A DNA stretch of 64,000 nt from Beroe forskalii (taxonomy: Eukaryota; Ctenophora; Nuda; Beroida; Beroidae): positions 1 through 64,000 of the forward strand of contig WFMF01000125.1 in assembly GCA_011033025.1 (NCBI GenBank), written 5' to 3'. This document shows positions 1-64,000 of the stretch, one piece after another. Under the pieces are notes generated by a model. The model searched no databases. It was given only the letters and a program-made list of their open reading frames with translations, and was not told where the DNA came from. Positions within the stretch are counted from its first letter, which is position 1; every line of letters begins with the position of its first letter. Made by a program: the position numbers and the translations under genes.

Positions 1-3000
1 AACATTGCTGATATCTCTGCCAAGGTAAGGGTTGCAATCCCTAATCAGATCAACATTGCTGATATCTCTGTCATGGTAAGGGTTGCAATCCCAAACAGAT
101 CAACATTGCTGATATCTCTGTCAAGGTAAGGGTTGCAATACCTAATCAGATCAACATTGCTGATATCTCTGCCAAGGTAAGGGTTGCAATCCCTAATCAG
201 ATCAACATTGCTGATATCTCTGTCAAGGTAAGGGTTGCAATCCCTGATCAGATCAACATTGCTGATATCTCTGCCAAGGTAAGGGTTGCAACCTAATCAG
301 ATCAACATTGCTGATATCTCTGCCAAGGTAAGGGTTGCAATCCCTAATCGTTCAACATTGCTGATATCTCTGCCAAGGTAAGGGTTGCAATCCTAATCAG
401 ATCAACATTGCTGATATCTCGCTATCAAGGTAGGGTTGCAAATCCAAACAGATCAACATTGCTGATATCTCTGTCAAGGTAAGGGTTGCAATCCCTAATC
501 AGATCAACATTGCTGATATCTCTGTCAAGGTAAGGGTTGCAATCCCTAATCAGATCAACATTGCTGATATCTCTGCCAAGGTTAGGGTTGCAAATCCAAA
601 CAGATCAACATTGCTGATATCTCTGTCAAGGTAAGGGTTGCAATCCCTTATCAGATCAACATTGCTGATATCTCTGCCAAGGTAAGGGTTGCAATCCCTA
701 ATCATATCAACATTGCTGATATATCTGCCAAGGTAAGGGTTGCAATCCCTAATCAGTTCAACATTGCTGATATCTCTGTCAAGGTAAGGGTTGCAATCTC
801 AATCAGATCAACATTACTGATATCTCTGCCAAGGTAAGGGTTGCAATCCCTAATCAGATCAACATTGCTGATATCTCTGTCAAGGTAAGGGTTGCAATCC
901 CTAATCAGATCAACATTGCTGATATCTCGCCAAGGTTAGGTTGCAAATCCAAACAGGAACATTGCTGATATCTCTGCCAAGGTAAGGGTTGCAATCCCTA
1001 ATCAGATCAACATTGCTGATATTCTCTGCCAAGGTAAGGGTTGCAATCCCTAATCATATCAACATTGCTGATATATCTGCCAAGGTAAGGGTTGCAATCC
1101 CTAATAACATTGCTGCTGATATCTCTGTCAAGGTAAGGGTTGCAATCCCTAATCAGATTCCAACATTGCTGATATCTCTGTCAAGGTAGGTTGCAAATCC
1201 CTAATCAGATCAACATTGCTTTGATATCTCTGCCAAGGTAAGGGTTGCAATCCCTAATCAGATCAACATTGCTGATATCTCTGCCAAGGTAAGGGTTGCA
1301 ATCCCTAATCAGACCAACATTGCTGATATCTCTGCCAAGGTAAGGGTTGTCCCTAATCAGATCAACATTGCTGATATCTCTGTCAAGGTAAGGGTTGCAA
1401 TCCCTAATCAGATCAACATTGCTGATATCTCTGTGCCAAGGTAAGGGTTGCAATCCCTAATCAGATCAACATTGCTGATATCTCTGCCAAGGTAAGGGTT
1501 GCAATCCTAATCAGATCATTGCTGATATCTCTGTCAAGGTAAGGGTTGCAATCCCTAATCAGATCATTGCTGATATCTCTAAGGTAAGGGTTGCAAACCC
1601 CAATCAGATCAACATTGCTGATATCTCTGCCAAGGTAAGGGTTGCAATCCTAATCAGATCAATGCATTGCTGATATCTCTCTGCCAAGGTAAGGGTTGCA
1701 ATCCCTAATCAGATCAACATTGCTGATATCTCTGCCAAGGTAAGGGTTGCAATCCCTAATCAGATCAACATTGCTGATATCTCTGCCAAGGTAAGGGTTG
1801 CAATCCCTAATCAGATCAACATTGCTGATATCTCTGCCGGTAAGGGTTGCAATCCCTAATCAGATCAACATTGCTGATAGAATAAGGGTTGCAATCCCAG
1901 ATCAGCATTGCTGTATCTCAGGTTGCAATCCCTGAGGTAAGGGTTGCAATCCCTAATCAGATCAACATTGCTGATATTTTCTGCCAAGGTAAGGGTTGAA
2001 TCCTAATCAGATCAACATTGCTGTCTGCCAAGGTAAGGGTTGCAATCCTAATCAGATCAACATTGCTGATATCTCTGCCAAGGTAAGGGTTGCAATCCCT
2101 AATCAGATCAACATTGCTGATATCTCTGCCAAGGTAAGGGTTGATCCTAATCAGATCAACATTGCTGATATTTCTGCCAAGGTAAGGGTTGCAATCCCTA
2201 ATCAGATCAACATTGCTGATATCTCTGCCAAGGTAAGGGTTGCAATCCCTAATCAGATCAACATTGCTGATATCTCTGCCAAGGTAAGGGGTTGCAATCC
2301 TAATCAGATCAACATTGCTGATATCTCTGCCAAGGTAAGGGTTGCAATCCCTAATCAGATCAACATTGCTGATATCTCTGTAAGGGTTGCAAGGTAAGAG
2401 GTTGCAATCCCTAATCAATCCTAATCAGTTCAACATTGCTGATATCTCTGTCAAGATAAGGGTTGCAGTCCCTAATCAGATCAACATTGCTGATATCTCT
2501 GTCAAGGTAAGGGTTGTCCTAATCAGATCAACATTGCTGAATCGATATCTCTGCCAAGGTAAGGGTTGCAATCACCTAATCAGGGATTAATCAGATCAAC
2601 ATTGCTGATATCTCTGCCAAGGTAAGGGTTGCAATTTAATCAGATCCCTTGCTAATCAGATCAATCAGATCAACATTGCTGATATCTCTGTCAAGATAAG
2701 GGTTGCCTCCCTAATCAGATCAACATTGCTGATATTTCTGCCAAGTTAAGGGTTGCAATCCCTAATCAGTTCAACATTGCTGATATCTCTGTCAAGATAA
2801 GGGTTGCAGTCCCTAATCAGATCAACATTGCTGATATCTCTGTCAAGGTAAGGGTTGCCACCCTAATCAGATCAACATTGCTGATATCTCTGCCAAGGTA
2901 AGGGTTGCAATCCCTAATCAGATCAACATTGCTGATATCTCTGCCAAGGTAAGGGTTGCAATCCCTAATCAGATCAACATTGCTGATATCTCTGCCAAGG

Positions 3001-3850
3001 TAAGGGTTGCAATCCCTAATCAGATCAACATTGCTGATATCTCTGCCAAGGTAAGGGTTGCAATCCCTAATCAGATCAACATTGCTGATATCTCTGCCAA
3101 GGTAAGGGTTGCAATCCCTAATCAGATCAACATTGCTGATATCTCTGTCAAGGTAAGGGTTGCAATCCCTAATCAGATCAACATTGCTGATATCTCTGCC
3201 AAGGTAAGGGTTGCAATCCCTAATCAGATCAACATTGCTGATATCTCTGCCAAGGTTAGGGTTGCAAATCCAAACAGATCAACATTGCTGATATCTCTGT
3301 CAAGGTAAGGGTTGCAATCCCTAATCAGATCAACATTGCTGATATCTCTGCCAAGGTAAGGGTTGCAATCCCTAATCAGATCAACATTGCTGATATCTCT
3401 GTCAAGGTAAGGGTTGCAATCCCTAATCAGATCAACATTGCTGATATCTCTGCCAAGGTAAGGGTTGCAATCCCTAATCAGATCAACATTGCTGATATCT
3501 CTGCCAAGGTAGGGTTGCAATCCCTAATCAGATCAACATTGCTGATATCTCTGTCAAGGTAAGGGTTGCAATCCCTAATCAGATCAACATTGCTGATATC
3601 TCTGCCAAGGTAAGGGTTGCAATCCCTAATCAGATCAACATTGCTGATATCTCTGCCAAGGTAAGGGTTGCAATCCCTAATCAGTTCAACATTGCTGATA
3701 TCTCTGCCAAGGTAAGGGCTGCAATCCCTAATCAGATCAACATTGCTGATATTTCTGCCAAGGTAAGGGTTGCAATCCCTAATCAGATCAACATTGCTGA
3801 TATCTCTGCCAAGGTAAGGGTTGCAATCCCTAATCAGATCATCATTGCTG
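1..3850 (+). repeat. 51-bp minisatellite carrying a consensus 5' splice site, part 1
   Basis: About 75 copies. Unit landmarks are aacattgctgatatctctgc, then CAAG|GTAAGGG, then ttgcaatccctaatcagatc. Variants (gtcaag, tttctgcc) and 1-30 bp indels are common. The period is divisible by three, so open frames run through it on both strands. These are by-products, not genes. Confidence 0.95.
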
Positions 3851-4668
3851 CAGGCATGGATCCACGGGGGCGTGCGGGGGGCGTGCTCATGGCGTGCAAT
3901 TCAAAAATTTTAAATAGAAATTGACTGTAGAATTGAAAATGAAGTCCAAAAAAGGACTGAAAAATTTATAAAATTGATTAATTTTTATAAACACAAGTTT
4001 ATAAATTCCATGAATATTCTTATTTGTCAGGTATCAATAGCAATCCTCAGATATCGATGGCCTTCCACTCAATTCGGGCCTGAAGGATGCTTCAATGATC
4101 GATACCACTGAGAACATCAGATACTGCAGTAATTGTCTTCACATGAAATAAATCAATGTTATATTGTTATGGAGGCAATATATAAGAGTGTAAATTGAAT
4201 GGGGAAACGCTATTGTTGTCATTTCTTTCTTCTTTTCTTCCAAAATTCAGCTGCAAATTGCTGACCCCTGCTGCTCTTTTGATTTATGATATATTCATTG
4301 AAATTGTGTATGACATTATCGATGGAGCTGTTGAGATGAAAACAATGCAGAAAACCTATTGAATATTTACTCCAGACCTCTGGCTTGTGGGGGCTGCGAA
4401 CCCCTAATCTGTTCTTTCTCTTGATTTTAATATATTTAGTGAAACTATGTACGACAAAAACGATGGAGCTTTTGAGATAAAAGTTGCAAAAAACTCTATT
4501 GAGGGACATTTCTTTAAGCTCCAGACCTCACAAGCTGGGGGCTGCCGCCCCAACCCCGCTAATATATAATTTAACATATTATATTCAAAAAACATCCTGT
4601 TGTTTATTTGCAAATGAGTTAACTTAAATTTGCACGCCCCCAAAAATTCTTGGCTGGATCCATGCCTG
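3851..4668. mobile_element. 818-bp hAT-like non-autonomous element inside the 51-bp array
   Basis: Ends CAGGCATGGATCCA and TGGATCCATGCCTG are perfect 14-bp inverted repeats. An 8-bp target duplication CATTGCTG (3843-3850 and 4669-4676) comes from the array unit itself. CAG ends and an 8-bp duplication fit hAT. There is no transposase; the short open frames inside are not convincing. Subterminal cgggggcgtgc and gcacgcccccaa are also inverted. Confidence 0.9.
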
Positions 4669-5331
4669 CATTGCTGATATCTCTGCCAAAGTAAGGGTTG
4701 CAATACCTAATCAGTTGAACATTGCTGATATCTCTGCCAAGGTAAGGGTTGCAATCCCTAATCAGACCAACATTGCTGATATCTCTGCCAAGGTAAGGGT
4801 TGCAATACCTCATCAGATCAACATTGCTGATATCTCTGCCAAGGTAAGGGTTGCAATCCCTAATCAGACCAACATTGCTGATATTTCTGTCAAGGTAAGG
4901 GTTGCAATCCCTAATCAGATCAACATTGCTGATATATCTGCCAAGGTAAGGGTTGCAATCCCTAATCAGATCAACATTGCTGATATCTCTGCCAAGGTAA
5001 GGGTTGCAATCCCTAATCAGATCAACATTGCTGATATCTCTGCCAAGGTAAGGGTTGCAATCCCTAATCAGATCAACATTGCTGATATTTCTGCCAAGGT
5101 AAGGGTTGCAATCCCTAATTAGATCAACATTGCTGATATCTCTGCCAAGGTCAGGTTGGAAACCCTAATCAGATCAACATTGCTGATATCTCTGCCAAGG
5201 TAAGGGTTGCAATCCCTAATCAGATCAACATTGCTGATATCTCTGCCAAGGTAAGGGTTGCAATCCCTAATCAGATCAACATTGCTGATATCTCTGCCAA
5301 GGTAAGGGTTGCAATCCCTAATCAGATCAAC
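4669..5331 (+). repeat. 51-bp minisatellite, part 2
   Basis: Thirteen more copies of the same unit after the hAT-like insertion, more regular than part 1. Confidence 0.95.
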
Positions 5332-6125
5332 GATTAAGAACAAAAAGTTTCAGTGCTACTGTCAATAACATTTGACTGAGTACTTTTTAAGTTTTTAATA
5401 TTGAAATGTTTAGTTTCCATCATCTCTTGTGAGGGGCCTTGTCGTATGGAACAGCACATATAGGAAGCGCACATCACCTACCTACCTTGCCTTACTTTCC
5501 ATGTCCATAATCTTCTGACTACTAGGAATGATTAATTTCTCAAACTTGAGTGATAAATTTGCATCTCCTGTCACATCTACCACTTCTAGTTCTACAATAC
5601 TGCACAAATTTAATAAGCAACACAAGGAATCGCAATTTAGCAATCATCGTCCTGTCAAGTCGCCCTGCTTCATGTCTAATATTGCAATCCTTTGACGCCT
5701 GCTGCCTCCAACAGCACTGATACACTCATACATACACACTTACACCAAACATGTAATGAATTGTGTGAATCAAATCATTATTACTAGTGGTCACTGGGCT
5801 TTGACATGTTGCATGGTCCAACAGTGAGTAGAGTTCTCTGGTAAATTCTACGTCATGTCACCCTTATTTCGGTTATAAATAGAAATAATGATCATTCTAA
5901 AGTTCAACATGTACAGGGTGTTTCAACTTTCAAGACGCGTGTCAAAATTTTCAAGGGCTCTCAAAATCTAACAAATAAGATAAGACAAGCTGTATAAACC
6001 TATTAAACAAACAGAAAAGCTGATAAGGTTAAGGGATAACATTTTCACTTGCTTCAAATAGCACTACAACGAAACCAAGACAAGTTCTCACACGTCAAAG
6101 TAATGTGATATCTGATTATCTTCAG
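5332..6125 (+). other. MED12 intron sequence without recognised genes
   Basis: AT-rich single-copy sequence ending in the acceptor of the 6126 exon. I see no further exon or repeat. Confidence 0.5.
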
Positions 6126-6307
6126 ATATCTGACGACGAGGCAGCTGGGCAGAGCTTCGTCTCCACAGTGATCGTGTTGGTTTGCTCGGGGGAGTACAGC
6201 AAACACTCCCTACCAGCCCTGGTGACGGTCTGTGCAGAGCTCTCCACTCAACACAGCTACTTGGAGGGCCTCTGGATCTCTGCCATCAACAGCCCTGCCC
6301 AGTGCGG
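6126..6307 (+). CDS. MED12: MED12 candidate exon (first visible)
   Basis: A pyrimidine-containing acceptor (gattatcttcag) precedes an open frame ISDDEAAGQSFVSTVIVL continuing to VTVCAELSTQHSYLEGLWIS. The 'CAEL...LEGLW' part resembles the CAEL-x-SSEWLGVL stretch that follows the LCEWAV domain in animal MED12. The exon ends TGCGG before GTTAGT, and the 24-bp minisatellite begins at that first intron base. The phase at the end (2) does not fit a simple join to the 7714 exon, so either the donor choice or one base is wrong. The similarity is weaker than for later exons. Confidence 0.55.
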
Positions 6308-9300
6308 GTTAGTGGAAATGTGGGAGTGTAGGTTAGTGGGAATGTGGGAGTGTAGGTTAGTGGGAATGTGGGAGTGTAGGTTAGTGGGAATGTGGGAGTG
6401 TAGGTTAGTGGGAATGTGGGAGTGTAGGTTAGTGGGAATGTGGGAGTGTAGGTTAGTGGGAATGTGGGAGTGTAGGTTAGTGGGAATGTGGGAGTGTAGG
6501 TTAGTGGGAATGTGGGGTGTGGGTAGGGAGTGTGGGAATGGGAGTGTGGGAGTGTAGGTTAGTGGGAATGTGGGAGTGTAGGTTAGTGGGAATGTGGGAG
6601 TGTAGGTTAGTGGGAATGTGGGAGTGTAGGTTAGTGGGAATGTGGGAGTGTGTTAGTTGGTGGGAATGTGGGGTGTGGGTTAGTGGGAATGTGGGAGTGT
6701 AGGTTAGTGGGAATGTGGGAGTGTGGGTTGTGGGAATGTGGGAGTGTAGGTTGGTGGGAATGTGGGAGTGTAGGTTAGTGGGAATGTGGGAGTGTGGGGT
6801 TGGTGGGAATGTGGGGTGGGAATTGGGGTGTGGTTGGTGGGAATGTGGGAGTGTAGGTTAGTGGGAATGTGGGAGTGTAGGTTAGTGGGAATGTGGGAGT
6901 GTGGGTTAGTGTGGGAATGTGAATGTGGGAGGTGGGTTAGTGGGAATGTGGGGTGTAGGTTAGTGGGAATGTGGGGTGTGGGTTGGTGGGAATGTGGGGT
7001 GTAGGTTAGTGGGTGGGAATGTGGGAGTGTGGGTTGAGTGGGGAATGTGGGAGTGAATGTGGGGTGGGATGTGGGAGTGTAGGTTAGTGGGAATGTGGGA
7101 GTGTAGGTTAGTGGGAATGTGGGAGTGTAGGTTAGTGGGAATGTGGGAGTGTAGGTTAGTGGGAGTGTAGGTTAGTGGGAATGTGGGAGTGTAGGTTAGT
7201 GGGAATGTGGGAGTGTAGGTTAGTGGGAATGTGGGAGTGTAGGTTTGGAAATGTGGGGGAATGTGGGAGTGTAGGTTAGTGGGAAAGTGTAGGTTAGTGG
7301 GAATGTGGGAGTGTAGGTTAGTGGGAAATGTGGGGAGTGTAGGTTAGTGGGAATGTGGGAAGGTTAGTGGGGAATGTGGGGTAGGTTAGTGGGAATGTGG
7401 GAGTGTAGGTTAGTGGGAATGTAGGTTAGTGGGAATGTGGGAGTGTAGGTTAGTGGGAATGTGGGAGTGTAGGTTAGTGGGAATGTGGGAGTGTAGGTTA
7501 GTGGGAATGTGGGAGTGTAGGTTAGTGGGAATGTGGGAGTGTAGGTTAGTGGGAATGTGGGAGTGTAGGTTAGTGGGAGTGTGGGAGTGTAGGTTAGTGG
7601 GGATGACAGTCCCTCCTGAACCTCTGGAGCTCCTCAACTGGTGAACTACTCTCTCTGCCCGGTAGTAAGTTGCAGGGTTAATAGCGTGTTGCAGGGTTAA
7701 TAGTGTGTTGCAGGGCTGCGACTTCCTGGTCAAGGAGCTGCTGACATCAGGTGGTTTCTGGCGCTGTGTAACACCCATCAAGCAGCGGGTTAATACCTAA
7801 TGTGCTGTTTAAACGTCTAGTTAAGCAACTTACCAGCATTCTGATACCTCCCAATACTCTCAGAATCTGCTTTAATTTGTCTGCTTCCCCAAGCAGTGAA
7901 GCGTTAAGGAATAATAGCTGTAAGTGTTATACGTGATTCTTAAACATGTGGGCACGTCAACCAACCAGGGCAACAGTAAATGCGCCTCTAAAAGATGGTA
8001 TTTATTGCTCACCACTAGTGTAAAACAGTGAGGTCAATGGTCTCAGAGATGACACACGGTTTTTAAAGTGAGGAAGTGGGCACTGACCACATTGCCTTGT
8101 AAAGCAAGTGGACATGATGCCCTGTGAATGAAGTGGACGCATGAAATCAAGGTGAAACACCCTCCAGTCTGACATGTTCCAAGGTATGTTCTGAGACAGT
8201 CTACACGAGTCCACAACGCTTTCTTTAATTTAGCGCGAAGCTTCACAGCATTCTCAAGCTTCAGAGAAATAGGGGCTTTTCCGGCAGGAAACGATAGTTG
8301 AATATGTCTTTTGTAAAATGTGGGTACCGCCAAGAAAATTTACCATCCCCCTGTCAAAGTGAAATTGGAAATCCAATGTAAATTGAAATTATGTCTGCTT
8401 GCGCCTTGCAAAAGTTTTGTCGCCTGTCGGAGCTTGGTTTCTCAAAATGGACGCAAAATATTAAGTTAAATGAGGTAAAATCATTACTGCTTTCACGAGT
8501 TCCTGATAATTAATTGATGATAGATGGTTTAGTTCGCCCTTCTTGAAATCCAGATTCCAGAGCCCCCTGTACATTTCTTCTGACCCAATCACTAACCAGG
8601 CACTGCACATAAGGTAGCGTATGTCTGCAATTGCTGCCAGTTGCCCACCAGACAAGTTAACTTGGAATTCTGAAATCTCCCTTAACTACAGAATTAGGTA
8701 TAACCACAATTTACTGAAGCTGATTTTTGCAGCTTTTACATAATGGGTTCATCTCTGCGAATTCTCAGGCACTTTAAATGCTTAAAATGGACTAAGTAAC
8801 CACATAATATCCATCTAAAGTTTCTTAAACAGTCAATTTAAAATTCAACATTTATAATACGAAAACATTTTACAATAAAATGTTACAAATTAAAACTAAA
8901 TGTCTCTTCCAGTAACAATTCTGTATACTCATTTCTCGGATCGGGTCGTTGAATAAGAGTCGCATGATTACAATTTATGGCATTAAAGAACCACCTCGTT
9001 TAGATTATGCACTTGTACATGAGAATAAATAAAGTACTCATTAGTTTTAACAATTCTGTGTATACTGTATAGATAGTCGTGATCTCCTACTAGAATATCT
9101 ATCTGTATATAGATAGTCGTGATCTCCGACTAGCAGTCCCTCCCAGAATGTCCAGGTCGTGTATGCTGCCCCTGGGGACGCCCTCTCTGCTCCAAGAGGC
9201 GCAGGTTGCTGTGGAGACTGGACTCCTGCACTTTCTGAGAGTGTTGCCGCGGTGCTGTCTTTTGCCGCGCATCTTGTGCGGGGTCGAGTTCTCTATCACG

Positions 9301-12300
9301 AACTCTCGGGCGCTGGGCATGCGCCACAGGTAGAGGAGGGGGTTGAGGGCGGCGTTCAGAGCCACGCTCAGCACCGCCACGAAGTTGTCGTAGTAGAGCG
9401 TGTAGCCGGGCTGGTAGTCGAAGGAGTGGAAGTCGAAGCGGTAGTCGGTGTGGTAGTCGATAGTGTGGAGTATCTCCGTGACGACTAGCGGCACGTTGAA
9501 GGCGCTGTACACCACTGCGAACAGGATGATGGTCAGTGTGGCCCTGTTCCGGGACCTCCTCAGCTCGGTCTGTCCGGAGCCCTTGCGGAGGTAGAGTTGC
9601 CGCTTCTTGAGGGTAACTCTGATGGAGACGAGGCTGGAGAAGAAGACGAGGAACATGGGAAGGATGAATGAAACCACCCGCACCACGTCCATGTAGAGGA
9701 TGGTCCCCGGGTCCCCCGCCACACTGAAGAGGATGCCGCACCGCGCGAGGCCGGGGTAGAACTGCGCGCGCGCCCCCTGCTCCACTTGGAAGCCGACAGT
9801 CTGGCACACCTGGAACACACTGTACATGAGGATGATGGCCAGGGAGGGCAGGATGCGCTGCTTGCTGAACGGTTTGAGCAGGTAGTAGGTCCGTGAGCAG
9901 CTCAAAACCACCACTAGGAAGATGCTGAGTCTGCTGGCTGCGTGCCAAACATAGGTCCACACCAGACAGATGGACTCGTTACCGAACAGAATGCCTGCGG
10001 AGGGTGGGGAGTTAGAATGGGCGTGAATTTAGTATTAGATCGCTATTCAGTTTCAAGGAATGCTGCCTAGACCCCCCTCAACCCCCTCAAAGGAGTTGCA
10101 GACAGACACCCCCCCCCCGGATTAAAGATGGTGCATCCCCCCCCGGATTTAAGGAGGTACACCCCTACCCCACCCGCTCCCACCCCGGATTAAAGGGGGT
10201 ACACCACCCCCCCCGGATTTAAGGAGGTACACCCCTACCCCTCCCACCCCGGATTAAAGAGGATACACCCCCCCCCCCCCAGACCCCCCCCCCCCCCCCG
10301 GATTTAAGGAGGTGCAGGGTTACCTGGTGCTCTGTCGGAGAGTAGGGATATGGCCACAGCCAGAGCAGCCACGCTGATGACAGCATCCACAGTGGTGATG
10401 ATGGAGTAGAGGGTGTTAGGCAGGTCCTTTCCTGCGGGTCACGAAGTAGCAGAAGCTGGTGAGGTTCCCCACCACCCCCAGCAGGAAGCACACGCAATAG
10501 GCCGCCCCGAACAAGGTGTCCAGGTCCGGGTCGAATGGGGAGGTGGGGAGGGTGGAGGAGAAGGAGGAGGAGTTGGCGCTCAATCGGGGCGTGGTGTTGC
10601 TGGGTTCTGTCATGCTGTGAGGAGTGAGGAGTTAGCCGTTAGTGAGGAGATAGTGAGGGGTTAGCCGTTAGTGAGGAATGAGGGTCTAGGGTCCGTGACG
10701 GGTTTGAGAACGTTATGGGCGCCAGTCAGGATCTGCACAGAATTTTGTGCTGATCATTATGCTTTTTTCCCCGAGTTCCAAATCCGATGTTTAAGCCTTT
10801 CAAATCGCACTTAAAGATTGCTTAAAAATGGTCACGTGATAGGCAACTCCCTGGCTTAATATTGAATTAAGGGTATCAATATATATTGGATAATTGCGTT
10901 ACTCGCCATTTTGGCAACCATCACCACAACACCCAATCAGACGCTGAACGCGGAAGTCAATTGGGAAGAGGAACGCGCCATGTCTCATGATTGAGTTATC
11001 GGCTGTCTAACTGTGAGCACAGCGTTTGCTAACAATAACAATTATCGGAAAGGGGAGATAATCGCTCTATAATAATAGGCGGTTGTCTATGACATCATTA
11101 TCATGGTTGAAAATGGCATGTATACGATATTAAGCCGCCGATTGTCCTTCTCGGACTAACGGATCGTATCCGTGTTTGTGTGTGGGTCAATGTATTATGT
11201 GTAACATATCCACATTGTGTGTAACACCACATAATATCATCACGATCACATTGCTCCAGCATCAAGCTATGAGATCAGAGATACGACGTGATCAGCGCAT
11301 ACGGAATTTTACCGTATACTAGAAAAACTTCAGGGCTCAGGAAATTGAAAAACATCGTCATAGCATTAAATCTCAAGCCTTACCCATATTAGGTATGTAA
11401 TATTGGTAAGAATCTTAAAGGTTTGTATAAATTTCCGTATCACCACCAATGTGAATATCATCTTTATAGTAGAGTAGTAGGTACAGTAGGTTAAGGTAGG
11501 TACCTTATACCTACCTAATAGTTATACGTCTGATTTTTTTCAAAATGATGCGTGAATCCATTATAAAGTCATTGTTAAAACCGTATTATATACATTTATT
11601 AGAGTACCTATTAGGTATTGCGCCATTTTGAGATTGTGGAAGGAATCTTAATCTGAAGCTGATCAATACGCAATATCTGTGTCGTCAAGAAATTTAGCCC
11701 CTAATAATATGGCTTACTGTCTTAATGAGGCCGACAACCAGCATCCTATCTAGTGTAATTCGAACTCTTGGCCTATTTTGTCAGACTAATCTAAATTATT
11801 AATAGGTCATGTATTGCCTTAGTTCTCTCATTTCAGTAATGGACAATTACGATCCTCTCATTAAGGAATAGTCATAGAATATGAGCCTTATTAATCAGAA
11901 TCATTTCCTCACATGCAGACAGAAGCGTAGATATGAGAGCTGATCTGGAACCAGTGATGAAGACACCCAATACCTAACAATCGTCGAATTCGAAACGTCA
12001 CTATATTTGAAGGGCCTATAAAATGAATGAACAGAGAAAGGTGATAATCATTTATCTATACTTATCTTCATTTCTGCCAATGTCATCTGTTGGTCTACAA
12101 GGAGTTGTTGATTTAGATTTGTCATTTTCGTTGCCTTCGCATGTCCCAGTGCACAGAGACATTCTGCAGTACTGCTTGCGACGGAGAACAGAGCTGGTTG
12201 AGTCTGGAAAGGAGCCCAACAACATTTCTACAAGTTCCCTGCTGTCCTATGTAGTTAACGAGCTCCATGACTTCTACCAGCCACATGTTGTCAAGCTCAA

Positions 12301-15300
12301 CCAGAAGAAAAACATCAAGAGGTTTGTTATTTCCTTCATCGCTATAAAGCTACAATAGTCGGCATCACTGTCAGCACTTTAATATATTGTTATAGTCCGT
12401 ATTCATTGTTATAGTCCGTATTCATTGTTATAGTCCGTATTCATTGTTATAGTCCATATTCATTGTTATAGTCCGTATTAATTGCTATAGTCCGTATTCA
12501 TTGTTATAGTCCGTATATTCATTGTTATAATCCGTATTAATTGTTATAGTCCGTATTCATTGTTATAATCCGTATTAATTGTTATAGTCCGTATTCATTG
12601 TTATAGTCAGTATTGATTGTTATAGTCCGTATTCATTGTTATAGTCCGTATTCATTGTTATAGTCCGTATTCATTGTTATAGTCCGTATATTCATTGTTA
12701 TAATCCGTATTAATTGTTATAGTCCGTATTGATTGTTATAGTCCGTATTGATTGTTATAATCCGCATCCATTGTTATAGTCCGTATTCATTGTTATAGTC
12801 CGTATTCATTGTTATAGTCCGTATTCATTGTTATAGTTCGTATTCATTGGTATAGTCTGTATTGATTGTTATAGTCCGTATCCATTGTTAAAGTCCGTAT
12901 TCATTGTTATCAGTTATTGTCCGTATTGATTGTTTTAGTCCGTATCCATTGTTATAGTCCGTATTGATTGCTATAGTTCGTATTCATTTAATACCTAATG
13001 TCATGATCACTTCCCATAGGAAAATCACCAAGATGTACAACGAGCTCCAGAAAATGAGCAAAACACCTAAGGGAGAAGAGCTGAAGGGGAAGTTTGTAAC
13101 TTACAAACAGGCGTTAGACACCACGGAGTTCTCAGTTTTAGGGAAATTCAAAGATAAAGCTCCTGCATCTAATGAAGATCTTCAGAGTGATATTGTTGTG
13201 TGAGTTGAGATCTTTCATGTGTAATATCCGCAAATTGTGAGGATGCTTTAAAACTAAAAGTACTTTTAAGTATAATGAGGTACCATAATATAGGTCATAT
13301 GGAAATAACTTTTTTAAAATCTATTATAGTATTATAGTGCCTCCCTGTCCCCTGATCAATCGAAACAATAGCAAGAAATTTTTAAAGCATTGGTCATATG
13401 ATTGAATGATTCCTTTTAAAACCTGAAAAGTCATAATAGATTTACGTTCCAAACAGGAATGATGAGTCGCTGATCGTTCAGCCATCTGAAGACCTCCAGA
13501 ATGATGAATCCCTCGTTCAGCAGTCTGATAATTCCATGGATCAAGACTACCTTAACTTGCAGCTCGGGTCACCAAAAGGTTACATGGACCCAGACTTCCT
13601 CTACGCTCTCGTGGATGACTTGTCTCGGCAATCATATGTTGTGAGTGTATTTTGTTAGTTATTGATAACACTAACAGCTGCTAAGTGCAGATATTTTATT
13701 GAGCTCCCATTTAACAAAATTGAGGTAGGTATAGTTTCTGAGAGTCTTAGTTTCAAGGCATAACCCTCTTCATCAAAACCGCCGTTTCAGCGCTGATAAG
13801 CACCGATAGGCGTTGTATACACGCCTATCATCGGCGCCGATCATCGCCAAAACGACATATTTCCAGCGCCTGTAGGCGTCGATAAGTGCGTATACACCAC
13901 CTATCGGCGTTTTCGGATTTAAAGTAACTTGGTATTTGGCTCTAGCTTCAACTAAAATAGGTAGTTCTTTTTCTAAAATTTCTAAATACAGGACCACTCT
14001 GATACTGTTTGGCAGCCGACTGAGAAGGAGACAGTGGAAATCGCTAAAGGATCCGACATAGCCTCCAGACTCAACATTATACCCGGATATTTAGTTTCCA
14101 GTGGTTCCAGCGCTGCTCATGGAGTTGGCTTTTTACAAGCAGTGCGAGAAGAACTTAATCGGGATCAGAACCTTACTGTCGATGACTTTAGGTTTGTGTC
14201 GGAGACTACAATGAGGACCTCCATGGAATCCTACAGGAACTATGCGATGTCAACTCTGCAGGAAAATGTGGTAAAAGGTAAGAATGAATGATTCTAAAGT
14301 TTGAAAGGTTCCACTTCCACGATCATTTCATTTAGTGAACATTCATTGAAATAATATATATTAGGGTGTAGATACGACATTAATTCATCTCACGACATTT
14401 CATCTCAGGACAATTCAAGTTCGACAATTCTGTAATCTGTCCTGACACTAACCGTAACCCTTACTGTTAACTGGAACTCTAAACCTAACCCAGACTCAAA
14501 CCTTCGCGTAGATTTGACATATTTCGAGATATTAGATGGATTTTCGAGATGAAATGCCATTCTCCTATATTAATATCTGCAGCCAATAACTCCATAAGAT
14601 TAAGATAAAGAATCGTTTAAACGTAAGCCGTAATATTACTTAATAATTATATAACAGGTCTGTATTTTGACGGGAAAAAGACGAAGGTCCTGAGCAGAGA
14701 ACAGGGGAAAAACGTCCTGATAAAGCGGGAAAAGTACGCCATGGTTTCCTATCCTGGTGAGAAGACCCTTGGATCCTGTGATGTCATTAATGGAACTGGT
14801 AAGACTATTATCGTGCCACGTGCATCAAAGTTTCACCATATAAGTTGCTAAAAGTTGGATTCAAAAGTTGATCTCAATTGATCTATCCGTGAATCGAATT
14901 AAAATATTAAAATATTATATGATATACTTAAATATATACCGTGAAATTTTTGCTTCGGGCATCTTTAGGTTTAAATCTCTCTGTGAACTTCTTACAGTTT
15001 ATTGTTCGATCGTTATCTTTAAGTTTAGAAACTCTGCATCAGATTTAAAATTTCCAGGTCATAGAATCACTGAATCGATTCTGAACTACCTCGATCAGCA
15101 CAGCGTGTCAACATCCAAAATCGTCGTGCTGGGTTGCGATGGAACTAGTGTCAACACAGGATGGGAAGTGAGTACCTAGATTATAGTACTATGTGACAAA
15201 CTTATAATTTACCAGTGTGATTAATTTATAAGCAGCACATATAATGTTAGTGTATTTCGAATGTACCTAAATCCGGCTAAATCTGCAAAGCTAAGATTTT

Positions 15301-18300
15301 GTAAATCTTCGGACCAGGAAACCAGTTCGAATTATAGGTATAGCAATTTTATCAGGCCCATTAATTGGAGCACAGCCCCGCGAGTGTTTGGCTAACCACT
15401 AAATCATTGAATCTTCAGAATGGTGCTCTACGACTGATACAGTGGCAGCTGAGGAGGCCGTGCCAGCTGGCAGTGTGCATCTTACACACCTGCGAACTTC
15501 CGCTCCGTGGACTGTGGTGCTTCCTGCAACCAGAGGCGAAAGTGGAGGCAGAGAAGGAAGCAGAGAGGCAGAAAAAAGCAGTACTAGCTGGGGTCAAAAT
15601 CAAAGAAGGTAAATAACTTTTCAGCATCCTCTCAATAAATTGCATTAACTTATATTTGATTTTGAGTGGTGAAATGCGTCAATTAAAGAATTAAGTATAA
15701 ATATTAAATATATATTCCAATTGGTCAATGGTCATGTGTACCTATGGGAACTTATTAGGAATGCAGGCGTTCAAAATATTATAAGCATGTGAATATACAT
15801 TTATGAATGGGAATGCAATTGTTCAGGGCTGGGTATGTTCAACACCTCCATCGGACGAGTCATAGCCAAGAATCTCTGGGATACCCACCCGGTGAAGGAG
15901 TTCGAAAGAATTCCCTGTGAAGACTTCCCTCGCCTACCCCCAGAAGTGATTATGGAGCTGTCTCAAGATCAGAAGCTCCTCTACTCACTGTGCATTGGGA
16001 TCATTGATGGTAAGTATCACAGAAGCTTAATTTGCGATGAGGAATGGACATTTCACCTCAAATTTTTCACCTATGATACTTAAACTTCACCTCATGATAT
16101 TTCAACCATAGAGAAAGGTTAGGGTCTGGGTTAGGGTTATGGTTACGGTTAAGGGTGGGAGATAAAATGCAGTGAGGTGAAATGTCTGAGGTTATAAGTG
16201 CAGTGCTCCCAGTTCCACCTTATAATACTTGCCATAATTTTGCCAACAATTGTACTTACATAATTATTATATAAGAAAAATTTTGCATATGAACTTGAAG
16301 AGCACCTCAATTAATTACTGTATGTAAATTTTAACTATTTCTCTATTTCAACATTTATCGCAGGTTACATCTCACAGTCTCTTGCGAATGCACGCATTGG
16401 GCCGTTATGCCCATTCAGATGGCTCACCTGTGCGATCAGGGTACTGCGGTACTATGCTGCGATTCCAGAACCTCACCATTACTATGCAGTTGAGACTTTG
16501 GCACGTTACATCATCCGAGCTTATTATAAGGTATGAACTTGAAGCATATAGGTATAATAGCTTAATAGTGATAGTTATATAGGTATAGAGCTCTACACAA
16601 ATACAGTGGCGAATATGATGACTCTGAAACTTTGCCATTGTTGATAATGGCGATGATTGTCGACAATCATGAGGGTGTTAAGTTTGATTGATGAGATCAA
16701 TGAATCATCAACATATTTTCATGAATAGGTACATTACCATTGTTTTTGTCGTCAGGTGCATGCAGGTGTGAAGCTGCAGCCGAGACTAGAGTTTGGTGCT
16801 GTACACTTGTTCAATCTACTGAAGTGCTCAAGCGAAGCCCAGCTGACCTCTCAAGAGCGGGAAGTCATAACAGACAAGTTACAAGTTAACTCCTACTATG
16901 GCCATCCTGAGTCAGTCATTCTTGCTTCCTTAGGTAAGTTATACTTATAGGTTGGAATATCACATTTGTGTAATTGCAATTGGCAACATTTTTCATTGAT
17001 AATTTGGCAGATGCACTGACGATCAGCGCTGATCGGTGCTGATCAGCGCTGATCGGTGTTTAATCAGCGTTCCACGTCCGCTGTTAATCTGTTAATTCTT
17101 AACGTACAGGCCGTTGAACTGGATAGGCGATTCTCCCTTTCCTGTTCCTCGTTTCCGATTTTGACAGGCAATTCTCCCCTTACCGGCTCTTATTACAAAG
17201 AGAGAGTTCTCGCTTATATTCTCACCATTAACTCATTAAGACTTTTGTACCGGCTCTATACTCATCAAATTAAATAGGGAAAGGGAGAGCTCCTTTATTA
17301 CGTATAAGCTCATAAGCGCTAATGCTCTAATAGTATGTGAGTAGATAAGGAGAGCTCTCCCTTTGTAATAATACGAGCTGGTAACGGAGAATTGCCTTTC
17401 CAAAATCGGAAACGAGGAACGAATAGAAGAATTGCGTCCAATATCAGTGATAAGGGTAGCCCGACTTTCAACCTCCAACCAATGTTCAGCTGATAGTGAC
17501 AGAGATGTAAGGAGGGCGGAGTACGTGATATCCTAAAGATACGGACCTTGAAGGAGCGTCTGTTTGGTAACTACGGGAGTTCACGGTCTACCAGAATTTT
17601 CTACAAACCTAAGCTGAACTTGAGTGCCCGCAGTTACAGGGAGCTTCCCATCTACACTGAGAACACGCGGGTTGGTGGTTTCGAACCGGGCAGGTAATTC
17701 AACATTTCATATCACGACATTTCATCTCAGGACACTTCATCTCCCTGTCCTGACCCTAAAAAAACCTATAAGCCTAAACGTAATCGGAACACTTACTCTA
17801 AGTCTAACCCATACTTAAATCCTAACCATAACCCAGACCCTCACCTTTGCATAGAGTTGACAGATTGCAAGATAAAGTGTCGTGAGATGAAGTGTCGTGA
17901 GATGAAATGTCCGTTGATCCCCCTGATTTTCTGTAACTTCATTTATAAAAGCAGATTAAACCGGGTAAAACGCAGAAAACCGGACATCATAGTAATACTC
18001 ATATGTATTTTCTTTCAGTTTCGGCTAAAACTAAAAGTAAAAGTGTTATAGCTGATAATGTAATATATATCGCTGAAGGACTGCAGTATCCCATACTAAT
18101 TACGTATTTTAATTACCTGATAGGTACTTGAAATAACCTACCTGAAATAACTAAATAAGAATCGTGGGCAAATGTCGTTGGGAACTTTTTTTAAAATTAT
18201 CGATAATTATCGCAAAAAAGCGGTAAATACCGCTTTTATTGGAAAAAGACCGTTCATAAAACGCTTACGAAGTGCTTTTTGAGGTCTCAGATTTCGGAAA

Positions 18301-21300
18301 AAGGCGCTAAATTTCCGGTAATTACCGCTTTTCACTGACATTGCAAACAAAAAAGCGCTTTTTCAACATTGATTATCGATAATAATCGACATTAGCGGTA
18401 CGTTATCGCTTTTCGCCCTAGAATACCGGTTATAATCGCTCACTGAGCGGTTTTTACCCTACCGCTGATGAAGCGCTTATAATCGATAATTATCGCTAAC
18501 GGAAGCGATTATAAGCGATAATTAATGGCATTTTTCTTTGATTTTAGCCGAAAGAAAAAGCGCTGGGTAAGCGATTATTACCGGTAATTTGAATGTGTCG
18601 AAAATACCGGTAATCCAGCGGTATTAACGCTTATTAACGGTTAATTAACGGTGGTCAAAAATAGCGCTTTTTTCGTTAATAAAGCGATATTAGCGCTTAC
18701 TATCGCTTCTGAATCGCTAATTAGCGCTATTGGCCGTTTATTATCGCTAATCCCAGTAATTAATGGTAATGAACGTTAATTATCGACAATTAACGTGTTT
18801 GACAGGACCGCATCAACTAGAGAGAGTTTCTGAGCCGCCCTTGACGAGGGAGCTCGACTGAAGAGGTGATCCGGTTTCAGAATACAACCACTAAAGACAG
18901 AGTTCCTGAGCCACACGCAGCCTGTCGAGAGGAACATCGCCCTCATGACCAGGACTGCTAAAGAGGTGGTGGGGAGACTCGGCAAGCTGCACAGCAGATT
19001 GGCACTGGACTTTTTAGGAGTGCTCACCCTTCAAGAAAGAGAAAGCGGAAGGCAAAAAAGGCTGCTGCTGCTTTGGCTAAGGCTAAGAGACAGAAGCCAT
19101 CATAATTGTTGACTGATATAACTATAAGGTTCCTAATACAGAAACTATGAGAAAATTTACTAATTTATTGATTCTAATCATCATTGTAATTTTCATTATG
19201 TAATTTTATACTGTAAGTATATCAATATCATAACAGTGGGTTAGTAAGTACGTATTTATTTTAGTAAGTTAGTAAGTTTCGCCATTTAATTTTATAACCT
19301 ATTACAACCAACAAGGTTATTGTGATTTACTGACGATGTTTTTCAATTTCCTGAGCCCTGAAGTTTTTCTAGTATACGGTAAAATTCCGTATGCGCTGAT
19401 CACGTCGTATCTCTGATCTCATAGCTTGATGCTGGAGCAATGTGATCGTGATGATATTATCTGGTGTTACACAATGTGGATATGTTACACATAATACATT
19501 GACCCACACACAAACACGGATACGATCCGTTAGTCCAAGAAGGACAATCGGCGGCTTAATATCGTATACATCAACATGCCATTTTCAACCATGATAATGA
19601 TGTCATAGACAACCGCCTATTATTATAGAGCGATTATCTCCCTTTCCGATAATTGTTATTGTTAGCAAACGCTGCGCTCACAGTTAGACAGCCGATAACT
19701 CAATCATGAGACATGGCGCGTTCCTCTTCCCAATTGACTTCCACGTTCAGTGTCTGATTGGGTGTTGTGGTGATGGTTGCCAAAATGGCGAGTAACGCAA
19801 TTATCCAATATATATTGATACCCTTAATTCAATATTAAGCCAGGGAGTTGCCTATCACGTGACCATTTTTAAGCAATCTTTAAGTGCGATTTGAAAGGCT
19901 TAAACATCGGATTTGGAACTCGGGGAAAAAAGCATAATGATCAGCACAAAATTCTGTGCAGATCCTGACTGGCGCCCATAACGTTCTCAAACCCGTCACG
20001 GACCCTATGAGGGTCTAGTGAGGAGCGAGGTGTAGTGAGGAGAAGGTGTTTTGGAAAAGATTTTCAGTGGTGATATTCTGGAGAAACTACAGGATCTGTA
20101 GTTTCTCCAGAATATCACCACTGAAAAGCTTTTCGGTGACTTCTTGATATGTGTTTCTTGGATGAAGAAGACCGGTTCTATTGGGTGGTTTCCATGGGCT
20201 GTTTAAACTCTTAAAGGGGCGCCCAGATGAGCCCGTTGCAACCTTTACTGCTCCAACAAGTCCGAAATATGGTGCACACATTTTCACCTTACAACGATAT
20301 CTACTCTCTACAATTACAAGCATACAGGGCTATATCATCCAGAAATCAATGCTGCCCATGAATCATCGTATCCTTTGGTTGTGGACTTCGACGCTTTGAA
20401 CCGTGGCTTGGGCCCCAAATCCCAAATAACTCTGATTTTGATGCCCAAGTAGGCGTGACATCGGACAAACGGCAGAAACAACACTAAGAAACAAGCACAG
20501 AATGGTTAACTATGGGAAGTTGCAATCCAGTCTCATAGATTTACAGGGACTACTTCTTACAAAGTTACAACTATGTCAGAATTATGACATGTTCCACCTC
20601 AAGGGTGGGTTCTGTCAATCACAGCAACAAAGCATTTATTTCATGGATATGAGAAAGAACGCGACGGTTAAAACTGCCGCAACGTCACTTTTTGAACTTT
20701 TTATGTTGTACATTTTGAAGTTTTAACCGTCGCGTCCTTTCTCATATCATGGGCTTTTCCATAAAGAACGCTAACGCCGCTGCGGACCATCAAAATAATA
20801 ATGTCCCAACCAAGTGTCTCAACCAAATGTCCCAACCAAATGCCTCAACCAAATGTCTCAACCAAATGTCTCTGAAACCAAATGTCTCAACCAAATGTGT
20901 CAACCTAATTTCCCAAACAAATGTGTCAACCAATGTGTCAACCAAATGGGTCAACCAAATGTGTCAACCATATGTGTCAACCAAATTTCTCAACAAAATG
21001 TTTCAACCAAATGGGTCAACCAAATGTCTCAACAAAATGTCTCAACAAAATGTTTCAACCAAATGTTTCAACCAAATGTCCCAACCAAATGCCTCAACGA
21101 AATGTAGATCAACCAAATGTACAAATGCCTCAACGAAATATATCAACCAAATGTCTCAACCAAATGTCTCAACCAAATGTGTCAACCTAATTTCCCAAAC
21201 AAATGTCTCACCCAAATGTCTCAACCAATGTGTCAACCAAATAGGTCAACCAAATGTGTCAACCAAATTTCTCAACATAATGTCCTGACCAAATATCTCA

Positions 21301-24300
21301 ACGAAATGTATCAACCAAATGTCTAAACCAAATGTCCCAACAAAATGTCTCAACCAAATGTCTCAACCAATGTGTCAACCAAATGGGTCAACCAAATGTG
21401 TCAACCAAATGTGTCAACCAAATTTCTCAACATAAGAATAAGAATAAGAATAATATTTACAGTCTTGTCACTTCAAAAACTTAAATATTGCGACGTCTGA
21501 CCGAACAAAAATATTTAAAAAAAAAGATATATCTACGGAAGAAGATTAAATGTTGAAAACACCCTTAAAACCCAAAAGGACAAATGTATGCATAGTTAAA
21601 AAGGAAAAAGCGATAAAAAGGTAAGCTAAAACGCTTAAAAGCCAAAAGTATAAATTGAATCCAGTGCAATAAAATGATAAAATGATCTCTTGAAACCTAT
21701 TAGGAAAATCTTTATAAACTCACGGAGGGTTAATTTGAAAACTATAATGTTCATTCTAATATGAGAGTGTCTATGTTGCCTAGGTCTGAAAATGCTGATG
21801 CCGAGATTCTGGGAAATCTTTAAGTTCCTTTTGCTGTTAGTTCTTTAGCGCCTTGTCCATCAGAGGAAGGTCGAGGGAAGCGGATGCTCATCAGTCTGTG
21901 CACAAATTTCCATAAAGGTACCATGCATGGTTTTTGGAATAACCCCTGAAGTCGACTGGGTTCCCAGGACAGTAATGCAGACTTGGGAATCTTCCAAATC
22001 AAGCCTTTGTGGGGTGGTAGGCAGGGCAGCTGACTAGGAAGTGCTGCTCGTCTTCAATGATGGGGTCGAAAACGGCAGCTGGGCTAATTCCTCTGCAGCT
22101 GGTCCAGAGCAGACTTTGCAGCATTTCCTCCATACATTGGGAGCACTACGGAAGCTGGCTCAGCTTTAGAGTCTCCTGGAGATGCTTTCTTTGGCTGAAT
22201 AAGGTATCGACCTGTCTCACAGTTGAGGTTGTAGTTGCTAGCTCTGAGCCTGCACAGAGCCTTTCTCCTCTCATATTGATGCATAGTGAGGTATTCTTCA
22301 AAGGTTAGCTTGTTCCTTGACCATGGCATAAAACTTCAGCTTGCTGTAAAGCGGCAGGGGCAGCTTCCCACAATGTGACAAACTGGTTTGAAGTTTCTGT
22401 CTGCCCTCTAATGGGTTGGTGTTGCTGAGCATGTTAGGGCGATCTTGATTTCCAGAAAGCGACTGTGCCAGGGTAATGCAAGCTCACGCTGTTCGATGAA
22501 AGCATGACCAGCTAGCGTTTCAGCTTCATTTGACGACAGGTTTTCAAGTCGCTTAGCATAGTCAAGTGCTTGTTTTTGCTACCTGTACTGCTTGAGGAAA
22601 TCTACCTGTCTCTCCCCCAGCATACAAGATTAGTGGCTTTGGATGACAACCTAGTGTCCACTTTCTTAGAAACTTGAGATGGAGGTTTCTCCATGGGGTC
22701 GTTAGATAGCTTGGTTAAAAGATGCCCTAGGATTGGATTGTAGGGTTCCATTGATCATCTTGAAAATATTAGTTTCAAACAGCCAGACTTGACATCCATA
22801 GGTGACTACTGGTATTTATAAGGGCATCATACAGACAGATTGTGATTTAACTGTCAGGCTTTTGGTGTCAACCATGCGTTTGAGAGAGAAATATGCTCTT
22901 AGACCTTTGTATCGTAGTTCCTTCTGTGCTTTGCTGAAACTGCCATTAAGCATGAAGGTGATTCCAAGATAACAATACTCTTTTTGCCGACTGTACCCTA
23001 ACAGCTCCATAGCGTAGACCAAATCCCACTTTGAGTTGCCTACCTGCCTTGTTGAAAACCAGTGTTGCGGTCTTAGTCATGTTGACGGTGAGCCCCCAGC
23101 AAGAACAGGAATTCATGCACTGTGTTAAAGTCTTTGGAGAGATTCTTTGCTCAGGGCGAGTAGCACAAGATCGTCGGCCCAGAGGAGATGGGTTACTATT
23201 TGAGTGTTGATGGTAGTGGTGATTCAACATGAGGCGTATTGTCCAGGTCTTCTAAGGAGAGCTCCAAAAGGTATATCTTGAATAGCTCAGGGCTCATTGG
23301 ATGTCCTTGCTCTGTGCCAATCAGAACATCAATGGCATCTGAAACTTTGTTGATGAGCTTTATTTTGGCTTTAGAGTGAGTGTACATATGTTCAAGACAT
23401 TTGAAGAATTTTCCCCGCACACCAAGATGGAAAAGCTTGAAAAGGAGTGCCTCTCTGCAGACGGTATCGAAGGCTTTTCTGAAGTCGATGAAGCAGCTAT
23501 AAAGATATTCACCTTTTTGGAGCTGCTTTTGGATGCATGTGTTAAGGACGAAAATGTGGTCACTAGTTTGGGCATTACTGCAGGGCCAAGCTGGTTTATG
23601 GGATCTGGGCAGCACTGGTTCCTAAAGTTGATCAACCTCTCAAGCAAGATGTTAGCAAAGAGTTTGCCCCAGATTACTGCCAACAGCAATAGCACGATAG
23701 TTGTCTGGGTCGTACTTGTCACCCTTTTTGTGTAATGGTGTGATAAGTGCCACATTCAGGGGTAGACACCCTCATCGAGGCAAGCATTGAAGACCTTAAC
23801 TATGCATTTAAGGAGAAGGGTCCTACTATTTTTGAGGAGTTCGTTCGTCAAGCAGTCTTCTGCAGATGCTTTTCCTAATTTGAGCTTTTTTTATACATGA
23901 TGTGAGTTCTTCAAGGGAGATGCTTCTGTTTATTAGGTCATTGAGCCTTCCTGTAGGTTGCTGGCTAGTGTCATGACCACCATAGGACTTTTTTAGGCTT
24001 GAGGTTATTTCGTCAGGCAAAACCTTCTCGGCGTAAAGATTCTTGAAAACTCATAGAATGTGACCAGGTCTTGAAGGTCCATGGATTGTGGTTCATTCCT
24101 GAACGACTTGAGCTTTTTGAATTCAGTCCAGTTGATTGTCTTCATGTCATTGATTTTACGGTTGAGTTTAGCAAAGAAGCGACTCTTCTTCCTCTTGAGG
24201 ATTTTCTTGTAATCCTTTTTCTGCTTGTAATAGGCCTTGCGATTCTCATTGGTTGGGGACTTGTTGACCCTCTTAGCTAATTTGTTGGTTTTACGTTTTG

Positions 24301-27300
24301 CCTTGCGGCAGTCTCCATCAAACCATGAGGCTTTGTTGTGGTACTTCCGCTTAGGGGGGCCACTTTTCCTGTCCAGCGTGTTAATTGCCACATCTTGGAT
24401 GATTTTAATAAGTTTGGAGTTGATACTGTAGACATCATCAGAGGTTTGGGTTTTTTGGGCGCATAACAGATTCATTCTAGCAATGATGCCTGGGTTACTC
24501 TGGCCCTTGATGAATTGCTGGGCAGACCTGTTTTCCAGTTTTTCCCATTTGAAACCAGGTGGAACGTTTTCAAAGTCGGCCCTCTCAACTCATGCCGCAT
24601 GTTGGAGAGACTAGGGGCGGAGACTGCAGATGAGAGGTCGGTGGTCAGAGATGGAGGTCAGGTCTAACAACTTAAGTGATGCCACTTCATGGAAAACCTC
24701 ATAAGAGGCAAGAAAGTAGTCAACTACACTTTGCCCCTGTAGTTGATGCAAGTATAGTCACCCAGAACGTTTCCTATAGCCGCTCCATTTACAATCTTGG
24801 CATTGTGTAGGGTGGCTAGCTCTAGAGCTCGGCCCCTGTTGTTGATGGTACTATCTTGGCTGCACCTGAGCCGGGAGATTTAGTGGGGAGACTGCTTTGC
24901 GGTGAGGAAGTTGCCACTTGCTAGGTTGTCTTGCATGAGATCTTCCCTGATGCAGATGCTGTTTCATTGCCTGTTCTTGCATTGAAGTCTCCACAAAGCA
25001 AAGAGATGATCATCCCCCTTTGGCTATCAAGAAGTTGCCAAGGCTCTCGAGTGTGTCCTCAAAAGTGCCATTTGCCATGAGTTTCTGCTTGTATGAGGAA
25101 TTTACTGGTGAGTCGTAGACATTAACATAATGTCCTGACCAAATATCTCAACGAAATGCCTCAACCAAATGTATCAACCAAATTTTTAAACCAAATGTCT
25201 CAACCAAATGTCTCAACCAAATGTACAAATGCCTCAACGAAATATATCAACCAAATGTCTCAACCAAATGTCTCAACCAAATGTGTCAACCTAATTTCCC
25301 AAACAAATGTCTCAACCAAATGTCTCAACCAATGTGTCAACCAAATAGGTCAACCAAATGTGTCAACCAAATGTGTCAACCAAATTTCTCAACATAATTT
25401 CCTGACCAAATATCTCAACGAAATGCCTTAACGAAATGTATCAACCAAATGTCTAAACCAAATGTCCCAACAAAATGTCTCAACCAAATGTCTCAACCAA
25501 TGTGTCAACCAAATGGGTCAACCAAATGTGTCAACCAAATGTGTCAACCAAATGTGTCAACCAAATTTCTCAACATAATGTCCTGACCAAATATCTCAAC
25601 GAAATGCCTCAACCAAATGTATCAACCAAATGTTTAAACCAAATGTCTCAACCAAATGTCTCAACCAAATGTACAAATGCCTCAACGAAATATATCAACC
25701 AAATGTCTCAACCAAATGTCTCAACCAAATGTCTCAACCTAATTTCCCAAACAAATGTCTCACCCAAATGTCTCAACCAATGTGTCAACCAAATAGGTCA
25801 ACGAAATGTATCAACCAAATGTCTAAACCAAATGTCCCAACGAAATGCCTCAACGAAATGCCTCAACCTTATGTCTCAACCTAATGTATCAAGCAATTAA
25901 TGTTCCGACCAATTGTTTCAACCAAATGTCTCAACCAATGTGACAAACAAATGTGACAAACAAATGTCTCAACCAAATGTCTCAATCAAATATCTCAACC
26001 AAATGTCCCGACCAAATGTCCCGACCAAATATCTCAATTAAATGTCTCAACCAAATGTCTAAACCAAATGTCTCAACTTTATGTCTCAAATTTATGTCTC
26101 AACTTTATGTCTCAACCAAATGTCCCTACCAAACGTCTCAACCAAATGTCTCGAGATATTTCGTTGAGGCATTTGGTTGAGACATTTGTTTGAGACATTT
26201 GGTTGATACAAAATGTCTCAACTTTATGTTTCAACCAAATGTCTCAACCAAATGTCTCAAGCAAATGTCTCAACGAAATGTCTCTATCAGAACCATGAAA
26301 CCAAGCAAAGACACAAATAAAAAATAGAATATGAAAGCTATTGAAACTCCCACTTATCACACACGTAACACTAACAGATGGCAGGGTATGAGGGTTCTGT
26401 CTCTCAGTACCGCGTGAGGTTTGAGCTGGGATTCCCAGTCAGAGTAACGCGTGAGATTTGAGCTAAGATTCTTCAGTCAGAGTAACGCGTGACAGAACCT
26501 CCACGGAGATCAAACAGCAGCCGTCACTTCTAGGATAGCTAACTACCACTACAACTGCGTTATGGTCACCTTGGTTACCATGGTTACGACCTGTTGCCAT
26601 GGTTACAACCTGTTGCCATGGTTACAACCTGTTGCCATGGTTACAACCTGTTGCCATGGTTACAACCTGTTGCCATGGTTACAACCTGTTACCATGGTTA
26701 CAACCTGTTCCCTTGGTTACAACCTGTTACCATTGTTACATCCTGTTACCATGGTTACGACATGGCCTCACTGCATGGTGACTGTTGGTGTTAAACTGGG
26801 AGGCACTTCCTTCATAAATTCAATATTTTGATGGTTTAATATTTTATTCATAATGATATTATGTAATAACAGCAAGGCAGTTCCGCGGTTATTCATGCAA
26901 GATTTTATACAAATACTAGCAATAGCGATTAAATCTTCCTTTTACGTTAATGGAAGGGGTTACCGCCCTGGCCAGGGCAGGTATTGAACACCTCCCTGTT
27001 CCTTAACGTTAACGAACGCCTGAATCCTGCCAGGACCCTTGAGAGGAGAGCTGTTCTGTAGGACAGGATTTCTATAAACGCGTGGTCGGATGCCTTCTCC
27101 TACTTTATTTCTTCCCTTTATTGTGTTGCTTATGCGGTAGATCACATTATGAGGGTACAGTAGAGTTGTGCGGATGTGGCAATGTGATCTGATGATACTT
27201 TAATCACTTCTGAAACAAGCGCATCACGAGATACAGTGTCTATGTGATCCATGTTTATGCGTGATTGGAGAATTCTACGTGAATGTGACCCCTACTTCAC

Positions 27301-30300
27301 GTCTGAATATCGTCCCACTACAGCTCCAGAGACGGCAAGCTCCTGCCAGATGGCAGACAGTCCGGGAGGAACGCCTGCCCTGGACGCCTCTACAGTCTCA
27401 ATGATACCTTCCACTCCCTTTGCAAACCTCACTTCCCACCCTGCTGACGCCACAGACTCCAATGCTGCTGAGGCCTGCTCCAACATCAAGCAGATGGCTG
27501 CCACAACCACCACCACCAACCACCGGATCTACTGTGTTGTGACTGGTCCTTTCCTGCTGAAACCCTCAACACCTCCCTCAACCACCTCCCTCCGTGCCAG
27601 ACGGAATCAGAATCTTCGCCCCAGAGCACCTCCTTCCCTTGCCGACCTCCACCTTGCACCCGGAGACTGTCAGACCCTCAGACAAGCAGACCTCCACCTT
27701 GCACCTGGAGACTGTCAGACCCTCAGACAAGCAGACATGCTCCTCTACCACAATGCTTCTGATGAGAGGGGGGTCATCATCCTTGCCACCAATGACAACC
27801 TCCCACTTACCTTGCAGAAAGCTCCAGCAGGTACCTCGACGGAACCTTCAAGTCCTCCCCTAACTCTTCTATCAGATCCTCATCCTCGATGCAGACTCCC
27901 CACACACACTGATGACAGATCCTGGTGCCTCCCCACCGTCTAAATCCCCACTGTGGGGATTTGCCGACCTAACCCTGGTTTACCGTCGCCGACCTAACGT
28001 CCACCGACCTCGCGTCCACCGACTTAGTGTCCCCCGACCTCGTGTCCGGTTCCATTATATAAACCTATCAAAACACTGCGGCTTATATGAACACCTACTG
28101 TGTCCCTGATTAGCATCTTATTGCTTCCTGGCTAATTGCCCCTAGCATCTGATTGCTTAGGTCTGCTTGAGCGTGTAGACTGTCGGCCTTAGATAAAGGA
28201 GCACTCAAAAATCTACTTAAGCGTTGAATCCGGACGAGGGTCGTCAGATCCGAGCGGGAAGAAATAATGTTGTTTGATCGGAGAATTAGTTGATCTCAGT
28301 CATTCTCAGATAGTCGCTGTCAGATATTTCGGTACAAAACCACAGTAGTACAGTACTAAATCTGTACTGTGGTTTGTGGATTAAGGGGGCAAGGGGGTCT
28401 TCTGGATGAGGATGGCCAAAATGGAGTTTTTGGCTAGAAATGATTTAGGAGCATCATAGCTACCAGAAAACTTTTTACGGACTGAAAAAATCTTGTTTCT
28501 AGCCTGAATTATGCGAGTTTGAAAATCGGAATTTACCTGTAATTACAGTATGCGTGCAAGCTTCAATTGCAATTTGCCGAAAACGATCTTAAAAATCTAT
28601 CTCCTCCTACATTTTTTGGTGAATCGTCCTGAAATTTTCCAGATAATACTATGTTCAAGGGATTGAAATAAAGAGATTTGTTTAGTAGATTTTTGATTTA
28701 GGCTTCAAACCGAAAATATTCAATTTTGATAATCAAAGTTGAAATTTGTACATATCGCCTCAATTTCGCGATACCTTAATTTCATGTAATAGGGCTTGCC
28801 ACATGACAGATGATAGATTCAGGTGAATTTGATTGATAGCCGGGTAATCGCTGGCATTGCTGACCTGGAAATTAATTGAAATGTCTGAAGTAATTAATTG
28901 AAATGTCTGAAGAAATTAATTGAAGTGTCTGAAGAAATTAAGTGAAATGTCTGAAGTGCTCGCATCCCTCCTGTACCTCCTACGACGGGGAGCTTTGTTG
29001 TTGGGCACCCTGAAAATTATTGATTTATTTTTTAATTGATTATAAGAACAACTTATAGTGAGATTTCTTGAAGTATTGATAAGGAATTGCTTGAAATTTG
29101 ACACGTCAAGTTGTCGGAAGTGCTCACTTCCCTGTTCTTCCTACGACGGAAAGGTGACAGCTGTTGGGCAGCCTGGGAATTACACTGAGAGTTCCATTAC
29201 CAAACCCCAATTATGGAAATAGTGAGATTATTGGATTATTTGATGGTTGATAGTGCGATTATGTGTGTACTGAAGCGGTGAGTAATAATGGCGAGACCCG
29301 AAGGGACGAGCCATTATTTCGTACCGAATTGGGTACTATAATACTACGTACCGTATTACGTACTACCTTAACGTACCGTATTACGTACTAACATAACGTA
29401 CCGAATTACGTACTAACATAACGTACCGTATTACGTACTAACATAACGTACCGTATTACGTACTAACATAACGTACCGTATTACGTACTAACATAACGTA
29501 CCGTATTACGTACTAACATAACGTACTATATTACGTACCAGCCCGCTTTTGATTTTTATATGTACACTGAAAATAACTTCAAAAGCACTTGAGGAACTCA
29601 TAGGGTGTTCAAAATGATCGCAGTCATCACATTATGGCAGGCGGAAAATGGTTTCAAAGCTTTCAGACCTTTCGTTTTTGAGTTAACTTTCAAGCCAAAA
29701 ACGTACTTTATAAGGGATGCACATATTTAAGATTTGTTTCAAAATCCACTCGTTTTTAGCAGTTTTGCAACAAAACTTATCCAGATACGTGCGTCCTTGC
29801 TAGAAAATGCAGTTTTAATCCTTATTAAATGAAGCACATTTCATACTTCGGTGTAAACTTGAGGACTGTATTGGGTAGAAATACGTTCCAAGTTCCATCG
29901 TAGTATCAGGAGGCTTTAAAGGGCAATTATTCGGTAAAAATAAGGGCTTTTTCATTCCAGCTTTATCGAAGAATGAAATCGACAATAAGTTTGGTCTGGG
30001 AAGTTTTCAATCAAACCGATTGGGGGAAAGCGTCACTCTTTCGAAACAAAAATATAAGATTAGTCAGGCGAAAATCACTCGTTAGAACTATTTGTGGGAG
30101 GGGTATATATTATTATGAAAGTTTCAATGCTGAGTTACCCATTTAATTGCAATACCGAGAGGTGAAACGACTGTAAACTGTAGCCCCATATTTAGCTGAG
30201 GTCGGGGAAGTTACGACCTGGTTTAACCATGAAACTCGAACTGTTACGCTCTAACCTCTAGACATGTATCTAAACGTGCTGTCACATGTGCTTGCTAGTA

Positions 30301-33300
30301 GGTAATCCTCCATGGAAACTGCAGGTCTGCAGGTGTATCCGTGGCAACGCGTTATTATGTGGTAACCATGGTGACAACTTATAGCTTCACTCCAAGTTTC
30401 GATTGAAGTTCTCCAAATAAAGGAGAAATTTAGAAAGTGGCCAAAAACAATGGATTTTGCTTATTTAAGACTTTGCTTCGGCAATGTGCAAACTTTGGAA
30501 AAAATGGAGTTTACAAAAGATGTCCATTCATTGATAGCAGCCATGAACGGGCATAAATTCGACAATTTTTCAAAACTCGGGTCAAGAAAGTTCTAGGCAC
30601 TTCATTAACAGCTTTAAAGGACCGCAATGGCCATGTTTATATACAACTTGTTTAATAAATATTTAATCTAAGAGAATTCAATCTCAATAAAGAGGTCAAA
30701 ATACACTTCCTTGGTTCAAATTTGGGAGTTTTTACCTTGTGCTGTCCATTTGAGGCTGAAAAGCTAAACAAAGTAAAAGCTAAACCCCCAGGAAGCTGCC
30801 TGAGGGTACGGACTGGTGGCGGTCCTCCCTTTCCCCCCCCTCACTAACCCCTCCCCCCCCCCTTTGTTTTCCCACTAATCCCCTCACTAACCCCCCCACT
30901 AACCCCCCCTCACTAATCCCCCCCTCCTAATCCCCCACCAACCCCTCCCCCCTCACCAACCCCCCTTTGTTTTAGCCCCCCCCTCACTAATCCCCCCTCA
31001 CTAACCCCCCCCCTCACTAACCCCCCTCACTAACCCCCCCCTCAATAACCCCCCTCACTACCCCCCTCACTAACCCCCCTCACTAACCCCCCCCCCTCAT
31101 TAACCCCCTCCCCCTCACTAACCCCCCCACTAACTCCCCCCCCCTCACCAACCCCCCCCCCTCACTCATCATCCCCCCTCACTAACCCCCTCTCTTTGTT
31201 TTAGCCCCAACCCTCCCCTTAACTCCCCTAACCCCCCCCACTAACCATCCCCCTCACTAACCCCCCTCCCCCCTCACTATCCCCCCCCCTCACTAATCCC
31301 TCTCCCCCTCACTCACCATCCCCCAGGAAGCTGCCTGAGGGTACGGACTGGTGGCGGTCCCTGTCCCTGTTTGTGATCCTGCTCCTGCGCTACCAATGCT
31401 TCAACCTGTGGTGGCTGATCTACTACGTCATCTACCCCTACCTCTACAAGTTCTCCGAGTACGAGTGGCCAGCCAATGGCCACGTGGCACACCTCATGCT
31501 GGCCCTATTCACTGAGGTGAGCTTGTACTGACTAACAACATTCTCCTGATCAATTGCTAAAGCAGATTGGGAGCATTAAGGGAAATCCACGAAATTAATT
31601 ATGCGTGAATTAAACGAAATAAACCGGTCCAAAGAAATTGATTTTTGATTAACCGTTTATAATGGGGCGGGTACGAAGTACTATGAACCTTGTCCATGTT
31701 TGGTTTGATAGTTTACTATAAATAAACAGGGTGTAATGAGAGTGACATTGGAGGATTGAGCAATCAACGTGTCATTCAAGTAGTCAATCACAGCACTTCT
31801 GTGGTTTGTAGATTAGAGTAAATCCCACGGAAAAGTCAATTGCAACCCCCCTACAATCAGTATCATCTATCAATCTTAGTGTTCTTCTTCTAGTTAAGGC
31901 TAACCCTTAACTCTATCAATCTTAGTGTTCTTCTTCTAGTTCATGCTAACCCTTAACTCTATCAATCTTAGTGTTCCTCTTCTAGTTCATGCTAACCCTT
32001 AACTCTATCAATCTTAGTGTTCTTCTTCTAGTTCATGCTAACCCTTAACTCTATCAATCTTAGTGTTCCTCTTCTAGTTCATGCTAACCCTTAACTCTAT
32101 CAATCTGAAGTTTGTTTCCTTGGTGGGTGTGGATAATTGGGGCTTTTATTGGTTCAAATTTTATCAGATCCAATTCACTTCTTACAGTATCACGTGGTAC
32201 TGATCACGTGGTACTAATCACGTGGTACTGATCACGTGGTACTGGTCACGTGGTACTGATCACGTGGTACTGGTCACGTGGTACTGGTCACGTGGTACTG
32301 GTCACGTGGTACCGATCACGTGGTACTGGTCACGTGGTACTGGTCACGTGGACCTGACCACGTGGTACTGATCACGTGGTACTGATCACGTGGTACTGAT
32401 CACGTGGTACTGATCACGTGGTACTGATCACGTGGTACTGATCACGTGGTACTGATCACGTGGTACTGATCACGTGGTACTGATCACGTGGTACTGATCA
32501 CGTGGTACTGATCACGGTACTGATCACGTGGTACTGATCACGGTACCGATCACGTGGTACTGATCACGTGGTACTGATAACGTGGTACTGATCACGTGGT
32601 ACTGATAACGTGGTACTGGTCACGTGGTACTGATCACGTGGTACTGGTCACGTGGTACTGATCACGTGGTACTGATCACGTGGTACTGATCACGTGGTAC
32701 TGATCACGTGGTACTGATCACGTGGTACTGATCACGTGGTACTGATCACGTGGTACTGATCACGTGGTACTGATCACGTGGTACTGATCACGTGGTACTG
32801 GTCACGTGGTACTGATCACGTGGTACTGACCACGTGGTACTGATCACGTGGTACTGATCACGTGGTACTGATCACGTGGTACTGATCACGTGGTACTGGT
32901 CACGTGGTACTGCTCACGTGGTACTGACCACGTGGTACTGATCACGTGGTACTGATCACGTGGTACTGATCACGTGATTTGTGCGGCCCGGGAAGAAGTC
33001 TAAAACATTCTGCAGCCCTTTGACGCATGTGTAGACGTAAGGTGCACAAAGCAAGCCATATACGTAGATTATCGCGGAATTTAGTTCACGGACTTAAAAC
33101 TTCACGGACATTAATATTCAATTTCACGCTGAGGTACTCAGCGTGAATGTAATTTCCGTGATAAGTATGTCCGATAAGGTATTCACACAAAGCAAACTAG
33201 TGGAATCTGGACAACCCAGAATACGTGCACATGCAGCGATTAATAGAGCTGCGCATTGTAGTGCGTAAAACTTGCTTTTCATAGGATCTTTGTCGAATTC

Positions 33301-36300
33301 GAAAACACCTAGTCTGTTTACGCGTTTTATCGTTTCAAGTGCACACGTCGTAATACGATTAGGGTAACTCCTTCAGCTGTACGCGTCTATAAGAAGGGGC
33401 ACTGTATAGTGTATACGTGGTTATTAGTGTCAGAAGATGAAAGGCTTGAGAATGCTGGAATCGCTGACATGGGAAAAGGAGGATTTGACATGGAAAAGGA
33501 GGATTTGACATGGGAAAAGGAGGATTTGACATGGGAAAAGGAGGATTTGACATGGGAAAAGGAGGATTTGACATGGGAAAAGGAGGATTTGACATGGGAA
33601 AAGGAGGATTTGACATGGGAAAAGGAGGATTTGACATGGGAAAAGGAGGATTTGACATGGAAAAGGAGGATTTGACATGGGAAAAGGAGGATTTGACATG
33701 GGAAAGGGAGGATTTGACATGGGAAAAGGAGGATTTGACATGGGAAAAGGAAGATTTGACAGCTCTCCAAACATCTGCTGATTGGTACTTGAGAAGGGTT
33801 TTTATAATCACTCCGTCAGTACACCTTGGACCTGTGAGTTGGAAATATGCAACGCCAGAATATGAAGATATGAGGTACAGCGATATTAGACAAAGTTTCG
33901 CAAGAGCCTACCTCACAAATTAAACGGCACTGATTTAATGCATGCCAGCCCAATAACTCCAGCCACGGTTAGGCACCACTGAGGGCTGTGTGAGAAATGA
34001 AATTATGGCAATAATGAATAGATAAAATCCCCCTTTAGGGCAACCCACAAACTGAATGAAAAGTGATAAGTGATACGTCACATTTCTTTAAAAAGCACCT
34101 GAGAAACACGTGGCGGCTTGACAGCGTGCAAATCCTTCTCAGGGAAAAGTTATCAAAACGATTGCATGACGAAAATGATAAATGAGTCATGGTAAGGTGT
34201 GTACTGCCAAATCTGCATAGTCTGTGAAATGCGTGTGAGTAAGAAGTGAAGTAGCTCATTCCAGGTGCTGCAATAAACTGCTTTAATCATTCTTCAGATG
34301 TCTCTGTAAAGTAATTCAATGAAATAGCTGAAATCACTACTTGGTGGTTCTCAAGTCACAGACTGAAGCTTTGAAGTGTCTTCCTCGAGCTTTACTAAAC
34401 ACATTGGTGCATTTAAAACGTTTCATAGGTAAGCAGCTTCTTGGGTGGCCTAGCACATGCGAATAATGCTTTATTAATCACGGTACCTGACTTGTTCGTC
34501 GTCATATCAAAGCTTAACATATTACCTGGTATAGTCCATAGTCAATAACATTTCTATCGCAATGATAACGAAGTGTAATACTGCGCCATGACGTACTTCA
34601 CAGTTTCAGTTCCACCAAACACCTCCTCACTAAGATTGTACATTTCTAGTAAGTATTTAGTTCTCATCGTTATTGATGCAATACCTCAGACGAATCGATA
34701 AACTCTGGAAACCTATGATTGGGTTGTTCTACTAACAGGCTAGAAACGAAGAGCATGGCTGGAGGGATGAGTTTCACTGCAAAATTATCCAATGGGATAC
34801 TAAATTGCTCATCGCTTATCTGTGTTAAAGGAAATTGAGCTGAAAAGATATGATATATAAAGATATAATTAGTTTTAAGTTTTAAGAAAAGAAAATGGAA
34901 AATGGAGAGCTGTTGGATAAAGGGATTGAGGTTTATTCATTCCAGGAGATCCAATAAAATTGGGGCGCTGCCGCACAATGAGCTGAAATGAGCTGAAATG
35001 ACGTGTAGTTCTGATTGGAGGCGTAGAGAACGTGACTACTTTGAATATATTGCTTTCAAATATAGGGTGCTGGAAATGTCAAAAATAAGTGCTCTGCTCC
35101 TTTGCAAAGTTAGTGTAAACTTCATTTCCACCTAACAGTAGACAAATGGACGTTGGGGATTGTATAAAGTCATAACTTTATAACAATGCTTTGTGGTGAT
35201 GCAATCGCTAATGAAAATAGGCAGTTTAAATCCAATCCAATGTTTCTGCAAATCAATATATTTCAACCTTGCTAGCAGCCTCTTTAATATTTCATTGGTA
35301 ACGATATTCAACCAAGGAAAAACCATCCAACCGATTAATGTTACTGTTATGAAAGGTGCTGATAACGGGCTTCTTAGGAAATGACGATAGAATGCTTTGA
35401 AAACTAAAAACCCAAATCAATTAAACTCCTGTTCATTCTTGATAATTCGTGTAAATGGGTAATTTCTCTTTGAGTTTTGTCCCAACTACATCATGGTGAT
35501 CTTGTTGCAATTGATATTCAACCAAATGATGCAATGGCCAATAAGTATCAAAATTTCTTATTTGAAGATGCGCATATTTTTCTCAAAAATACGCGACAAT
35601 AAATATCAACATCAGGTCTGAATAGGGGTGTTAGATGCGTTAAAAAATACGTGCACAGCACATAACCGAATAAAGTTTTGATATCGTCACCATTTAGAAT
35701 GCAAGCGCAAAGTTTTCGCACACATGACAAAACAAGTTAATCATTAAATTTGAACGATGCACTTTGGCTGATAATTGCGCTCCATGTCCTATTTTTTGCC
35801 GTATTTAAAAAAATACGTATCTAACATCCTTGCTCAGTGGGAATAGCCAGGAATCGAACCCTGCACCTTTCGGTTGCATGACAAACCGGATACCACTACA
35901 CCACTGACTGCCTCTCAAAGGCGTTATTAATTCTTCCTATCCCAGGTGGAGTACGCGGCAGAAACACAGACCCTTGACGCTGCCATTGGCTCCCACTCCG
36001 CCTTCAGACACTTGGATGCGGACAGGAGGGCCCTGAAACCGGTGCGGTTCACGACCATGCTGAAACTCCTCATTCGGAATAGCGCCGTGGAAAAAGACAT
36101 TCCCCCTGCCCACCGTGAGTGTGGAAATACTACCGGATCTAATCAGAACCTAATTAGGGGACTGTGAAAATACCACCTGATCTACTCAGAACCTAATTAG
36201 GGGGGGGGGGGCTGTGAAAATACACCAGATCTACTCAGAACCTAATAAGGGGGCTGTGAAAATACTACCAGATCTACTCAAAACCTAATAAGGGGGCTGT

Positions 36301-39300
36301 GAAAATACACCAGATCTACTCAGAACCTAATTAGGGGGCTGTGAAAATACTACCAGATCTACTCAAAACCTAATAAGGGGGCTGTGAAAATACACCAGAT
36401 CTACTCAGAACCTAATTAGGGGGCTGTGAAAATACTACCAGATCTACTCAGAACCTAATTAGGGGGCTGTGAAAATACCACCAGATCTACTCAGAACCTT
36501 ATTAGGGGGCTGTGAAAATACTACCAGATCTACTCAGAACCTAATTAGGGGGCTGTGAAAATACACCAGATCTACTCAAAACCTAATTAGGGGGGCTGTG
36601 AAAATACTACCTGATCTACTCAAAACCTTATTAGGGGGCTGTGAAAATACTACCTGATCTACTCAAAACCTTATTAGGGGGGCTGTGAAAATACCACCAG
36701 ATCTAATCAAAACCTAATTAGCGGGGGGCTGTGAAAATACTACTAGATCTACTCAGAACCTAATTAGGGGGCTGTGAAAATACCACCTGATCTACTCAGA
36801 ACCTTATTAGGGGGGCTGTGAAAATACCACCTGATCTACTCAGAACCTAATTAGGGGGGCTGTGAAAATACAACAGATCTAATCAGAACCTAATGGGGGG
36901 CTGTGAAAATACCACCTGATCTAATCAGAACCTAATTAGGGGGCTGTGAAAATACTATCAGCTCTACTCAGAAACTAATTAGCTGGGAGGGGGCTGTGAA
37001 AATACCACCTGATCTACTCAGAAACTAATTAGGGGGCTGTGAAAATACTACCGGATCTACTCAGAACCTAATTAGGGGGCTGTGAAAATACCACCTGATC
37101 TACTCAGAACCTTATTAGGGGCTGTGAAAATACTACTAGATCTAATCAGAACCTAATTAGGGGGCTGTGAAAATACTACCAGATCTACTCAGAACCTAAT
37201 TAGGGGGGCTGTGAAAATACTACCAGATCTACTCAGAAACTAATTAGCTGGGGGCTGTGAAAATACTACCAGATCTACTCAGAACCTTATTAGGGGCTGT
37301 GAAAATACTACTAGATCTAATCAGAACCTAATTAGGGGGCTGTGAAAATACCACCTGATCTACTCAGAACCTTATTAGGGGCTGTGAAAATACTACTAGA
37401 TCTAATCAGAACCGAATTAGGGGGGCTGTGAAAATACTACCCCCAATCCTACAGCAATATATTTTGTAGAAAGCATGTTCCCTCTTAAGCGCATAATCAA
37501 GTGTTTAAGCTGTGGATCATTTTAAAATGTTTAAATAGGTGGTATTTAATTTTAATAAACTTTCAAATGTATTATTCATCAAACTTACGAATTTATCTGG
37601 AAACAAATTAATGCATTGCATAAATTTTGATGTGATATAAGCAATGAAATGAACAAATAAAACAAGGAAATAAACTGTGTTCATTGTTTAAAAAATCCCC
37701 AAAGAAATGTGCACTAGAACGGATCAAAATACACCTAGTTTCCTGCCATTTCCCAAGCCAAGGATTGAAGTATTTGCTGATTTAGAGAACCGTTAAGATC
37801 CTGATCGCACAGATCAGTTATATAAGCGAGAATCATTTAGCGAAAACATAACCACTTAAGTCCTTCAAGTCATGAAGCTGCTTTATTCTGAACATATTTG
37901 GAGGTAATTGACTGAAACTCGAAATTAATCTGGCAAATATCAGTTACGGTTGCAGACGTGGAGCAGGATACTGTTATATCAATATATTATCCACACTCAG
38001 GAACTCTTAGTGACACTCAGGAACTCTTAGTAACACTCAGGAACTCTTAGTAACACTCAGGAACTCTTAGTAACACTCAGGAACTCTTAGTAACACTCAG
38101 GAACTCTTAGTGACACTCAGGAACTCTTAGTAACACGCTATATTTTAGTATTTTCCCAGCGCGTGCACCTCTTACCCCTCTCTCCTTTCCCCTCTTGCCC
38201 CTTCTTGGCTCTCACTTCCCTCTTGCCCCCACCCTCTTACCCCCTCTCACTTGCCCTCTAATCCCCCTCTCACTTGCCCCCTCTTAACCCTTCTCTTTAT
38301 CCCCTCTTTTTACCCCCCAATCTTTACCCCCTCTCTCTACCCCTGTCTCTCCAAACAAAAGAAATCTTTACCCCCCTTCCCCCTTTTCGTTACCCCCTCT
38401 CATCTCTCTTTACCCTCTCTCATCACCCACTCTTTACCCTCTCCCATCACCCACACTCTTTACTCCCTCTCTTTACTCCCTCTCTTTACCCCCTCTTTAC
38501 CCCCTCTCTTCACCCCCACTCTTTACCCCCCCTCTTTACCCCCCTCTTCACCCCCCACTCTTTATCCCCCTCTTTACCCTCCCTCTCTTCCCCCCCCTCT
38601 TCACCCCCTCCTCTTTACCCCCCACTCTTTACCCCCCTCTTTACCCCCTCTTTACCCCCTCTTTACCCCCTTCTCTTTACCCCCTCTTTACCCCACTCTC
38701 TTTACTCCCCTCTTTACCCCTTGACTTTACCCCTCTCTTACCCCTCTCTTCACCCCCACTCTTTACCCCCTCTTTTTTCTTTCTCTTACCCCCCTCTTTA
38801 CCCCCCTCTTCACCCCTCTTTACCCCCCCTCTTTACCCCCTCTCTTTACCCCCTCTTTACCCCCTCTTTACCCCCTCTTTACCCCCTCTCTTTACCCCCT
38901 CTCTTTACCCCCTCTTTACCCCCTCTCTTTACCCCCCTCTTTACCCCCTCTCATACCCTCTCTCCTCAGAGCACCTGCAGCCGCTGGCAGTCCTGAAGAG
39001 CATCTGTTCGCAGACGTGGGTTCCTGAGCTGTGTCTGAGCAGCCCTGAGAAGCTGGTGGATAGTCACCTGGTGGACAGGGAGATCACCCCGCACAACGCC
39101 CAGTCCCTCCTCCACCTTATCTGCAACCCCGCTGCTCCAGACCTGCCCTCCACCGAGCCCAAGGAGCTCATAGGCAACATCTTAAAGGTGGGTTGTTCGG
39201 TGGGGACTGTTAAGTGGGTGTCGTGTAGGTGTGGACTGTGGAGTGGGTGGGGACTGTGGACTGTGGAGTGGGTGTGGACTGTGGAGTGGGTATGGACTGT

Positions 39301-42300
39301 GGAGTGGGTGTGGACTGTGGAGGGGGTGTGGAGTGGGTGTGGACTGTGGAGTGGGTATGGACTGTGGAGTGGGTGTGGACTGTGGAGTGGGTGGGGACTG
39401 TGGAGTGGGTGTGGACTGTGGAGTGGGTGTGGACTGTGGAGTGGGTGTGGACTGTGGAGTGGGTGTAGACTGTGGAGTGGGTGGGGACTGTGAAGTGGGT
39501 GTGGACTGTGGAGTGGGTGTGGACTGTGAAGTGGGTGTGGACTGTGGAGTGGGTGAGGACTGTGGAGTGGGTGGGGACTGTGGAGTGGGTGGGGACTGTG
39601 GAGTGGGTGTGGACTGTGGAGTTGGTGTGGACTGTGGAGTGGGTGTGGACTGTGGAGTGGGTGTGGACTGTGGAGTGGGTGTGGACTGTGGAGTGGGTGT
39701 GGACTGTGGAGTGGGTCGGGACTGTGGAGGTGGGTGTGGACTGTGGGTGGGGGGACTGTGAAGTGGGTGGGACTGTGTGGAGGACTGTGGACTGTGGACT
39801 GTGGGTGGGGGGACTGTGGAGTGGGTGTGGACTGTGGAGTGGGTGTGGACTGTGGAGTGAGTGTGGACTGTGGAGTGAGTGTGGACTGTGCAATGGGTGG
39901 TGACCGTAGAGTGGGTGTGGACGGTGGAGTGGGTGTGGACTGTAGAGTGGATGTGGACTGTGGAGTGGGTGTGGACTGTGGAGTGGGTGGGGACTGTGGA
40001 GTGGGTGGGGACTGTGGAGTGGGTGTGGACTGTGGAGTGGGTGTGGACTGTGGAGTGGGTGTGGACTGTGGAGTGGGTGTGGACTGTGGAGTGGGTGTGG
40101 ACTGTGGAGTGGGTGTGGACTGTGGAGTGGGTGGGGACTCTGGACTGTGGCGTGGGTGTGGACTGTGAAGTGGGTGGGGACTGTTGAGTGGGTGGGGACT
40201 GTGGAGTGGGTGTGGACTGTGGAGTGGGTGTGGACTGTGGAGTGGGTGTGGACTGTGGAGTGGGTGTGGACTGTGGAGTGAGTTTGGAGTGGGTGGGGAC
40301 TGTGGAGTGGGTATGGACTGTGGAGTGGGTGTGGACTATGGAGTGGGTGTTGACTGTGGAGTTGGTGTGGACTGTGGAGTGGGTGGGGACTGTGGAGTGG
40401 GTGTGGACTATGGAGTGGGTGTGGGCTGTGGAGTGAGTGTGGACTCTGGAGTGGGTGGGGACTGTGGATTGGGTGTGGACTGTGGAGTGGGTGTTGACTG
40501 TGGAGTTGGTGTGGACTGTGGAGTGGGTGTGGACTGTGGAGTGGGTGGGGACTGTGGAGTGGGTGTGGACTGTGAAGTGGGTGGGGACTGTGGAGTGGGT
40601 GGGGACTGTGGAGTGGGTGTGGACTGTGGAGTGGGTGGGGACTGTGGAGAGGGTGGGGACTGTGAAGTGGGTGGGGACTGTGGAGTGTGTGTGGACTGTG
40701 GAGTGTGTGTGGACTCTGGAGTGGGTATGGACTGTGGAGTGGGTGGGGACTGTGGAGTGGGTATGGACTGTGGAGTGGGTGGGGACTGTGGAGTGGGTGG
40801 GACTGTGGAGTGGGTGTGGACTGTGGAGTGGGTGGGGACTGTGGAGTGGGTGGGGACTGTGGAGTGGGTGGGGACTGTGGAGTGGGTGTGGACTGTGGAG
40901 TGGGTGTGGACTGTGGAGTGGGTGGGGACTGTGGAGTGGGTGTGGACTGTGTGGGTGTGGTGTGGACTGTGGAGTGGGTGTGGACTGTGGAGTGGGTGGG
41001 GACTGTGGAGTGGGTGGGGACTGTGGAGTGGCTGGGGACTGTAGAGTGGGTATGGACTGTGGAGAGGGTGTGGACTGTGGAGTGGGTGTGGACTGTGGAG
41101 TGGGTATGGACTGTGGAGTGGGTTTGGACTGTGGAGTGGGTGAGGACTGTAGAGTGGGTGGGGACTGTGGAGTGGGTGAGGACTGTGGAGTGGGTGTGGA
41201 TCTGACACCACTCCTATGAATACCTGACACTCCTTTGTAATACCTGCGTCTTCAGACAATGGACAGATGGACGATGAGGTCCGCGCATCTGGAGGTCCGA
41301 CTGATCAGGGTCCTGAGCAAGGAGTATAAGGATGGTGCTGAGGAGGCGTCAACCCTCAAACTCATCGCTGACGCTGTAGTCTCCACTCTCAGTCAGCTCC
41401 TTACAGAGGTAGGTCCCAACTCTCAAACTCTGTAGTCTCCTCCTACAGTCAACTCCTTACAGAGGTAGGTCCCAAGTTGGTCTCAGCTGAAACTCTCTGG
41501 CTCATATAGAGATGATGAATAAGGGGGTCAGGGGGACCATGAGTGGAATCATGATAATATTCTTGTTATTTTACTCCCCCTCAGATCGCAAAAGGCGGGT
41601 GTAAGAACGCGACGCTTTGGTTGTTGCCTACTTTCATTAATAAGCTACATGACCAAGTCAAGGATCAGCTGATGCAGTGGCTTGGAGAGTTTTTAACTTT
41701 ATTTTAGCTTCTCATCAAAAGGGTACAGTTCCAATAATCCCATCTAATCACCAATTCCCAGCCCCTTCAACCCACATATTATCATTGTGCTAGGATAAAA
41801 GCATATTGTGTTATGGAATATGGGTTTCAAATGATTTTGACTTGCCGTCACTGAAATCGTTTAACCTCAATAACAACTTCAACATAGACCTGATATTCAA
41901 ACATTTTGTTGCAGATGGTCAGCCAATGGTGGCAGAAAGTCCCAATACCAATAAATTTTTTGTACCTGACGTTGTCTTGGTGGTAGTTAATGATAACTTT
42001 CGCTTTTTGGGATGGGTTGACAACCCGGATTTTGAATTTTGACCACATAATTCTACAATGCAAAGGTGAATTGGGCTCAAATTCATTTTGGTAGTTTATC
42101 TAAATGGTATCTATCTTTCTGAATTGGATTTAACCATCAAAAATCAATTTAACCACTTTGTGGCCCAAAAACATTAATTTCTCTTTAAGTGGCCAACTCT
42201 GGTTAAATCCCCTTTATCCACCCTTTGAGCACCCAAAATGCTCAAAACGATATGAGTTTGATGGCATATTATACTGTTATAGATCTTTGGTTCTAATTTG

Positions 42301-45300
42301 TCAATCTAGACTCTGTAGTCCTAAAACTCAAAAGATCAAAACAACTAAAATATACTGCAAAAGCAATTATAATTATTCAATGAAATAAATTACCAAACCA
42401 ATATTAGAGCAATCGTTACAATTCCAACACTTACTACTGAAAGACACATTATCACAACTGAATCTGAAGTTGATAATAGTTATACAATCTTTGATAATTC
42501 TGAATTTACAATTAACATTCCTGTGAAGTACATACCAACAAAAAACTCAAAATTAGAGTAACATAGTAATAATTAACTTCAAAAACTTGAACTACAAGTA
42601 AACAGCTGAACCTCAATGAATCCCCATTATAGAGTTTGGTAATCCCGTCAACTGCTGCAAAAACCTCCGCTGAGAACTTGCTTTTTTGCCTGTGGATGCA
42701 GCATTTAAACTTTTAAACACCGACCCAATTCACAGCCTATTCTACCAATCTACCGCGAACTTGCTGATTTACTCTGTGACATTTAAACATCGACTATTCG
42801 ACTGAGAACTTGCTGACTTCGTCTGTAGCCGCTGAACTCAAGCTGTTGTCGCTACCTGACTCTGCTAAGAGTCTCTGGGAGAGGTTCTGTTTCTTGAGGG
42901 TGACCCTTGAGAAGAAGACCCCATATCCGAAGTAGACCGCTGCCCCCACCACCAGATAGACCCCCAGCTGTTGGAGCGCTCTGACCTCCAAGTGGAGGAG
43001 CAGGATACAGTTCACCAGCACAGACAACCCCTGAGGGAAGGGCTTCCAGTGCTTGTAGGGGCTCTGCAGCTCCCTCTCCTTGAGAGGCACCTTCCAGCGG
43101 AGGAGGAGGAGGGAGAGTAGTAGGAGGCCACCACCCCTCCACTGTCAGGGAGAGGGGGTCTGGGGGCAAAGGCCATGAGGCAGGACAGCACCACTGTGCA
43201 CCCCAGGAACACCAGCATCAGCACACAGAAGAGGGTGCCAGGAGACAGGGTATCAGTGGCGGTCAGGGGGGTCTCCTCCGTCTTACTGTCCTTCTCAGCT
43301 GTGTCGAAGGAGAGGATCATCACTGCAACCGCTGTCACGATGAACACTACTAGTGTGCCACCCGAAATCTGAAACATGTCGAAATCATAATATCGCTTAG
43401 ACCTAACTCGGGTCTAACTCGGGTAAGTCCCTCGGCTGCGCCCTGGGAATTACCCAAAAATGAACCCGACAGGTGCCGTGCCGTGTTTATAAATTTCATA
43501 ATAAAGGAAAGAAGAATTCTGAAGAATTCAACAAATCTCTGACACAAATGGAATAAACTTCAGGATATTGACAGGTTGCTGTGAAACTGGAAATGGGCCA
43601 CCATGAAGAGAAAATGTTTTTGTGCCAGAGCGCTGCTTTTCACTAACCATATGACTGAGAGTCTCGAAGTCGTAGAGGATGCTGGAGAGCACTCCGAGGA
43701 GGCAGCAGACGAGGGTGTTCCAGATGGGGACCTGGGTGGTGGGGTTCACTTCACACAGGAAGGGGAAGAGGAGGCCGTCCTCTGCGATGGAGTACACCAC
43801 CCGCACCACTGTGGTCAGGGTGCAGAGACCGCACGAGAACACGGTGAAGATGAGGCCTGCTGTCACCAGGTACTGAGACACTACCAGACCTGCGTAGGAG
43901 GGGGCTATTATACAGGGGACAGAGCTTACTCAAGGGAGGGAGGGGGGCAGAGCTTACTCAATGGAGGAGGGGGCTATTATACAGGGGGCAGAGCTTACTC
44001 AATAATACAGGGGGCAGAGCTTACTCTGGATAATACAGGGGGCAGAGCTTAATCAATGGGAATACAGGGGGCAGACCTTACTCAATGGAGGGAGGGGGCT
44101 ATTTGCTAATACAGAGGGCAGAGCTTACTCAATGGAGGGAGGGGGCTATTTGCTAATACAGGGGGCAGAGCTTACTCTGGGTAATACAGGGGGCAGAGCT
44201 TACTCAATGGGAATAGCTATTATACAGGGGGCAGATATACAGGGGGCAGAGCTTACTCAATGGAGGGAGGGGGCTATTTGATTATACAGAGCTTACTCAA
44301 TGGAGGGAGGGGGCTATTTGCTAATACAGGGGGCAGAGCTTACTCAATGGAGGGGGGCTATTATACAGGGGCAGAGCTTACTCAATGGAGGGAGGGGGGC
44401 TATTTGCTAATACAGGGGGCAGAGCTTACTCAAGGGGAATACAGGGGCAGAGCTTACTCAAGGGGAATACAGGGGGCAGAGCTTACTCAATGGAGGGAGG
44501 GGGCTATACAGGGCACAGCTTACTCAATGGAGGGAGGGGCTATTTGATAATACAGGGGACAGAGCTTACTCAATGGAGGGAGGGGCTATTTGATAATACA
44601 GGGGCAGACCTTACTCAATGGGAATACACAGGGGCAGAGCTTACTCAATGGAGGGAGGGGCTATTTGCTAATACAGGGGCAGAGCTTACTCAATGGAGGG
44701 AGGGGGCTATTTGATAATACAGGGGGCAGAGCTTACTCAATGGAGGGAGGGGGCTATTTGATAATACAGGGAGCGGAGCTTACTCAATGGAGGGAGGGGG
44801 CTATTTGCAGGGAGCAGAGCTTACTCAATGGAGGGAGGGGGCTATTTGCTAATACAGGGGGCAGAGCTTACTCAATGGAGGGAGGGGGCTATTTGCTAAT
44901 ACAGGGGCAGAGCTTACTCAATGGAGGAGGGGGCTATTTGATAATACAGGGAGCGGAGCTTACTCAATGGAGGGAGGGGGCTATTTGATAATACAGGGGG
45001 CAGAGCTTACTCAATGGAGGGAGGGGGGCTATTATACAGGGGGCAGAGCTTACTCAATGGAGGGAGGGGGCTATTTGATAATACAGGGGACAGAGCTTAC
45101 TCAATGGAGGGAGGGGGGCTATTTGCTAATACAGGGGGCAGAGCTTACTCAATGGAGGGAGGGGGCTATTTGCTAATACAGGGGGCAGAGCTTACTCAAT
45201 GGAGGGAGGGGGATATTTGCTAATACAGGGGGCAGAGCTTACTCAATGGAGGGAGGGAGGATATTTGCTAATACAGGGGGCAGAGCTTACTCAAGGGGAA

Positions 45301-48300
45301 TATCTAGAAGTAGCTAGCATCCTTGAGAGTTCAAGGATAGAACAAGTTGATTGAGTTAAACTAGAAAGGTACGCTATATTTTCCGATGATGTAGTGCAAC
45401 ATCCTACTCTTGATAACCTTTTGACTTGAGGGATCCGATGAGTCCTGTAGTGCCGCTGATCTCGTACCAGGGTGTGAAGTAGGCTATTGAAAAGGCTGTT
45501 ACCACGTAGATAGTGAGGACTATGAAGAAGGAGAGCCCGGTGGCCCTGGGAAGGTCTCTCCTGGGATTCACTGCCTCCTCTGCCAGTGTCACCACAGACT
45601 CCAGTCCTACAAAGGCAAAGAAAGCTATGCCAGCCCCACTGATGATGCCATTGACTCCGAATGGGGCAAAGCCAGTCCTCCCATCCTCTGGGTTAACCAC
45701 CTCGCTGAGGTTGCTGGAGTCCCCGTACACCAGGGCAGAGACACAGAAGAGCAACAGAGACAGCACTGACACCACACTCGACACTATGTTCAGACAGGAG
45801 ATGCTCCTGATGCCGACCATGTTGATTCCTGCGAAGATGAGCATGACGCCGATAGCGAGCAAGTCTGTGTTGTCCAAGAGAGGAGGGAAATGGGCACTCT
45901 GCCAAGTCGTGACGGTCTCGTTGAAGAGGAAAGCGTCAATGTTGTTAGCTACCCCCACAGCCAGCATGGGAGCTTGAATAAGGAGCTCCCCTATGAGGAA
46001 GAAGCCGACAATAGCCGCCCCCATCTCTCCCACGGAGAAGTACGTGTAGACGTAGGCAGAACCTGTGCAGGAATACCTGGTAGATGTAAATGAGGGTTAT
46101 TACTCCTTATAAGGGCATCACGTGGGGTCGTAGGGATGTTATTCCTTATAAGGGCATCACGTGGGGGTATTATTCCTTATAAGGACATCACGTGGGGGTA
46201 TTATTCCTTATAAGGGCATCACGTGGGGGTATTACTCCTTATAAGGGTATCACGTTGGGGTATTATTCTTTATAAGGGCATCCCGTGGGGGTATTATTCC
46301 TTATAAGGGCATCACGTGGGGGTGTCATTCCTGATAAGGGCATCACGTGGGGTATTACTCCTTACAAGAGCATCACGTGGGGGTATTATTCCTTATTAGG
46401 GCATCACATGGGGGTATTACTCCTTATAAGGGCATCACGTGGGGGTATTACTCCTTATAAGGGCATCACGTGGGGGTATTACTCCTTATAAGGGCATCAC
46501 GTGGGGGTGTTATTCCGTATAAGAGCACCACGTGGGGGTATTATCTTATATATAAAGTAAAGTCACACGTGAATAATGTTTGTATGTGCCGCCGTCCACA
46601 ATTAAATTTGAGCTTGCCAAGAAAATATCAAGAGAAACGAATGCAAAAGGGAGAAATGAGGCGCCGTTGCTATGGAAACCAATTTTTCCGCACGTGCAGA
46701 TTATAATCAGTACTATGCGAGTGCTTTCGATTACGCTACTACTGTTAAATGAATTGTGCTGTAGTTTTTGAACATTTGACGTATTCTTTATACTTCGATG
46801 TCAAGATCTCAAGATGGGTATTACTCGAATAACGGAGGATAATCTAGGTACATTGTTTTCAAAAAAAGAACTGCGGTTGAGGTAGGCGGATAATCAATGC
46901 TCAGTCGGCGTAAATGTAGTTTATAAAGTTTAGCCGTAAAGATCAATTTAAGGTTTACAAAAGTGTACAATTTAACCGAGTCGGAAATAGATGTAGCAGA
47001 TTACGAAGACAATTCCTGGCCTGGATCAATGTGAAAAAACTGTCCAATGTCAGTAAGTCAGTATGGGAATCAGTTGTCAAAATTGACATCATCTTGCAAT
47101 CAACACGGAACTAAACGCACATGATTTAGCACGACTAAGATTAACCGAACTACTTTTCACTCTGCTCCTTCATAAAATTAAATATTTCGTTTAAGTAAAA
47201 AATAGGATTGCTACCTACTGTATGGTTTAATCCGTACTTTTTTCAAGAATTTGCGAACGAGGTGGCGCGAAGCGCCGCCGAGTGAGCTATGCATCCATTA
47301 TGTATACATTACTAGCAGGCCCAACGGGCCTGCTAGTTCCTTATAAGGGCATCACGTGAGGGTATTGTTCCTTATAAGGGCAGCCCCCATATCCCCCAGA
47401 GAAGTATCCAGGAATACCTGGCTGCGAGGTCGGAGTAGCAGAGCACGGAGAGGCCTGCCGCCACTCCGGATACCAGGTAGCTGACACACGTCGCAGGGCC
47501 GGCAGTGTTCTGCACTATGGAGGGGGTCACCACGAATATCCCTGGGGGTTGCCATATGTCAAAGGAGCCATGAAATGCAGCGAGAATTACTGTACATGCT
47601 AACCGGTAAATTTTTAATTGGTAACTCAATGACTTTTGCACTCATGATGATTTGAAAGTACTTTGCATTAAAAGTCAGCTCGTTGTGGTTATTCGTGTTG
47701 TGGAACTTGGCAATTACAGTGTTTTATCGTATTACTCACACTCCACTTACCTGCTCCTAGAGTACCTACTCTTACTCCTTACTCCTTACCTGCCCCTAGC
47801 ATGTGTGCCATCCCCTGCACTATCAGGGGCCACAGCGTCAGACATCTCTTCAGCTGGGTCTCGCTGCCCTTGTCTGCTTTGACTTGGAAGAGGCGCTCCC
47901 TCAAACTCGGTGGTTGCAGGTTGTACCCCATGGGCTGAGGCTAAGAGGGGAGGGGTGTCAGAAGGGAGGGGTGTCAGAGGGGAGGGGTGTCAGAGGGGAG
48001 CGGTGTCAGAAGGGAGAGGTGTCAGAGGGGAGGCGTGTCAGGGGGAGGGGTGACAGGGGGAGGGGTGTCAGATGGGAGCGGTGTCAGAAGGGAGGGGTGT
48101 CAGGGAGAGGGGTGTCAGAGCAGAGGGGAGTGGTGTCAGAGTGGAGGGGTGTCAAGGGGAGGGGTGTCAGAGTGGAGTGGTGTCAGAGTGGAGTGGTGTC
48201 AGAGGGGAGGGGTGTCAGAGGTGAGGGTGTCAGAGTGGAGTGGTGTCAGGGGGAGGGGTGTCAGGAGGAAGGGGTGTCAGAGGGGAGGGGTGTTAGGGGG

Positions 48301-51300
48301 AGGGGTGTCAAGAGGAGTGGTGTCAGGGGAGGGGTGTCAGAGGGGAGGGGTGTCAGAGGGGAGGGGTGTCAAAAGTAGGGGTGTCAGAGGAGAGGGGTGT
48401 CAAAAGGAGGGGTGTCCGAGGGAGGGGTGTCAAAAGGAGGGGTGTCAGAGGGGAGGGGTGTCAGGGGGTGTCAGAGGGGAGGGGTGTCAGAGGGGAGTGG
48501 TGTCAGAGGGGAGGGGTGTCAGGGGAGGGGTGTCAAAGGAGGAGGGGTGTCAGAAGGGAGGGGTGTCAGAGGGGAGGGGTGCCAGAGGGGAGGGGTGTCA
48601 GGGGGAGGGTTGTCAGGAGGGAGCGTTGTCAGATGGGAGGGGAGGGGTGTCAGAGTGGGAGTGTCAGGGGGGAGGGGTGTCAGAGGGGAGGGGTGTCAGA
48701 GGGGGGGTGTGTCAGAGGTGAGGGGTGTCAGGGGGAGGGGTTCAGGGGGAGTGGTGTCAGAGGAGGGGTGTCAGGGGGAGGGGTGTCAGGGGGGAGTCGT
48801 GTCAGGGGGAGTGGTGTCAGGGAGGGGTGTCAGGGGGAGTCGTGTCAGGGGGGGTGTCAGATGGGAGGTGTCAGGGGGAGGGGTGTCAGATGGGAGCGGT
48901 GTCAGAGGGAGGGGTGTCAGGGGAGGGAGTGTCAGAGGCAGGGGTGTCAGAGGGGAGGTGTGTTAGGGGGAGGGGTGTCAAGGGGAGGGGTGTCAGTGTG
49001 GAGGGGTGTCAGAGGGGAGGGGTTTCAGAGGGGAGGGGTGTCAGGGGGAGGGGTGTCAGGGGGTGTGATGTCAGAGGGGAGTGGTGTCAGGGGAGGGTGT
49101 CAGAGGGAGGGGTTGGAGGAGATAAGAATGATAGCTTCTAGTGCCTGTGTATTTTGAAATAGGTAAATCATCATTCAAATCATGCGCGAAACTACCAAAA
49201 CTACGCAAAACAGGAGTTTTACAACATCATGTCATTGTCTCGTAAAAACAAAGGCTGTACACTCTGCGAGGCTACTCAAAGAAACCCATCTCTGAGTAAC
49301 TTTGAAGCTTACACTCTAATGGACATACCAGTGTACTGATACTGCTGACACTATAGAGTGTTTTGAGACTAAAAAATAAATCTTTATTGCTGAGTAAATG
49401 TGGTCCGATTTCTGTCAAGCCCAAATTCATAAAATCCAATTTTGGAAATCTATATTGTATTTAGCATGAATTTGGGTTGATCATTTGATTTTCCGATGTT
49501 CTTAATAAACATCAGAATATCAAATGATGAACCCTTCTTGAGACTGACAAAACGATAATCAAACTATGAACTCAGCAATAAAGATTTACTTTTTAGACAC
49601 GAGACTCAAGCACCCTGTATATTGTATAAGAGTATAAGCTGACCTCATACAGGGCCCGCTACACTTTCTGAGAATTACAATTGAGGCTCTCACTTCTACT
49701 CAACTTACGGCAGTTTATAAGAAGTAGGGAATGTGTTGCTCAATGCTGGAATGTGTTGCTCAATGCTGGAATGTGTTGCTCAATGCTGGAATGTGTTGCT
49801 CAATGCTGGAATGTGTTGCTCAATGCTGGAATGTGTTGCTCAATGCTGGAATGTGTTGCTCAATGCTGGAATGTTGCTCAATGCTGAATGTGTTGCTCAA
49901 TGCTGGAATGTGTTGCTCAATGCTGGAATGTGTTGCTCAATGCTGGAATGTGTTGCTCAATGCTGGAATGTGTTGCTCAATGCTGGAATGTGTTGCTCAA
50001 TGCTGGAATGTGTTGCTCAATGCTGGAATGTGTTGCTCAAAGCTGGAATGTGTTGCTCAATGATGCTGGAATGTGTTGCTCAATGCTGGAATGTGTTGCT
50101 CAATGCTGGAATGTGTTGCTCAATGCTGGAATGTGTTGCTCAATGCTGGAATGTGTTGTTGCTCAATGCTGGAATGTGTTGCTCAATGCCAAACTGGAAT
50201 GTGTTGCTCAATGCTGGAATGTGTCATTGCTCAATGTGCTGGAATGTGTTGCTCAATGCTGGAATGTGTTGCTCAATGCTGGAATGTGTTGCTCAATGCT
50301 GGAATGTGTTGCTCAATGCTGGAATGTGTTGCTCAATGCTGGAATGTGTTGCTCAATGCTGGAATGTGTTGCTCAATGCTGGAATGTGTTGCTCAATGCT
50401 GGAATGTGTTGCTCAATGCTGGAATGTGTTGCTCAATGCTGGAATGTGTTGCTCAATGCTGGAATGTGTTGTGCTGGAATGTGTTGCTCAATGCTGGAAT
50501 GTGTTGCTCAATGCTGGAATGTGTTGCTGGAATGTGTTGCTCAATGCTGGAATGTGTTGCTCAATGCTGGAATGTGTTGCTCAATGCTGGAATGTGTTGC
50601 TCAATGCTGGAATGTGTTGCTCAATGCTGGAATGTGTTGCTCAATGCTGGAATGTGTTGCTCAATGCTGGAAAGAATGTGTTGCTCAATGCTGGAATGTG
50701 TTGCTCAATGCTGGAATGTGTTGCTCAATGCTGGAATGTGTTGCTCAATGCTGGAATGTGTTGCTCAATGCTGGAATGTGTTGCTCAATGCTGGAATGTG
50801 TTGCTCAATGCTGGAATGTGTTGCTCAATGCTGGAATGTGTTGCTCAATGCTGGAATGTGTTGCTCAATGCTGGAATGTGTTGCTCAATGCTGGAATGTA
50901 TGTGTTGCTCAATGCTGGAATGTGTTGCTCAATGCTGGAATGTGTTGCTCAATGCTGGAATGTGTTGCTCAATGCTGGAATGTGTTGCTCAATGCTGGAA
51001 TGTGTTGCTCAATGCTGGAATGTGTTGCTCAATGCTGGAGCTGGAATGTGTTGCTCAATGCTGGAATGTGTTGCTCAATGCTGGAATGTTGCTCAATGCT
51101 GGAATGTGTTGCTCAATGCTGGAATGTGTTGCTCAATGCTGGAATGTGTTGCTCTGGAATGTGTTGCTCAATGCTGGAATGTTGCTCAATGCTGGAATGT
51201 GTTGCTCAATGCTGGAATGTGTTGCTCAATGCTGGAATGTGTTGCTCAATGCAATGCTGGAATGTGTGTTGCTCAATGCTGGAATGTGTTGCTCAATGCT

Positions 51301-54300
51301 GGAATGTGTTGCTCAATGCTGGAATGTGTTGCTCAATGCTGGAATGTGTTGCTCAATGCTGGGGCTCAATATGTTGCTCAATGCTGGAATGTGTTGCTCA
51401 ATGCTGGAATGTGTTGCTCAATGCTGGAATGTGTTGCTCAATGCTGGAATGTTGCTCAATGCTGGAATGTGTGTTGCTCAATGCTGGAATGTGTTGCTCA
51501 ATGCTGGAATGTGTTGCTCAATGCTGGAATGTGTTGGCTCAATGCTGGAATGTGTTGCTCAATGCTGGAATGTGTTGCTCAATGCTGGAATGTGTTGCTC
51601 AATGCTGGAATGTGTTGCTCAATGCTGAATGTTGCTCAATGCTGTGCTGGAATGTGTTGCTCAATGCTGGAATGTGTTGCTCAATGCTGGAATGTGTTGC
51701 TCAATGCTGGAATGTGTTGCTCAATGCTGGAATGTGTTGCTCAATGCTGGAATGTGTTGCTCAATGCTGGAATGTGTTGCTCAATGCTGGAATGTGTTGC
51801 TCAATGCTGGAATGTGTTGCTCAATGCTGGAATGTGTTGCTCAATGCTGGAATGTGTTGCGGCTGGAATGTGTTGCTCAATGCTGGAATGTGTTGCTCAA
51901 TGCTGGAATGTGTTGCTCAATGCTGGAATGTGTTGCTCAATGCTGGAATGTGTTGCTCAATGCTGGAATGTGTTGCTCAATGCTGGAATGTGTTGCTCAA
52001 TGCTGGAATGTGTTGCTCAATGCTGGAATGTGTTGCTCAATGCTGCTGGAATGTGTTGCTCAATGCTGGAATGTGTTGCTCAATGCTGGAATGTGTTGCT
52101 CAATGCTGGAATGTGTTGCTCAATGCTGGAATGTGTTGCTCAATGCTGGAATGTGTTGCTCAATGCTGGAATGTGTTGCTCAATGCTGGAATGTGTTGCT
52201 CAATGCTGGAATGTGTTGCTCAATGCTGGAATGTGTTGCTCAATGCTGGAATGTGTTGCTCAATGCTGGAATGTGTTGCTCAATGCTGGAATGTGTTGCT
52301 CAATGCTGGAATGTGTTGCTCAATGCTGGAATGTGTTGCTCAATGCTGGAATGTGTTGCTCAATGCTGGAATGTGTTGCTCAATGCTGGAATGTGTTGCT
52401 CAATGCTGGAATGTGTTGCTCAATGCTGGAATGTGTTGCTCAATGCTGGAATGTGTTGCTCAATGCTGGAATGGAATGTGTTGCTCAATGCTGGAATGTG
52501 TTGCTCAATGCTGGAATGTGTTGCTCAATGCTGGAATGTGTTGCTCAATGCTGGAATGTGTTGCTCAATGCTGGAATGTGTTGCTCAATGCTGGAATGTG
52601 TTGCTCAATGCTGGAATGTGTTGCTCAATGCTGGAATGTGTTGCTCAATGCTGGAATGTGTTGCTCAACGCTGGAATGTGTTGCTCAATGTGTTGTTTTG
52701 GATGTGGCAAATGTTCTGAAAATACAGTGGATGCCCAATGCTCATCGTAGGTTTCCTCAAACATTCAGCCCCAGTAGGATACGAATGAAAGGAAAAGTGT
52801 GAACTTATCAAGCTGTCGAAGCTGCCGGGATATTGTATCATGTCTCAAGTCTCAATGTATAACACCAAGTTCCTCACTCAAATCTCCTAATGTGTGGATC
52901 ACATAATATTAACTCCCACCGATATCAGTAACCTATTTCAGTAACCTATATCAGTATATCAGTTCGAATAGAATTCCCTTTAAATTATTCAAACAGCTCA
53001 TCAAAATGAGAAAGGTTTTGATTAATAATAACTATAACAGAATCTCCTCTTAATGAACGCTTTCAACACCACTTATAACAAGAAGAGGCGCTTACATCGC
53101 AACAATATTACCAGAAGGTGCAGAGCGAACCCTGTACGGAATCAAATTCGAGACTTGTCGTTTTTTTACTTAACGGGTGCCAGTTCAACTGAGTCAAAAG
53201 CGATCACTTATTATCTGGAATTATTTCAATGTGTTTTTTCTGGACGAATCGAGATCATTTCAGAGCTCAGATGTGGTTATTCTGGACCTATAAAGTCTGC
53301 TGATTCAGAATAACATCATGGGAAAATTGGTCACTAGCATGGGAAAACAGGGTTTTCAAATTTTCAAATTTTCAAATTTGATTATCAGTAAAGAACAATA
53401 TATTTTATCTTGTGCCAGTTCAATTGAAATAAAAGCGATAATAAGTCAGATGAAGTTTACCACAAAGGACTTAAAGTTGACGACGAATTGATTATCAGTA
53501 AAGAACACCATATTTTATCTTGTGCCAGTTCAACTGAGTCAAAAGCGATGATAAAGATGAAGTTTAGGGTGCTGTCATGTGATCACTGATCAGTTTTTCT
53601 CAACTTTTAAGCTTGTAATCGATATAAGCCAGGGTTTAGGAAGAGGTAGTGGTGTACGTTGCCGACATTAGTATAACACACCTGCGACACACTTGGGTCG
53701 CAGGTGTGTCCCTGTCAATTGCAAAGCTTATGTCTAAGTTGTTTAGTTGTGTCGCAGGTGTATCATAATGTCGTAGGTTTGTCGACGCCATCCCCTTGAA
53801 CGACATTTTGGGAGTCCATGCTTGCTTGTGTAATAAAGAGTAGTCTACACGTGTAATAAGCCGGGAATAAGGTGGCAAACAGCAAACTACAAACAAAGCC
53901 GAGTTTATTAAGCACTGACAAAGGGCGTCCTAGCAACACAAAATGGCTGATGATTGGGTAGTCCACACTGGATAACATAACCTGCTACATGTGGGCAACA
54001 GCTGTTTACACAGTGTTATGTCAATGTGTGCTATTAATACACCGCATTGACTCCTAATACACTGACTCACTGATAGGGGCTCATACAATGGTCATTGCCA
54101 GTACATCGGTACAATGTACTTTGGTACAATGTACATCGGTACAATGTACTTTGGTAGAATGTACATCGGTACAATGTACTTTGGTACAATGTACTTTGGT
54201 AGAATGTACTATAGCTAATTGACAGCACAGCCCGCATTGGAGCAGCTGCATTAACACTGAGAAAGTCAGCAATGTACAACAAGAGAAACGAAGGCGAAAG

Positions 54301-57300
54301 GGAGGAAAGAGGTGCTGTTGCTATGGAAACAAATTTTTGTGCTCGTGCAGATTATAACCAGTTCTCTGGGAGCCCTTTCTATTACGCTGATCCAGTCAAA
54401 ATATGCTGTGATGCAGTTTTTGAAAATTTGACGTTTCCTTTACTTCAAATTGAAGATCTCAAGATGGAGAATGGAGATTGAATAACGGAGGATATCCAGA
54501 TGGAGAGTTTTCATAAAACTGTTGCAGAGGTCGGTCGAGGATTAAAGCTGAGTCGGTGATAAATGATAATAGTAGTGACTATAGTTTTGAAATTGGCTGT
54601 TAAGAGCAATCTAAGGTTCACAAACTTGTACAATTTAATCGAGTCCAATATAGATAACGAAGACAGTTCCTGGCCTGGTACAATGTGAACAAATAAAGTG
54701 ACCAATGTCAGTATGAGAATCAGTCGTCAGAATTAACACCAGCATCAATCAAAACGGAAAGAAATTTACACGGTTTAGCGCAACTAAGACTAACTGACGA
54801 ACTATTTTCACTGTTCTCCTTCATAAAATTTAATATTATATAAATTATTGCATTGCTATCTATCCGTACTTCTTCAAACTTATATTGCAAACAACGAAGT
54901 CCCATATCGCACAGTAATATTATTGTTACCTTATGACGCATGAAATCATAAAGCGACCTTGGAAAGGTCGCTGCAGCATTACAAACACACGCCTATCCTA
55001 TACTGTGCTATCGGTGAAGGTCTAAACCAATACGGACCCGATTAGGCAGTGTCTTTGTATTATAAACACCGCAGAAAATGTCTATAGCAACATTAATTAT
55101 GTGATGTCAAATTGACATCGCACAGGGTAACAATAAGCAGGGTGTAAGAGAACTGCGGCCTTTGAAAGGTGTAATTTAGTGAGTTTTGCTGATGAATTAT
55201 ACCCGTTTAGGTGTTATTGCTGGTATTGTGTGTTATTGCTGGTATTGTGTGATGGCATTGTTCATTTAGCAGCAGCAGCAATCCTCTAATCTGAAAACAA
55301 AGGAGTGGTTCATGGCGCCCCATTGATGAGAAGTATTGAGATTCAGGAGAATTCTGCAAAAGCTACATCTAGTGCAAGCACAGCGCCATTCTTGTGGCAG
55401 TTTAGTACATGTTTGGCATGGGTCTTTTAAAACAGGTCTAATGCAGGTCTAATGCTAGTTTGGCGGGGCTCTTGTGAAGGTCTAGTGCAGGTCTGATACA
55501 GGTTTGGCACGGGTCTAGTGCAGGTCTGATGCGGGTTTGGCACGGGTCTAGTGCAGGTCTGATGCAGGTTTGGCACGGGTCTAGTGCAGGTCTGATGCGG
55601 GTTTGGCACGGGTCTAGTGCAGGTCTAGTGCAGGTCTGATGCAGGTTTGGCACGGGTCTAGTGCAGGTCTGATGCGGGTTTGGCACGGGTCTAGTGCAGG
55701 TCTAGTGCAGGTCTGATGCAGGTTTGATGCAGGTCTAGTGCAGGTCTAATGCAGGTCTGATGCGGGTTTGATGTGGGTCTTGTGCAAGTCTAGTTCAGGT
55801 TTGGCACGGGTCTAGTGAAGGTCTAGTGAAGGTCTAATGCAGGTCTGATGCAGGTTTGGCACGGGTCTAGTGAAGGTCTAGTGCAGGTCTGGCACGGGTC
55901 TAGTGCAGGTCTAGTGCAGGTCTTGTGCAGGTCTGTCGGGTTTGTACAGGTCTAGTGCAGGTCTAGTGCAGGTCTGCACGGGTCTAGTGCACCAGTGCAG
56001 GTCTGATGCAGGTTTGGCAATGGGTCTAGTGTGCACGGGGTCTAGTGCAGGCAGGTCTGATGCAGGTTTGGCACGGGTCTAGTGCAGGTCTGATGCAGGT
56101 CTGATGCGGGTTTGGCACGGGTCTAATGAAGTTCTAGTGCAGGTCTGATACAGGTTTGGCACGGGTCTAGTGAAGGTCTGATGCGGGTTTGATGCAGGTT
56201 TGATGTGGGTCTTGTGCAGGTCTGATGCAGGTTTGGCACGGGTCTAGTGCAGGTCTGATGCAGGATTGATGTGGGTTTGGCACGGGTCTAGTGAAGGTCT
56301 AGTGCAGGTCTGATACAGGTTTGATGTGGGTCTTCTGCAGGTCTGATGCAGGTTTGGCACGGGTCTAGTGAAGGTCTGATGCAGGATTGATGTGGGTCTA
56401 ATGAATGTCTTGTGCAGGTCTGATGCAGGTTTGATGTGAGTCTTGTGCAACGTGGCGTACGAATCTACGCCCCTGCTTCGGAGGAAGTGTCGGATATAAT
56501 TTGTTGTGAAATTAAAGAAATTACTACTGCGCTGTTTCTGAGTAATGCATAATACCGTAATGTAACTAATGCTGTAATGGACGGCATGTTAGTCACATGA
56601 CACAGCCTGAGTGACCGCTGCAATCATTTAATGAAAACGTTGCAAATAGTGCACGTGACCAGCGAATCATTGCTACCTAGCAACGGCCAACAGCTGCTAG
56701 CAGGTCACGTGGGGTTGTTACCTTTAATTCGTTAGGGAACCCCTCACCAGCTGGACGCGTAATCTGGTAAAATAGCTTTCACTTGGCCGTGGCAACATTA
56801 CAGAACTCCACACAGCAATCACGCACTTAGCGTTTAACTGAGAAAATGAAGTAACTCTGATGGCTTTGGCAGATGGCTTCTTCACACTTCTCAGGCTTGG
56901 CGTCACGCGGTCAATTAACGAAGTTAGTGAGTAAGGTTAAAGAGTAAGTGAGCAAGAGGGTAAGCTCAGTCAGTTAATCCAGCTTAGTTAGAAAGGGTTG
57001 GGTAGATGAGGGTGATCTTCCACCTTACACATGATGGCTTGTTGTGTGTGTGTGTTGGCTTGTTTGTTGGTTTGTGTTTGACTCAAGGAACTCCTGCAGG
57101 CGAGTGGTTGGGAGACGGCAGCTGGTGGGAGAACGACTTTACCTTCTGTGAGAACGTGAGCTGGCAGCACCCCCTCCTGACCCTCATGACAGGGTGCCTC
57201 AGCAGCAGGATCCACCTCATTCTACCTCACCTCATGACACAGGTATGCAGGATCCACCTCATTCTACCTCACCTCATGACACAGGTATGCAGGATCCTCC

Positions 57301-60300
57301 TCATTCTGCCTCACCTCATGACACAGGTATGCAGGATCCACCTCATTCCACCTCACCTCATGACACAGGTATGCAGGATCCACCTCATTCTACCTCACCT
57401 CATGACACAGGTATGCAGGATCCACCTCATTCTACCTCACCTCATGACACAGGTATGCAGGATCCACCTCATTCTACCTCACCTCATGACACAGGTATGC
57501 AGGATCCACCTCATTCTACCTCACCTCATGACACAGGTATGCAGGATCCACCTCATTCTACCTCACCTCATGACACAGGTATGCAGGATCCACCTCATTC
57601 TACCTCACCTCATGACACAGGTATGCAGGATCCACCTCATTCTACCTCACCTCATGACACAGGTATGCAGGATCCACCTCATTCTACCTCACCTCATGAC
57701 ACATGCAGGTATGCAGGATCCACCTCATTCTACCTCACCTCATGACACAGGTATGCAGGATCCACCTCATTCTACCTCACCTCATGACACAGGTATGCAG
57801 GATCCACCTCATTCTACCTCACCTCATGACACAGGTATGCAGGATCCACCTCATTCTACCTCACCTCATGACACAGGTATGCAGGATCCACCTCATTCTA
57901 CCTCACCATGACACAGGTATGCAGGATCCACCTCATTCTACCTCACCTCATGACACAGGTATGCAGGATCCACCTCATTCTACCTCACCATTCTGACACA
58001 GGTGATGCAGGATGCAGGACCTCATTCTACCTCACCTCATGACACAGGTAGGATCCAGGATCCACCTCATTCAGGATCCACCTCACCTCATGACACAGGT
58101 ATGCAGGATCCACCTCATTCTACCTCACCTCATGACACAGGTATGCAGGATCCACCTCATTCTACCTCACCTCATGACACAGGTATGCAGGATCCACCTC
58201 ATTCTACCTCACCTCATGACACAGGTATGCAGGATCCACCTCATTCTACCTCACCTCATGACACAGGTATGCAGGATCCACCTCATTCTACCTCACCTCA
58301 TGACACAGGTATGCAGGATCCACCTCATTCTACCTCACCTCATGACACAGGTATGCAGGATCCACCTCATTCTACCTCACCTCATGACACAGGTATGCAG
58401 GATCCACCTCATTCTACCTCACCTCATGACACAGGTATGCAGGATCCACCTCATTCTACCTCACCTCATGACACAGGTATGCAGGATCCACCTCATTCTA
58501 CCTCACCTCATGACACAGGTATGCAGGATCCACCTCATTCTACCTCACCTCATGACACAGGTATGCAGGATCCACCTCATTCTACCTCACCTCATGACAC
58601 AGGTATGCAGGATCCACCTCATTCTACCTCGCCTCATGACACAGGTATGCAGGATCCACCTCATTCTACCTCACCTCATGACACAGGTATGCAGGATCCA
58701 CCTCATTCTACTTCAGGATCATTCCTCATGACACAGGTATGCAGGATCCACCTCATTCTACCTCACCTCATGACACAGGTATGCAGGATCCACCTCATTC
58801 TACCCCACCTCATGACACAGGTATGCAGGATCCACCTCATTCTACCTCACCTCATGACACAGGTATGCAGGATCCACCTCATTCTACCTCACCCACTGTC
58901 TCCCTGCAGTTGAAGCGTTTTGTGGACGAGGTGAAAGACATTGAGAGTCTGGCAGAGCGCCAAGTGGAGCAGGTCAATGTGGCCATCCACTTCCGACTTT
59001 CTCTGGTGGGCGCGCACTTCCACAACATAGTGGCAAACAACAACCTGGTGAGTGGGTTTATAGTTTATAATGTAGTGTGCGGTTACAAGTTGAAGTGGTG
59101 ACCGTATACCGCGACTTACACCGTCGAGGCGACAGCCGAGACTGTGTTTGCAGGATAATTGCCGAGGCGTCCCGAGTTCATTATCGAAGGTAAACGGTCA
59201 CAGCCGAGATCATCGAACCGGATTAAAGACCGACCGGAAATAGCTGAGAATAAACAGAAGTATTCATTCTCACTCTGGTCTAACGACATTTGTCCGGATT
59301 CAATGCTTGAGTATATAGATTTTTGAGAACTCCTTTATAAAATCAAATTTCATTTGAAGCTTTTTGCGCTGTAAGTTAGTGGAGACCTTAAAACCAAACT
59401 TACACGGTCGCTAAAACACGCTAGGAATGAATATTGATACATTAAATAAAGGCAACCTAGAATAAATTAATTGAGGAATAAATAAATAGGTCATTAAAAT
59501 CGTTAACTACAACTTATACAAAATCATACACAAAAGATTGCGAATGCCGCATTACCGCTCACCAGAAGGAAATGAAAAAGAAAACTTTTTGAAGAATATG
59601 AAGAAGAAACAGCTATACACAATGTGTATTGCTGTTTTTGAGGAAGCAGGGCACTGCCAAAGGATGTGTATTACACATCCTTTGGCAGTGCCCTGCCTTC
59701 TCTGAAATTAGACAACAAATGTACGGCAAAACCGAACTAGGTCTCAACGATATCAAGAGAGAATCTGTTAGGAAAACTATCAAGGACATGTCAAGCTTTT
59801 TGACAGATCTAAAGTCCTAGAAAGACCCGGTAAAGACTCTCTCTCTCTCAAAAAAGCAGAAAAGTTAAAAGAGATTCCACTATCAAAACAGTTCAGTACG
59901 AACTACAAATCCACAATCACAATAACAAAACATTTTGACAGTGTATTCCAACATGATATTGGCATTACTCACTCACACCACAATTCAACAGCAAAAGGTA
60001 TGCAAATAGAGGATTAAACTAGATGAGTTGACGATAGAGCACAAAGTGACTTTGATGGGATGTTTCAGGAGAAGTAGTGGAGTTTAGGCAGAGTAACAAT
60101 GCCACCTCCCTCGTGTTCCCTCTCTAACGCTTTTTGTAAAACAAAAAGGCGTTGGAGAGGGAACAATTAATAATGTTTAAATGAGGCATGTGACAAAGTC
60201 CTTGCATCATGACTGCTATCAATTTAGTGTTGTCACTTCCTCACTTCCCCTCAGAAGTTGGACTGGGGAATCCTCCTCCTGCGCCTCATCAGACACCCAG

Positions 60301-63300
60301 CTGTGGACAGCACCAGGTTGGGGGAGGGGGTTCTCTTCTACTCAATCCTTGACATGCTGGCAACCATCACAGAGCCCCTCGAGACAGTGTGTTACTCCGC
60401 GGAGGACGCCACTGCCAGAACCATGTTCTTCAAGAAGATCTGCAACGAGATACACGATGTGGACAACCCTGTCAACCTCCAGGTGGGGACACCTTAGCAA
60501 CTTGACACCAGGTACTTTGACACTAGGCACTTTGACACCAGGTTGCTGGTGAGAGATTGATCAGTGACACCAGCTTGTTGTTGACACCAGGTTGCTGTTG
60601 ACACCCGATTGTTGTTGACACCAGATTGTTGTTGACACCAGGTTGGTGTTGACACCAGGTTGGTGTTGACACCAGGTTGGTGTTGACACCAGGTTGGTGT
60701 TGACACCAGGTTGGTGTTGACACCAGGTTGTTGTTGACAACAGGTTGCTGTTGACACCAGATTGTTGTTGACACCAGATTGTTGTTGACACCAGGCTGTT
60801 GTTGACACCAGCTTGTTGTTGACACCAGGTTGTGGTTGACACCAGGTTGTTGTTGACACCAGATTGTTGTTCACACCAGGTTGATGTTGACACCGACTTG
60901 TTGTTGACACCAGGTTGTTGTTGGCATCAGCTTGTTGTTGACACCAGCTTCTTGTTGAGATATTGATCATGACACCAGGTTGTTGTTGACATCAGGTTGT
61001 TGTTGAGATATTGATCAGTGACACTAGATTGTTGCTGACACCAGCTTGTTGTTGAGATATTGATCAGTGACACCAGATTACTGTTGACACCGGCTTGTTG
61101 TTGACACCAGGTTGTTGTTGACACCAGGTTGTTGTTGACACCAGAATGTTGTTTGCACCAGGGTCCAGGTTGATGTTGACACCGACTTGTTGTTGACACC
61201 AGGTTGTTGTTCACACCAGGTTGTTGTTGAGATATTGATCAGTGACATCAGATTGATGTTGAAACCAGCTTGTTGTTGACACCAGATTGTTTTGACATCA
61301 GCTTGTTGTTTACACCAGCCTGTCGTTGACACCAGGTTGTTGTTGACACCATGTTGTTGTTGACACCAGGTTGTTGTTGACATCAGGTTGTTGTTGACAC
61401 CAGCTTGTTGTTGACACCAGGTTTTTGTTGACACCACCTCGTTGTTGACACCAGGTTGTTGCTGACACCACTCACCAGCTTGTTGTTGACACCAGGTTGT
61501 GGTTGACACCATGTTGTTGTTTACACCAGGTTGTTGTTGACACCAGCTTGTTGACAGAACTCTCCGGCAGGTGCGGCAGCTCCTGAGAATACCGCTGTTT
61601 AAGCAGGAAATCACTGTGGTGGAGCACACCAGTGTCAATGAGGAGTGGAGTCAAAGGCAGCCTCCTCAATACGAACAGCTTTACCCAGGTATGCAGGAGA
61701 ACCTTATTCCTAACACTAACCCTCTTAACCTCACCCCTCCTAACCCTAACCCTCTTAACCTCACCCCTCCTAACCCCACCACTCCTAACCCACCCCTCCT
61801 ATCCTCACCCACCTACCCTCACCCCTCCTAACCCCACCAATCCTAACCACACCCCCTCCTAACCCCACCAATCCTAACCACACCCCCTCCTAACCCCACC
61901 AATCCTTACCACACCCCTCGTAACCCAACCCCTCCTAACCCCTCCCTCCTAACCCCACCCACCTAACCCCACCCCTCCTAACCCCACCAATCCTAACCCC
62001 ACCCCTCCTATTCTCACCCACCTACCCTCACCCCTCCTAACCCCACCAATCCTAACCACACCCCCTCCTAACCCCACCAATCCTAACCACACCCCTCCTA
62101 ACCCCACCAATCCTTACCACACCCCTCCTAACCCCACCAATCCTAACCACACCCCTCCTAACCCCAACCCTCCTAACCCCACCCCTCATAACCCCACCCC
62201 TCCTAACCGCATCCCTCCTAACCCCACCCCTCCTTACCCAACCCCTCCCAACCCTCCTTATCTCACCCCTCCAAACCCCACCCCTCCTAACCCCACCCCT
62301 CCTATCCCACTCCTCCTTACCACACCCCGCCCAACCCAACCCCTCCTAACCCCACCCCTCCTAACCCCTCCTTACCACACCCCTCCTAACCCCACCCCTC
62401 CTAACCCCTCCCTCCTAACCCCACCCTCCTAACCCCTTCCCTCCTTATCCCTTCCCTCCTAACCCCTCCTAACCCCTTCTCTCCTCACCCCTTCCCTCCT
62501 AACCCAACCCCTCCTAACCCCACCCCTCCTAACCCCTCCTTACCACACCCCTCCTAACCCCACCCCTCCTAACCCCTCCCTCCTAACCCCACCCCTCCTA
62601 ACCCCTTCCCTCCTATCCCATTCCTCCTAATCCCTCCTTGCTTCGCCCCTCGTAACCCCTCCCCTCCTTACCTCCCCCTCTTAACCCCACTCCTCCTATC
62701 CCACCCTCCCTCCTAACCCCACCCCTCCTAACCCCTTCCCTCCTATCCCATTCCTCCTAATCCCTCCTTGCTTCGCCCCGCCTAACCCCACCCTTCTAAC
62801 CCACCCCTCCTTAACCCTCCTTACCCCTTCCCTCCTAACCCCTCCCCTCCTAACCCCTCCTAACCCCACCCCTCCTAACCCCTCCTAACCCCTCCCCTCC
62901 TAACCCCACCCCTCCTAACCTCTTCCCTCCTAACCCCTCCTAACCTACCCCCTCCTAACCCCTTCCCTCGTAACCCCACCCCGCCTAACCCCACCCTTCT
63001 AACCCACCCCTCCTAACCCCTCCTTACCCCACCCCTCCTAACCCCTCCCAACCCCTCCTAACCCCTCTTTCCCCCTCAGAGCTGAAGCCGGAGGGCTACG
63101 TGCCAGTGAGCAAGCACAGCGTGTCCCCGTGGGAGTTGGTGGAGGGTGCAAAGGGCGGCTGCAACGTGGTTCCTTGGCAGGAACTGGGGGCTGTCAGATA
63201 CGACAAGCAGCCCCACAAGATGGAGGTGACTTAAGTGGCATCTGACTATTATGCGATTATTATCATATTAAACTTATTAGGCGATTTTAGTGGGATCCTG

Positions 63301-63539
63301 ACTGTCAGTGGCATCCTTGCCGCTTTTTGAACATAGTTAGTGTTTCTAGTCGTCTGCTGGTAATTCCCTCACTCTTCCCTCCTCAGGAGCGGCTGTGTGT
63401 CAATCTCCGGGGCCACACCCACGAGCCACCTCCTCTGGAACACGAGCTCGTCCACATCCCCTCGGCCCCCAAACCCAAAGTGGACCCCCTCATGCCTCAG
63501 CAGTTCCCTAACTTCCACAACCCTCACCAGCTGCTCATG
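6126..63539 (+). CDS. MED12: MED12, Mediator kinase-module subunit 12 (partial gene, gene-level entry)
   Basis: MED12 links CDK8/cyclin C and MED13 to core Mediator and activates the kinase in the nucleus. Collinear exons were recognised by similarity to animal MED12. They are 6126-6307 (tentative), 7714-7788 (tentative), 31327-31516, 35946-36114, 38970-39187, 41256-41408, 41585-about 41690, about 57100-57242, 58910-59047, 60255-60482, 61571-61688, 63080-63225 and 63387-63539. Reading phase is continuous across every junction from 31327 to 41408 and from 57242 to 63539. Diagnostic segments in family order are SLSLFVILLLRYQCF, VLKSICSQTWVPELCL, MDRWTMRSAHLEVRL, HFRLSLVGAHF, DWGILLLRLIRHP, KHSVSPWELVEGAKGG and GHTHEPPPLE. 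The N-terminus with the LCEWAV domain lies left of the window and the Gln-rich tail lies right of it. Introns reach more than 20 kb and hold two opposite-strand genes and most of the minisatellites. At least one small exon between 41690 and 57100 may have been missed. Confidence 0.88.
6308..7602 (+). repeat. 24-bp G-rich minisatellite starting at a 5' splice site
   Basis: The unit is gttagtgggaatgtgggagt plus gtag, about 50 copies with some deletions. The first copy begins exactly at the intron's GT. Every copy joins the next as TAG|GTTAGT, a donor-like junction. Confidence 0.93.
7668..7713 (+). repeat. three tandem copies of a 3' splice site
   Basis: ttgcagggttaatag occurs at 7670 and 7689, and the third ttgcag (7708-7713) is the acceptor of the 7714 exon. 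The period is 19 bp. Confidence 0.75.
7714..7788 (+). CDS. MED12: possible small MED12 exon
   Basis: A 75-nt open segment reading GCDFLVKELLTSGGFWRC lies between a strong acceptor (gtgtgttgcag) and a possible donor GTTAAT. It falls in the right place between the CAEL exon and the 31327 exon. Its phase fits neither neighbour cleanly, and the residues are not clearly conserved. The acceptor is present in three tandem copies just upstream. It could be a real exon, an alternative exon or coincidence. Confidence 0.35.
7789..9098 (+). other. MED12 intron, no gene seen
   Basis: Single-copy AT-rich sequence with only short unconvincing open frames. A 23-bp direct repeat (atagatagtcgtgatctcc) occurs at about 9069 and 9109, just downstream of the GPCR stop. 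Confidence 0.45.
9099..9994 (-). CDS. class A (rhodopsin-like) GPCR, exon 2 with TM3-TM7 and tail
   Basis: This is the last coding exon of an orphan class A receptor in the plasma membrane. The acceptor ccctccgcag precedes GCATTC at 9994, and the stop is at 9099. TM3 is followed by LSCSRTYYLLKPF, where DRY is replaced by SRT. TM6 is LTIILFAVVYSAFNVP, with CWxP degenerate. TM7 is NAALNPLLYLWRM, an NPxxY motif followed by a WR pair. A Ser/Arg-rich cytoplasmic tail follows. No ligand can be inferred. The gene is nested on the opposite strand of a MED12 intron, and its coding part is more GC-rich than its surroundings. Confidence 0.85.
9995..10323 (-). repeat. GPCR intron filled by a C/G-run minisatellite
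   Basis: On the plus strand, five or so diverged copies of ccccggatttaaggaggtac alternate with runs of C. On the gene's sense strand the donor GTAACCCTGCACCTCC is itself a diverged copy of the unit start (GGGGTGTACCTCC). The array therefore begins within a few bases of the 5' splice site. Confidence 0.7.
10324..10614 (-). CDS. class A GPCR, exon 1 (N-terminus, TM1-TM2), frameshifted
   Basis: The start codon is at 10613, right after an acceptor (cctcacag), which implies an upstream 5'UTR exon. The N-terminal stretch is Ser/Thr-rich with an NTT glycosylation site. TM1 contains GVVGNLTSF, the conserved GN. After FVTRRK the frame breaks near 10425: one extra G in the AAAGGACC run gives an early stop. 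The other frame continues DLPNTLYSIITTVDAVISVA through TM2 to the donor CACCAG|GTAACC, in phase with exon 2. This may be a sequencing indel or a real null allele. Confidence 0.75.
10615..10687 (-). repeat. short array upstream of GPCR exon 1, cut by the transposon
   Basis: Repeated gttagccgttagtgagga (plus strand) leads up to the GPCR acceptor. On the sense strand it is CT-rich and reads as a polypyrimidine tract. The same agtgaggag motif resumes after the transposon at 20017-20042, so the element split this array. Confidence 0.6.
10688..11360 (+). repeat. left terminal inverted repeat of the transposon
   Basis: About 670 bp, matching the reverse complement of 19331-20006 almost throughout. 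The low divergence means the two ends are young or kept alike by gene conversion. Confidence 0.9.
12023..19104 (+). CDS. multi-exon transposase-like gene of the 9.3-kb transposon, partly decayed
   Basis: Exons with good GT/AG borders and matching phases are 12102-12321 (or from ATG 12023), 13020-13199, 13457-13640, 13992-14277, 14658-14798, 15058-15167, 15419-15608, 15827-16009, 16364-16530 and 16756-16933. Two further parts are about 17536-17695 and the final one, about 18820-19104. Landmarks are KIVVLGCDGTSVNTGW, then QLAVCILHTCELPLRGLW, then FLSHTQPVERNIALM. They resemble a group of uncharacterised invertebrate proteins ending in 'CHTQAVERCVKLVTEAS'. Asp in 'GCDGT' could be catalytic in an RNase H-like fold, but this is inference. 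The C-terminal exon needs two frame changes to join EPPLTREL to the HTQPVER block, so this copy is probably inactive. Confidence 0.7.
12380..12985 (+). repeat. 19-bp minisatellite in the first transposase intron
   Basis: About 30 copies of ttgttatagtccgtattca with point changes and occasional 2-bp insertions. It fills nearly the whole intron between the exons ending 12321 and starting 13020. Confidence 0.9.
14376..14557 (+). mobile_element. MITE-like repeat, copy 1
   Basis: It starts gacattaattcatctcacg and ends gagatgaaatg, forming inverted ends. The interior is CTAACCC-like (aacctaacccagactcaaac). Related copies lie at 16047-16187 (opposite orientation) and 17702-17915. All three sit in introns of the transposase. 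Confidence 0.6.
16047..16187 (-). mobile_element. MITE-like repeat, copy 2
   Basis: Ends gacatttcacctca and gaggtgaaatgtc are inverted. The interior ggttagggtctgggttaggg is the reverse of the other copies. Confidence 0.6.
17110..17460. mobile_element. foldback (inverted-repeat) element
   Basis: The arm near 17112-17220 (key block gttcctcgtttccgatttt, then aggcaattctcc) is repeated in inverse near 17335-17450 (aaaatcggaaacgaggaac). The arms are about 110 bp and diverged, with a spacer of about 115 bp. It lies between the transposase exon ending 16933 and the part starting near 17536, where the coding frame is hard to follow. Confidence 0.7.
17702..17915 (+). mobile_element. MITE-like repeat, copy 3
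   Basis: It begins gacatttcatctcaggacac and ends gtgagatgaaatgtc. Its interior aaatcctaaccataacccag is shared with copy 1. It follows the transposase exon ending near 17695. Confidence 0.65.
18170..18790. other. dense field of short palindromic motifs
   Basis: There is no simple period. Instead, 8-14-bp self-complementary words such as gataattatcgc, agcgctt and ttattaacggt recur in both orientations. It occupies an intron-like gap before the last transposase exon. Similar but shorter patches lie at 13790-13915 and 17012-17065. Confidence 0.5.
19331..20006 (-). repeat. right terminal inverted repeat of the transposon
   Basis: Reverse complement of the left repeat, with a few substitutions and small indels (for example the ATCAACATG segment near 19570). 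Confidence 0.9.
20055..20133. repeat. 38-bp inverted repeat with 3-bp spacer
   Basis: The left arm ends ctggagaaactacag, then gat, then ctgtagtttctccag. The arms are identical except for one base near the outer end. It lies just outside the transposon's right end. Confidence 0.9.
20642..20751. repeat. 33-bp inverted repeat around a 43-bp loop
   Basis: gatatgagaaagaacgcgac with ggttaaaact is mirrored by agttttaaccgtcgcg with tcctttctcatatc; there is one base of difference in length. The stretch 20134-20641 between the two hairpins has short open frames but nothing I recognise. Confidence 0.85.
20800..21435 (+). repeat. 13-bp minisatellite, left part
   Basis: About 48 copies of caaccaaatgtct with variants (gtgtcaacc, tttctcaac). 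A LINE interrupts the array at 21436. Confidence 0.9.
21436..25133 (-). mobile_element. 5'-truncated non-LTR retrotransposon (LINE), decayed
   Basis: The minus strand reads an apurinic-type endonuclease remnant (NVYDSPVNSSY, LLCGDFNARTG, SDHRPLI) from 25133 to about 24590. Then come a linker and reverse transcriptase: FIDFRKAFDTV and GTEQGHPMSPELFKIYL near 23300-23500, and WADDLVLLA near 23170. The C-terminal part has KALCRLRASNYNLNCETGRY and EQHFLVSCPAYHP. Stops and frameshifts break it. The 3' tail is a TTATTC microsatellite at 21436-21452. AACATAA flanks both ends (21429-21435 and 25134-25140). The endonuclease N-terminus is missing. Confidence 0.9.
25134..26290 (+). repeat. 13-bp minisatellite, right part, with an inverted block
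   Basis: Continuation of the caaccaaatgtct array after the LINE. Longer higher-order blocks recur, for example 'ctcaacataatgtcctgacc' several times. From about 26155 to 26207 the units are inverted (gaggcatttggttgagacat), with a CTCGAG palindrome at the switch. Confidence 0.9.
26566..26762 (+). repeat. 19-bp minisatellite
   Basis: About ten copies of ggttacaacctgttgccat. The frame is open by chance. Confidence 0.9.
27251..27950 (+). pseudogene. decayed MULE-type transposase fragment
   Basis: A 230-codon open frame ends in VIILATNDNLPL. Shifting frame once gives SSRYLDGTFKSSPN, and once more FYQILILDADSPHT. Together they resemble the start of the MULE domain ('..FaT..nl..l..DGTFk..p..fyQl'). 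A 48-bp stretch encoding LHLAPGDCQTLRQAD is tandemly duplicated. It is probably an old transposon remnant rather than a host gene. Confidence 0.45.
27951..29279 (+). other. intron sequence with small duplications
   Basis: No gene seen. At 28866-28958 there are four copies of ttaattgaaatgtctgaag. The following block (ctcgcatccctcctgtacct, then cctacgacgg) is repeated in diverged form at 29120-29180. A near-palindrome aaccacagtagtacag / ctgtactgtggtt lies at 28340-28375. Confidence 0.5.
29330..29545 (+). repeat. 25-bp palindromic-rich minisatellite
   Basis: Seven or eight copies of acgtaccgtattacgtacta plus acata. Each unit contains tacgt/acgta self-complementary words. Confidence 0.9.
29546..30788 (+). 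other. intron sequence, nothing recognised
   Basis: AT-rich single-copy DNA upstream of the duplicated MED12 acceptor. I found no supported open frame. Confidence 0.4.
30789..30829 (+). repeat. extra copy of a MED12 acceptor plus exon start
   Basis: ccccaggaagctgcctgagg and the next 20 bases repeat 31321-31360 without a mismatch over about 40 bp. It is then followed by the C-rich array rather than coding sequence. Confidence 0.9.
30830..31320 (+). repeat. C-rich degenerate array before a MED12 acceptor
   Basis: Irregular units of cccccctcactaac and variants, with tttgttttagcccc inserted three times. On the sense strand it forms a very long polypyrimidine-like tract ending at the acceptor of the 31327 exon. 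Confidence 0.85.
31327..31516 (+). CDS. MED12: MED12 exon (SLSLFVILLLRYQCF segment)
   Basis: The acceptor is a C-rich tract ending in ccag, and the donor is GAG|GTGAGC. One leading base is followed by 63 codons, including WWRSLSLFVILLLRYQCF and later HVAHLMLALFTE. This matches the hydrophobic helix pair after 'SFHDSLATFVAIL' in animal MED12. The exon ends in phase 0, as the next exon requires. Its first 34 nt with the acceptor also occur as a separate copy at 30789-30829. Confidence 0.85.
31877..32105 (+). repeat. 46-bp minisatellite, five copies
   Basis: Unit landmarks are ctatcaatcttagtgttctt, cttctagttcatgc and taacccttaa. Confidence 0.9.
32190..32976 (+). repeat. 14-bp array of CACGTG E-boxes
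   Basis: About 55 copies of tgatcacgtggtac, with tggtcacgtggtac variants. Each copy carries the palindrome CACGTG, and most also carry TGATCA. The unit is almost entirely made of short palindromes. Confidence 0.95.
33470..33762 (+). repeat. 21-bp minisatellite
   Basis: Fourteen copies of gggaaaaggaggatttgaca plus t. The period is a multiple of three, so several frames on both strands are open. I see no sign of a gene. Confidence 0.92.
33763..35830 (+). other. MED12 intron, no gene seen
   Basis: Single-copy AT-rich sequence with short open frames only. Confidence 0.4.
35837..35914 (-). pseudogene. tRNA-like sequence (tRNA-Asp-like, probably SINE head or tRNA pseudogene)
   Basis: The minus strand has an A box TGGTGTAGTGGTA, an anticodon-region TTTGTCATGCAACCG resembling tRNA-Asp (GTC), and a perfect B box GGTTCGATTCC. 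The T stem has mismatches and the acceptor stem does not pair, so it is unlikely to be a functional tRNA. It lies about 30 bp upstream of a MED12 exon on the other strand. Confidence 0.55.
35946..36114 (+). CDS. MED12: MED12 exon
   Basis: The exon lies between tatcccag and C|GTGAGTGTGG and translates to VEYAAETQTLDAAIGSHSAF and on to MLKLLIRNSAVEKDIPPAH. It corresponds to the MED12 segment just before 'VLRSICQQEW'. It starts in phase 0 and ends in phase 1. A 42-bp minisatellite starts with the donor bases. Confidence 0.8.
36115..37440 (+). repeat. 42-bp minisatellite starting at a MED12 donor
   Basis: About 31 copies. Unit landmarks are gctgtgaaaatactaccaga, tctactcagaacctaattag and ggg. The first unit is the donor itself: GTGAGTGTGGAAATACTACC, of which later copies (GTGAAAATACTACC) are shortened forms. 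Confidence 0.93.
37988..38133 (+). repeat. 20-bp minisatellite, seven to eight copies
   Basis: Near-identical copies of cactcaggaactcttagtaa. Confidence 0.93.
38165..38965 (+). repeat. CT-rich array ending at a MED12 acceptor
   Basis: Irregular units of ctctttaccccc and variants (ctcttcacccccac). The array runs into ctctctcctcag of the 38970 exon and could serve as an extended polypyrimidine tract. Confidence 0.9.
38970..39187 (+). CDS. MED12: MED12 exon (VLKSICSQTWVPELCL)
   Basis: The acceptor is ctctctcctcag, following an 800-bp CT-rich array. The exon opens in phase 1 with HLQPLAVLKSICSQTWVPEL and continues to HNAQSLLHLICNPAAP, a clear match to the MED12 'VLRSICQQEWV...AQRLMQLICYP' region. 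It ends ATCTTAAAG|GTGGGT in phase 0. The 18-bp array begins with the donor. Confidence 0.9.
39188..41205 (+). repeat. 18-bp G-rich minisatellite starting at a MED12 donor
   Basis: About 110 copies of gtgggtgtggactgtgga. The donor GTGGGTTGTTCGGTGGGG and following ACTGTTAA form a diverged first copy. Each unit boundary reads GGA|GTGGGT. The longest open frames, including a 682-codon one on the minus strand, are repeat by-products. Confidence 0.95.
41256..41408 (+). CDS. MED12: MED12 exon (MDRWTMRSAHLEVRL)
   Basis: Exactly 51 codons run from cttcag|ACA to ACAGAG|GTAGGT. TMDRWTMRSAHLEVRLIRVL corresponds to the 'LDQWTMRQSSLELQLM' helix of MED12. The last 35 or so coding bases plus the donor are duplicated once, 56 bp downstream, inside the intron. 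Confidence 0.9.
41373..41475 (+). repeat. two-copy duplication of an exon/donor junction
   Basis: tgtagtctccactctcagtc with agctccttacagaggtaggt (ending at donor 41409) recurs as tgtagtctcctcctacagtc with aactccttacagaggtaggt (donor 41465). The offset is 56 bp. Confidence 0.92.
41585..41690 (+). CDS. MED12: MED12 exon (WLLPTFINKL), 3' border unclear
   Basis: The acceptor is tactccccctcag. IAKGGCKNATLWLLPTFINK then LHDQVKDQLMQWLGE matches the MED12 '[20 protein letters not shown]' segment. The frame closes at a stop at 41705. The only nearby donor is a weak GTTTTT at 41691, so the 3' border is approximate. Confidence 0.75.
41700..42790 (+). other. AT-rich region downstream of the SLC7 stop
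   Basis: It holds a 78-codon plus-strand open frame at 41806-42042 with no recognisable similarity. For the transporter (minus strand) this is the likely 3' UTR. I see no clear polyadenylation signal. Confidence 0.35.
42794..43368 (-). CDS. SLC7 CAT exon 5 (last TMs, C-terminus), frame break
   Basis: It begins ISGGTLVVFIVTAVAVMILS after catgtttcag. TLFCVLMLVFLGCTVVLSCL follows. The C-terminal part WKVPLKERELQ, then LSVLVNCILLLHLEVRALQQ and LVVGAAVYFGYGVFF, lies in another frame. The join lies between 43095 and 43150. A hidden intron of about 50 nt with a CT-rich tract is possible. Confidence 0.78.
42794..47934 (-). CDS. SLC7-type cationic amino acid transporter (CAT), gene-level entry
   Basis: This is a multi-pass plasma- or lysosomal-membrane transporter of the APC superfamily. 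Exons on the minus strand are 47790-47934 (start codon 47931), 47418-47541, 45418-46076, 43648-43889 and 42794-43368. Phases agree across all four introns. The order of landmarks is typical: CLTLWPLIVQGMAHMLGAG then GIFVVTPSIV (TM1), GPATCVSYLVSGVAAGLSV, GSAYVYTYFSVGEMG, GIAFFAFVGLESVVTLAEEA, VYSIAEDGLLFPFL and VGAAVYFGYGVFFSRV near the end. Substrate is not decidable from sequence. Within the last exon the frame must change near the TCC run (about 43095-43125). That is either an indel or a mini-intron ending gctggaag. The gene lies opposite a MED12 intron. Confidence 0.88.
43648..43889 (-). CDS. SLC7 CAT exon 4
   Basis: LVVSQYLVTAGLIFTVFSCG and VYSIAEDGLLFPFLCEVNPT, then PIWNTLVCCLLGVLSSILYD, ending SHM at donor ATATG|GTTAGT. 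AEDGLLF is a CAT hallmark. Confidence 0.9.
43900..45300 (-). repeat. minisatellite of about 47 bp on the acceptor side of SLC7 intron 3
   Basis: On the plus strand: gggggcagagcttactcaat, ggagggagggggctatttgc, taataca, about 30 copies with deletions. The acceptor of exon 4 (sense: ctgtataatagccccctcct then acgcag) is a diverged unit end. Confidence 0.92.
45418..46076 (-). CDS. SLC7 CAT exon 3 (TM3-TM7 core)
   Basis: The 659-nt exon starts GTATTCCTGCACAGG after ctaccag. It codes YSCTGSAYVYTYFSVGEMG, GFFLIGELLIQAPMLAVGVA, LIFAGINMVGIRSISCLN and ATGLSFFIVLTIYVVTAF, ending SLKSK before GTTATC. It contains the 'F(Y/F)AFVG' helix typical of CAT proteins. Confidence 0.92.
46090..46550 (-). repeat. 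31-bp minisatellite in SLC7 intron 2, part 1
   Basis: Plus-strand unit gggggtattattccttataa, gggcatcacgt, about 15 copies. CACGT words recur in each. Confidence 0.92.
46551..47337. mobile_element. dispersed repeat, copy 1, splitting the 31-bp array
   Basis: 46600-47220 is about 75-80% similar by eye to 54275-54880: tgctatggaaacc, cgtgcagattataa, aacggaggata, ttcctggcctgg and actaactgac-like blocks in the same order. It interrupts the array, whose units resume at 47338. Hairpins gcaggcccaacgggcctgc and ggcgcgaagcgccgcc lie near its end. There is no coding signal, so it is a non-autonomous element of unknown class. Confidence 0.6.
47338..47417 (-). repeat. SLC7 intron 2 donor side: array remnant plus decayed copy of exon 3 start
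   Basis: 47338-47383 has one and a half units of the 31-bp array. Next to the donor, GTATTCCTGGATACTTCTCT and ATGGGGGCTGCC mirror exon 3 GTATTCCTG...TACTTCTCCGTGG...ATGGGGGCGGC with an internal deletion of about 23 nt. Confidence 0.75.
47418..47541 (-). CDS. SLC7 CAT exon 2
   Basis: IFVVTPSIVQNTAGPATCVS through LCYSDLAAR, the TM1-TM2 region. The acceptor is caacccccag and the donor CAGCCAG|GTATTCC. The first intron bases GTATTCCTG are the same as the first bases of exon 3. Confidence 0.88.
47790..47934 (-). CDS. SLC7 CAT exon 1 (start codon, TM1 start)
   Basis: The acceptor cttagcctcag is followed three bases later by the ATG at 47931, so an upstream 5'UTR exon is expected beyond the 47945-49115 array. 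The exon encodes MGYNLQPPSLRERLFQVKAD through TLWPLIVQGMAHMLGAG. The donor GGGGCAG|GTAAGG has a second copy (GGAGCAG|GTAAGT) about 36 nt into the intron. Confidence 0.85.
47945..49115 (-). repeat. 17-bp minisatellite upstream of SLC7 exon 1
   Basis: About 70 copies of gtgtcagaggggaggg and variants on the plus strand. On the transporter's sense strand it is ccctcccctctgacac, a pyrimidine-rich tract that ends at the exon 1 acceptor. G-runs on the plus strand could form quadruplexes. Confidence 0.93.
49116..49728 (+). other. single-copy intron sequence
   Basis: No gene seen. A local inverted similarity exists between 49366-49450 and 49510-49600 (aataaatctttattgctgag versus ctcagcaataaagatttact). 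Confidence 0.5.
49730..52700 (+). repeat. 20-bp minisatellite, about 147 copies, nearly homogeneous
   Basis: The unit is ggaatgtgttgctcaatgct. Almost all copies are identical; variation is mostly small deletions or partial units. Three long open frames (up to 943 codons) result from the repeat and its frame changes. Confidence 0.97.
52701..54104 (+). other. intron region with small local repeats
   Basis: No gene seen. gattatcagtaaagaaca followed by atattttatcttgtgccagt occurs at 53378 and 53489, with a shorter relative near 53173. Around 53680-53765, cacctgcgaca words occur in both orientations. Confidence 0.5.
54105..54210 (+). repeat. short array of about 15 bp units
   Basis: ggtacaatgtacttt and ggtacaatgtacatc alternate about seven times. 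The units contain palindromic tgtaca. Confidence 0.85.
54275..54900. mobile_element. dispersed repeat, copy 2
   Basis: Partner of 46600-47220, same orientation. Shared blocks are gagaaacgaa, tgctatggaaac, gatctcaagatgg, aataacggaggata, ttcctggcctgg and ctccttcataaaat. No coding potential is conserved between the copies. Confidence 0.6.
55430..56450 (+). repeat. degenerate minisatellite with CAGGTCT motifs
   Basis: Mixed units of gtgcaggtctgatgcaggtt and tggcacgggtcta. Most contain GCAG|GTCT, which is weakly donor-like. It lies in the MED12 intron before the 57100 exon. Confidence 0.9.
57100..57242 (+). CDS. MED12: MED12 exon whose 3' end founded a minisatellite
   Basis: The frame reads EWLGDGSWWENDFTFCENVS, then HPLLTLMTGCLSSRIHLILP and HLMTQ, ending ACACAG|GTATGC. 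Joined to the next exon it aligns without gaps to the MED12 'VLTCLKG...LLTSLYSQVHQIV' region. This supports the donor at 57242, so the first repeat unit is coding sequence. The 5' border is uncertain: acceptors gactcaag (57087) and cctgcag (57099) are both possible. Confidence 0.72.
57205..58905 (+). repeat. 42-bp minisatellite built from a MED12 exon/intron junction
   Basis: About 40 copies. The unit is atccacctcattctacctca, cctcatgaca, then CAG|GTATGCAGG. The first copy is the coding end of the exon and the last runs into the acceptor of the 58910 exon. Since 42 is a multiple of three, the first eleven or so copies remain in the exon's frame (RIHLILPHLMTQVC). Confidence 0.95.
58910..59047 (+). 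CDS. MED12: MED12 exon (HFRLSLVGAHF)
   Basis: Forty-six codons lie between gtctccctgcag and AACCTG|GTGAGT: LKRFVDEVKDIESLAERQVE then QVNVAIHFRLSLVGAHFHNI. This matches 'LKLRLNLVGGMFDTV' of MED12. It starts and ends in phase 0. Confidence 0.92.
59500..59830 (+). pseudogene. possible LINE C-terminal remnant
   Basis: HILWQCPAFSEIRQQMYGKT at about 59680-59740 resembles the end of LINE reverse transcriptases ('hxLwxCP.....R'). A perfect 25-bp palindrome cuts the frame just before. It is short and broken, so the assignment is weak. Confidence 0.35.
59646..59696. repeat. perfect 25-bp palindrome with 1-bp centre
   Basis: gcagggcactgccaaaggat with gtgta, then t, then tacac with atcctttggcagtgccctgc. 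Both arms match completely. Confidence 0.95.
60115..60164. repeat. 23-bp near-perfect inverted repeat
   Basis: gttccctctctaacgctttt, tgt / aca, aaaaggcgttggagagggaac, with a 3-bp spacer and two differences. Confidence 0.85.
60255..60482 (+). CDS. MED12: MED12 exon (DWGILLLRLI / ILDMLATI)
   Basis: Seventy-six codons run from ttcccctcag to CTCCAG|GTGGGG. LDWGILLLRLIRHPAVDS and FYSILDMLATI match the MED12 'EWAMLLLEIIISGTVD...FTTVLDMLSVLI' segment. Later residues TMFFKKICNEI match 'YMNLAKKLQKEL'. Confidence 0.93.
60490..61560 (+). repeat. 17-bp minisatellite between MED12 exons
   Basis: About 60 copies of ttgacaccaggttgttg and variants, many with CCAG|GTTG. It occupies the intron from the donor at 60483 to the acceptor at 61570. 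A longer variant, gagatattgatcagtgac, recurs four times. Confidence 0.93.
61571..61688 (+). CDS. MED12: MED12 exon (VRQLLRIPLFKQ)
   Basis: The exon runs from actctccggcag to CCCAG|GTATGC and begins VRQLLRIPLFKQEITVVEHT, the counterpart of MED12 'VRQLLPLPKQTRDVITCEP'. It ends in phase 1, which fits the next exon. Confidence 0.92.
61700..63065 (+). repeat. C-rich array filling a MED12 intron up to its acceptor
   Basis: Irregular copies of cctcctaaccccacc and variants run from just after the donor CCCAG|GTATGC to the acceptor of the 63080 exon. They form a pyrimidine tract on the sense strand. Confidence 0.92.
63080..63225 (+). CDS. MED12: MED12 exon (KHSVSPWELVEG)
   Basis: The acceptor tttccccctcag ends a 1.3-kb C-rich array. 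ELKPEGYVPVSKHSVSPWEL, then VEGAKGGCNVVPWQELGAVR and YDKQ, match MED12 'STKQKISPWDLFEGLK...WGWFGTVRVDRR'. The exon ends ATGGAG|GTGACT in phase 0. Confidence 0.93.
63387..63539 (+). CDS. MED12: MED12 exon (GHTHEPPPLE), last visible
   Basis: The acceptor is ttccctcctcag. ERLCVNLRGHTHEPPPLEHE corresponds to the conserved '[25 protein letters not shown]' boundary before the low-complexity tail. A donor ATG|GTTTGT ends a 51-codon exon. Its coding part 63450-63501 is repeated at 63547-63598 with a 97-bp offset, in another frame. Confidence 0.82.
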
Positions 63540-63598
63540 GTTTGTAGTGCACATCCCCTCGGCCCCCAAACCCAAAGTGGACCCCCTCATGCCTCAGC
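63450..63598 (+). repeat. duplication of a MED12 coding segment across the exon end
   Basis: ccacatcccctcggccccca and the next 30 bases at 63453 recur at 63550. The offset is 97 bp, so the second copy is in another frame and lies beyond the presumed donor. Confidence 0.9.
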
Positions 63599-64000
63599 TA
63601 GGGTATAAGACGATTAAGTGTCACTCTTGCAGTGAGTTGCTGGAACTGGAAGGTGCCATTATGCTATTCCCAGCCTGTTTAAATAATCATAAAATAGAAA
63701 TACCCCACGAATATTTTGCGACTGCATTCCCGTATATGTTCTGGTTTCTGCGTTTGCTGGTTAACATCATTAGCTTGGAGACTAGCCGTGTCTCTGGAGC
63801 CAGGTCACTTCTCCCGGCATAGCCTAAGGAGTAGAATTTAAACACTCTGGCTCTCAATACTGAGCACTGTAGGATGCTTAGTATTCCCTAATCCCTACTA
63901 ACAGCTCCCCAACTCAGTATTCCCTAATCCCTGCTTCCCCTCAGTGTTCTCTATTCCCTGCCCCCCTTCAGTGTTCCCTAATCCCTGCTCCCTCTGTGTT
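63599..64000 (+). other. intron sequence at the right edge with a starting tandem repeat
   Basis: It has a short open frame of no recognisable family. From about 63870 the words cagtattccctaatccctgc and cagtgttccctaatccctgc recur at about 20-40 bp spacing, probably the start of another acceptor-side CT-rich array. Confidence 0.5.

Follow-up and report, generated by a model that had tools for sequence, protein, structure and literature searches.

The window, by which we mean the whole 64,000-nucleotide stretch of Beroe forskalii DNA analysed here (positions 1-64000 of contig C165 in the searched genome of 216.1 Mb and 1134 contigs), holds three genes. Gene 1 is MED12 (PDB 8tq2_C, E 2.3e-29), gene 2 is a cationic amino acid transporter of the SLC7 family (9uat_A, E 1.7e-22), and gene 3 is a rhodopsin-type GPCR (PF00001); the gene calls of an earlier note on this DNA agree with these PDB and PF00001 matches. 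The exons flanking the MED12 introns 39188-41255, 57243-58909 (without a gap), 59048-60254 and 60483-61570 align consecutively to 8tq2_C, and those flanking intron 61689-63079 align with a three-residue gap; these five junction pairs are therefore well placed. The upstream exons 6126-6307, 31327-31516 and 35946-36114 have open frames and plausible splice sites, with a weak MED12 match or none (just 4.8 bits to 8tq2_C for the probable exon 6126-6307). The SLC7 junctions were placed by frame continuity, by the match of exon 45407-46096 to CAT1 (PDB 9uat_A), and by AA_permease matches in exons 45407-46096 and 43531-43929, while the first exons of this family member were placed partly by the CAT1 sequence. 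In the GPCR gene, the PF00001 match lies in the exon after intron 10323-9995. No second haplotype or copy of MED12 was found in the genome with the query 58890-60500, whose matches besides the window are an interspersed repeat and two short ones within C165.

Two side observations concern the same genome. COX1, on contig C1134, reads TGA as tryptophan; in the best PDB match, arginine occupies five positions at which this COX1 has AGR codons, and isoleucine several at which it has ATA. Judged from the sequence, the genetic code of COX1 looks like table 4. Eight contigs carry innexin matches that pass the family cut-off. Innexins together with a divergent table-4 COX1 are most likely those of a ctenophore.

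Tandem repeats make up 41.8% of the window (131 TRF rows) versus 12.2% of 20 kinesin loci elsewhere, and the window is an outlier in this respect. The features at its splice junctions are as follows, a slash marking the junction.

6126-6307, plus strand: probable MED12 exon ending at donor 6308 (open frame, donor G/GTTAGT).
6307-7605, plus strand: array with a 24-bp unit, GGTTAGTGGGAATGTGGGAGTGTA, beginning at donor 6308, donor-like GGTTAGT being present in every consensus unit (TRF, sequence).
30871-31324, plus strand: C-rich array with units like CCCCTCACTAACCC, stopping 2 bp before acceptor 31326 (TRF).
36120-37441, plus strand: array with a 43-bp unit, starting 5 bp inside intron 36115-38969 (TRF).
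38406-38948, plus strand: array of CTCTTTACCCCC, stopping 21 bp before acceptor 38969 of intron 36115-38969 (TRF).
39255-41246, plus strand: G-rich array with an 18-bp unit, 96% of intron 39188-41255 (TRF, junction homology).
41390-41480, plus strand: two-copy duplication of exon end and donor 41410 (TCCTTACAGAG/GTAGGTCCCAA), seen by eye, scoring 27.5 of 40 and absent from the TRF output.
57205-58893, plus strand: junction-spanning ("mirage") array with a 42-bp unit in about 40 copies (TRF, MED12 homology); the unit contains exon end and donor (ACACAG/GTAT), and the array takes up 99% of intron 57243-58909 plus 38 bp of exon.
60502-61553, plus strand: arrays with units TTGACACCAGGTACT and TGACACCAGGTTGTTGT, 95% of intron 60483-61570 (TRF, junction homology).
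61708-63067, plus strand: array of TCCTAACCCCACCCC, 98% of intron 61689-63079, the unit holding branch-point-like CTAAC (TRF, homology on both sides).
63450-63600, plus strand: exon sequence copied just beyond donor 63540, seen by eye; the junction-centred window scores only 10.5.
43899-45294, minus strand: array in 90% of SLC7-family intron 3 (45417-43890), its edge 9 or 25 bp from acceptor 43890, TRF differing by strand (TRF).
46139-46544, minus strand: array with a 31-bp unit near the acceptor of SLC7-family intron 2 (47417-46077), its edge 17 or 62 bp from that acceptor, TRF again differing by strand (TRF).
47944-49113, minus strand: pyrimidine-rich array with a 16-bp unit, sense ACCCCTCCCCTCTGAC, stopping 10 bp short of the acceptor of what is probably the first coding exon of the SLC7-family gene (TRF).
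10107-10278, minus strand: degenerate array inside GPCR intron 10323-9995, 42-45 bp from donor 10323 (TRF).

The earlier note had named 13 junctions in the three genes at which an array begins or ends, and 10 of them do have an array edge within 25 bp or are spanned. Nine belong to the former kind: donors 6308 (array from 6307), 36115 (36120), 60483 (60502) and 61689 (61708); acceptors 31326 (array ends at 31324), 38969 (38948) and 63079 (63067); and the minus-strand acceptors 43890 (edge 43899) and 47935 (edge 47944). Donor 57243 is spanned, two junctions lie 42-67 bp from an array, and one has none. At donor 39188, the TRF array begins 67 bp downstream, with degenerate copies seen by eye in between; at GPCR junction 10615, which is not confirmable as an ordinary acceptor, TRF gives no array, and about two degenerate copies are seen by eye. 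Counted from the arrays, the window has 27 merged arrays of 100 bp or more, and the edge of 10 of them falls within 25 bp of a known junction, the other 17 being farther off; counted from the 13 window introns with both ends placed, 9 hold arrays, 7 of them with such an edge. The observation is thus partly confirmed: in the window it is largely real, but the earlier reader chose the cases.

The further statement that the repeat unit often includes the splice site mostly does not hold in the window. A near copy, defined as a score of at least 20 for the 40-bp window centred on a junction, was found by this TRF-free test for 1 of 13 donors (57243) and 0 of 13 acceptors, against 47.7% of intron-interior windows; outside this set of junctions, donor 41410 scores 27.5 and donor 6308 scores 19.5. 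Most window arrays reach up to the splice site without taking it in, and units that contain the junction are clear elsewhere in the genome. Four window introns are 95-99% array (39188-41255, 57243-58909, 60483-61570 and 61689-63079). Their non-array remainder is 16-76 bp, below the 107 bp of the shortest of 98 introns sampled elsewhere; therefore, they must have lost unique sequence as well.

The sampled introns come from motor-protein genes, located by exon profile searches of the genome with kinesin (PF00225), myosin head (PF00063) and dynein DHC_N2 (PF08393). At 48 loci, the junctions between adjacent matches were inferred from reading frame, the continuity of the profile and the splice-site score, giving 117 introns, of which 98 were kept and 19 (9 with arrays) were dropped for weak or ambiguous junctions. 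PF00664 (15 matches) and PF00069 (mostly whole-domain, single-frame matches) were of little use for introns; PF12774 has 86 matches in the genome and is not part of the sample. Kinesin, myosin and dynein introns all contribute to the 40 arrays, which lie in 28 of the 98 introns, and so the claim that most introns hold arrays stands in the window and not elsewhere. Of these 28 introns, 17 have an array that begins or ends no more than 15 bp from a splice site (6 donor, 12 acceptor), versus 5.1 expected from uniform placement inside the intron, and 0 of 2000 simulations were as high. The 40 arrays show nine overlaps with exons (3 at donors, 6 at acceptors), several of only 3-6 bp. The clearest units are these: at L025, the array runs to about 2.9 kb, and its 56-bp unit joins TTTCAG/ to the opening bases of a kinesin exon; at L050, a 55-bp unit in 12 copies holds the last 45 exon bases and the donor; at L030, a 34-bp unit with the acceptor is present in 8 copies; and at L042, one gene has a 32-bp unit at a donor and another at an acceptor. 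The junction also lies inside the unit at L006, a locus outside the 98 introns. Unit sequences differ between loci, in the window as claimed and also elsewhere, and a different unit at each locus therefore does not come from one mobile repeat. Repeated, independent tandem duplication beside or across splice junctions in many genes is supported.

In the 98 introns, array coverage is near 0 in exons, rises to about the intron level over the first 20 bp or so from the junction and changes little beyond; it is 0.084 in the first 10 bp before acceptors and 0.12-0.18 deeper, and 0.033 in the first 10 bp after donors and 0.06-0.11 deeper. There is no coverage peak at the junctions, and the hot-spot reading fails here, since attraction predicts the densest arrays at that place. 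Similarly, near copies of the junction-centred window were found for 4 of 98 donors and 8 of 98 acceptors, versus a mean of 11.0% of intron-interior 40-bp windows over 91 introns. The earlier proposal that splice junctions are hot spots is therefore not borne out by coverage, which near either junction is at most that of the interior, or by local duplication, which shows no excess; since neither peaks at junctions, a hot spot in either sense was rejected. Seeding by short direct repeats was likewise rejected, because repeats able to seed slippage show no excess beside the junctions of 52 array-free introns. Tandem repeats called by TRF in the 20 kinesin loci take up 285 of 14919 exon-match bases (1.9%), 21.4% of the bases of kept introns and 12.1% of all other bases; in the full set of 98 introns, the figure is 19.9% of bases, or 14.5% if L025 is left out, and the mean of the per-intron values is 11.3%. 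Introns thus carry arrays at background density or a little more, and exons keep them out.

A fairer null lets units overlap exons by up to their own length, and under it the edge excess is smaller than under uniform placement. Acceptor edges within -10..+15 number 10 of 40 versus 2.67 expected (p=0.0003), and donor edges show no excess (4 of 40 versus 2.67, p=0.26); exon overlaps at acceptors are 6 versus 2.73 (p=0.048), with 3 at donors. Several edge bins were tried, and because -6..+10 (10 versus 1.75) was picked post hoc, the -10..+15 bin is quoted; the edge tests count the recent duplicates L039 and L040 separately. The acceptor excess is present at TRF thresholds 50 and 40 and weaker at 30 (p=0.01), and with all 117 introns, it is 10 of 49 arrays versus 3.53 (p=0.0025). 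By family, acceptor edges are found in 1 of 9 kinesin, 2 of 14 myosin and 7 of 17 dynein arrays, and two of the 7 dynein cases are the recent duplicates. We treat the acceptor-edge excess as real, not yet general. The enrichment of array edges at splice sites that the earlier note proposed as a check is thus present in its simple form, and the causal claim attached to it is unneeded to account for most of this enrichment.

The acceptor arrays are also distinctive in composition. As a branch-point proxy we took CTRAY, a motif not derived from this species. In the 13 acceptor-anchored arrays, it occurs at 1.66 per 100 bp in the sense strand versus 0.011 in the antisense strand (p=0.004) and is present in 9 of the 13; in 19 interior arrays the values are 0.29 and 0.30, and in 8 donor arrays 0.17 and 0.56. 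This sense bias fits the copying of the branch-point region. In addition, C content is raised in acceptor arrays (p=0.017), pyrimidine content is not significantly higher than in interior arrays (p=0.14), and the 7 acceptors within arrays tend towards lower strength (p=0.054). CTRAY is not kept better than other 5-mers across units (9 instances in 8 arrays, mean rank 0.37, p=0.11); nothing thus shows selection on the motif, the origin of the seed suffices, and selection for repeated branch points was rejected on this ground. A special role of the 3' splice site is possible. In its stronger form, 3' splice sites would be a preferred birthplace of minisatellites in this animal, the branch-point and acceptor module being amplified in one gene after another until "branch-point minisatellites" replace most of the intron, and this we put forward tentatively, as a rather doubtful idea. 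If true, such minisatellites could act as multi-branch-point acceptors.

The array-bearing introns are probably mostly old. Position and phase are common to a paralog in 4 of 17 junction-array introns and in 15 of 70 array-free introns, a comparison of low power. In myosin L030, a 759-bp intron carries an acceptor array, and the paralog L033 has an intron of 146 bp without an array at the same position; in dynein, the L048 intron with an array shares its position with an array-free intron of paralog L047. In-register likeness of donor and acceptor flanks at a score of at least 10 was found in 2 of 111 introns versus 0.09 expected, namely SLC7 intron 2, at whose donor end the start of the downstream exon recurs (GTATTCCTG), and one myosin intron; at a lower threshold, the count of 8 of 111 does not exceed the 9.0 expected. 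In general, therefore, the donor region is not an in-register copy of the acceptor region, as the AGGT model would have it. With paralog sharing similar and the direct repeat in 2 of 111 introns, intron gain was rejected as the common cause, and from its sequence SLC7 intron 2 may be explained by it.

In one pair, the arrays show fast turnover. Dynein L039 and L040 are recent duplicates on one contig in opposite orientation, identical over exon stretches of 60/60 and 100/100 and at 137/141 positions in the first part of the intron. The introns are 871 and 707 bp long, and their arrays, both of which contain an internal copy of acceptor and exon start, are differently built. In this pair, the array changed much faster than the adjoining exons.

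Arrays of this kind have a precedent. Amphioxus Adh has tandem repeats across exon-intron boundaries, for which the name "mirages" was coined, and amphioxus globins, troponin C and PGBD5 have them too, with splicing apparently unharmed; they affect 5' and 3' boundaries, with gene-specific units of tens to approximately 160 bp and unstable copy number (PMC3087553, PMC3902484). The features of mirages that DNA can test are found here: units contain the exon-intron boundary (nine exon overlaps among the 40 arrays, and 57205-58893 in the window), donors and acceptors are both affected (3 and 6 overlaps), each gene has its own unit, and length is unstable, the last in one pair only (L039/L040). The amphioxus cases differ in being a handful of genes, some with RT-PCR, whereas ours, predicted from DNA, come from a ctenophore and rest on 98 sampled introns with controls, with arrays up to approximately 3 kb. 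Potato RdRp is said to have gained an intron by tandem duplication in the manner of the AGGT model, and human introns have reportedly arisen from tandem arrays. Here too, tandem copies carry splice signals, and SLC7 intron 2 shows a donor/acceptor direct repeat; however, the matching flanks predicted by AGGT gain are confined to the two introns above. A human study describes 792 introns within tandem repeats, some with one repeated site as both donor and acceptor, as in the dual-specific sites of UBC and VCX3A, the arrays being spliced out and intron length being a multiple of the unit (PMC10809524). Our units likewise carry AG/GT-type splice sites, but unlike at the dual-specific sites, donor and acceptor arrays here usually differ. 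In Cryptococcus, new introns arose by DNA repeat expansion (PMC2395259), which likewise takes in splice sites; whole near-identical introns were copied there within one gene, whereas here parts of one junction were copied. The ctenophore Hormiphora is given as 13% tandem repeats by TRF (PMC8527503), close to the 12.2% of our kinesin loci. In the literature searched, which covered few subscription journals, no work on minisatellites at ctenophore splice junctions is announced. The taxon, the number of genes and the controls are new here.

From these results, it is probable that vigorous local tandem amplification is tolerated in introns and across junctions and blocked by exons. A genome-wide high rate of local tandem duplication and array growth would supply the arrays, and within genes they would persist where harm is small, that is, in introns and also across splice junctions. 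Arrays spreading through introns and stopping at exons would let their edges pile up at junctions, and arrays across junctions would survive since duplication of a donor or acceptor does not put the outermost original site out of use. A first duplicated unit that spans a junction would pass the splice site on to its copies and form a mirage of the amphioxus type, and acceptor-side arrays would hold branch-point-like motifs because the seed came from the branch-point region. We infer survival by selection, the use of outer splice sites and the mechanism, which may be slippage or unequal exchange. Three observations count against this account: the acceptor edge peak and acceptor exon overlaps exceed the exon-overlap null, unique sequence must have been lost from the four array-filled window introns, and introns, weighted by bases, hold somewhat more array than the rest.

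The alternatives were weighed against the same evidence. It is unlikely that splice junctions, chiefly 3' splice sites, are mutational hot spots through breaks, R-loops or slippage at the boundary. The 17 array-bearing introns with an edge at a splice site, the sense-strand branch-point motifs of acceptor arrays, and the acceptor-edge excess, which is kept at TRF thresholds 40 and 30 and with 117 introns, would fit such hot spots; however, coverage and local duplication lack a peak at junctions, donor edges lack an excess under the exon-overlap null, short seeding repeats are not in excess, and the acceptor excess comes mainly from dyneins. That the arrays are newly gained introns, formed by tandem duplication of AGGT-bearing exon sequence, would agree with the four window introns filled by array and with the matching flanks in SLC7 intron 2 and one myosin intron, but the lack of excess at the lower threshold and the similar paralog sharing, of low power as it is, make this very unlikely. 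Much the same holds for arrays kept because repeated branch points, polypyrimidine tracts or donors aid intron splicing: strand-biased CTRAY and raised C content in acceptor arrays, the tendency to weaker acceptors inside arrays, and the association of tandem UACUAAC repeats with splicing factor 1 (PMC3116199) speak for it, yet CTRAY is not better conserved across units, and donor and interior arrays have no sense-strand excess of it, so that we find it highly improbable. An artefact of tandem-repeat detection, of assembly or of pyrimidine-rich sequence near acceptors hardly deserves credence; TRF edges do depend on the strand (17 versus 62 bp in SLC7 intron 2, 25 versus 9 bp in intron 3), but units of 32-56 bp with exon sequence are visible by eye, and acceptor arrays are not significantly richer in pyrimidine than interior ones. 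The numbers thus mostly argue for tolerance, the acceptor case being less settled.

The idea that splice junctions attract duplication now has numbers and controls. These results suggest that the mirage is not a cephalochordate oddity, since it occurs in several gene families of a non-bilaterian animal. They also provide natural introns whose own donor or acceptor is present in anything from one to dozens of copies, and such introns would be useful for asking how the spliceosome chooses among identical sites.

The SLC7-family transporter intron at 47417-46077 (-) in the window is a candidate for origin via tandem duplication. At the sequence level, its beginning duplicates the beginning of the downstream exon (GTATTCCTG), and the array units at its two ends are alike. 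Further repeats in the window, a reverse-transcriptase remnant between two of them, and repeated dynein matches elsewhere in the genome are as follows.

Window 1-3850 and 4669-5331: array of a 51-bp unit (TRF)
Window 20800-21431: array of the 13-bp unit AATGTCTCAACCA (TRF)
Window 23199-23621 (-): reverse-transcriptase remnant (PF00078, profile match)
Window 25138-26284: array of the 13-bp unit AATGTCTCAACCA (TRF)
Window about 59079-59425: repeat of ~350 bp in a MED12 intron
G000:C441:53156-53708 and 60117-60372: repeated dynein exon fragment, AAA_6 positions 1-28 (profile matches)

The 51-bp unit carries a strong donor-like motif, CCAAG|GTAAGGG, and its array may be a further junction array, that is, one abutting or spanning a splice junction, whose exon would be lost past the contig end. 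The first base of the contig already lies within this array. On C441, the AAA_6 fragment gives several matches spaced mostly about 86 bp apart; judged from the match coordinates alone, these repeats are apparently a tandem array carrying an exon.

The two 13-bp arrays flank the reverse-transcriptase remnant, one on either side. All three may be parts of a single retroelement or insertion. The ~350-bp MED12-intron repeat has dozens of genome copies at about 80-84% identity, and is arranged in tandem at C271:81014-83950.

The GPCR gene has a frame shift separating VTRR from KDLPNTLY (about 10410-10430, -), which would reflect an assembly error, a tiny intron or a lesion. Immediately upstream of its likely ATG lies an acceptor-like CTCACAG (10613, -), which could be a leader acceptor if the animal has trans-splicing.

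Genome-wide, among the best 124 of 744 candidates scored, many protein-kinase domains match at full length inside a single open frame; therefore, kinase genes with just one exon seem common in this genome.
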